From Epinephelus fuscoguttatus (lineage: Eukaryota > Chordata > Actinopteri > Perciformes > Serranidae), in the NCBI RefSeq assembly GCF_011397635.1, contig NC_064770.1:8673826-8737825 (forward strand): a stretch of 64,000 nucleotides of DNA, written 5' to 3'. Under the pieces are notes generated by a model, which searched no databases, was not told the origin of the DNA, and worked only from the letters and a program-made list of their open reading frames with translations. Of this stretch, positions 1 to 64,000 are shown one piece after another. A program made the translations under genes and the position numbers. Numbering within the stretch: the stretch's first letter is position 1; the number at the start of each line of letters is the position of its first letter.

Positions 1-3000
1 AACGACTCTAATTTCTAAAGATGACCAGCCGTCTGTCTGTCTGTCTTTCAGCCTGCCTGTCTGTCTCACTCTGCTTTAATCATCTACAGACTAGAGCTGA
101 ATCAAAGACTCAAAATGCACTCGTCAGCTGATCTCTGAACAGTGTGCAGGGAGGTCATCTAGTTTAAAAACTGGTTCTCACCTGAAGGATCTCTACTCAA
201 CACAACAACAGAAATAAAGGAAATAAAGAAAAAGTCCAAAAGGGAAAAAGTTTTGATTCATTGTTCCCTAAATGAGTAAATCTGAGCTTCAAATGAACAA
301 ATCACTCCGTCAAATGACCCCTTGTTTTGATAAATTAATTTTGTGTTTTCTATTTGCTAATGTTATATTTGTATTTATATTACATTATATATAATTTATT
401 CTTTTCAGTTATTTTTTCAACAAAAATCTGGAGTTCTATCTTCTGCAATTCATTTTCAGTAAACTGAATCACCTGACAAAATAATGTAATTTAAAGACGT
501 CATTCGGGGAAACTGCAACAGGAAATTGTATTCTGACATTTCATAGAAACACCAAGATTTGTAAATCAACAAACTGTTCAAAGTTCATTTTTTAAACTCT
601 TCTGCAAAGTTACAAGATGTGCAGACAGAACGTATCTGCCAAATTTTCACTTTTTTCTTACTTTCGTATTAACCGTAGCTTTAACATTTTTAATGTTATG
701 TTTAGGTGTTCAGAACACTTTGGTTAGAGGTAGAGAAAGATGGCAGTCTCGGTATGATATTTAAAAAGTTTGAGACAGGATGTGTTTTCTTTTTAAATAA
801 AACCACCATGTTTCCCCTTTGGCAACCTTTACACAAATCAGACATGGCTTTAAGGACAAAGATTGTAATTAAGCTTTAGATCCAAAGTGGGAGTGTTCAG
901 GGAATAAGAGACACATTGTAAAGGAGAGAGCATTAATGTTAATTTCAGAGAACTAACTCAGCAGTTTGAGAACATGAAGATGTAATTTAAAGACAAATTA
1001 TACTGATAACTCTTCACTAATAAGTTTATATCAGTAACTTTCTGTTGTATTATCAAAATGAAAAGTTGCTATTTCACAACACCAACTGAAAATAAACATA
1101 TTAGTGCTGACATCACGCAGAGGTTTACTTGCTTTTTTTTCTTTCAAATGTTTTTAGGGAACAATTCTCAAAACAATCTCCCTACTGCTTTTGTAAAAAT
1201 CTAATCAGATCACAACAAACAAAAACAAAACTTCTAATAAAAATCACTTCCTAAAGATGAATTAAATAAAAAAATTACCACAAAATGTACGTTTTCGTCA
1301 TCGTCGACAAACTCAACCAATTGCACAGCATTCAAACCCAAATGCTCTCCATGGGATAATAAATATACACATGCAGATATACAAGTCAGCCTCAGTGATG
1401 AGCTGTTCACAGAGACTTGCTGTGTTCCTGTAGAAGAGGAGCTGAGGTTTCAGGTGTTAGAAAATCAGGAAACTGTGAGGGACCGACAAAGACGCTCCGG
1501 CGCCTGGAGGCTCAGGGGCCCCGCCTGCTGGAGGTACAGGACATGTACAAGACTCCTCACGACTAAAGAGCCACAGGAACTAAACCAGGAGGTTCCTTCG
1601 TTGTGTTCTCAGGAGCCTCAAATTAAATGAACCAAACGTGGATGAAAAAGCAAACAGTCTGGTCAGAGGTGAATTTTAGCATGGGACAAGACAAAGTGAG
1701 GTGAATTCTGGTGTGGCTGGCCGTCACCTGGTTGGCACCAGTTGACTGTCATTGCAAAAGTTCCTGAGGTCCTTAAAAAGGTTCCTGGAAAAGTTCCTGC
1801 AGTCAAAAAGGGACCAAACATCTTGGGAGCATCACCAGAAACCAGAGGATCATACTGATGGTTGTTCATGTTTCACAGATTTATCTACAAATGACAATAC
1901 TCCTGAACTTTTTGTCAAAGCACAGACTTCAGTTTCAGTTCATTTCAGCTACATAAACTTTCACAAACTGAAAACTTTCTGCAGATGTTTGTGTTGTAGT
2001 TGGAGGTTTTGTCTTTCAGTCAGAACGATGACCAAAATGGTGCATCTTCAGTGAACTCAGTGCTGCCAGTGTGCTAAAGTCGGCACTTTTTCCTCAAAGG
2101 GGTTACTGGGTTTAAGTCAAAAATTCACTTCCAGTTTCTGAAATCTGAATAGTTTCTTGAAGTAAACTGAACATCTTTTGAGTTTTGGACTGCTGAACCA
2201 AACCATTAATTGACAACTAAAAGTTAAATTGTCTTATCGATCTGCAGCAAGTTTCACATCTTTGCATGTTCATGTCCACTGAACTAACACTTTCAGGATG
2301 ATTTCCTAAGTTTGTAGTTTAAAGGGTTGAACATGTAAAAACCACCAGTATGTTCACTTTTGATTTCATTGCAACACGAGAGGAAGTGAACCCAATTAGA
2401 TGGTAGACTTAGTCACCTGTGTGTTTGATGATAAAGTCAGTTTGTCGACACAGGACAGATATCCCTTCCAATATCATACATATCTTCTACTAAACATCTT
2501 ACAGCGTAGAATCTGATATGGTACTTTACTGATAATCCAAACCAGGATCAATACTGGTGCTTCCTTATGTGGCTTTGTACAATACATAGTCTATTAACGG
2601 GACACCTGAGCCTGAAACTAAAACAGGAAGTAAAAACGACAAACTAAAAGAAACAAAAAGACAACAAAAACAGCAGCATTTCACCGACAACATCCTTCTC
2701 TCAAAAATCCTCACACTAATTCTGAGCTGCGGGGCGAGAGGCGAGGAGCGAGCACGAGGTAAAAGAAGAAGTAGTCACTGAATCTGGAGGAATGACATTA
2801 AAGGTGTGACGAGAGGGGTTCACTTTACAGATATGCACATATCAGTTCTTTTTCTCTTTTCAGGAGTTTGAGGTAACTGAGACACTTCAAACCAAAAAGG
2901 GTGGAGACACACATTCTTCAACAAACACTCAATAAATTAGAAATTAAAAAAAAGAAGAATAAAGAAAAAAAGAAAAAACATTGTTGCTTCCTGTTTGTCC

Positions 3001-4213
3001 TTCCACTGGTGGGACAAAAAGTCGAAGCAGAGGAGGGCTGCAGGGAATAAAACCCATGTGGTGTGTTAAAATAATACGTGTTGAGATGGGAAGAAGAAAA
3101 AAAAAATGAGCTGCCAAATTCATAGTTTTGGCATCTTTCTGCAGAACATCGTTTCAGATGACTTAAAGTCACACTTTCCTGTCATGACTTGAAAATAAAA
3201 TAGTTTGCAATGAGATGGTCTGTTGACGTCAGTAAAACTGTGGGGAATGATTTCCTGTTTCTAGACTTGTATCCTGATTAAATTCTCTCCTGCTGAATGA
3301 GGCAGGTTTCTAAAGGTGGTGAAACAACACTGATCCAGGACCAGATGACTCAACGAGAGGAATAGAAACTAAAACAATAACAAAGCTAACTGTGTGTGTG
3401 GAGGAACACTGGGGAACTCTGTGGTTAAAACCTGCTACATCTGTTTAATTGCATTATTAACGCCGCATTGAGTTGCGGTGAAAACACAGTGAGTGATGTG
3501 TTCAAATGTAGTTAAAAAAATAATAATAAAAACAAGGAAAACCTTGGCGGTGTTTGGCGGTTCATGGTGTCATGTCATTTGGCGGGTCTTGTTTTGGGTA
3601 TCTGATCTGATCATGTAGCAAGTGTCTGAAAATCCGGCTGGCAAGTGAACACACACGGAGTGTTCGGTCTCCCCCGGCATGTTTACCGCTTGTTTAAATT
3701 AAACCATATTGCACAGGGCTGGAATGACTTCAAAAAATTTGCTAAGCAACAATTCTACCAAACAATTAAAATCATTATTTCTTAATGTCTCTGCTAATAT
3801 AGATGGAAAATCCAATCTAGTACCAAGTTCCTCTTTCTTATCCCTCCTCCAGCACTTCAGCAGCATTTTTTTTTTTTTTTTTTAAATTCAGCACCGGAAA
3901 CGCCTCGAGCATCAGCTGTTTGGGTCGTTTAAAAAAGTGAAGCAGTAGTTTTCATATCTGGAAACTTAGTAGATTTATAGGAGGGAAAAAAATGATGAGG
4001 ATTTTCAGGAGGAGCTCAGGTGGGTCGGCTGTTTCCCCCTCTTACGTTGGGAGTGTTGTTCCCCTCCACACCTCGCCAGGTGGGGAAAAAAACCAAAACA
4101 AAACAAAACAAAACAAAACAAAACAAGAAGAAAAAGACCCAAACTCTTCAGTATTTTCACGGCCAATAAATCCTTTCTCAAATGTCGCCCCTCATGAGAA
4201 AGAGGAGGACCGT
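1..4213. other. Non-coding region 3' of nlk1
   Basis: No conserved coding exon was recognised on either strand. The region lies downstream of the nlk1 stop codon, so its right part is probably nlk1 3' UTR. It is AT-rich, with a T-run near 3,868-3,885. Open frames here are short and have no recognisable family features. Confidence 0.6.
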
Positions 4214-14942
<10,729 letters not shown>

Positions 14943-15139
14943 CCCTCCTCTCACCAAACCCCAGAAACAGTCCACTTTGTCTGCACCAAGCTGCTGCTGC
15001 TAGGCGCGGAGGAAACACGGCTCCTTACTCAGCATGATTACTTAGTTTCCTGTGTGAACATACAGGAAAGACAATCACTGATAGTTTGGACAGAAATTCA
15101 ACTAAAAGTATTGTCCTGTGAAAGCTCAGGCTAGTTTGG

Positions 15140-15770
15140 GGACATACTTTAGCAGACTGGATCATGTGCTGACAGCTCTCCTATAGTATAACACACTGTA
15201 AGTGCAACTGTAGCAGTCATTTAAGTAGCAACTCAACTTGCTAATAGCTTGAGGTACAACTCCCAACACAAACACCAAATATTTGCTGGTTCTAGCTTCA
15301 CAAATGTGAGGATCTGCTGCTCTCCTTTGTCTTATATGATAAACTGAATAAATTTGTGTTTTGGACTGATGGTCAAACTAAAGACCTGTGATGGACATTT
15401 GTTTTTAAAAAATATTATTGATAACAACATAAGTAAAGCCCTAAGACACAAAAAAATGTTAATATTCAAAACAGATTCTGTATCTTTTAACTACAAATCA
15501 CAGTATTTTTTATTGCATTTCAAAGTGTTTGAGTATTGTGAGTTATTTTGGATCATCACCCAGGTTTACAGTCACACTAATTCACTGATAAAAATCAACT
15601 TACAGTGGTTTTACACTTATGTTTGTGTGGTAATGCAGTCTAAAGTTCATATTAATTTGAGGGAGTGTTCTTTAATATCAGGCAACAGTAATGCAAAATG
15701 TGATGCTCACTGTGATAATAACTTGTTTTGAGTATCTACAGAAAGAAAAGGAAACCAACGGCTGCCTGCC
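15140..15770. repeat. Diverged direct repeat, right copy (5' of nlk1 exon 1)
   Basis: Partner of 13,935-14,490 in the same orientation. The pair brackets the first coding exon. Similarity is patchy, with many indels, so the event is old. Confidence 0.55.
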
Positions 15771-16077
15771 CTAGGGTGTAGAAAATTAAAATTTTATATG
15801 TTGTAATTTTTCACTACAAATCAAACACTTTCCATGACTGAACGTGATAATGTAACGACAGCGATGTAAACAAGCTAGATGAAGAATGTGTTAACACTGC
15901 AGACACACAGAGGATTTATTAAACGTTAGCTAACATGTACTAACAAACATATTAAAAGCATGAAACATGTCGGACAAAGCTCACATAAATTCGTGAAACA
16001 TGGTCACGAACGTGGCCGAACAAAATCACTGAGTCACACACTTGAAATCAGCGAGCTCAGTTACCTTTTTGTTTGCT

Positions 16078-16840
16078 CTTACCTGGTTAGTTGGTGAAGC
16101 TGCTCGGTTAACTGAGCTAACAGGATCCGGCTAGTTAGCCAAGTTAGCTAACGATGGTCCAGCGACGACTCCAAAACATGGAAAAAAAATAAATGTTCCA
16201 CTCGATGCTAGCCTCAGCCACACACGCTGCAGAGTAATCCTCACTAACAAAAGCATGTGCATTAACGTTATTGCCTTTCTGTTACTGATAACTGATATTT
16301 TAAAAAAATACCAAAACAGCTAGCTACCGTGCTAACCAGCTGTTCCTGCTCATAGGTTAACCCGATGATGACCCATATAACTATCATTGGTCGGGTACAG
16401 TGACCTACATATTATAAAAGGAAAACCTTTCCCTTACTAATATAATTTAATAAACGTAAGAACAAACGCTCTGTTAAATCAAAGATGGCATGGCACGGAA
16501 ACTAATTTCATAGAGGCGAAAAAGACAGAGTTGGATGCGGGGGTCCGGAGCTCCAACCCCGGCTAGCCGACCAGCTAGCTGCAGCTAGCTTTAGACTGCT
16601 CGCTAGCTGGCCATCGCGTCGTAATATCCACCGATCAAGCGTCCCATAAAGGCAGTTTCTTGTGTTTTCTGAGTGAATACGTCTCATCCAGGAGGCCCTC
16701 AATGTTATTTTAAAGATTTCTGGCCGCTTTTACAGCGGCTAGCTGGCTAGCTAGTCAAGTAGGAGGAGCTAGTGAAGCCGGGTGGGGGAGGGTTGATGCT
16801 TTTCACCCTGCTGTAAACAATGCTAATGTTAATATAGCTT
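16078..16840 (-). promoter_or_regulatory. nlk1: Likely nlk1 promoter and 5' non-coding exon region
   Basis: Upstream of nlk1 the base composition becomes GC-richer with CpGs (16,500-16,800). On the minus strand AACCAG|GTAAGA at about 16,078-16,090 is a strong donor for a 5' untranslated exon. The exact start site and first-exon boundary cannot be fixed from sequence. Confidence 0.45.
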
Positions 16841-16844
16841 CAGA

Positions 16845-17693
16845 CAGTGGTGGAGGAAGTATTCAGATCACTTAGTGAAGTAAAAGTACCACAGAGTAAA
16901 TGAATAAATAAGTAAATAACATACTTTGTTACAAGTAAAAGTCCTGCAATAAAAATGTTACCTAAGTAAAGATATCCATATATAATCAAGAAAATGTATT
17001 CAAAAGTACAAAAATGTCCCCTTTCACTGTTTTAATATCATGCAATAATTTAAAAGCAGGATTTTACTGTTGTAGCTGGCTGAGGTGGAGCATTTTGAAC
17101 AATTCCCTTATGATTATTTTCATTCTGGATTAATCTGCTAATTATTTTCTCCATACATAAATAATAATAATAATAAAGAAATTACACTAGTGCCATCACA
17201 GTCACCAACAGCCCAAAGTGAAACATTCACAGTATCTCTTTTGTCCAACCAACAGTTGAAACCTCAGCATTATTAAATTACAAGCAAAAGCAGCAAATCT
17301 TCACATTTGTGAAGCTGAGCCTTTAAATGTTTTTACATGCGAAATGACTTCAACATCAAAATAATGCCTAATATAATATATTATCTTAGTTGACTGATCG
17401 ATCAGACTTATGGTTTTGGCTGTACTTGTATAAACTGTTGGGGAGTTTAATTTATGACAAAACATCTTATTTTATAAACTCATATGTATAAATTCATCTG
17501 TTCAAAGTGAAAATCTCAATTACAGCAATTGAAGTTGTCAGATAAATGTAGTGCAGTACAATATTTCCCTCCGAGATGTAGTGTAGAAGTATAAAGTAAA
17601 ATGTAAAGAAAAGATTCAAGAAAAGTAAAAGTACTTCAATGTGTACTTAAGTCCAGTACTTGAGTAAATGTACTTGGTTACATTCCACCCCTG
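16845..17693. mobile_element. hAT-type MITE with 8-bp target duplication
   Basis: Starts CAGTGGTGGAGGAAG and ends TTACATTCCACCCCTG, giving short inverted ends. It is flanked by GCTTCAGA (16837-16844) and GCTTCAGG (17694-17701), an 8-bp duplication with one mismatch, as expected for hAT. The interior has the AAGTAAAAGTAC / CTTGAGTAAATGTACTT motifs of a very common fish repeat. No coding potential seen. Confidence 0.75.
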
Positions 17694-17701
17694 GCTTCAG
17701 G

Positions 17702-20504
17702 TGAACACCTGAGAAAATCTGGATAAAGTCACCCAGACACTCATGAAGATCATTTCAACTTGAATCCACACATGCATTTTACTGCTTTTTTAATACAGTA
17801 GTAACGAGGCGCTATGCACTATGCATCAAGTACAATCAATATGCACAGCCACAGAAAAATGTGTCACCAAGGTAGCTACAAATTACATGGCAATTTACCT
17901 TTTTCAAGAATTACAAATCAGCATCCAGAGACAGAGCAAAGACCATATGAAGCAGAGAAGTTATGCACATTCAGTGTTCATGGGGGAAATATACACAAAC
18001 AACTATTAGTTTGCCTTTATCAGCTATATAAAAGTGTATATACATGATGGCCCATCTGAAACAGCTTATCTTGTGTCCTGTTAGGTTTCCCTGCTCTGAA
18101 GAATATGACAAAGGCAAACTGGAGACTGTTTAGTAATAAATTAAGGGAGAAACTGAGATAAGTCATGTTGTGTCTTTAGGTCAATTTCCTCATTATAAAT
18201 AAACACTAACATCATGGAATATAAATTATCTAAAAACATCAACGGCTTTACAAAATCATGACAGGCTGTGCAAGTTAGTTGACAATTCAAACAATGACAT
18301 GATGGCAAATAGAAATAGCTAATCGCTAAGCCACATGAATAAAAATACACATTAATTTTCCTCCTTAATGAATGAGCAGAGGTTTTTCTTATCATTTTAT
18401 CCACAGTCTCTTCCCTGGCTTGACTAATCTGATTTGCAAAGACACTGTACAGTTTGCAAAGTGTGTCTCTTAGTGTTGGTGGCAGGTCAGCTGTTTAACA
18501 CTGCTGATGGAGCTGGAAACAAAAGGTCCGAAAGGGCCGCCATCCTCACAAAACCACAAGCAACGCTGGGGAGAAAAGACGACTTCCGTGGCAGCTTCTC
18601 CCAGTCTGAGTCCACTTCTGGCAGTCTGTTAAGAAATCATCTGAAAAGTAAAAACAAAGCAGTTCATGTAAGTTTCACATTTAACCATGCACACATTTAT
18701 TTATAGACCATTACATCTTTTATTACAAAAGCAACTTACAGTTTTCCAATGGTCTAAAAGGTAACAAGCTACTTCTGCATACTGTGGTGAAAGTATGATC
18801 ACGCAGTGGTTTAGTGGTAGTTGATGAGGTGGGTGTACTACTAGGTAGATAGGTAGGTTACTGATGGGGAAGTGGGCATACTCTCCTATATATTACAATG
18901 GCTTTTTAGCTGATAGGTGGGTATACTGTAACTGGATAGAAAAAGAAGTGGGTAGACATTAGTTGATGGGTGCAGAAGTGGTTTAAGGTTACAAGACTGT
19001 TTGGATAGTTTCAATTAGGCTTAATCAGTTGAATTGTTTGGTTGGTTGCTATAATCCTTCCTCTTGTCTGTGCTAACTATGAAGGGATTTCTCTATGTCA
19101 GTGAACACTTACACGACTGTAATAAGAGGACAAAATCCACAGTTATTGTTCTAAATTTCAGCAGAAGCTATATGTAGACAAATCAAGTGGGTATCTTCAA
19201 GAAAAGGAAAAATACAAAAAGGAAATTTCATATGAAAAAGTCTAACTTCTAAAGATCCCTACTTTATTTGTCCAATTCAAGGCTGCAAACAACCAACATA
19301 TCGCTCAACATGCACATGGCACGAATGTTGTTTCAAAATAGACTTCACAGTATCCATTTATACAATGTACTTGATGAAAATGGCTGACAGCAGCCCTGCT
19401 GTAGATATCTTCAGTGTACGTATTGATTTACAGATCAGTGTCTCTACCACAACACCAGATGGATGTGTTGTACATGATCAGGTCATATCGTCCTTTAATT
19501 ATAGTACCCAAATAACCGTGTTTACATTATTTCATTTACATTTCTTTATCAAAAGCCTGCTGCTGTGTAGTCGCTGTATTTCTGTTCTTTCATTCACAGG
19601 GACTAGAAAGTGGAGGTCACGGTGAGCAGAGGGTTTGCAGATATCTTTGTTAGATGTGCATTTTGAGACTTTTTTTCAACTTGCTTCATATTGTCTTTAC
19701 TATTAATCTCCACTGACATCAGAAACTTATGGGTGGAAACGCAAGAAGTCCACCCTGACACATCCACTGTGATGGTGCTACACCAGCTATGTGCATATGG
19801 TGTGTTCCATTTGTAATAGGAAGTAAGAATTTCAGAGTGCCCAATAGGAAATTTCAATTGGAACGCCCCTGAAGTCAGATTTCCATCTTGGAAAGTCTGG
19901 GTAGCCTCACCAACCCCGACTAAGTAGGTATAACAGCAGCTGGAGCAGCTAAGTGACCCACCCAGTCGCTACATGACTCACCCACCATACCTACAGACCA
20001 GTCTACGATCAGCCCCCTTCGGTTCTTGGCCCAGAGGCAGAAGTCAGAACGAAATTGTTAAGTTAGCGATTAGCTAGCTATGAAGTATTATATTAAAAGA
20101 TAGGTGGTTAAGCTCAGGGTAAGGGTAATGGAAAGACTACGTCTCATTACTTATGCTAATGCTAACTTAGCGATTAGCTGATGTTTGCTATGAAGAATTA
20201 TGTTAAAGGAGAAGAGGTTAAGGTTAAGATAATGATAATGGGAAAGGTTATATCTCATTACTTATAAAATGAATCACATCTTCATGTATTTTGCTTAAAA
20301 AGTGGATTATTGCTACATTTGGTCTCATTTATTTATTACAGTGTAGCACTGTAGCAGGGTTCAGATAATGTGTTTGATCTCATCCGCACTCTGACATCCA
20401 AGTGAAATGGAACACAGCAAAAGGCTCTGAAACTACACCTGATCCCCTGACGCAACCATAAATCTCAGCAGTCTTTCCAAACCTACATAATGTTTCAAGA
20501 GTAC
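17702..20504. other. Intergenic region, no gene recognised
   Basis: Between the nlk1 promoter and maz. Open frames are short and lack splice context or family motifs. Around 18,790-18,990 there are GGTAG/GGTGGGT-rich imperfect repeats, and 20,059-20,262 holds two diverged copies of a roughly 100-bp segment. Confidence 0.6.
20059..20262. repeat. Two-unit imperfect tandem repeat (about 100 bp)
   Basis: Both units contain TTAGCGATTAGCT, then CTATGAAG, a TATATTAAA/TATGTTAAA segment, GGTTAAG, and GTCTCATTACTTAT or ATCTCATTACTTAT. Confidence 0.7.
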
Positions 20505-21275
20505 TCCCCAGATTTATCATTACATGACGGTTACATGATGGCTTCTCATTCGGAATGAAATGAATCTGAACAAAGTCATTCGGAATTAAAGTGTTTCCAG
20601 GTAGTTTACATGGGAAATATTAATTCCGAATGAGGGTTTACATGGGAGATCAGTTTAATTGCCTTTATTCGGGTCTGCGCAAGGTTTGGGGCAGGGAAGG
20701 TTTCTGATTGGATAGGGGGCGGGGCGGATGTTACGTGTTTACGTTTACCGGAAGAAAACACTGTAGTCCTCGCTCCGGATAACAAGATGCTTGACGACGT
20801 CGTTCTTAGTGCCTTTTTCGGGCGTGTTTTGCTTATATTCTTAAAGCAGCAGTACGACAACAACCTTGTTCTGCTAATGCTTCATCTGTTGAGCAGGAGA
20901 AGGGAGGCAGAAGACCGTGCTGTGGCGAATGGAAACCGGTGAGTGCAACAAGTCCGACTGCTCTAGCTCAGCCCGTTGCTATGCAGCCCGTTGCTATGCG
21001 CGCTATATACGTCATCGCACCAGAAGGGCAAGGAAACGAGCATGCGCAGAAAGACCGGAATGAACTTAAAGAGGAATGAGTGTATACATGCACACAAAAC
21101 TCTTTCATTCGGAATGACAAACGGAATAAACCACCCCCTTTAATCAGATTTAATTTTCAATCGGAATGACCATTTTTAAATCAGAATGACCGTTTACATG
21201 ACCACTTTTAATCGGAATGGCCGTTCATTCCGATTAAAAGTGGAATTAAACTGTCCATGTAAACGTACTGACTGT
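20505..21275. mobile_element. Palindrome-rich MITE
   Basis: Rich in CATTCGGAATGA / TCATTCCGA motifs in both orientations and in TTTACATG boxes. The right end carries a foldback: ACTTTTAATCGGAATG is followed a few bases later by CATTCCGATTAAAAGT. Ends with CATGTAAACGTACTG. The interior (20,680-21,060) is GC-richer with no supportable gene. The left limit is approximate. Confidence 0.6.
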
Positions 21276-21339
21276 CGGATCCACTATGGATAGTTTAAAG
21301 GATCAGAATCAATGCAGCAGAACCAGAGATGTCGTCTTT

Positions 21340-21345
21340 TTTATT
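21340..21345 (-). terminator. maz: Candidate maz polyadenylation signal
   Basis: AATAAA on the minus strand about 530 bp downstream of the maz stop codon. It is a plausible distance, but nothing else supports its use. Confidence 0.35.
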
Positions 21346-21871
21346 CCACACATTCTTCTTCCTAATCAAAACTGTGCCCGTACATTACCCACAATGCAAC
21401 ACTGACAACTGTTTGTGAGATTGTGGTGTATTCTGCTGGCAGCAGCTAATGTAGTCTGGAGCCTCTAGCCTGCAGTAGTGATGAGCAGTGGGCTACAGAG
21501 GTCTCACTTTCTTCTAACTCCATACCTCCAGATATTTTTCATTTTCAAACTCGTAGTTTTTAGACCAACACTAACTCAAATGACATCATTTGAGGACATT
21601 GATCAAAATTCAATCAGACACTGACACATCTGGAAACATACACTGATGTGTAAAATCAAAGGGGTTCTCCTTTGAGAGCTTCATTTTAAATAAATAAAAC
21701 GAAAAGGAACATGTTTATAGATTAATGACACACACCTGGATTGGATGTTGTCTTTCCTCTCCTCTCTTCCACGAGTCCGCGTTTGCTTTTGCCTCCATTC
21801 AACCAGCTCCCCCCAACTCCATCCCCAGCCCCACCCGTCCCATCCCCAGCTCCCCCCCCTGCCCCAGCGTG

Positions 21872-22197
21872 CTAGCTGTGGGGCTGGGGAGCGATACTGG
21901 AGCAGTCAGTTACCAGCAGTCCCACTGTGCTAGCACTGGACACAGTAACAGCCACGCTGGTGGTGCCCACGGGGCCCGCGCTTGTCTGGTCGGGACCAGG
22001 GTCACCCTGGTTGGCGTGGGTGCCCATGTGGCCCTGAAGCTGCGTGGCCGTCTTGCACTGCACCCCGCACAGCTGGCAGAGCAGCACCCCGCCGGCCCCC
22101 GTCCCGCCGAAGCCCCCCCGTGCCCCTCCGCTCTCCTTCCATTCCTGACCATGGTGCTTCTGAGCATGAACTCGCAGGTAGGTGAGGGTGGTGAAGC
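21872..22197 (-). CDS. maz: maz terminal coding exon (fingers 7-8)
   Basis: 326 bp, residues 359-466 and TAG. Encodes SFTTLTYLRVHAQKHH, a Gly-rich spacer, a final finger (LCQLCGVQCKTATQLQGHM) and a Ser/Thr/Val tail. Acceptor TTTCCAG|GCTTC. Confidence 0.92.
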
Positions 22198-25100
22198 CTG
22201 GAAACACACAGACACTTCCTTAATATAGGATTGTTTTTAAAAAGTTATACTTGTTATTTTATTTCAGAAATATTGCAATGTACTATCAAAAACTTGTCAA
22301 GTATTGTGACACTCCTTGAGAAATCCTGTGATTTTGCTGGTTGAAAGTACATTTATTCAAGAACTTAAGCACAATTTGAGGTACTTTACTTGAGTACTTA
22401 CATTTTATTCTACTTTATAAAGTAGTATATCAAGTAATTAAAATCATCCTCACCTTTACCAGTTGCAACATTTAAATGATAAACATATTAATGCATCAAT
22501 AATTACAATCCAATATTATTCTGAAATGAGTACTTTTACTTTTGGTTCTTTATTTGAATACTGACGCTACTACTTTTGTACTTTCACTTGAGTAAGATTT
22601 TGAATGAAGGACTTTTATTATAACAGAGTATTTCTACACTGTGGTGTGACTGTTTTAGTCAAATAAATGGTCTGAGTAATTCTTTCACTTCTGTGTAAAT
22701 CCTACAACTGGTCAGAACAAAAATTAATAAATAGGTGAATACAGGAAACCTTCAGCTGTGTTGGATGTGTGCTAGTTTGTGCAAACCACAGTTGAGTCTT
22801 TCATTTGCAGCTCTTCATCTAACAGCTCACTCTGACTGTTTCTGCTGCACTATTGCCTCCTGCAGCATTTAAAACTGATCCACTGACCAAATAGTGCAGA
22901 GAAAGTCTATACCTTGTTATGGAGACCGGTCTTTATTTAAGAAAGCACTGCTAATGAAGCGCTGCAAATTCTGCAATAACACATTCTCCTGTAGGTTCGC
23001 AGGTGGAATACTCCTAATATGAAGCAGCAGTTACAGGAGATGAACAAATCTTTGATACAGCTGAAAGTGATTAGTCAATGAAGGCTGATACTGTATCTGA
23101 CATTATGAACAGGAACACCAGCATGAAACTAAACTCACAACCACAGACGTTCACTTAGAAGTAATGAGAGCTGAACGCAGAAACTTCTCTGCCTTTTCTT
23201 TAAAACAAGACACAGCCTTGATCAAATGAGTGAAAACTGCTGCAGCAGTATAACTTTTTTGGTGCCGTTTCCTGCGACTTACTGCGGTTGCAGAGGTGAC
23301 AGGCATGGTGCTGTGACTGGTTGTGGACTCTCATGTGGTCGGTGATGTACGCAGCAGAGAGCAGCTTCCCACAGATGTGACACGGAACTTTCTCCTCGTG
23401 GCGGACCAGGTGAGCACGTAGACGATCCCGCGTGGCGAACGCTGACGTGCAGGTCTGTGGGAAAACAAGAAGACGTGCACAGATACATGTAGTGAGTGTA
23501 GTAAGGGACACACACAGAAACACAGAGAAAAGCCAAAAAACATCACGTGAGAATATAAATACATTTATTCATTCATTTTCTGTAATAGCTCATCTTGGTG
23601 CAGGTTCACGGGGGAGCTGGAGCCTATCCTAGCTGTCATTTGGCAAAGGGTGGGGTGCACCCTGGATAGTTTGCCAGACTGTCACAGGCCCGACACATAG
23701 AGACAGACAACCATTCACACTCACATTCACACCTATGGGTTAATTTTTGAGTGACCCATTAACCTAATCTGCATATCTGAGGGAAGAAGCCAGGAACCCA
23801 GAGAGAACCTGCACCATCATTATCTTATTCATCATCATCATCATGCAGTGTTTCAGGGTCTATATTATTCACTAACCTATATTGATTGAACTACTATAAA
23901 CAGTCAGATGAAAACGTTACCGTGCACTTGAACGGTCTCTCTGTGGAGTGCACCTGTCGGACATGGCTGTTGAGGTGGTCCGGTCTGAAAAACACAAAAC
24001 GAGTCATTACAAACTGCAAAATATTTTATCACCCCACTAGATTATACCTAACCATTGATATATTTGTAATCTCCTGCCACCAAAGCTTGATTGGGTCCGG
24101 TCAGATTTCTGAGGGGACTTCTCCAAATGTTTGAATAGTCTTTGATGCAGTTAGGTTGTAGAACATCCTCTTTACAAATACACGTTATTTTGTATGAAGT
24201 GTTTGTTTTATATATGGATAACAAAACGTGTTAACACTTTATTTGGACAGTCCATCTACAGATAGTTTATAGAATATCTGTAACATATCATGTCGTGTCC
24301 TAGTTGGCAGGGTTTTGATGTGTTAAAAGAGATGTCAAATGTGATGTTTTATTATCTAAAGGTTAAAGATGCGTCACACGAAAAAAAAAAAACACTGCCC
24401 AAACTAAACGTCTGCTCTTATCAAAGTTTGTACCTAGAGAAGGCCTTGGCACAGTGAGGACAGACGTAGGGTTTCTCCACGCCGCCTTGGTGTGAGCGCA
24501 CGTGGTAGCTCATCCTGTCTTTCCTCTTGAAGCGCTGCTGGCAGATGGGGCAGGAGTACGGCTTCTCGTCCGAGTGGGACAGGCGGTGGCGGTTGAGATG
24601 ATAGACATCTCTGAAGGCCTTCCCACAGGCCTCACAGGCATGGTTCTTCCTCACCTGGTTAGTGTTGGGATTGGGATTTGGATTCTGTGTAGCAGCAGAG
24701 GAGTTAAGAGGCTTTGTCACTATTTATCCTAATATAATAATGAGTTGACACAATGATATATACATACACATGATATATAAGAGAGGAAAACTACTGCTGG
24801 TATAGTTAGAATATATTTGTCAGATGACATCAGTGAAATCTTTCTTCTTTCTAAACTTAAAACCTTTGTATATTATCTAACAGTTGCCTGAAACATGTAG
24901 CTGTTGCTTGGTCACCATTATAAAAAGTGTGGTCAGACACATAACAATATGTGATAACAGACTGACTATGATCTACACCCTAAAATATATAAAATTGAAA
25001 TGAATGTCATGATGTCCTGAGTTGATCAACAGACTTTTTTGATTAATTTTCGAACCAGACATTTCCTCTGAGAATGACTGTCAAAGAAGACGTGTAGTTA

Positions 25101-28100
25101 TGCTAACAGTGGCGTATAGATTGTTTTTTCCTGGAATTGAGAAGGAGTAGGAAAGCATCAAAGTAAACTTGTGATACAAGTAATGCTTTCTTAATATTTC
25201 TATATTGATTTTTCTATTGATTTTTTCATTGTAATGCATGCCTACTGTATGCTAAAATGTAGAAATAAACAAACAGATAAATAATTCAAAGAAACTCTTC
25301 TACAGACCATCAGAAACCTGAGCTTGTCAAAGTCATACAGAGATGATGAATAACCAGGTCTAGGTTCCAAAGCATTACTAAAATCATTATTAAATAAATA
25401 AGGATAAGATGTGTAACAGGGACACCTGTGCGATTAAACACTCAAGTGTTGTTCATGATGTGGTAGACACAATATTTTGAGTGAAGTTGGATGAGATTAA
25501 ACAGAACAAAAACCAAAATGATAATTGGAGGACTGGTGGTGTGTCTGTGGACTTTGCAGGCAGATGCCATTTGCAGAAATAAGAAACAGACCTGTCCTTT
25601 AATCCTGGTCCGCTACCCTCACTAACCTCCCTGCATACATATTAAACTCACTCACTGGCTCTTCTCCCAACGAACCCACCTGCTCCATGGAGCCCACAAC
25701 AACAACAGCTGCCTGGATGGGTTGAGGCGGTGCAGCCATGGTTACAGTTGCTGGGGCGATGGACACAGAGACCGGCTGGCTCTCTTGGTTGGCGAGCTGT
25801 CCGGGCTGGGGGAGGGTCTCCGGGGCAGCAGCAGCGGCGTTGGGGGGAAGGGGAGGGGGAGGAGGCTGTGGGGGCAGGGTGAGGTGGAGGAGGGAGAGAG
25901 GGACCGTCTGTTTCTCCACCCGTCCTCCTTTCCCTCCGTCCTCCTTCTCTCGGGCGGCTCGGTCCTTCATCTTGATGCCCGTGTGCACCGACTGGTGCCG
26001 CCGCAGGTTGTAGCTGTTCTTGAACTCCTTGTTGCATGTGGCACAGATGTGGGCTGGCCGGCTCGGCTTGGTGAGCGGTTTGACTGACAGACACAGAGGA
26101 GGGTCAAAATAACATATTTAGATTTTGAATTTTTACATTTCAATCAGGTTTGAAGATGTTATTTCTACAGTTAAAATACACCCCGTTTTTAATATGTACA
26201 TATAGCAAGCACAGTCACTGTCTATAAAAGCTACAACATGTATATTGACATTTTAACCTTCAGCAACCCTCGATCATTATTGGACCACTACAGTGTAACT
26301 GGGCTCTGGATGTTAAGTTTGTCCGTTTCACTTTGGACCCCCTGCAGTCTCCTCAGTGGTCAGACTGAACAGATTTAAACTGTGATTTGTCGGTCCACAG
26401 TAGGTTCAGCTGTAGATTTAAACAGGAACCTGTCCCTGTTTAAATCTGCACACAGTTTAATGCCTAACTTCCAGTTTCTTGTTTGTGTGAAACAGTTTTA
26501 GACCCTCCCCACCACCACCCCTCCTCCTCCTCCTCACCAGGTAGTGGCTCCTCACTCAAAGCGGCGGTGTCAACAGTGGACGGTGGAGTGACAATGTGCT
26601 CAGCTGGTGGACTCTGAGCTGAACCGGTGAGCTCCGGCAGCAGCTCAGACTGAAGAGGTGTCTCAGGTTGGCTCTGAGTCGATGGCGTCTACCAGAGATA
26701 AACAGGAAAACATGTTTTAATCCTCCGACACAGAGTTAATCAGCCAGTCCTCACAGTTTTTAATCAGTTATGTTGGATCACAGCATGTTTTTGGTCCGTT
26801 GATCATATTCACCCCACCAGGTATTATATTGGAGAAAAAATGTAGTGACCCACTAACTGAAGGTCAGGATTAGATGTAATGGTAACTACTTTACTTAAGG
26901 TTACTCAGTTGGCTAAAGGTTTGGTGTTCTAGGTAAAAATCTGCCAGAGACCTCTATTTATTAGTCCACTATTTGATTATTTAACTATTTTGAACATTAA
27001 TTAATTCAATGTTTAAGCAGAAAAATAAAACCTTCTCTGTTTACAGCTTCTTTTCTCTAATGTATATTTCTTGGATTATTTTTTCAGTCCAAATAGCACT
27101 ATTTTCTTATGTTTTATTGACTTAAAAGTTAATCACTTTCTTGAGAAATTAATCTGCAGATCAATAAAACATTTTTAGTTGCATCAACTCTGTCAATACC
27201 TAAATTGTGTACCTGTTTATACCTGCAGACACCGCAGTTTACGTATTTATTTTCGTCTACCACAGTATTGTATTTTCGACTATTTTATTCTATTTGATCT
27301 ATGTTGTATTTTACTCCTACAGTTTAATGTTGCACTATTTTATGTCTCATGTCTTGGATTTTCATTCTAATTGTGTGTTTTGTAACTCGGTGTTGTTGAA
27401 GGGAGCCTGAGATCTCAGACTTTCATTGCCAATGACTGCTTCTATGTAACTGATGTGCAAGACAAGACCTGACACTTAAATAAAAACCAAGAACAGATTA
27501 CCAGCCAGGCAAAGTGTGCAACTATCCCAGGACCCCAGACATCCAGGGGCCCCAAAAAGGTCCAGGATGAGTCCCTGTCAACTAGTGTCACATACCTGAG
27601 CACAATTTATTTAAAATAGAAATCTGCAATACTATGACACACACCAGTTTTGTGTGTTTAGTGTGTGTTGAGAACAGTTTTAAGTAGTAACTAATTTCTT
27701 TCTACTGAACTACACCCCGCCAAACGCATCACCCTGCAGAAGCAGGTGGGCATCTACTTGTGGACGACTGAGTCATGCTCGTGACAGCGCGAGATGTAAA
27801 TATTAATGGTGTGCCCCTTGGCTGAGCTGTAATGTTAGCTGGCTCTGTGGTGCTAGTGGTTGAGCTGAGCTAGCAGTGAGTGCATGCCTCCTTCTGCGCA
27901 GTGACACAGTTGGCAGGTGTACTTTGGTAAGAAGAGAATAGTTCTTATATGATACTGCTCACAAGAAGGCCTGTGGATTATCTTGAGTATTATCTTGGGT
28001 CATGACTTCTGGAAACAGACATTGCTGTTGAGTTTTTCAAATGTACTTTTTTGGTGCTTTGAGCACCACAATTTGAGCGCCATCTAGTTCTATTTTATTG

Positions 28101-28817
28101 GAGAGAAGGCAGACATTGCTATGGCTGATATCTCCAACAACCAGCAACTTACACTAAAACAATCTAGGGTGATCAATAACAGTATAGGTAAGAGGTAAAA
28201 TATGTATTTTTATATAACCTATTTTTAATTTTGTGGTGAACTGTCCCTTTAAGTAAAAGTACCATTACCTCAGTTAAGAAGTACTTTGTTGCAAGTGAAA
28301 GTAACGTGTTAATTTTAACTTCCTTATACTGCTGGGTAGCTTAACCTATAATAACACATCATATTTTATTTTTTGTATCACTAATCTGTAAACCTAAGTT
28401 ATCAAATAAATGAAGTGGAGTAAGAAGTACAATATGTACTTCTGTGATGAAGTTGAGCAGAATTATAAAGTAGCATGAAATGGAAATACTCAAGTGAAGC
28501 ACAGTTACCTCAAAACTGTCCTTGAGTACAGTACTTGAGTAAATGTACTTAGTTACTCTCCATCACTGGACAGGGAACATGTCTGTGTTTACATGTGATC
28601 CAACCTGCCAGCTGGGGAGGACCAACCCAAAAGCCAGCTTTACCCTGACCCCTCTGTGACCTCCCCCTCCCTCTGTAACCCCATGCAGAAATGTCAAACA
28701 ACCCCCTCCTCCTCCTCCTCCTCTTCTCCCCTCCCCAAAAACATCCAAAACCACAAAGCAGCTCCAGCATCAAATAAGACTTACCTGAAAAAGGAAATTA
28801 CTCCAGGAGGTATCCAT
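21872..28817 (-). CDS. maz: MYC-associated zinc finger protein, 7 coding exons
   Basis: Nuclear transcription factor of the MAZ/VEZF1/PATZ1 group that binds G-rich promoter DNA. Exons: 28785-28817, 26538-26688, 25680-26083, 24434-24684, 23921-23984, 23283-23454, 21872-22197. All have GT/AG and phases sum to 466 codons plus stop. Eight C2H2 fingers are seen: HICATCNKEF (about 73-95), HACEACGKAF, YSCPICQQRF, YVCPHCAKAF, FKCTTCTSAF, VPCHICGKLL, HACHLCNRSF and LLCQLCGVQC. STVDTAAL, the seventh finger GFTT/SFTT-YLR-H and the last finger CKT-QL-GHM-TH match MAZ, not VEZF1, which lacks these final fingers. ATG at 28815-28817 has A at -3 and G at +4; the first exon reads MDTSWSNFLFQ, like alternative MAZ and VEZF1 starts. 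Synteny with cdipt and taok2 agrees with MAZ. Confidence 0.92.
22340..22645. repeat. hAT-type MITE fragment (same family as 16,845)
   Basis: Contains AGGTACTTTACTTGAGTACT and TTTGTACTTTCACTTGAG, matching the interior of the element at 16,845-17,693. It lies in the last maz intron. Confidence 0.55.
23283..23454 (-). CDS. maz: maz coding exon 6 (fingers 5-7)
   Basis: 172 bp, residues 302-358: TCTSAFATRDRLRAHLVRHE, then VPCHICGKLLSAAYITDHMR and HACHLCNR. Acceptor CCCACAG|ACCTG, donor CGCA|GTAAGT. Confidence 0.93.
23563..23815 (+). repeat. Ubiquitous teleost interspersed repeat
   Basis: Contains GGAGCTGGAGCCTATCCTAG, CACCCTGGATAGTTTGCCAG and ACAACCATTCACACTCACAT, the diagnostic phrases of a highly abundant fish retroposon-like repeat. 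It lies in a maz intron and has no coding role. Confidence 0.75.
23921..23984 (-). CDS. maz: maz coding exon 5
   Basis: 64-bp exon too short for ORF-based detection. It completes finger 4 (PDHLNSHVRQVH) and starts finger 5 (STERPFKCT). Acceptor TTTTCAG|ACCGG, donor ACG|GTAACG. Confidence 0.93.
24434..24684 (-). CDS. maz: maz coding exon 4 (fingers 2-4)
   Basis: 251 bp, residues 197-279. Begins with an NPNPNPNTN repeat, then RKNHACEACGKAFRDVYHLN, finger 3 and the first part of finger 4. Acceptor CTACACAG|AATCC, donor TCTAG|GTACAA. Confidence 0.94.
25680..26083 (-). CDS. maz: maz coding exon 3 (finger 1 and Pro/Ala-rich linker)
   Basis: 404 bp, residues 62-196. Finger 1 has C75, C78, H91 and H95 and is followed by a charged stretch, VPLSLLHLTLPP and a long Pro/Ala/Gln linker. 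Acceptor CTGTCAG|TCAAA, donor GAGCAG|GTGGGT. Several long open frames overlapping it on both strands are shadows caused by high GC. Confidence 0.9.
26538..26688 (-). CDS. maz: maz coding exon 2
   Basis: 151 bp, residues 12-61. Pro/Ser/Thr/Glu-rich, ending STVDTAALSEEPLP, which aligns with the STVDTAAL of human MAZ. Acceptor CTGGTAG|ACGCC, donor CCTG|GTGAGG. Confidence 0.85.
27180..27480 (+). repeat. Retroposon 3' tail fragment
   Basis: Ends GGGAGCCTGAGATCTCAGAC then TTTCATTGCCAATGACTGC, resembling common fish LINE 3' tails. It lies in maz intron 1. Confidence 0.4.
28250..28569. repeat. hAT-type MITE fragment in maz intron 1
   Basis: AAGTAAAAGTACCATTACCT to GTACTTGAGTAAATGTACTT and TCCATCACTG. 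This is the same family as 16,845-17,693, with one end preserved. Confidence 0.6.
28785..28817 (-). CDS. maz: maz coding exon 1
   Basis: 33 coding bases, MDTSWSNFLFQ, followed by donor CAG|GTAAGT. Short first exons like this are known in MAZ and VEZF1. It joins exon 2 in phase 0; an extra unseen exon in the 2.1-kb intron cannot be excluded. Confidence 0.8.
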
Positions 28818-29700
28818 CCTGAACACTGCAGCCGGGGACTAACAGCTAAGCAGCCCGGGAGCAAAGAGGGGAGGGAGGAGGGGAACGGAGCCGAGGAAGA
28901 AACGCTCCAACTGCTGCTATGAAAACAAAATCTGAGGCCTTTATCTCTTCTCTTCCTGCCCGGGTTAATTAATGGAAAATATATGATGACAGCGGACGAT
29001 ATTTAGCTTAAATCGGCTAACACTTATTAGTCATTCGGCTGCTATGAGTAATGAATTAATATGGCAATCTTTTGGCATTAAACAGGCACTGACAAAATGC
29101 TTTATGTAAATGCGACAAAATGGTTCATGCTTGCTTTTAATGGTGCATTTTTTAATATCATTTGCTTATGTCTACTGTAATAAAAAATGGTGAATTGCAT
29201 GCAAAATAGAGAGTATTTTATATAGAAGAGGATGTAGTGCTAATCATAGCAGCTGTTCGGGAGTCATTTATTTTGCGATAGCTCCAGGAAAAAAAGGCCG
29301 CAGCGTCGGGTCCCAAGCCTCGGCGTTGCGTACAGCTCGTCCCCTAACTAGAGAGCTCCTGGTCGGCCGCGGTCCATGGCTCCGCCTCGGTGTTTCAATC
29401 GACAGGATGACATCTTTCTCTTTTTTTCAAACTCTCTCTCCGCCCTCCCTCCCTCTCGGTCTTTCTTCCTTTTCTTTTTTTAATCTCTCCTTCACCCCCT
29501 CTGTCCCTCTCCGCTTTAAAGGGAAAGTATTTTGTGTATGCACCCTCCTCGCGGACCCCGTCTCGTCTCGTGCCGTCCCTCGCCCCCGCCACCACCGCCG
29601 CCACTTCACGGGTAGGCCGACAAATAATGAAATCCGACATTTATACGTATCAGCTCAGCCTGTTCATTCCCTCCGCTTCGATTTCGCGTAAAGTAAAAAA
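28818..29700 (-). promoter_or_regulatory. maz: maz 5' UTR and GC-rich promoter region
   Basis: Directly upstream of the maz start codon. GC- and CpG-rich segments at 28,820-28,900 and 29,290-29,620, with pyrimidine-rich tracts (29,420-29,510), are typical of a housekeeping-type promoter. No single start site can be picked. Confidence 0.5.
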
Positions 29701-30475
29701 TATCCACCAGTGCATCTAAATAAAAAAAAAACAAAAAAAAAAAACACGCCCGGTCACCGGGATGTCTCTTAGCTAAAATGGTGTCGGGTTTAGCTAAAAC
29801 AAGGCTTTATCCTTGGAGCATCTTAAAGGTAACGATGCGCGCAAGTGCAACAGCTGGATTCAATCCACATGATGTCCATTGAGTGGGGCTACACCAAACT
29901 CCATTCAAAAAATCCTAAAGTTCATGCACCCTTGCTTTAAGTTCATAAAAGTGATGTAATAAGCACAATCATCGATCTTTTTCTATTCTGTAAGAGGCAC
30001 TTGTAAATTCGGCATATATCCAACACACCAAGAACTGTTTAATTACTAAAAAAATATTAAGTCTTAATGTTATTTTTCAATAAAAGTAGGCCTACATTGT
30101 GCTCTACATTTTCACTGAGCTGTTTTAGACTTTGCCTCGCAAAAAATTGAAGTAATGCAAACAGGGCCTTATTTGCAATACTGCATTTCCCCCACACATT
30201 TATGATAATTCACCTGTAAACTATAATTTATTTCTGTTTTTATATCCTTTACTTAAAATACACCGTCCTACTATTCAACTGCATGTTTCACTCAGAAAAC
30301 CCAATTAAAAAGAGCTGCAAAAAAGTGCACTGTGCTTAAATGGGGGATAGGGCAGACTGAAGTAAAAGGGGTGGACTTTTGAGCTAAATTATTTCCATTA
30401 ACTTATTAATGTAACAATGACTTTTAGCAACAATATTGAAGATAAATTAAATATGAACGTAAGCAGCACACGGAC
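29701..30475. other. Intergenic region between maz and the 3' side of cdipt
   Basis: AT-rich, with A-runs at 29,720-29,745. No coding exon or recognised repeat was seen. Confidence 0.6.
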
Positions 30476-31911
30476 CTGGAAGGGGAAAAAACAAACAAAC
30501 AACAATCTGGTTTCCATCGTCTTTATTTTACAGTATATTCAAACCACCTGTGCTCCAAACCAAATAACCATCAAATATTCTAATTACTACATTTGACGTA
30601 ATTTAAATCTTTAAATATAGTATTAAACTTAGCTTTACTTCGTCGATATACATTTCTGTTCTAGAATAATACATTCTGGGAAATGAGTTCCATCAAAAAA
30701 CAAATATTGATATTTTAACACTTTTAAACACACACGCGCACACGCACACGCACACCCACACGTTCTGCATTGAAACATGGTTTTACAGAGGTCTATAAGC
30801 AGCACATACATACAGTCAGTGGCTTTAAAATGTACAAACCATAATACTTGGTGCTCCTCACGTCATATATAACCTATGACCTGCATCACTTTCTAACTGT
30901 TTCTAAGTCAAAAGCAAACACGTCTCTTCTACCACAAAAACATGTCTCAAAACATCACATAATTGTCAAATAAGCACAAACTGATCAACTTCCCTCTACT
31001 GCGACAATCACCATTTAATTGACACCAAAATATCAGCAGGAATCTCCAGAAAATCATAAGAAAAGCAATAAGGAGTGGCTCGGAAGTTTTCTCTTTAACA
31101 TGAACAAAAGGGTGTCGTCTGCATCAAGTGAATAAAACTTCAGTGTTTTGGTCTGTCATAGAGTTCAGGGACACAACTTCATCTTCATATATGTAAAAAA
31201 AAATAATAACAATAAATGCTAAATAATTTGGGAATAAAGGTAAAGCAGCTCAAGTACCACTTTCTTTTAAGTCACACTTTGTCAGCAAGAGTCTATCTGT
31301 CAAACTAATGGCCTTACTGCTGGTTAATAAATCTTTTACAAATGTTTTTTTTCTTGCTCCTCAGCTCATCAGGTACACCCTGGACCCTAATCTGTTATTG
31401 ATGACTTTAGAGCTGCAGCTTTCCATTATTTTCTCAATTCATCATTTGGTCCCTAAAACGTCAAAAAACAGTAAAAGAAAATGTCCAACACAGTTTCCAA
31501 CAGCTGAAACTGACATATTTAAATGTCTTATTTTGGCTGAAAAACGTCCGAAACCCACAGATATTAAATGTAATATCACAGGAGACAACCAGAACATCAA
31601 ATATTCACTTATGAGAAGGAACCTTGGAACCTGAGTTTTTGTCATTTCTGCTTACAATAATGCTCAAAAATAGCTGCAGAAACATTTCTACATGCAGATA
31701 TAACCAGCAAATGGTATTTCTCACAAACTGTCAATCCAAATGTTGTGGATTAGTCATTTATAACCAATCCATAAAGCATTATTTAAAGATTTATTCACCG
31801 TTAATAAAGCCATAGAGGCTGGCTTAGTGTGTGGTACTGCAGTTACAATGGATGTCAGATAATGTGATACAATGATTGTTATCATACTGGTTGTTCTGGT
31901 TTCCAATATTT

Positions 31912-31974
<63 letters not shown>

Positions 31975-34858
31975 AGTAATATGTTTTAGCTTCTTTTGAT
32001 TTCACATGTTATATATTTCGTTTGACTATCATTTTTCAAAATGATACATTTCTTAATAAACATATTTTATAGTCGTTTTAGCCTGATTGTCTTTTTCATA
32101 TTCGAACTTCCAGATGTTTCAGATGAGTACAACCAAACTGGACAAAAGAGTGGCTGTAAAACACGAGCAGCTTCACATAAAATGACTCGTGATCTAAATG
32201 TGGTATAGGAGCACCAGAACTTCACTGTGGTTGCTGTCTCTGGCCTCTACAGATTCATTTCTCAAACATCCAGTGTGAATATTAAACTCCCCGTCTTTGA
32301 CTGCTCAACAACTTTCATGATTATCAGAATTCAAGGTAATGAAAATGCTACAAAGAGCCATCTGCTGAGGCATGTTAAGACATCATTGAAAGAAAAAAGG
32401 AGTTAGGATCATGAAGGTGTGTAACAGTTATAACATTTCTAGTTTGTGCTTCTTATGTATCATCATTACATCCTTGTCACAGAGTTAAAGATGAGTCCCT
32501 CTAAAACATAAAACCCACAAGGTTGTTTAAAGGGGACCCATTATACCTTCTCTTATTTTCTGTCATATCTATAATGTCACAGTGTCCGACGTTCACACTG
32601 AATGTGGCCAAAGCTTCAAATGATGTGGTAGATTAATGTAAAAGTAATCTTTGTAAGAATGGTCTCAGACCATTAGGAATACTCTGTTAAGTTTTTCTTC
32701 TACTTTTTTTTTGGGGACAAGCTGACGCCAGCTCATGATGCATTTCTTCATGTGGTCATCTGCTCTATGCACTGGTGATGCACGGGTCGACCCACAACCC
32801 TTGGGTTCTGTGGGCTGACCTGCGCGTTGGATGGTTTGGGTTAGAAAATATCGTTGGTTTCTCTTGAGTGGATCTTAAAGTGACAAAGCAGCATTCTGAG
32901 TAAGTTATAACTTACAGAAACACTGCAGCAGTCCACCTTTCACCTTCTCTTCCCCTCTCTCTGTCTCTCCCAATCACACACAGCAAGCGGCTTCATCATC
33001 AGCCCTGCTGCGCTCGAGTTTCTGTTATACGCTATTTGACCTTATTAAATCTCTCCAGTCCACTATAAATATTTCCCTCTGAGAATATGCAGGACTAACA
33101 CTGTGTCCTAACAGCATGCAAGCCTCTCTTATGTTACATCATGTAAACAATCAAACAACTGTACCGATCAGCTGGGAGCTCATGTAAACAAACCACGTAT
33201 GATATCAGCTGTGCTCCAAAGATCACATTGGAGACCTAACCACTCAAATGATGAGTGAGTACTTGCTGTTTACCTACTTTTGTACTTTTTAAACAAAAAA
33301 TGCACATTTTACATTGTGATATTTACTGATATTGACACACAATACAGCTAAAAGCAAGTTGGATATTATTTCCCAAACTTTCAGCTCTGGTTTTTGGGTT
33401 GGGTTCAGGTGATTTGCGAGGCAGGTGGGGCGAACTGGCTCTCGTAATGGGTTGGGCTGATGCAGGTTTTAAAAACCCTGACCCATGCATGATTACCAGG
33501 CACGCTACAGCAAGTGTTTCCAACACACTGCTACATGAGCTACATGCTAATGTCAGGGAAACATGGAATCCTGCTTGCTGATGTTGTTTATTTCTCACCG
33601 ATTTCAGATCATACTCCTACTGGAAGATGTCTGGATGCAAAGATTTGGTTTAGAAGTTTTTATTGGTAATTGTTCATGTTAGAAAGTGCCGCTGTACTCT
33701 GTTACAGTCACCCCCGGCTCAATGATGGTACAGATAATGAAGACCTGGAAACACTCTTTTGGGAGGAGGGCTCAGGAGACAGGCACTAAAATGGAACACT
33801 TCAGATGGTGTTCCAGCACAGACAGTATGAGGAAAATAACCATTGACCCTTAAAGCATGTAAACATGTTCTAGTAGAAACTCAAAATACAAGGATGAATC
33901 TGAAAATGAGCAGAATAGGTCCTCTTTAACAGCATTTTGTGCAGCTCTGAAGGTTTCTCCAGGATTTGTAAACACTCTTCAAATCATCTTCTGCTGCTTG
34001 ATAAACAACATTTTTTAACATGTTTCTAAAGTTGGGACGAGGATTTTTCATTCAAAGCAAACATGATAGCTCCAGGGTTTCCTCGCACTAGATTGGCTGG
34101 CTGTTGCAAAATCAATATGAACTTTTAACTTCAACTCCACAGAGACTGATTTCAGCCTGGTGTCTGATCTGTAGCGCAGGAGGTGACTGAGTGAACGGTT
34201 TGTCTCAGACATTTTTAATTTCTTCTGACATTGTGACATGCTGCTCTAATTTAACATGGCAAAACAACACTACGATGTGATCATTTAATCAATCGCCTGC
34301 TGAGCTGGATCAGACGGATCCTCCTTATCAATATAGTTATTAGGCGCCAGTTAAACCCGCCACCTCAGTCATTAAATATGCGGCCTTTGCTGTGTGTCTG
34401 CTCCTTTTTTTCTTCTGAAGCTTAATATTATATTTGATAAAAATGGCATAATTTCTTCCATCACTTTGAAAAACTCTGGGAAACCCTGAGCCAGAAAAGA
34501 CAGATTATCTAAATAAAACTAATTTTATGAGCTGAAACTGTGACTCAGATGTGAAAAAATACATAAGAGGGACAAACTGAAAATACTGACTGCCCATTCA
34601 TACATCCATCTAGTACAGGGTGATGCTTATGAAAGTCTTCTTTTACAATATATGACTTTTGATATTGGGAGATCAATTTTGACACATAATTCTCACTGCA
34701 TTTATTGTCATATCACCAAAGTGTCAAACCTGTCAACAGCGTATGTTTGTAAAATAAATCAGAGAAAAATCAACTGTAGAAACTGTTGAACTCTTGTTTT
34801 GAGACACATCTAATTTGCAATATTTGGTCATAAACTTTCTGTCTTTCTGAAGTTGTCA
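30476..34858. repeat. Direct segmental duplication, copy 1 (3' side of cdipt)
   Basis: Aligns collinearly and in the same orientation with 58,172-64,000. The first part has scattered substitutions (for example CCAAACCAAATAA against CCAAATAAAATAA); later parts are nearly identical over hundreds of bases. Differences include a stretch of about 85 bp (31,474-31,555) absent from copy 2, replaced sequence near 31,145-31,190, and a TA microsatellite at 31,915-31,969 where copy 2 carries Tc1 copy C. It includes the probable cdipt 3' UTR; minus-strand AATAAA occurs at 34,701-34,706 and near 30,523. No protein gene was recognised inside. Confidence 0.93.
31915..31969. repeat. (AT)n microsatellite
   Basis: About 27 AT units. 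In duplication copy 2 the corresponding site is occupied by Tc1 copy C followed by a shorter TA run. Confidence 0.97.
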
Positions 34859-34984
34859 GACAAACTGAAGTGATGTGTTTCACGCTGTATTTAAGTGCAC
34901 AAAGTCTACCGTTAAACCCTTATAATAGTAATAAATAAAAACCGTGGTGGATTTGTTGCTGAGGCTCTCACTCACTCCTCTCTC

Positions 34985-35127
34985 TCACTGCGTCTTCCTC
35001 TTTGCCTCCCGCTCGGCTACGTCGAGGGCGGCCATGTTCTGGGAGGCGGTGACTAGGTGCACGAGGCTGATGCCGGTCTTCACCACGCAGATGATAAAGC
35101 ACAGTCCCTGCAGCCAGTAGAGCCATG
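34985..35127 (-). CDS. cdipt: cdipt terminal coding exon
   Basis: 143 bp, residues 166-212 and TGA: last membrane segment, then HLVTASQNMAALDVAERE and KRKTQ. Acceptor GCTGCAG|CATGG. Confidence 0.95.
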
Positions 35128-35637
35128 CTGCAGCAGAGGGAACTGAATTAGGTTGTTTTCAGGGTGGAAAAGCCTCTGATGTGCTTGGTGAAAAATGACT
35201 TCAACCGACAAAATAGTTGCCAAATAATTTTCTGTCAACTGCCTAATTGATTAATGGACTGATCATTTAAGCTGTGCGTGTATTAACTGTTTAGGAGTAT
35301 AATTTATAACTAAACATCACATTTTAGGAGCTCTTCATATGCTATGTCTGCAAAAATCTTAAGCTGTTAAAGTAACTAAAGCTGTCAGATAAATGTAGTG
35401 AAACATAAGTAGAAAACTAAAGTACAAGTATCAAAACTGTACTGTACTTACTCATTAGATGTTAAGGAGAAGGAACATCTTACCTGCAGGTTCCTGGATG
35501 TGATGGAGAAGGTAGAGCAGACAGAAGAAGAGCTCGTTCCCAGCACACATCACAAACAGCACTGGCTGCAGGACACAAACACTCAGTCATTCTCTTTCAT
35601 TTTAGAGTTACAGAGATTTAATGCATGATGCACAGCA

Positions 35638-35677
<40 letters not shown>

Positions 35678-37843
35678 CCTCACCTTGGATGTGTAGTAGA
35701 TTCGGAGAATAGGGTTGCCGGAGAGGTCGATGGACTTGTGACTAGCCGATCCGTGTATTGTCGAGCTGAGAAATTTTAAATTAAAAGAAATTTTAGGCTG
35801 ATTACAGTTATGTATTATGCGATTACAGCCTTCACATGCAGCCGTTGTAGCGAACATGCGCCTCCTTATAAATATAACTCCACATTGGCAGCAAGAGTTA
35901 CCTCATATTCAGTAACTTACCTGGATGTAACTTCACTTCTGTAAGTACATGTGTAGCCCTGGGTCACTTTGTATAACAGAGTACATGAAAGAATATAAAC
36001 TGAGTTACTTTTGAGACTATAATTAAAACATGAAACCTTTGCTGAGAGGAAACCATGTCCACACACAAAAATTGGTGAATAAAATATTTATATATACAGT
36101 ACAGGCCAAAAGTTTGGACACACCTTCTCATTCAATGCGTTTTCTTTATTTTCATGACTATTTACATTGTAGATTCTCACTGAAGGCATCAAAACTATGA
36201 ATGAACACATGTGGAGTTATGTACTTAACAAAAAAAGGTGAAATAACTGAAAACATGTTTTATATTCTAGTTCTTCAAAATAGCCACCCTTTGCTCTGAT
36301 TACTGCTTTGCACACTCTTGGCATTCTCTCCATGAGCTTCAAGAGGTAGTCACCTGAAATGGTTTCCACTTCACAGGTGTGCCTTATCAGGGTTAATTAG
36401 TGGAATTTCTTGCTTTATCAATGGGGTTGGGACCATCAGTTGTGTTGTGCAGAAGTCAGGTTAATACACAGCCGACAGCCCTATTGGACAACAGTCTTGA
36501 AGGAGTTCCCAGAGGTGTTTAGCACTTGTTGGCCCCTTTGCCTTCACTCTGCGGTCCAGCTCACCCCAAACCATCTCGATTGGGTTCAGGTCCGGTGACT
36601 GTGGAGGCCAGGTCATCTGCCGCAGCACTCCATCACTCTCCTTCTTGGTCAAATAGCCCTTACACAGCCTGGAGGTGTGTTTGGGGTCTTTGTCCTGTTG
36701 AAAAATAAATGATCGTCCAACTAAACGCAAACCGGATGGGATGGCATGTTGCTGCAGGATGCTGTGGTAGCCATGCTGGTTCAGTGTGCCTTCAATTTTG
36801 AATAAATCCCCAACAGTGTCACCAGCAAAACACCCCCACACCATCACACCTCCTCCTCCATGCTTCACAGTGGGAACCAGGCATGTGGAATCCATCCGTT
36901 CACCTTTTCTGCGTCTCACAAAGACACGGCGGTTGGAACCAAAGATCTCAAATTTGGACTCATCAGACCAAAGCACAGATTTCCACTGGTCTAATGTCCA
37001 TTCCTTGTATTTCTTGGCCCAAACAAATCTCTTCTGCTTGTTGCCTCTCCTTAGCAGTGGTTTCCTAGCAGCTATTTGACCATGAAGGCCTGATTCGCGC
37101 AGTCTCCTCTTAACAGTTGTTCTAGAGATGGGTCTGCTGCTAGAACTCTGTGTGGCATTCATCTGGTCTCTGATCTGAGCTGCTGTTAACTTGCGATTTC
37201 TGAGGCTGGTGACTCGGATGAACTTATCCTCAGAAGCAGAGGTGACTCTTGGTCTTCCTTTCCTGGTCGGTCCTCATGTGTGCCAGTTTCCTTGTAGCGC
37301 TTGATGGTTTTTGCGACTCCACTTGGGGACACATTTAAAGTTTTTGCAATTTTCCGGACTGACTGACCTTCATTTCTTAAAGTAATGATGGCCACTCGTT
37401 TTTCTTTAGTTAGCTGATTGTTTCTTGCCATAATATGAATTTTAACAGTTGTCCAATAGGGCTGTCGGCTGTGTATTAACCTGACTTCTGCACAACACAA
37501 CTGATGGTCCCAACCCCATTGATAAAGCAAGAAATTCCACTAATTAACCCTGATAAGGCACACCTGTGAAGTGGAAACCATTTCAGGTGACTACCTCTTG
37601 AAGCTCATGGAGAGAATGCCAAGAGTGTGCAAAGCAGTAATCAGAGCAAAGGGTGGCTATTTTGAAGAAACTAGAATATAAAACATGTTTTCAGTTATTT
37701 CACCTTTTTTTTGTTAAGTACATAACTCCACATGTGTTCATTCATAGTTTTGATGCCTTCAGTGAGAATCTACAATGTAAATAGTCATGAAAATAAAGAA
37801 AACACATTGAATGAGAAGGTGTGGCCAAACTTTTGGCCTGTAC

Positions 37844-37882
<39 letters not shown>

Positions 37883-40800
37883 TATATATATATATAATAT
37901 ATATATGACTTCAAAGGCTGTATCCTGTTTACCTTTATATACTGTTACTTACTGCTCTACTACCTCTTTACATCTCTGTATGTACTATATGTATATATAT
38001 TGTATTGTTGTTATATCCATATAACAAATAGACTGTGATATATCTGCACAGCAGCAGATAATGTTCAACATTTTCAGGCAGACATCACTAGATCAAATGT
38101 CAGAGGCAGAATGGCAGACAGGCGTAACAGTGACCCTGACATGCATTTTCACTCCAGTGTTCACTTCGGACCCTATTTTTATGATGGACTTTTTTTGTGA
38201 GTATATGATAATAATTTAATGCAAGTACTCGAGTAAAGAAATCACTTAAAATTCCCATCCATAGTTCTGTGTGTGTAGCATGGAGGGGGCTACAACTACA
38301 TTTCATTGTGTAATCCTGTACCGTATATTGACAATAGTCAAACTGTTGCAAGGGTCCTAAAGACAGAGGCATGTGATATGCTGTAAAGCCCTCTGAGGCA
38401 AATTGTAATTTGTGATATTGGGCTTTATAAATAAAATTGATGATGATGATGATAAATTATTTAAACCTCGTGCACAAAATAAATTGAATTTGCTCTGTTT
38501 TTTAGTCCCAGATAAAGATTCAAAAAAGCCTGACACAAAGACTGCTCAGGTCGACACTTGTGACTCGACTTCCAGTGGCACCACCTGCGCAGGTTAAACA
38601 GGTTCTGGTGTTACCTCAGAACACTGTCTACAGCTGAACACTGAACAGTTAATGTTCCTGCCCACAGACTAATGTAATGTTTAATCAGCATTAATATCAT
38701 CTTGTTCCTCATCCACATGGCAGAGAATCTATTCTGCAAGCAACAGTCACCCTGAGGGTTAAATCCATGTGAGGACAGAGACTTGTCTTGATAATAGCGT
38801 ACCTGTGCAGGTGCAGCCAGTGGCTGGCTATGTCCACACACATGCTGATCTGGAACAGGAAAGTGTAGGAGGGGTAGAGCAGGGACAGATTCACCAGCAG
38901 ACACATGGTGGCACAGCGGTCAGTCAGCATGTCCATCATGGCTCCAAACTTAGTGGCTGAAAAAAAGCATCAGTAAATATAGAAAGTCAGGAGAATATAA
39001 AAAACCTCATCTGTTTATTCCTAGCTGGGGTTAAGACTTTAGTGGTGAATGTTAAACTGAAGATGCTGAAACTTTTTTATATTTTTCTCTGGTAAATAAA
39101 GACTTGTCTCTCAGCCTAACACAGATATTCAAAGACGTAGGTTTGGTTTAAGAAGTGGAACGGACACAATTATTAAAACATTAAGGGAGTATTGACTGTG
39201 CATAAAAATGTACATTAAATGATTTTTTTAATTAAAAAAAATGGCAAACCTGTTCTGTGTGCAAGTGCACTGGGAGCAACTTAAAACTGGAGTCATATTC
39301 CTTGTATCTGTACACATACCTGGCCCCTTCAGTTCCTGAGATATGATCTTGAAGAATGCTGGAATGTGAAGCTGACCTTTGACCTTTTGGATCTATAATG
39401 TCATCACTTCATCATTTTATCCCACTAGGTAATGTTGTGAAATTTCGTCATATTTAGCATATGAATTCACGGCCAAAAATGTGTTCTGTGAGGTCACAGT
39501 GACCTTGACTTTTGACCACCAAATTCTAATCAGTTCATTGTTGAGTCCAGGTACTGTAGGTTTTTGTGCCAAATTTGAGGAAATTCCCTCAAGGACTTCT
39601 TGTGATATTGCATTTACGAGAATGAGACGCACACAAGGTCATGGTGACTTTGAATTCCCACCACCAAAATCAACTCATCCTTGAGTCCAAATAAACGTTT
39701 GTACCAATTTTGAGTTAATTCCCTCAAGGCCTTCCAAGGCTGAGAGGTACATGTTCATCACTCCATACCCAGTGGAAAATAATGATCCTCACAAATACGT
39801 ACACTGATTGAGTGCCCGTGCAGCGTAGCCATCAAAATTATCAAGCAGAGCACTGAGCAGGTAGCAGAAGACGGCGGGCCACGGACAGCAGGGCATCAGG
39901 TAGAAGGAAACCAGAGCCAACACAATGCGGCCGTAACCTGCAGGTAAAAAGAACAAGTTACATGTGGAGAAATGTGGACAAGTTTCTCTTGTCCAGAAAC
40001 ATTAAGCTTAACCTTGTTTGCTGGCCTGACTGGTACTGTGCAATTAACAATTTTGAGGTACTCCTACTATACTTGGCTATTTTCATTTTTTAGTTCTACT
40101 TCACAGTATCTTAGAGGGAAATATTATACTTTCTACTGCATTTTAAAACTTAAGTTCCTCTTCAGATTTAGATTGTCAATACAAAATAGAATAACCTAAT
40201 AAATGATGATGCATTATTACAGTTAACCTACCACACAGTATAAAGTAGGCTAAAACAAAAATGTTCTCTCTACCTTTAGCAGCTGCAACAGTAAAGTGAT
40301 GAACACTGATGATCAATGCATCAATACTAAAATGAAATTATAAAATACTTTAAGTTTAATTTCATGCTAATACTTCTGTACTTTTACTCAAGTCATTTTT
40401 TGAATAAAGGGCTTTTACTTGCAGCTGAGTATTTACACACTGGTATCTCTTTTGTCTTGAGATGTGCATACATAAAGTCAATCAGACATTAATTACATTG
40501 AGTATGTTTATTAATCGGTATATCTATAGCAGTTACAGTAAATGCTTCTATACTTCCATGAAGATTTAGAATTATTAGTTCGTTTGTGAGCCTCTGAAAA
40601 TAAGTCGAAGTCTACATGTGACACCTAATCACAGTTTCTGAACTTGAGTTTAATCTAAGTGGGATTTCTCATTGTCAGACAATTAACGTTAGAGGCCTGA
40701 GGAGCTCTAAGTGCTTTGAATTTCACAATATACATGGCAAAAACTGGGGGGAAAAAGATAACGTTAGAAAATTAAATAATCCAGATATAACAGTAGATGG

Positions 40801-40970
40801 ATAACATTATGTTGTATCGGCACTTTTTTGAATAGATTTCGGTGCGACTCGTCTCACAGCAGCATCCATCCTGTATGTTGGCTAACTCTCAGCTAGCTAC
40901 ATGATGGAAAACACGATAGAAACTCACCAATTAAATTGGGAACGAAGACAAAAATATTTTCCTGCGTCAT
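34985..40970 (-). CDS. cdipt: CDP-diacylglycerol-inositol 3-phosphatidyltransferase (PI synthase), 6 coding exons
   Basis: Integral ER membrane enzyme that makes phosphatidylinositol from CDP-diacylglycerol and myo-inositol. Exons: 40928-40970, 39803-39937, 38803-38956, 35684-35765, 35484-35565, 34985-35127. GT/AG at all junctions; phases sum to 212 codons plus stop (human 213). The CDP-alcohol phosphatidyltransferase signature is complete: D47, D50-G51, A54-R55, G64, D68 and D72 (LLDNFDGYAAR ... FGAMMDMLTD). Hydrophobic segments surround it, and the C-terminus is basic (KRKTQ), like the KKK end of mammalian CDIPT. ATG at 40968-40970 has A at -3. No damage was seen, so this copy should be functional. 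Intron 3 carries Tc1 copy B; intron 2 carries an ERE-bearing repeat. Confidence 0.96.
35484..35565 (-). CDS. cdipt: cdipt coding exon 5
   Basis: 82 bp, residues 139-165: PVLFVMCAGNELFFCLLYLL, a membrane segment. Acceptor CCTGCAG|CCAGT, donor GCAG|GTAAGA. Confidence 0.94.
35641..35674. repeat. (GT)n microsatellite
   Basis: 17 GT units within the short intron between cdipt exons 4 and 5, ending ten bases from the exon 4 splice donor. Confidence 0.97.
35684..35765 (-). CDS. cdipt: cdipt coding exon 4
   Basis: 82 bp, residues 111-138: SSTIHGSASHKSIDLSGNP to LRIYYTSK. Acceptor TTCTCAG|CTCG, donor AAG|GTGAGG. Confidence 0.95.
36097..37845 (-). mobile_element. Tc1/mariner-like transposon, copy B
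   Basis: In cdipt intron 3. Ends are CAGTACAGGCCAAAAGTTTG (36097) and its complement (37845), preceded by TA and followed by CATATA with an expanded TA run. Inverted repeats are about 395 bp rather than 270 bp. The left arm contains, from about 36,365 to 36,492, an inverted copy of the sequence preceding the transposase gene on the other side, fused to the coding region at CAAC|AGTCTTGAAGG. The transposase 3' end has been replaced accordingly. Confidence 0.93.
36461..37431 (-). pseudogene. Defective Tc1 transposase (copy B)
   Basis: Helix-turn-helix and DDE regions as in copy A. This copy keeps the third catalytic acid (PDLNPIEMVW, GAG at 36575-36577). A one-base deletion near 37,265 shifts the frame after THEDRPGKE. 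The C-terminal 35 or so residues are lost and replaced by PIGLSAVY through the TIR rearrangement. Confidence 0.92.
37847..37907. repeat. Interrupted (TA)n microsatellite
   Basis: TA-rich run abutting the right end of Tc1 copy B, interrupted by ACAGTA. Confidence 0.9.
38330..38458 (+). repeat. Retroposon 3' tail with (GAT)n
   Basis: CTGTAAAGCCCTCTGAGGCA and GATATTGGGCTTTATAAATA, followed by AAAATTGATGATGATGATGA. This is a well-known fish retroposon 3' end with its terminal microsatellite. It lies in cdipt intron 3. Confidence 0.65.
38803..38956 (-). CDS. cdipt: cdipt coding exon 3 (second half of active site)
   Basis: 154 bp, residues 60-110: STKFGAMMDMLTDRCATMCL, then QISMCVDIASHWLHLH. Contains the last two metal-binding aspartates of the signature. 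Acceptor TTTTTCAG|CCACT, donor CACAG|GTACGC. Confidence 0.96.
39330..39770 (+). repeat. Teleost tandem-type repeat (GTGACCTTGAC family)
   Basis: Repeating phrases include TTTGACCACCAAATTCTAAT, CCAAATTTGAGGAAATTCCC, CTCAAGGACTTCTTG, AGGTCATGGTGACTTTGA and TTGAGTTAATTCCCTCAAGG. The internal period is roughly 110-130 bp with divergence. It lies in cdipt intron 2. Confidence 0.7.
39491..39505. promoter_or_regulatory. Perfect palindromic estrogen response element motif
   Basis: AGGTCACAGTGACCT matches the consensus ERE AGGTCAnnnTGACCT exactly. It is part of a dispersed repeat family in cdipt intron 2; function is unproven. Confidence 0.5.
39803..39937 (-). CDS. cdipt: cdipt coding exon 2 (first half of active site)
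   Basis: 135 bp, residues 15-59. A hydrophobic segment, then LLDNFDGYAARALNQ. Human CDIPT has Ala where this copy has N48. Acceptor CTGCAG|GTTAC, donor CAGT|GTACGT. Confidence 0.95.
40040..40460. repeat. hAT-type MITE fragment in cdipt intron 1
   Basis: TTTTGAGGTACTCCTACTAT to TTTTACTTGCAGCTGAGTAT. This is the same broad family as 16,845-17,693, with degraded ends. Confidence 0.5.
40928..40970 (-). CDS. cdipt: cdipt coding exon 1
   Basis: 43 bp: MTQENIFVFVPNLI plus one base of Gly, matching the MPDENIFLFVPNLIG start of the human enzyme. Donor ATTG|GTGAGT. Confidence 0.95.
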
Positions 40971-41221
40971 CTTCGATGTTCGGGTGGTTTGCTGTCGTCT
41001 TTTTGTTTCTGTTAGCTTCGTGTTTTAACTCGTATTTTACAGAGAAACTCATTCAAAGAGCGACAGTTGAATGTATGTTGAGCGGTGACTTCCGCAGCGA
41101 TGCTAAACGTCAAGTGTCAGACCATATCACAACTTCCGGTTAATTTTCTAAATAAAAGTCTTAAAATGGCGCTGGAGATTTTCGACCTCAAACCTCAAAT
41201 TAAAATATGTGAGGTATAATA
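40971..41221. promoter_or_regulatory. cdipt: cdipt promoter with ETS and YY1 motifs
   Basis: Directly upstream of the cdipt ATG. ACTTCCGGT (41132-41140; ACCGGAAGT on the cdipt strand) is a consensus ETS/GABP site, and AAAATGGCGC (41163-41172) a YY1-type core. Both are typical of TATA-less, often bidirectional housekeeping promoters. An ATG at 41166 on the plus strand opens a 17-codon frame ending beside GAG|GTATAA. Confidence 0.55.
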
Positions 41222-42904
41222 AAAACAAAACGACGCTGTGATGATTATTGTTTATAACCCCCCTCACAATGTATTTTTCTTAATAATAATATACATACTA
41301 TATAGTATAAGCCTACATATTATACTGTACAGTAACTAACCATACGAGGCCTATATCATGTTATATTAGAATATATTGCTAAATCATATTATCATATTAC
41401 TTTAACTACTATTAACGTACACCTTACACTATATCTTACACTTCATAATATACAATACAGCACTATATCATACTATATTGTGTTATGTTATATTGTCTTA
41501 CCTCATCCTATAGCTACTCTATTATGTTTCTGTTTTGCTATATTATTACAGGCAACACTATGTATCATTACTTAATCACAATAAGATATATATGATTGTG
41601 GTTTGCGCAGTTTACACTTTAACTTGAAACTTGCCGCCTCACCTCATCAATTTGTCTTTCATTGCTCTTGTAGCTATAGTTCCTATTTTTACTTTTACTC
41701 TTATACTAGTTGTATACCTCTTATTTTATTTATTTATTTATCTTTACTTTCTCTATTAATCTGTACTTATTTCTGTCTTTGTGCTGCAAATAACACCTGA
41801 ATTTCCCCTCTGAGGATAAAGAAAGAGTTATGTTATTTTAGAGCTGGAAAGTCAGTCAGTTAATCATTAGTTGATGAGGTGGACCTGTTTTGATTGTCAG
41901 CTAATATATAAGTCATTTTTTAAGCATGAATAATGAGCTTCTGAATATAAACGTTCATTGAAAATCAAATAAGAGCCCAGCAGTTAATTTATTCTAAGCA
42001 TACAGTTAAACTCAGTGTCAATATAAAACTGTTTAAAACATCAGGTGTCACAGCTATTGTCTACTGTACTTTCAGTGGTGGAATGTAACTAAGTACTTTA
42101 ACTCATCATTGTACAGAGAATCTTTTCATTTCATGTCACTTTCTACTTCAAACTCATCTCAGAGGTAAATATAGTACTTTTATTGCAAGATTTTTTATCT
42201 GGCAGCTTCAGTTACTTTACAAATGAAAATGTTCATATAATACACAACACAAATATTACCAATTAGTCGAACAACTGAAAATAAAATAGAACTTATTTTA
42301 ATGGTTGAAGTCATTTTTTATGTCTAACATTTTATGGTTTCAACTTCACATGTGTGAAGATTCGCTGCTTTTCCTTTTAGTAATTTTAATTATTGTAATG
42401 TATTATTAATAATCTTGAGGTTTGGACTGTTGATTGGACAAACAAACGTTGTGAAGGTGCCCCTCAAGCCTCTGGGTATTTCTGTGATGTCACAAATCTT
42501 ACAAACCAAACAATCAATTGATTAACAGAAAAATAATCAGCAAATTAATCCAACAAGATAATTATCAGTAGTTAATGGTTCAAAATGAGCTTTACCTCAA
42601 CCAGTAAAATGCTGCTTTTACATTAATGCATGATAATTATCTAACGATGTAATAATAATGCTATAACAGTCACAGGGAACATTTTTTAATACTTTAGGTA
42701 GCCTACATTTACCTGATTATACTTACATATTTGACTTAAATAGCATATCCAATGCAGGACTTCTAACAGAGTATTTTTACAGTGCTGTATTAGTAGGCTA
42801 CTTTTACTTTTGTTAAAGATTTTAGTAATAATTCTCCACATTTATTTTCAGACATAGCTGAGAGAAATAGCCTACCTCAAGTTGTGCTTTTATTTTAAAA
42901 GAAA
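41222..42904. other. Intergenic, repeat-rich
   Basis: AT-rich with degenerate TATA/ATAC tracts (41,280-41,600) and a LINE-type tail ending CTGAATTTCCCCTCTGAGGA (to about 41,830). 42,070-42,840 is another hAT-type MITE copy starting CAGTGGTGGAATGTAACTAA. No gene recognised. Confidence 0.6.
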
Positions 42905-43050
42905 ATATCCAACATTCCGGTCTCAGCGCGAATCCGCTTGGTTGGGTCGTGACGTCATGTGACGCAGCGTGCACCGCGCGCCTCCCCTTTAATTACGTCT
43001 GCCAGAAGTTCAGCGGGAGTGTGTTTCCTCCAAGACAAGAAAAAAAGGCG
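42905..43050. promoter_or_regulatory. Orphan GC-rich island with CRE and E-box
   Basis: Short CpG-rich island in AT-rich surroundings. Contains a full palindromic CRE, TGACGTCA (42950-42957), overlapping TCATGTGAC (TFE/MITF-type E-box), then GTGCACCGCGCGCCTCCCCT. No coding gene starts nearby on either strand. Confidence 0.4.
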
Positions 43051-46000
43051 AAAACTAGTTCATGATAAAAAATAAAAAACACCTCATAGTATTTACTTAT
43101 TTATTTATGACATATGAAAAAGAGGTCTTTATAGATGTTTTGTACACTTAAATTCAACAAACCATATATATCTATCTTTGTATCTATCTATCTATCTATC
43201 TATCATTGAAATATAGTATATTTGTTATGTTTTTAACCTTTTACTAAAATTGATCAGATTTCGGGCTCCATATGAATTTAGTTATCACCAATTTAGAAAA
43301 AATGTACATATGATGTAAACATCTCAGGATAAATTCATATCATGCAGTGTTTCAAGTGGAAAATAATGTGTGTTGTCCTCAGTTGGGGAAAATAAATTCA
43401 TACTGACATGTTTGGTGTCCTTGAAAATGTTGAGACCTGAACAAGCACTCAAAATAAGGTTAAGAGTTCTCCTGTAAACACTTAGATTCAGACAGACATG
43501 TCTTCTCACTTTTTAAGCACCAGTTAACACCTGAACCACTCAAAACACAACATGAAAACAATGACAACAAACACATCGTCTGTTTTTGTTCATTTATTTC
43601 TCCAAAATTATTTTGTTACGTTTCTGTACAACTTATTTCTCAACTCTCCTCCAAACATTTTGAACCTGAACATTTTAAACTCGGCCTCCTGCTGTAAAAA
43701 CTGTTTTAACTCCATCCATCACACATCCATCCTGCTCTACACAGACTCTCATTATCATCATCATCATCATCATCATCTCTTTCTCGTCAGTGTATTAACC
43801 TGCTGGCCACAACAGTCGGGGCGTGTTTGGGGGAAAGAGAAGTTGTTTCTTTCCTTTAGAGGCTGAGGCAGAAACAGTGAACAAGGTGGGTTTGTCCCAC
43901 AGAAACATGTAAAACTGCACTAGGAAACATATGGACCCACATTAAAACAAGGAACTACTAATTAAAGGAATAACAGCATGGCATTTTGGGAAATCTGCTT
44001 GTTTGCTGTTGAGTCATAGACAGACTGAAACAAGCGGCATTTTCACTACATTTTAAAAGAGGTAAATTCACATCTTTTTGTTCACATCTTCTGCCCTTGA
44101 ACACACCACTAGGTACAGTTTACGCTCCTAGCTGCAACACCAAATGACTTCATCTGACAAAACAACAATGGCAACTAAATTAGAGCTGAAATAATGAACT
44201 GATAAACAGCTGACTTCAACTGACAGTTTAATCGATGATCAATTTATAATAAAAAAACAAAAGGTTAAGTAAATTTCCAGCTTCTTGTAAAATAATTTGT
44301 AGTTTTTCTCCGGTTTATCTGACGGTAAACTAAATGTGACTGGACTGTTGGTCAGAAATAACAAGACATCTGAAGACCATTTTATAAGCCACACAGTCAG
44401 TCAATTAAGTCAATTAAAAATGTGAACAGTCACCAACTCATTTTCTGTCGGCTACTTAATCCATTAATTGACTAATCCTTTCAGTTCAAAAAAGAATATT
44501 TTCATGTGTTGCAGAGTTGCTAAGAACTAAAGAATTAACAGGCATTTTTCACTTTTTTTCAGACCTTCCATTAACCAAATATATTATCAAATTATTGAGA
44601 AAATAATCAGCATATTAATGGATAATTAAAATAATCATTAGTTGCTGCTTTAGACTGAAACATCTTCTCATCTGACAGCAAACATGAAAATTTCCCAAAA
44701 TGTTCCTTTAATTTTTAGGATATGAAAACACAGAAATCCTGATGTCAGTAAACTGATGTGTTGAACTCACAGCTGTAGGTGACTCCAACAATACAAACTG
44801 GATAAATCTACTTCTACTTTTCTCTTGGCTGGAGGTACTGAGTGCAGCTTTGATTGGCAAAAAATAAGAAATAACACAACCTCGGAATGATCAGCACTAA
44901 AAGTCTTTACAAAATAATGCATTTTAAAAAAAGTTGGCAAAATGAAATCTCACAAACATTTTCTAGAGGTTTTGATGGAGAAGTTGATCGGCCTGCGGCC
45001 AGCAGGTTCCTGCCAATCATCTCCATCAGCACAGATCAATACAACATGTTGGGTGACTTGTTTTCACCACCTGAATGTCTCTAGTGTCTCCACATGGGAT
45101 TAAAGTCCAGCATGTCCTGTAAAGATGACATAAAAAAAAAAATAAATAAAATTCCAGCTTCCACTCTGATGCGTTTTCTGTCCCCTCCTGACCTCAATCT
45201 GCATCTCCTGTCAAACATTTGCACAAAGACGGGAAATAAACTAAAAATACTGAAGCAAAATCCAAAGTCTGCATACCAGAAATATGCATTATTTTAAATA
45301 CACCCAAACATTCTTTTACTATCAGTGCAAATGAGGTAGACGTGACAACTACAGACAGCATCAGATCCAACCCAGTATCACTGAGGTCAGCCTCCTGCAG
45401 CAGTGATGGAGGGCCATGTGACGCGTTGGCAGGAAATCAGCTGATTTATTTTCCACCCGTCGGGACGCCGACGCTGCAGGAAGTGACCAGATGATTTTTC
45501 TACCCATTCACACTGTGCAAAATCAAATGATGAGCTGTTTATCTGGAAACGGTCTGCTATAAAAACCCCACAAAGTGTTCAATGTCAAATCAATAAATCA
45601 GTTTGGGATATATATATAATCATATCAATAACCTGTGTAAACTAAGAGAAATATATGAAATTAGTTAAGAAATTATTAAAACTCAACCGAATTTTGGTAA
45701 ATGTTATTCTATCGCTTATTTCTATAAGAGTTTTAGACCAAATGCAAGAAAATATTATTTCAAAATGCCTTTTTGGAACTCACCACAGTGAGTGTAAATA
45801 AGAAAAAGAAATTTTGGAATAAAGTGGCATGAAATATAACATGTCACTGAGAAAAACAGAATTGAAATAGCTCAAAATGTCTATAGTGAAATAAATATGA
45901 TATCCAAAAACACTGTTATTGTCAAAAGGATCAAATGTATGTTCATATATGTATTTCTTTAATCCATATTGCTATTTATATCCTCTGTTTGAATGATCTA

Positions 46001-49000
46001 ACATTGAACACTTCTGGGGTCTGTTTTTTGCAGGTTACAGTGTTTTTTGGGGAAAAGTCCTTTGCACAAAGACTTCAGGGTGCAAAATATAAAATAAAAA
46101 TAAAAACATGGCACCAAACGTCATGAAAGAAATTATTACTATTATTCAGCTCCACCATTGAACGCTCCACCTGGTAATACTGGCTCAAAATAAAAAGTCA
46201 AAAGTCAAAAGTAGCCCTCCCCAGAACTGTAGACTCCCACCCTGAGACCTCCACAGGAATGCTGGGAAAGGTAGTCCTTTTGTCCTCCTAAGAAACATTA
46301 ATATTTTTTTTTCTTTTTATAGCTCTATCACAGTAACATTGCGCTTATTCCCCCACCTAGTGGTCAAAATTGGCAATTACATTTTTAAAAATTAGCATAC
46401 AACATAAATATTACAGCTGCAGTAGAGGTAATAATAATGATAGCGTCTATTTGTCTGCATCTAGTACAACATCAAGAATCATTATTATTACTCTAACACA
46501 GTCTCAGTTAGTGCTTTATGTACACTGGTAAGTACAATGCAAGTCAAAGTGTTTGGACAGTGAACAATCTTCAGTATACCTGCTACATTTACAGGTATCT
46601 TACATTTATATGCATTTATATAAATAGGTAGTGTGCATGTTATCCATACAAATGCTGTCTGTACACAAGTTCCATGCACTGAATTGTACTAATTTGTAAT
46701 GTAACATGTACATCTTATCTACAGATGCAGACCAGACTGTGAAGAGGAGAACGACAGGTGGAGGTGTAGGTAAGCCGTCAGCACACGCACACGCGCACAC
46801 ACTCTTTCAGCAAAGATCGCACACAGATTTAGCACTCGGCTCACTCAAAAATACTCTGGCAGCCCTTTAAAGGAGCAATCTGACTTTTGGGACATTTTGC
46901 TCGAGTTATAAGAGATAGAGAGAGATCACTGGTTTCTGTCTTCTCTGCGAGTTCAGTACAGACATGTGGAAGCACAAGGAAAATAAAATATGATCTGGTT
47001 TTAACGTTGCATATTCTTGGTGAGCAAGTAAATCCCTGGTGGGCAATATGAACCATGGGTCCACATGAACGAATTTACCATCAGATATCTTTTAATATAT
47101 TGTTTATGCCACAGTGTCTATTCCTTTAACAACTCTGAATATGTTAGGTCAGAACTACGTGTACGCAAAGGTGTGTTTCTGTAAGTGTTAAACGTTGCTA
47201 CCCTCACTAGTCTCCAAGTTGTCACGTTTTGTGCACACTGTAATTAAAATGCAATTTAGTTTTTGAAAAATGTGATCATCAATTTCAAATGGCTCTCATA
47301 ACATAAGCTGTTTTTACAGTGTTTACCCTTAAAGATTCAATTGTGCTGAATTTTTACTGTTGTCTGAGTGCTGTCTTACTTTTACTCCAGTCAACTAATC
47401 TAAGTTGAACCTTTTGTTTAAACATCAGGGAAACTCAATATATACACAAATACATACATAAATACGCATATCTAAGCTCACAGAGTATGCTTTTTTAGCA
47501 TATTTATAGTTACATAACCAATAAACTACAGGGTGTGACCAGATCTCCTGGGGGAAAAGGCATCCATAATTCCAATTGTATGCAATACCATTTAAAATAC
47601 TTCCATTTATATGATTAAAGTGTTTAATAACATCCAGTGTACCATGGATTCTAGTGGGGCTCGGTTTCTGTCATCTCTCTCCTGTTGTCTTTCTGATAAA
47701 GGACATAAAAATGCCCAAAAAATACAAAAAAGGTTCAAATTTGAAACACTGCAAGAGTGACTATGCCAATCACGGGTTTCACTTCCTCAATGGTTTTCTC
47801 CTCAATTGTAGTTCAACTACAGAATTCTGGTCTTAATCAAATCAAACAAGCAAAATGTTTTCAGTTTAAAATTGCTAAAATCTAAAAAAAGTAAAATCTT
47901 ATCACATGGACGTCTGTGATCTAATGTGGATCTACATAAGGGTCCTTGAAACAAAAAGGCTGACTTTTATATCGATGTTAGGCATTAAATTTGTTAGACA
48001 CCCCTGCTTTCTTTCTGATGTATATTGTTTTATTTTCTGTTTTCTGTGTATTTGTATATTGTATTGATGTTTTTTATGCCTTATGTAAAGCACTCTCAGT
48101 TGCCTTAGTGTCTTAAATGTGCTTTATAAATGAACTTGTCACAATGTAGACAGGTGACATATCAATATCAGAATATGAAATGACATGTACTTTTATTAGA
48201 GGAATTTATTGCCCACCAAAACCTGTGTTTTATTCAGAGCTGGCAAAGTGTGAACAACTTTTCTTAAAAGGATCCGACTTCTGAAATGCAATGTTCAAAG
48301 CTGTGCTATCTCATTCTTTCCTCCTGGATCTAACTGTGACTACATGTGCGAGAGTTAAGGTTGTTGGGAGGTTAACAGTTCCCTCCTGCTAAAGCTAAAT
48401 GTCTGTACTGAACACCCAGAGATTAAACTGATTAACATCTAATTATCTCGTCCTCTGACTCCTAATTGATACAGCAGACAAGCTTGCTTCAAAAATGTCA
48501 GACTGTTTCTTTAAGAAGACTTAAAGGGCAGTGGTAGAGTTGTCTTGGGTCAGCCCAACAAAGAGATGGCAGTGTTTCTTTAATTGTCATATACAGAATC
48601 TTATTTATCACTACAAATCAAAGAAATGTGTTTTCAAGAAATCTTCCCTTAGTTGACCCCCGCCCCGCTGAACATATGAAACACTTACAAATCAAAAAAC
48701 TGGGTTTACAATTTACCGTTATTTACATAGTTACAGTGGTTTTTAAAGCACCGCTAGCCGAGTGGAAGCTCCACAACTGTCGCTGAAAACCAGAATTTAA
48801 ACCCGCCCGCCAGCTCAACTTTAAACCTGCTGTCAGACTCTGAAGGTCTCAAACCTGAATCTCAAACTGGTCCAACAGGCGACACTAGTCTCCTGCAGTT
48901 AAACTGTCATTACTGTGCAACAGATTCAATGTGCCACAAAATGAACAAATGGACTCAAGTCATTTTGTTTTTTGTCAGATTTTACAGTTCGACTTGCTCA

Positions 49001-49438
49001 TTTTGCAGCACATGGCTCATTTTTCACATGTGGACATGTCGTCATTTAGTCTCATCACTGTTCCTGTGCAACTCTTTAATGTGTGGAAGAGGTTAACAGT
49101 GATGCTCTGGGTCTTAATACTCGTATATTTCTCTGTAGTGACTCAAAAAAAAGGGCTTCCTCTCTTTCTTTTCTTGTGTATCATGAACATTTATACACAC
49201 TGTGAGAAAGGAGATACTAAAATTTACACTTAAAAGTGGGGTTATTTGTTTGGGTTTTTTTTTGTTGTTTTATGACTGATTTACTTTGCTCCGGCTCTAT
49301 GAAGCCTCTTAAAATATGCTAAGAACTTAAAATTTGCTCTCTCTCTCTCTGATAGGTTTTGTTCTACTTCTGTTGGTTTCTTTACAGAAGAAAAATGACA
49401 GATCTCAGATCAGATCAGAGAGGAGAAATTGGGCGGTT
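43051..49438. other. Non-coding region 3' of the taok2 relic
   Basis: No supportable exon on either strand. Contains (TATC)n at about 43,187-43,204, (ATC)n near 43,755-43,775 and a retroposon tail at about 48,000-48,140 (GTAAAGCACTCTCAGTTGCC, ATGTGCTTTATAAATGAAC). Its right part may correspond to an ancestral taok2 3' UTR. Confidence 0.55.
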
Positions 49439-50334
49439 TCATGAGTAAGAGAGGTGAGAGCCGTTAGAAATGTGAGAAGTGACTGATGTGCTCCGGCTGA
49501 GCCCTCCGTCGCTCCCCCCGCCACCCCCCGGCCCTCCAGAGGCCGTCCTCCTCAGAGGCTGGGGGCTGTTTCTGAGGGCCATCAAACTGGGGCCCCTGAT
49601 GCTCAGGCCCCCACCCCCGTAGCCTCCCTGTGACGATGACGATGAAGAGGCTGAGGAGGGAGGAGAGGAGGAGGAGAGAGAGATGGGAGGAGGTGGTGGT
49701 GGGGGAGGCAGGAGAGCCAAGGACTGAGAGGAAGCGTGGGTGGAGAGGTGGTGGTGGTGGACCTGGGAGTGATGGGGGTAGTGACCCCCTCCTCCCACCC
49801 ACTCCCTGGCCCGCTCGCGCTCCCTGCTGTCGTGGCTGTCCCGGTAGAGCTGTGGCGTGCTCTGATGGTGCTGGTAATGCTGAGGGAGGTAGTGCTGCTG
49901 GTGATGATGGTGGGAGGAGGAGGAGGAGGAGGAGGAGGAGGAGGAGTGGCCCCTGCTGCTCTTGTGCAGCTCACTGTCCCTGCCGAGGCCATGGGAAGAG
50001 GTGATGGACTCTGCGCGGCTGAAGCTTCCCCCGCTGTGGTTCTGACTGCGCCAGGATGGAGTCGACACCGAGTTCTGCACGCTGTGGCTCCAGTGGCTCC
50101 CTGATCGGGGTACTGTACGGGACGGGAGGGCCACCCACTGGAGCCCGAGGAGGGACTGGGGGTCGGGTAGCCCTGGTTGAAGGCCTCGGCCGGGATGCCG
50201 CTCAGTGCCATGTTGCTGAATCCGAGACGCATGCTCTCTGAGTCAAAGGCCTCGATCTCATGAGCCTGACGCTCGAGCAAAGTCCGGATTCGCTCCGAAC
50301 GTTCATTCTGCAGGGAGAGCATCTCCTCCTCGAT
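49439..50334 (-). pseudogene. taok2: taok2 terminal exon, frameshifted
   Basis: Starts [20 protein letters not shown] after acceptor TTGTCAG and continues to [12 protein letters not shown] and GWPSRPV. A GTACAGTAC block (50,110-50,118) adds 5 bases, and the conserved frame resumes one frame over as [11 protein letters not shown]. That frame ends in [35 protein letters not shown] and TGA (49439-49441). Ser and His runs, (GGA)n on the plus strand at about 49,915-49,945, inflate the tail. The unshifted frame stays open to 49,603 with unrelated residues. Confidence 0.85.
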
Positions 50335-50701
50335 CTGACAACAGATGTTGAGACTGTTAGCGATTTGTGAGTCACCACAACAACAAACAAGCATGGCAAT
50401 CACAGCTGGAATCATTAGTTGATTATTGCGCACTTTTCACCTTCAACCTTCAGATACCACACAGTGGAAACACGAGGCAAAACCTGGTTCTTAAAAGTTC
50501 AGGTTACAGGTCATTAAAAGCTTCTGTAATGGAAACAGGGCTGAAGTGTGGATATGGTCTAACTGCACACATTAACTTACTCTCATCTTTTCTAGTTGGC
50601 AACGTAGTTGTGTCAGGCCAGCAGTAGAGCATTATAAAACACTGAAAAGCTTGGATAGTGTTGTCTGTGTTTAAGAAGACAGTGTAACATTGTGTTCATA
50701 C

Positions 50702-50884
50702 CCTTTGCTCCAGTAGCGCCCGGCGGATGGACACCCTCTGCTCCAGGTCCTTCACCTCCCGCTCGTGCTGAGTGTCTGTGTGGATCTTGATCTTGCTCTG
50801 GTAGGCGTTGAGTAGCTCCAGCTCCTGCTGCAGTTGCATCCTCAACACCTGGTACTCTGCCTCCTGGGTCTCATCTAGGCGCAG
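50702..50884 (-). pseudogene. taok2: taok2 coiled-coil exon ([10 protein letters not shown])
   Basis: 183 bp, 61 codons, intact: [20 protein letters not shown], then [17 protein letters not shown]. Acceptor TCGCACAG|CTGCG, donor AGG|GTATGA. Confidence 0.9.
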
Positions 50885-51206
50885 CTGTGCGAACAAACAG
50901 GAATGAGCATCAGTATCAGAAGAGCTCAATCTGCTCAGAGCACTGAGGTGATGATGTGACAGCTGTTGTTAAAACAGCAGGAAAATAGTGTTGTTGTTTT
51001 GTTTTTTTTTATCAGATGTGTTTGCAGCAATCTCTTGCAATCTAATGCTATGTACCGGGACACTGCTAATGCAGCTTGCCGTGCTGCTGTAGCTCAGTCG
51101 TAACTGTAACTGATGCTGAGACTCTACTGACTGTGTGACTGGTAGACGGCGGTGGGTGGCGCAACAGGCCAAAACACAAATTCAAAACATAAACATGATT
51201 TGCGGA

Positions 51207-51210
51207 CCAT

Positions 51211-51234
<24 letters not shown>
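51207..51234. repeat. Poly-T run
   Basis: About 23 T in a row in a taok2 intron, possibly the A-tail of a minus-strand retroposon. Confidence 0.8.
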
Positions 51235-51241
<7 letters not shown>

Positions 51242-51827
51242 AATATTCTGGCTGTACTATTGTTGTCCGTGAGATCAGTATGTTGTATGAACATTATTCC
51301 TTAGTCTCTGTGACATATTAGAAGGATTTTATGACTATTTGCTTTAGATTTCTTACATATAGCTCCTTTAAAACAGAAAATCAACTATAAAAATTCTTGT
51401 TTATTTTCTGTAGATAAATTCAAAAAAGTGTTTCAGCTAAAGTATTTTCATTGTATAACTTCAGTTTTGCTGCGAGATAATTAGAAGATAAGATGTCACT
51501 TTATTAAGCAAATTGCTGTGCAGCAGTCACATTACAAAGTAGGACAGAGATAATTAAATGATAATTAAATCATTTTGTCAGGCTGTGCCATTAAAAAATA
51601 ATAGTTGGTATTTATTGTTTGTAGAAATCTTCTTTGTCGACCTGCTGATTTGTGCTGCTCACACAAACGAAAATTTCCACAACACTGCTTGTACTTTTGC
51701 TTTTATTTTCAAACTGTGATGAACACATTGAGGTGATGCTGATGCACTGATGGATGACGTGTGGTGTGTTGAGGTGCAGATGCAGTTTCAGGTGTACAAG
51801 GTGCGCGGGTTTCCTTGCCTTACTCAC

Positions 51828-52038
51828 AGCCTGTGTGGACAGCATGTCGTTGATGGAGTGGTCGTACTGCTCGGCCAGGATGGCCAGCTTACGTGTTTGC
51901 TCCTCTTTGATGCGTTTGAGGACGGCCTTGTGGTCGGATTTGGGAGTGCTCTCTAGCAGGTGGTTCCTCAGGGCTTTGTACTGACGAGTCTGGATCTTAC
52001 ACGTCTCCTGGAACTGGCGCGATCTGCAGCTCTTTGGA
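51828..52038 (-). pseudogene. taok2: taok2 coiled-coil exon with 2-bp deletion
   Basis: Acceptor TTTCAG|TCC, then SKELQI as in TAO kinases. The exon is 211 bp where the family length is 213. Two bases are missing between the Ile codon and CGCCAGTTC; read straight on it stops at TAA after 13 codons. The conserved frame resumes as [20 protein letters not shown] and ends LSTQA before GTGAGT. Confidence 0.88.
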
Positions 52039-52256
52039 CTGAAACATGGTTTTGATAACAATCAGATGATATTTGATATATTTTACTTTATTTGGACGTG
52101 CTTTACTTGAGCATTTCCATTCTTTGAAATATACCTCTACCTCTCAGTACTAATCAACCCTAGTGAACAAAGTATCTAAAATTGACTCCACGTTGAAACT
52201 GCAACATTAAAATATTTTAACATGCAAGACCTAGTGATAAAGATAAGTAATAAATA

Positions 52257-53098
52257 GACCCGTTTCCACCGCAGGAACTTCGGGGTAAATTTACGGGGCC
52301 GGGGCCGTTGGTGCATGTCTCCACCGCAGCAACCACCCCCGAAGGACAGAGTTCCGGAACTTTTACAGGGGCTAAACAAGTCCCTGCCTACCCTACCTCC
52401 TGGCTGGGGCTTGGGGGTTACTTGGTGCTGATTGGATATACTCAAGGCGGAATGTGACGTCAGCAGAAAGCAACAAAATAGCCGGCATTTTTTAAAACTC
52501 AGCAGACGAGGGTTAGCTTGTTCATAGCTTCCACCACCATGTAAACAAACTCAATAACCGGTCCGTGAAAAACACATTTTTTTCTGGCGGATATCTTAGT
52601 TACAACATGATTGAGCTAGCAAAGCAGTTTTGTGTTGCTATGTGTGGTATTTATTCACTTTTGGGAAATCACGATGTCTAGCAGCTGACAGGGACAGCTA
52701 ACAGCAGCAGTAAAGCTAACATCAGGACATCATCTGTTAAAAGCCTCCCGTTGTCGGAAACGACACGAAACTACTCCAGTTAGCTCAATCATGTTGTAAC
52801 TAAGACATCCGCTGGAAAAATATTTTTTTCACGGGCCACTTTGTGAGTTTACTGAGTTATTACAGACACCGCTATCGGCTAACAGCTAACGGTGTCCCTA
52901 CGCCACTACGTCACCTCGGTCAAAAATGGTCGCGCAACGAAACATCACATCCAGAGCCCGGTAACTTTACAGGAACCTTCCTCCTACTCTGCTCTCTCAG
53001 TGGAGACACGGCGGTTGAGAGGGCTGAGTGAGAGGACGTTCATGTAGTAGTTCCTGTTCCCCAAATAGTACCAGGAACTTCTTCAGTGGAAACGGGCC
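52257..53098. mobile_element. MITE with ~25-bp inverted ends in a taok2 intron
   Basis: Starts GACCCGTTTCCACCGCAGGA and ends TCAGTGGAAACGGGCC, imperfect inverted repeats. It is flanked on both sides by TAAATA (52251-52256, 53099-53104), a likely target duplication. The interior is GC-richer with internal inverted similarity (TAGTTACAACATGATTGAGC / GCTCAATCATGTTGTAACTA). Superfamily not assigned. Confidence 0.78.
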
Positions 53099-53425
53099 TA
53101 AATATTCTAGTACAACATAACACTATGAAAGGAGTCATTCTGCATATAACTTTTACTAAACTATACTGTGCTTTCATTTTTATTCTTTATAGTATATTTT
53201 GATTTTTTTTTCATTAAAAGATGAGAGTTTAAATGCTTCATTTTGAGTGAAAAATTTGCATGACGCGGTGCCGCAAAAGTCTATGAAAATTTGTCACTGC
53301 AATGCCTATTTCACAGGAGATGTCTTTAGTCCTCTTTTCCTCTTGTTGAGTTTTTTTAAGCTCCCTGACAAGCTCCCAGATCAGAGGCAAATTGGTGCTC
53401 AAGCACTGTGTGTAAACTGTTTTAA

Positions 53426-54117
53426 AGGGCCAGTGTGTAAAATGGGTTGAAAACAGTGACATCAGTGGTCAAATTCTAGATTGCAGGGCTCACTCGCTCA
53501 CCCCTCCCGTCGGGTAAATGACGGCGGCCTCGTAGGGACAAAAAGCCTTGCGCACGACTTTTTCAGGAGTTGGTTTATCTAGCGATGAGGTGAATGTTTA
53601 TTTAGAAATCTAAACCATGTTACGATATTGTAATGAATCCCTCACAAGCAGAAGACCAGAGGTTCGGGAAAAAGGCCAGTTTATTTGAGCACTCCAGAAA
53701 CTCTGGTAACACTCCAGGGGGTAAAAGACTCCATCCCAAACTCTGACTCTTTCTCATAACTTTACACACATACTCATTTACCATATCGAGTGGGGACCCC
53801 CCTCCCCTCTCTGCTCCGCCAATCTCCAGCCCGCACACTGACTGACAGCGTAGCCTGTAAACAGAGCTCAGCTGTTTATTTAGCCTAGCAATATCTCCGG
53901 ACTATAGTCGCTGCAATGGACGACTTTGAACGCGATTTTGAAGAGTTTCTTGTAGCGGACACAGACCCAGAGCCATACCTGTTTGAGCCGGAGCATACAG
54001 ATGAGGAACTCCATGTGTTTGATGCTGAGCGGGCGAGAAGAGAGGCTGAATGCACAGAATGGCATTCGGTGCTACTGCTACCATCGTTGGGGAGATATAT
54101 CATCAGGAGGAAAAGCG
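53426..54117 (+). repeat. Inserted repeat joined to the broken taok2 exon
   Basis: Starts GGGCCAGTGTGTAAAATGGG, a phrase common in fish repeats. Contains an acidic open frame from ATG at 53,916 (MDDFERDFEEFLVADTDPEP, then YLFEPEHTDEELHVFDAERA) that resembles repeat-borne proteins seen many times in fish genomes. The frame runs into taok2-derived sequence at about 54,118, so the 3' part of the repeat is missing. Confidence 0.6.
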
Positions 54118-54171
54118 CCGCAGCAGCATGGCGCACTCCAGATCCTTCTGGGTCTGCTTCTTGTTCAGGTC
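54118..54171 (-). pseudogene. taok2: taok2 exon remnant cut by an inserted repeat
   Basis: Acceptor CCATCAG|GACC, then DLNKKQTQKDLECAMLLR, where homology stops abruptly. The expected continuation (QHES... to QQPKSLK in TAO kinases) is absent. The sequence runs into an unrelated repeat at 53,426-54,117. Confidence 0.88.
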
Positions 54172-54372
54172 CTGATGGAAGATGAGACAGAGGGAGAGCA
54201 GAAATGCAAGAGACATAAGGTTAACAACCACAGAGACAGTCAAAGGCAACGGGTTTATTGAAGTGGAAGTACTTAGTGTTTGACAAAGGACAAGCGCACC
54301 ACTCAATCTGTGCATCTCCAATTTATTTCACATTTTTTATGCATAGCTTTGGGGGGATTTTAACCATCGTAC

Positions 54373-54477
54373 CTCTCTAAGCAGGTCCTGCTCCAGGTTG
54401 TGGTGAGCCAGCAGCATCTTCCTCTTATACTGGCGACACTGCAGCTTGTAGTACTGCCTCTGCCTCCGGAGCAGAAG
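54373..54477 (-). pseudogene. taok2: taok2 exon remnant ([11 protein letters not shown])
   Basis: Encodes [20 protein letters not shown], then [14 protein letters not shown] before donor GTACGA. Upstream of the Leu codons homology ends without a convincing acceptor. The ELNENQSTPK-type segment that joins this to the previous exon in the family is missing. Confidence 0.85.
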
Positions 54478-55040
54478 ATGTGAAGATAAATTACAAGTTA
54501 ACTCTCGCGTGTTCTGCGCTGAAACTGTCCGGGTGCCGCACTGCCCCCTCTCTTGTTCCACCAACATCACGTTATTAAGTTAACACTGAGATAACTGATA
54601 ACTGACATTTGTGAATCAATGCTCGATGGTCCACGTCCGCGTTGTGATTCATCTAAGAATTGATTATTTCCCCTAAAACTAAGAGATGTGTGAGCCAAGT
54701 GTCTCCTTCATGGCTGAATTTGAAGTTAATGTATGTAAATGCAGCTTTATATGTTATGATAGATTTCATTTCAAGGCTTAATTTCATTCTACAACACTGT
54801 CACAATGAAATGTAGTTGTAGCCCCTCCACACTACACACACAGAAAATGTATTAACAGATATTTAAATAAGACTAAAACAGTACAAACTATACAAAAGCA
54901 TGAAACTAAACCTTTATTTTAAGCAGGGAAGGGAATGTTATATTTTTTCCTTTTGCTAATCCAAACTACTCAGGAAATATAAATGCAAAATAAAGATCAG
55001 TGTGCAACCATCGTCAAGTATCTGTTTACTGCATCTAAAT

Positions 55041-55514
55041 TAGTGCTGCACGATTAATCTAATCGCAATTGCAATCACGATGTCAGGCTGTGCGATTACA
55101 TAACCGCATAAAAGGCTGCGATTTGCAATTTAATGTAAATAAATGTTAACATGTGTGCCTGTGAACGTGACTGCCTCTCCTGTAGCGTGTGGAGTTTGTT
55201 GACATCACGCCCACAAGCTATCCTGGTGCGTGCAGCCGGTGTGCAGCAGTGACCAACACAGACGCTGAAGAAGAGCATGAGCATGAACAGGCTGAGTTGG
55301 TGGCGAAAAAAAACGTCTGTTACATGGCGATACTTTGGATTTAGGTACGGTGACGTTGAACAGAAAGACGTGCTGTGTAAGTGTAAAAGTTAAAGTCGCC
55401 ATGTCCCGCGGCAATAGGATTGTGCCGATGGGCAATCCGATTGCCCATCGGAAGGGTTGTTTCACGATGTCTTTTTTAAATGACAATGCAATCGCGAGGT
55501 GTGTGTGAGTGTGT

Positions 55515-55545
<31 letters not shown>

Positions 55546-56310
55546 GGGCAGCGTGTGTGTGAGTGAGCGTGCTGAATGCGAGTAGACAGAGGGAGGCTGC
55601 TTAGTGAGAGAGCGGGGGGGGTAATCAACGCCTCCGCCCGCTGGACACAAGCATACTCGGGCGTACGATAAGCGGAGCGGACTCTGCGAGGAATGTCCGC
55701 AGTCATTCGGGCTTTCATAGTCGAGCACACTTCCGCGTTGTAGTTTCCTGTAAAAATGTCCGTGAAAAATCCCCGCGATGTGAAAAATACATGCCGAGCA
55801 GTCACTGGTGCGCGGAGCGGAGTCCGCACAGGGCTTGCAGACGTCCGCTTTGAGTCCGCGCAGACCTCCGCGGAATCCGTTCCGCGTATGTTCCGCCCGA
55901 GTATGTTCGGGCCTTCACGCGCATGACCAAACAACACAATGTCAGGAGAAATTGAAAATATATGCCGTCTATGTAAAGTCAACTTGCTAATTCAGGAGCC
56001 ATTACATGTTCAAGAGTTTTATAAAGCTGCTCAAACGCCACAAGTGAACGTTTCATCGGCAACGCGTAATGACCCCAGCGTACTTGACTGTGCTCAGTCT
56101 GTTGATGGTCATTTACACTGTCCATAACAATAACTATTCAGGTCAGGTCAGGTCAGGTCAGTGCCCCCCTGATATAATGTAGGGGAAACACTGAATCAAG
56201 CAAGAAGACTCATGATACCATTTATGTATTATATTGTAATCGCAATCACAAATCGCGATATCGTCCACTCAAATCGCAATCGCACATTTTTATAAAATCG
56301 TGTAGCACTA
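55041..56310. mobile_element. hAT-type element with exact 8-bp target duplication
   Basis: 1,270 bp. Begins TAGTGCTGCACGATT and ends AAATCGTGTAGCACTA. It is flanked by ATCTAAAT on both sides (55033-55040, 56311-56318). Subterminal AATCGCAATCGCA motifs lie at both ends. No intact transposase; a 62-codon frame at 55,939-56,127 begins MSGEIENICRLCKVNL. It contains GT and G runs (55,508-55,548) and a GC-rich inverted block (about 55,645-55,915) that may be a nested insertion. Confidence 0.9.
55508..55548. repeat. (GT)n followed by poly-G run
   Basis: GT dinucleotides followed by about 19 G residues inside the hAT element. Confidence 0.95.
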
Positions 56311-56536
56311 ATCTAAATGAGCTGCAATCATGTTTTTAACACTAAAACACAAAAGGATGGCTAAACAACTCCAAACAACATCGAGTCTTAAATATTTCCA
56401 GTGAACACTTGGACCGCTGGAGGAGAGCAACAACTACATTTAGAGGACATGGGGTGTAAGTGCTAATACGCATGTTCTCTGGTTTGAGGAATATCACCCA
56501 TTGTCAACATTAGTTTTAATATGCGTTAGCTCTTAC

Positions 56537-56665
56537 CTCTTTCAACTGATCCTTTCGCTGACGGTACTGCCGTTTCTGTGACTCCAGTAAACTGGTCAAT
56601 TCTTTCTTCTGCTGGCCCAGTATGTGCTGCTGGAACTTCTTCTCTTCTGTCAGAGCTGCTTTTGT
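56537..56665 (-). pseudogene. taok2: taok2 coiled-coil exon (FQQHILGQQKKEL)
   Basis: 129 bp, 43 codons, intact: TKAALTEEKKFQQHILGQQ to RQYRQRKDQLKE. Acceptor TCTGCAG-type (CTTGCAG|ACAAA), donor GAG|GTAAGA. Confidence 0.9.
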
Positions 56666-56827
56666 CTGCAAGACAACACAAACAGAGGCTGAGGGTAAGA
56701 GGTTGGCTTAAAGAAACAGCAGTGCTAATTCAGACATAGCAGCAATTATGAAATGATCAAATTTCAGGTCAACAGGATAAAGGTGTGATCACACTGAGTC
56801 TACTGATACATGAAGTCCTGATGTCAC

Positions 56828-57064
56828 CTCTTTCTCTAGGATGGCCTGGTGCTTCTTTGCCAGCTTGTCGGCTTCAGTGGAGAAGCTGTTCCTCTGGTTC
56901 TCCAGCTCTTTGTCCAGCTTCAGCTGATGTTCATCCATCTCCGCCTTCAGCTTGTTCTCTAGCCCCATCAGCTGCTTCTGGTGCTGCCGCCTCATACGTT
57001 TGTAGCCAGACATCTGCTCTCGCAGTGCCGAGCCCTGCTCATGTTCCTGAATCTGACGGGTTAC
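56828..57064 (-). pseudogene. taok2: taok2 coiled-coil exon ([10 protein letters not shown]), most 5' exon present
   Basis: 237 bp, 79 codons, intact: [40 protein letters not shown], ending [10 protein letters not shown]. Acceptor CATCCAG|GTAACC, donor GAG|GTGACA. It corresponds to roughly the middle of an intact TAO kinase, and nothing further 5' is found before the duplication copy begins at about 58,172. Confidence 0.92.
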
Positions 57065-58171
57065 CTGGATGAGGGGAAGAGGTGAACAGGTCAATACTGA
57101 TGTTTGAAGGTGGGCGTTCATTTCAGCTGGCCAGCAGAGGCCTGGCAAACTGATGTAAAACTTGTTACAACTGCTGTCATATACACTAGAGTGCACAAAA
57201 TGTGGCATAAAGGCATCTGGCTACATCTGCAGTGTGAAGTGGACCTGTTTGACATGGGTCGGGTCACCCAAATCACAAAACATACTCAGCGAGCCACGAG
57301 CACAGTTTAATTTGCGTACTCTTTGAGACCTCTGCAGCCACCACAACAAAGCCCAAACTCAAGTATAACAGAATCATGTCAGACCATAAAGGCTGACTTC
57401 AGGAAGGTTTCTTCATCAAATGGAATTTTGTTTGTGAAGCTCAGGATGAAGATAATGAAACCCTCTTCAGCAAAATTCCAGATAAAATCCCTAACTGCCA
57501 ATTTTTTCCACAAAGAACCATGTTCTGCCTTACCAAATAAATTAATTTCAGGTCTTAAGAACCTGGGAAAAAACTGAAATGACCTGTATGGCCTGATAGC
57601 AGTAGAGAAAACTGTATGCAAGAAAATGTTTGTTTTGTTAGCAATTTTTGTAAACTAATAAAATACATATAAAAGCAAATCACAATTTCCTAAAGCCCAA
57701 TTTTACATCTCCATATGTGCCGAATATAAATATTAGAGAAAAACAGCACATTCTCACAAAAGAATTTGGCACAAGAAAATGAAAACAATTAATCCATTAT
57801 CAAAATGGCTGTTAAGAGTTTTGTCCACCAATACATCTGTTATTCAAATAAGCATTTCATCTCTAGTATTAAATAAAGTTTCCACTGAAAAACCTTTGTT
57901 ATACTATCAGATAATGAGAATATAAGACAAAAATGTATCTATTCTAAGAGAAACTGTCATGCAGCAGTTGCAGAACAAAGGAGGGAAGAGCCCTTTAAAC
58001 TGGAAAAAGAAATGCAGCTCAAAGTCCCATATGACATTTGCAGCTCTCAGTCTAACCTAGAGAAGATATCTGTACAAACCTGACTTTACTGAAAATGAAG
58101 CTGACATTTTTGGAGGGCAAAGACAAAGCATTAAGAGATTTTGAGATATTACATTAATAATCAGAATCACA
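57065..58171. other. taok2 intron remnant up to duplication junction
   Basis: Follows the last recognisable taok2 exon. AT-rich; no further TAO kinase exon (such as the segment preceding VTRQ in intact genes) was found. Ends where similarity to 30,476 onward begins (CTGGAAG...AAAAAACAAAC). Confidence 0.6.
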
Positions 58172-59597
58172 CGAAACTGGAAGTGAAAAAACAAACAATC
58201 TGGTTTCCATCGTCTTTATTTTACAATAAATTCAAACCACCTGTGCTCCAAATAAAATAACCATCAAATATTCTAATTACTACATTTGAGGTAATTTAAA
58301 TCTTTAAATATAGTATTAAATTTAGCTTTACTTCGTCGATATACATTTCTGTTCTAGAATAATACATTCTGGGAAATGAGTTCCATCAAAAAACAAATAT
58401 TGATATTTTAACACTTTTAAACACACACACGCACACGCACACCCACACCCACACCCACACCCACATGTTCTGCATTGAAACATGGTTTTACAGAGGTCTA
58501 TAAGCAGCACATACATACAGTCAGTGGCTTTAAAATGTACAAACCATCATACTTGGTGCTCCTCACGTCATATATAACCTATGACCTGCATCACTTTCTA
58601 ACTGTTTCTAAGTCAAAAGCAAACACGTCTCTTCTACCACAAAAACATGTCTCAAAACATCACATAATTGTCAAATAAGCACAAACTGATCAACTTCCCT
58701 CTACTGCGACAATCACCATTTAATCGACACCAAAATATCAGCAGGAATCTCCAGAAAATCATAAGAAAAGCAATAACGAGTGGCTCGGAAGTTTTCTCTT
58801 TAACATGAACAAAAGGGTGTCGTCTGCATCAAGTGAATAAAACATCTTTATATATGTAAAAAAAAAACCAAACAAACAAAAAACAATAAATGCTAAATAA
58901 TTTGGGAATAAAGGTCATTTTTCTCGAGAGTCAAAGTTTTTATGCTTACAGCTGCCATTTCCTCCACAAACTTAAGAACACATTGTTTGAATGTAGAAGC
59001 AGCTCAAGTACCACTTTCTTTTAAGTCACACTTTGTCAGCAAGAGTCTATCTGTCAAACTAATGGCCTTACTGCTGGTTAATAAATCTTTTACAAATGTT
59101 TTTTTCTTGCTCCTCAGCTCATCAGGTACACCCTGGACCCTAATCTGTTATTGATGACTTTAGAGCTGCAGCTTTCCATTATTTTCTCAATTCATCATTT
59201 GGTCCCTAAAACGTCAAAAAACCCACAGATATTAAATGTAATATCATAGGAGACAACCAGAACCATCAAATATTCACTTATGAGAAGGAACCTGTGAGTT
59301 TTTGTCATTTCTGCTTACAATAATGCTCAAAAATAGCTGCAGAAACATTTCTACATGCAGATATAACCCGCAAATGGTATTTCTCACAAACTGTCAATCC
59401 AGATGTTGTGGATTAGTCATTTATAACCAATCCATAAAGCATTATTTAAAGATTTATTCACCGTTAATAAAGCCATAGAGGCTGGCTTAGTGTGTGGTAC
59501 TGCAGTTACAATGGATGTCAGATAATGTGATACAATGATTGTTATCATACTGGTTGTTCTGGTTTCCAATATTTCAAATTAATATTCTAATATTCAA

Positions 59598-61059
59598 ATA
59601 TTCTAGTTTCTTCAAAATAGCCACCCTTTGCTCTGATTACTGCTTTGCACACTCTTGGCATTCTCTCCATGAGCTTCAAGAGGTAGTCACCTGAAATGGT
59701 TTCCACTTCACAGGTGTGCCTTATCAGGGTTAATTAGTGGAATTTCTTGCTTTATCAATGGGGTTGGGACCATCAGTTGTGTTGTGCAGAAGTCAGGTCA
59801 ATACACAGCCGACAGCCCTATTGGACAACTGTTAAAATTCATATTATGGCAAGAACCAATCAGCTAACTAAAGAAAAACGAGTGGCCATCATTACTTTAA
59901 GAAATGAAGGTCAGTCAGTCCGGAAAATTGCAAAAACTTTAAATGTGTCCCCAAGTGGAGTCGCAAAAACCATCAAGCGCTACAAGGAAACTGGCACACA
60001 TGAGGACCGACCCAGGAAAGGAAGACCAAGAGTCACCTCTGCTTCTGAGGATAAGTTCATCCGAGTCACCAGCCTCAGAAATCACAAGTTAACAGCAGCT
60101 CAGATCAGAGACCAGATGAATGCCACACAGAGTTCTAGCAGCAGACCCATCTCTAGAACAACTGTTAAGAGGAGACTGCGAATCAGGCCTTCATGGTCAA
60201 ATAGCTGCTAGGAAACCACTGCTAAGGAGAGGCAACAAGCAGAAGAGATTTGTTTGGGCCAAGAAACACAAGGAATGGACATTAGACCAGTGGAAATCTG
60301 TGCTTTGGTCTGATGAGTCCAAATTTGAGATCTTTGGTTCCAACCACCGTGTCTTTGTGAGACGCAGAAAAGGTGAACGGATGGATTCCACATGCCTGGT
60401 TCCCACTGTGAAGCATGGAGGAGGAGGTGTGATGGTGTGGGGGTGTTTTGCTGGTGACACTGTTGGGGATTTATTCAAAATTGAAGGCACACTGAACCAG
60501 CATGGCTACCACAGCATCCTGCAGCGACATGCCATCACATCCGGTTTGCGTTTAGTTGGACGATCATTTATTTTTCAACAGGACAAAGACCCCAAACACA
60601 CCTCCAGGCTGTGTAAGGGCTATTTGACCAAGAAGGAGAGTGATGGAGTGCTGCGGCAGATGACCTGGCCTCCACAGTCACCGGACCTGAACCCAATCCA
60701 GATGGTTTGGGGTGAGCTGGACCGCAGAGTGAAGGCAAAGGGGCCAACAAGTGCTAAACACCTCTGGGACCTCCTTCAAGACTGTTGGAAAACCATTTCA
60801 GGTGACTACCTCTTGAAGCTCATGGAGAGAATGCCAAGAGTGTGCAAAGCAGTAATCAGAGCAAAGGGTGGCTATTTTGAAGAAACTAGAATATAAAACA
60901 TGTTTTCAGTTATTTCAGCTTTTTTTGTTAAGTACATAACTCCACATGTGTTCATTCATAGTTTTGATGCCTTCAGTGAGAATCTACAATGTAAATAGTC
61001 ATGAAAATAAAGAAAACGCATTGAATGAGAAGGTGTGGCCAAACTTTTGGCCTGTACTG
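59598..61059 (+). mobile_element. Tc1/mariner-like transposon, copy C, left end truncated
   Basis: Same family as copies A and B but in plus orientation. The right inverted repeat is complete (ends GGCCTGTACTG at 61059). The outer 165 bp or so of the left repeat is missing, and homology starts at ATATTCTAGTTTC next to ATATTC-rich sequence. It sits inside duplication copy 2 and is followed by TGTG and TA runs. Confidence 0.93.
59846..60896 (+). pseudogene. Defective Tc1 transposase (copy C)
   Basis: MARTNQLTKEKRVAIITLRN, helix-turn-helix and GRPRV are intact. Compared with copies A and B, two bases (CG) are missing at about 60,180, which shifts the frame. The downstream frame has LWSDESKFEIF, FIFQQDKDPKHT and PDLNPIQMVWGELD to FEETRI and stop. 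The third catalytic residue is Gln (CAG 60699-60701), as in copy A. The frameshift is the only frame break, making this the least damaged copy. Confidence 0.93.
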
Positions 61060-61063
61060 TGTG

Positions 61064-61070
<7 letters not shown>

Positions 61071-61111
<41 letters not shown>
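61071..61111. repeat. (TA)n microsatellite beside Tc1 copy C
   Basis: About 20 TA units between the right end of Tc1 copy C and the resumption of duplication homology at AGTCTCAGTAATATG. Confidence 0.96.
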
Positions 61112-61116
<5 letters not shown>

Positions 61117-64000
61117 AGTAATATGTTTTAGCTTCTTTTGATTTCACGTTATATATTTCGTTTGACTATCATTTTTCAAAATGATACATTTCTTAATAAA
61201 CATATTTTATAGTCGCTTTAGCCTGATTGTCTTTTTCATATTCGAACTTCCAGATGTTTCAGATGAGTACAACCAAACTGGACAAAAGAGTGGCTGTAAA
61301 ACACGAGCAGCTTCACATAAAATGACTCGTGATCTAAATGTGGTATAGGAGCACCAGAACTTCACTGTGGTTGCTGTCTCTGGCCTCTACAGATTCATTT
61401 CTCAAACATCCAGTGTGAATATTAAACTCCCCGTCTTTGACTGCTCAACAACTTTCATGATTATCAGAATTCAAGGAAATGAAAATGCTACAAAGAGCCA
61501 TCTGCTGAGGCATGTTAAGACATCATTGAAAGAAAAAAGGAGTTAGGATCATGAAGGTGTGTAACAGTTATAACATTTCTAGTTTGTGCTTCTTATGTAT
61601 CATCATTACATCCTTGTCACAGAGTTAAAGATGAGTCCCTCTAAAACATAAAACCCACAAGGTTGTTTAAAGGGGACCCATTATACCTTCTCTTATTTTC
61701 TGTCATATCTATAATGTCACAGTGTCCGACGTTCACACTGAATTTGGCCAAAGCTTCAAATGATGTGGTAGATTAATGTAAAAGTAATCTTTGTAAGAAT
61801 GGTCTCAGACCATTAGGAATACTCTGTTTCTTAAGTTTTTCTTCTACTTTTTTTGGGGACAAGCTGACGCCAGCTCATGATGCATTTCTTCATGTGGTCA
61901 TCTGCTCTATGCACTGGTGATGCACGGGTCGACCCACAACCCTTGGGTTCTGTGGGCTGACCTGCGCGTTGGATGGTTTGGGTTAAAAAATATTGTTGGT
62001 TTCTCTTGAGTGGATCTTAAAGTGACAAAGCAGCATTCTGAGTAAGTTATAACTTACAGAAACACTGCAGCAGTCCACCTTTCACCTTCTCTTCCCCTCT
62101 CTCTGTCTCTCCCAATCACACACAGCAAGCGGCTTCATCATCAGCCCTGCTGCGCTCGAGTTTCTGTTATACGCTATTTGACCTTATTAAATTTCTCCAG
62201 TCCACTATAAATATTTCCCTCTGAGAATATGCAGGACTAACACTGTGTCCTAACAGCAAGCAAGCCTCTCTTATGTTACATCATGTAAACAATCAAACAA
62301 CTGTACCGATCAGCTGGGAGCTCATGTAAACAAACCACGTATGATATCAGCTGTGCTCTAAAGATCACATTGGAGACCTAACCACTCAAATGATGAGTGA
62401 GTACTTGCTGTCTACCTACTTTTGTACTTTTTAAACAAAAAACGCACATTTTACATTGTGATATTTACTGATATTGACACACAATACAGCTAAAAGCAAG
62501 TTGGATATTATTTCCCAAACTTTCAGCTCTGGTTTTTGGGTTGGGTTCAGGTGATTTGCGAGGCAGGTGGGGCGAACTGGCTCTCGTAATGGGTTGGGCT
62601 GATGCAGGTTTAAAAACCCTGACCCATGCATGATTACCAGGCACGCTACAGCAAGTGTTTCCAACACACTGCTACATGAGCTACATGCTAATGTCAGGAA
62701 ACATGGAATCCTGCTTGCTGATGTTGTTTATTTCTCACCGATTTCAGATCATACTCCTACTGGAAGATGTCTGGATGCAAAGATTTGGTTTAGAAGCTTT
62801 TATTGGTAATTGTTCATGTTAGAAAGTGCCGCTGTACTCTGTTACAGTCACCCCCGGCTCAATGATGGTACAGATAATGAAGACCTGGAAACACTCTTTT
62901 GGGAGGAGGGCTCAGGAGACAGGCACTAAAATGGAACACTTCAGATGGTGTTCCAGCACAGACAGTATGAGGAAAATAACCATTGACCCTTAAAGCATGT
63001 AAACAAGTTCTAGTAGAAACTCAAAATACAAGGATGAATCTGAAAATGAGCAGAATAGGTCCTCTTTAACAGCATTTTGTGCAGCTCTGAAGGTTTCTCC
63101 AGGATTTGTAAACACTCTTCAAATCATCTTCTGCTGCTCAATAAACAACATTTTTTAACATGTTTCTAAAGTTGGGACGAGGATTTTTCATTCAAAGCAA
63201 ACATGATAGCTCCAGGGTTTCCTCGCACTAGATTGGCTGGCTGTTGCAAAATCAATATGAACTTTTAACTTCAACTCCACAGAGACTGATTTCAGCCTGG
63301 TGTCTGATCTGTAGCGCAGGAGGTGACTGAGTGAACGGTTTGTCTCAGACATTTTTAATTTCTTCTGACATTGTGACATGCTGCTCTAATTTAACACGGC
63401 AAAACAACACTACAATGTGATCATTTAATCAATCAAAGCTGGATCAGACGGATCCTCCTTATCAATATAGTTATTAGGCGCCAGTTAAACCCGCCACATC
63501 AGTCATTAAATATGCGGCCTTTGCTGTGTGTCTGCTCCTTTTTTTCTTCTGAAGCTTAATATTATATTTGATAAAAATGGCATAATTTCTTCCATCACTT
63601 TGAAAAACTCTGGGAAACCCTGAGCCAGAAAAGACAGACTGTCTAAATAAAACTAATTTTATGAGCTGAAACTGTGACTCAGATGTGAAAAAATACATAA
63701 GAGGGACAAACTGAAAATACTGACTGCCCATTCATACATCCATCTAGTACGGGGTGATGCTTATGAAAGTCTTCTTTTACAATATATGACCTTTGATATT
63801 GGGAGATCAATTTTGACACATAATTCTCACTGCATTTATTGTCATATCACCAAAGTGTCAAACCTGTCAACAGCGTATGTTTGTAAAATAAATCAGAGAA
63901 AAATCAACTGTAGAAACTGTTGAACTCTTGTTTTCTTGTTTTGAGACACATCTAATTTGCAATATTTGGTCATAAACTTTCTGTCTTTCTGAAGTTGTCA

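Follow-up and report, generated by a model that had tools for sequence, protein, structure and literature searches.

Introduction

Copy-number variation at human 16p11.2 concerns a unit that is flanked by repeats and is far larger than the one described here. The gene cdipt codes for phosphatidylinositol synthase, a lipid enzyme. For taok2, passages of PMC6988705 name two genes in zebrafish, taok2a and taok2b. Of 47 papers found for taok2, cdipt and duplication, the ten listed deal with human or mouse copy-number variants and related disorders, and the duplication reported below was not found among them. Near-identical neighbouring sequences may also be products of assembly. According to passages of Ko et al. 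(PMC9516828), false duplications are recognized by half read depth, by discordant linked reads and one-copy k-mers, and by gaps that separate the copies, and passages of Rhie et al. (PMC8081667) report individual heterozygosities of 0.1-1.6%.

Here, we describe two adjacent copies of a 27.7-kb unit on contig C19 (NC_064770.1) of Epinephelus fuscoguttatus, which probably represent a genuine tandem duplication, whether fixed or heterozygous. Coordinates refer to the window, a 64,000-nucleotide stretch of the forward strand (C19:8673826-8737825, window position p being C19 position 8673825+p), and are continued beyond its end. We examined the window together with 80 kb of downstream and 20 kb of upstream sequence, and all 164 kb were self-compared. 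Genome-wide searches covered 1,046,998,120 bases in 26 contigs.

Two direct copies of a 27.7-kb unit

Self-BLAST revealed four direct and collinear pairs of matches, 30493-31138/58186-58843, 31237-31469/58990-59222, 31541-31924/59208-59585 and 31926-34858/61068-64000, with identities of 96.1-98.7% and E-values from 0 to 6e-116, far past chance. To set the limits of the units we aligned three boundaries (left, A|B junction and right), all of which lie in N-free sequence. The initial annotation had placed collinear direct copies at 30,476-34,858 and 58,172-64,000; their collinearity and orientation hold, while the boundary alignment moves their starts by 9 and 4 bases, to 30467 and 58168. Unit A occupies 30467-58167 (C19:8704292-8731992) and contains the 3' flank of cdipt, cdipt itself and the 3' half of taok2. 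Its length of 27,701 bp agrees with the predicted unit of about 28 kb. Unit B extends from 58168 to 93893 (C19:8767718), and its part within the window, 58168-64000, is the readable 3' flank of the second cdipt. It then crosses a run of N, resumes at 69,001 (pairing with 40,315) and stops at 93,893 (pairing with 58,167). The second copy had been thought to stop near 64,000, which is not the case: the sequence downstream is more of unit B and not unrelated, as expected if the duplicate continues there.

With two adjacent, directly oriented copies longer than 1 kb and more than 90% identical, the locus as assembled classes as a tandem segmental duplication. A 1-kb probe of the duplicated stretch gave two near-identical places in the genome among the best 40 of 3,727 candidates. 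No third near-identical copy was seen among these 40, or in searches in which 10 of 10 and 49 of 49 candidates were scored.

The N run at 64,001-69,000 consists of exactly 5,000 N and begins at the window end, 5.8 kb past the junction. Its counterpart in copy A measures 5,456 bp, of which a Tc1-like element accounts for about 1.8 kb. The round length of the run is consistent with a placeholder gap. No other N runs were present in 53 loci (275,480 bases, partly overlapping), and none in the 20-kb upstream flank of the window. No paper was found on fish assemblies whose gaps are 5,000 N long. Given its exact start and length, the run might, though rather improbably, be masked sequence and not an assembly gap, in which case unit B could be fully assembled and contain a normal second cdipt.

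Neighbouring sequence holds further features. Next to the duplication, C2H2 zinc-finger exons resembling maz lie at window 24421-26117 on the minus strand. Farther downstream, a tandem array of HSP70 genes occupies C19:8793718-8815795 (window-relative 119893-141970) on the minus strand, with units of about 5-7 kb that are mostly 98-99% identical; the one ORF scanned matched Pfam HSP70 with E = 1.8e-161. The window itself contains no Rfam features at gathering scores.

The junction between the units

The A|B junction (58167..58168) joins a unit end within a taok2 intron to a unit start 3' of cdipt. The boundary alignment shows this junction in contiguous, N-free sequence without microhomology, and it contained no repeats at the unit ends (about 160-200 bases around each end); the 164-kb self-comparison gave no matches pairing the two ends either. 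On the right, the breakpoint lies in the taok2 intron that precedes the exon beginning near residue 474; on the left, it lies some 4.5 kb 3' of the cdipt stop codon. Together, boundary alignment and taok2 exon positions place a breakpoint within a taok2 intron, as the initial annotation had predicted.

We suggest that a 27.7-kb segment was duplicated in tandem, head-to-tail, and that its ends were joined without homology, either by end joining or by replication template switching, as a junction with neither shared bases nor repeats would suggest. Recombination between repeats (NAHR) was rejected as the origin, the unit ends being without homologous repeats in the 160-200 or so bases aligned around each. 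The Tc1 elements were rejected as the cause, since those at 36 and 60 kb sit inside the units and not at their ends.

The start of unit B is unusually divergent from unit A: the 33 bases that follow the junction carry 5 substitutions. Raised mismatch of this kind may mark either a weakly supported contig end or a site of mutagenic repair.

Insertions private to one copy

The low divergence and private indels ascribed to the copies were confirmed, for example by a Tc1/mariner-like transposon at 59598-61060 (plus strand) that only copy B carries; the corresponding site in A is an (AT)n tract at 31915-31969. A member of the same family, with inverted repeats, lies at 36084-37858 (minus strand) within the third intron of cdipt A. 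Intron 1 of cdipt B contains a private insertion of 6.3 kb (69746-76071), with LINE-like frames recognized by eye only and no Pfam match for the two ORFs scanned. Other private segments of roughly 0.3-0.5 kb occur in either copy. The Tc1/mariner-like family is also found at window 5369-7007, and at least 40 copies in the genome have 98-99% identity (the best 40 of 1,150 candidates); it has probably been active recently.

Gene content of the two units

For gene finding we used human CDIPT and TAOK proteins as queries, and the genes matching them are those that we take to be cdipt and taok2. Read along the minus strand, a complete taok2 is followed by cdipt B, the headless taok2 and cdipt A.

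cdipt copy A (34985-40970, minus strand) has six exons, each open, with splice sites judged by eye. The protein match runs from 40,970 to 34,997, the stop codon lies at 34,985, and the product has a CDP-OH_P_transf (CDP-alcohol phosphatidyltransferase) domain. Of the second cdipt that had been predicted, exon 1 (76352-76308, minus strand) and the 3' flank are present and readable; exons 2-6 are not readable, and their expected place is the 5,000-N run. The genome-wide protein search returned one set of exons 2-6, that of copy A (five matches), and no second set. The second cdipt is probably whole. The gene would have been copied together with its own upstream region and is probably present twice.

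The protein match also defined a complete taok2 exon set at 105,898-84,861 on the minus strand. Its exons up to about residue 473, which include the protein kinase domain, lie at 105,898 to 94,198, outside the units, and the remainder of the gene lies within unit B. Unit A, by comparison, contains a headless taok2 (49442-57064, minus strand) that retains only the exons encoding the protein from about residue 474 onwards. Both a headless taok2 and, farther along, a complete one with its kinase exons had been foreseen. The outer copy (B) thus appears to have stayed linked to the first exons and the kinase exons of taok2, while the inner copy (A) would have become a kinase-less fragment severed from the start of the gene.

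The headless copy is damaged at several exons. Exon e3 has lost its 5' part and acceptor to a 322-bp deletion, and the 3' part of e4, the larger share of that exon, is replaced by unrelated sequence (53425-54117, without a BLAST match to the corresponding B stretch, 89304-89917). Frameshifts of 2 bp in e5 and 5 bp in e7 were also found, the latter judged by reading frame only. Copy B, which is joined to the kinase exons, has frameshifts too: single bases are missing once in e1 and twice in e2, and a further 4 bp are missing in e7 (e7 again by reading frame only).

To polarize the changes we used as outgroup the taok2-like exons on contig C20, restricted to e1-e5. These belong to a second taok2-like gene at 18.59-18.61 Mb, which is the relative with the highest identity; further TAOK relatives lie on contigs C5, C6, C12 and C18. 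Against this outgroup, the losses in e3, e4 and e5, together with the bases at two breaks, are changes of A. Three substitutions were specific to A (two in e3, one in e5) and none to B in the compared parts of e1-e5, a small count, with a one-sided chance of 1 in 8 under equal change in the two copies. Greater weight as evidence goes to the structural losses of A. The first 60-odd bases of e1 have no partner in the C20 stretch, and there A and B are identical. These comparisons suggest that the headless taok2 lost exon parts and its reading frame later, after it had been severed.

Divergence between the copies

The seven aligned blocks over which we counted divergence exclude the N run and the large insertions, as well as 53425-54117/89304-89917, where a forced alignment had raised the divergence of that half to 2.5%. 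The copies differ by 195 substitutions in 20,885 sites (0.93%; 118 transitions and 77 transversions). If they evolved apart, a neutral rate roughly assumed as 2-5e-9 per site per year would give an age of about 1-2 million years.

Divergence is uneven along the unit: it amounts to 1.2% on the left and 0.6% at 46-51 kb, and the final 2.6 kb show 0.23%. The most divergent part is a short block right after the N run (12/369), and the least divergent is the right block, 55566-58167 versus 91294-93893, with 6 substitutions in 2,582 sites against about 1% in the rest; the final 2.1 kb of the units contain 2. Gene conversion or a shared allele could possibly explain this near identity. A real and old duplication needs gene conversion here; alleles could simply share the segment.

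The same right block is rich in indels, with an indel to substitution ratio of 9:6 compared with 54:189 elsewhere (Fisher p = 0.003). At B 92042-92731 (C19:8765867-8766556), bases are missing at six places within about 690 bp that contain one substitution. Four of these six deletions are 1-bp, none is in a homopolymer, and three fall in taok2 coding exons. They are probably unpolished sequence or residual sequencing error, making B locally unreliable, although they could be real; near-identical copies confuse read mapping, so poor polishing is expected there. Passages of PMC8081667 describe error effects like these for haplotypes and false duplications. Since the effects are known in both, the B deletions cannot separate a true from a false duplication.

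Discussion

Several observations support a true duplication. The duplicated sequence is found on both sides of the junction, with a full taok2 beyond it, and a junction without shared bases or repeats offers nothing via which an assembler would join contigs or recombination could proceed. The headless taok2 has lost exon parts and reading frame, and the comparison with C20 identifies A as the changed copy in e3-e5, which favours a true duplicate over alleles set end to end: broken in e3, e4, e5 and e7, A is unlike an allele of a working gene, while a headless copy may well look so. We infer that the animal itself carries the junction. Counting against a true duplication are an allele-like divergence of 0.93%, the N run nearby, the near-identical unit ends, the B frameshifts and the divergent start of B.

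A possible, though rather unlikely, form of the true duplication is a real but heterozygous copy-number variant (two units versus one) whose haplotypes the assembly has mixed. If, for example, B past the N run came from the single-copy haplotype, the gradient of divergence across the unit would follow, and the second copy is indeed broken by the N run. Gene conversion, however, also yields uneven divergence.

It is improbable that the assembly placed two alleles of a single-copy region in succession. Substitutions at 0.93% and the presence or absence of transposons are possible for alleles of a diverse animal. Copy B also contains a run of N, and its local deletions and the raised mismatch in its first bases fit poorly covered sequence. 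Passages of PMC9516828 place 7-24% of such false duplications on one scaffold in three older vertebrate assemblies. The same source treats a gap between the copies as a primary mark, whereas the junction here is gap-free and non-homologous. One taok2 'allele' would, moreover, be without exon parts, that is, a null allele. The missing exon parts of A speak against two working taok2 alleles under equal constraint, but B has small deletions in its exons too, tentatively read as sequence error, and the substitution count of 3 to 0 is small.

That both C19 taok2 copies are truly broken in their 3' half, with the gene being lost, the C20 taok2 taking over and cdipt kept in two doses, is very improbable.

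With a genuine tandem duplication as the preferred reading, the locus calls for care in annotation, as automated gene calls may include a taok2 without its kinase part and a second cdipt that is truncated or fused. The locus might also serve as a test case in which true and false duplications are told apart by the asymmetric decay of one copy.

Among known systems, the locus most resembles tandem segmental duplications with a partial gene at the breakpoint: the copies are direct, tens of kilobases long and about 99% identical, and one of them carries a truncated pseudogene. There is no difference in kind; the second cdipt here is not fully readable. With false heterotype duplications, as described in passages of PMC9516828 and PMC8081667, it shares adjacent, near-identical copies on one scaffold and an N run nearby; unlike them, it has a gap-free junction and one taok2 copy that is broken in several places. 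Human 16p11.2 copy-number variation likewise involves both TAOK2 and CDIPT; the present case concerns another organism and has no flanking repeats. The locus described here is most likely a recent tandem duplication of an ordinary kind, in which one gene copy is truncated.
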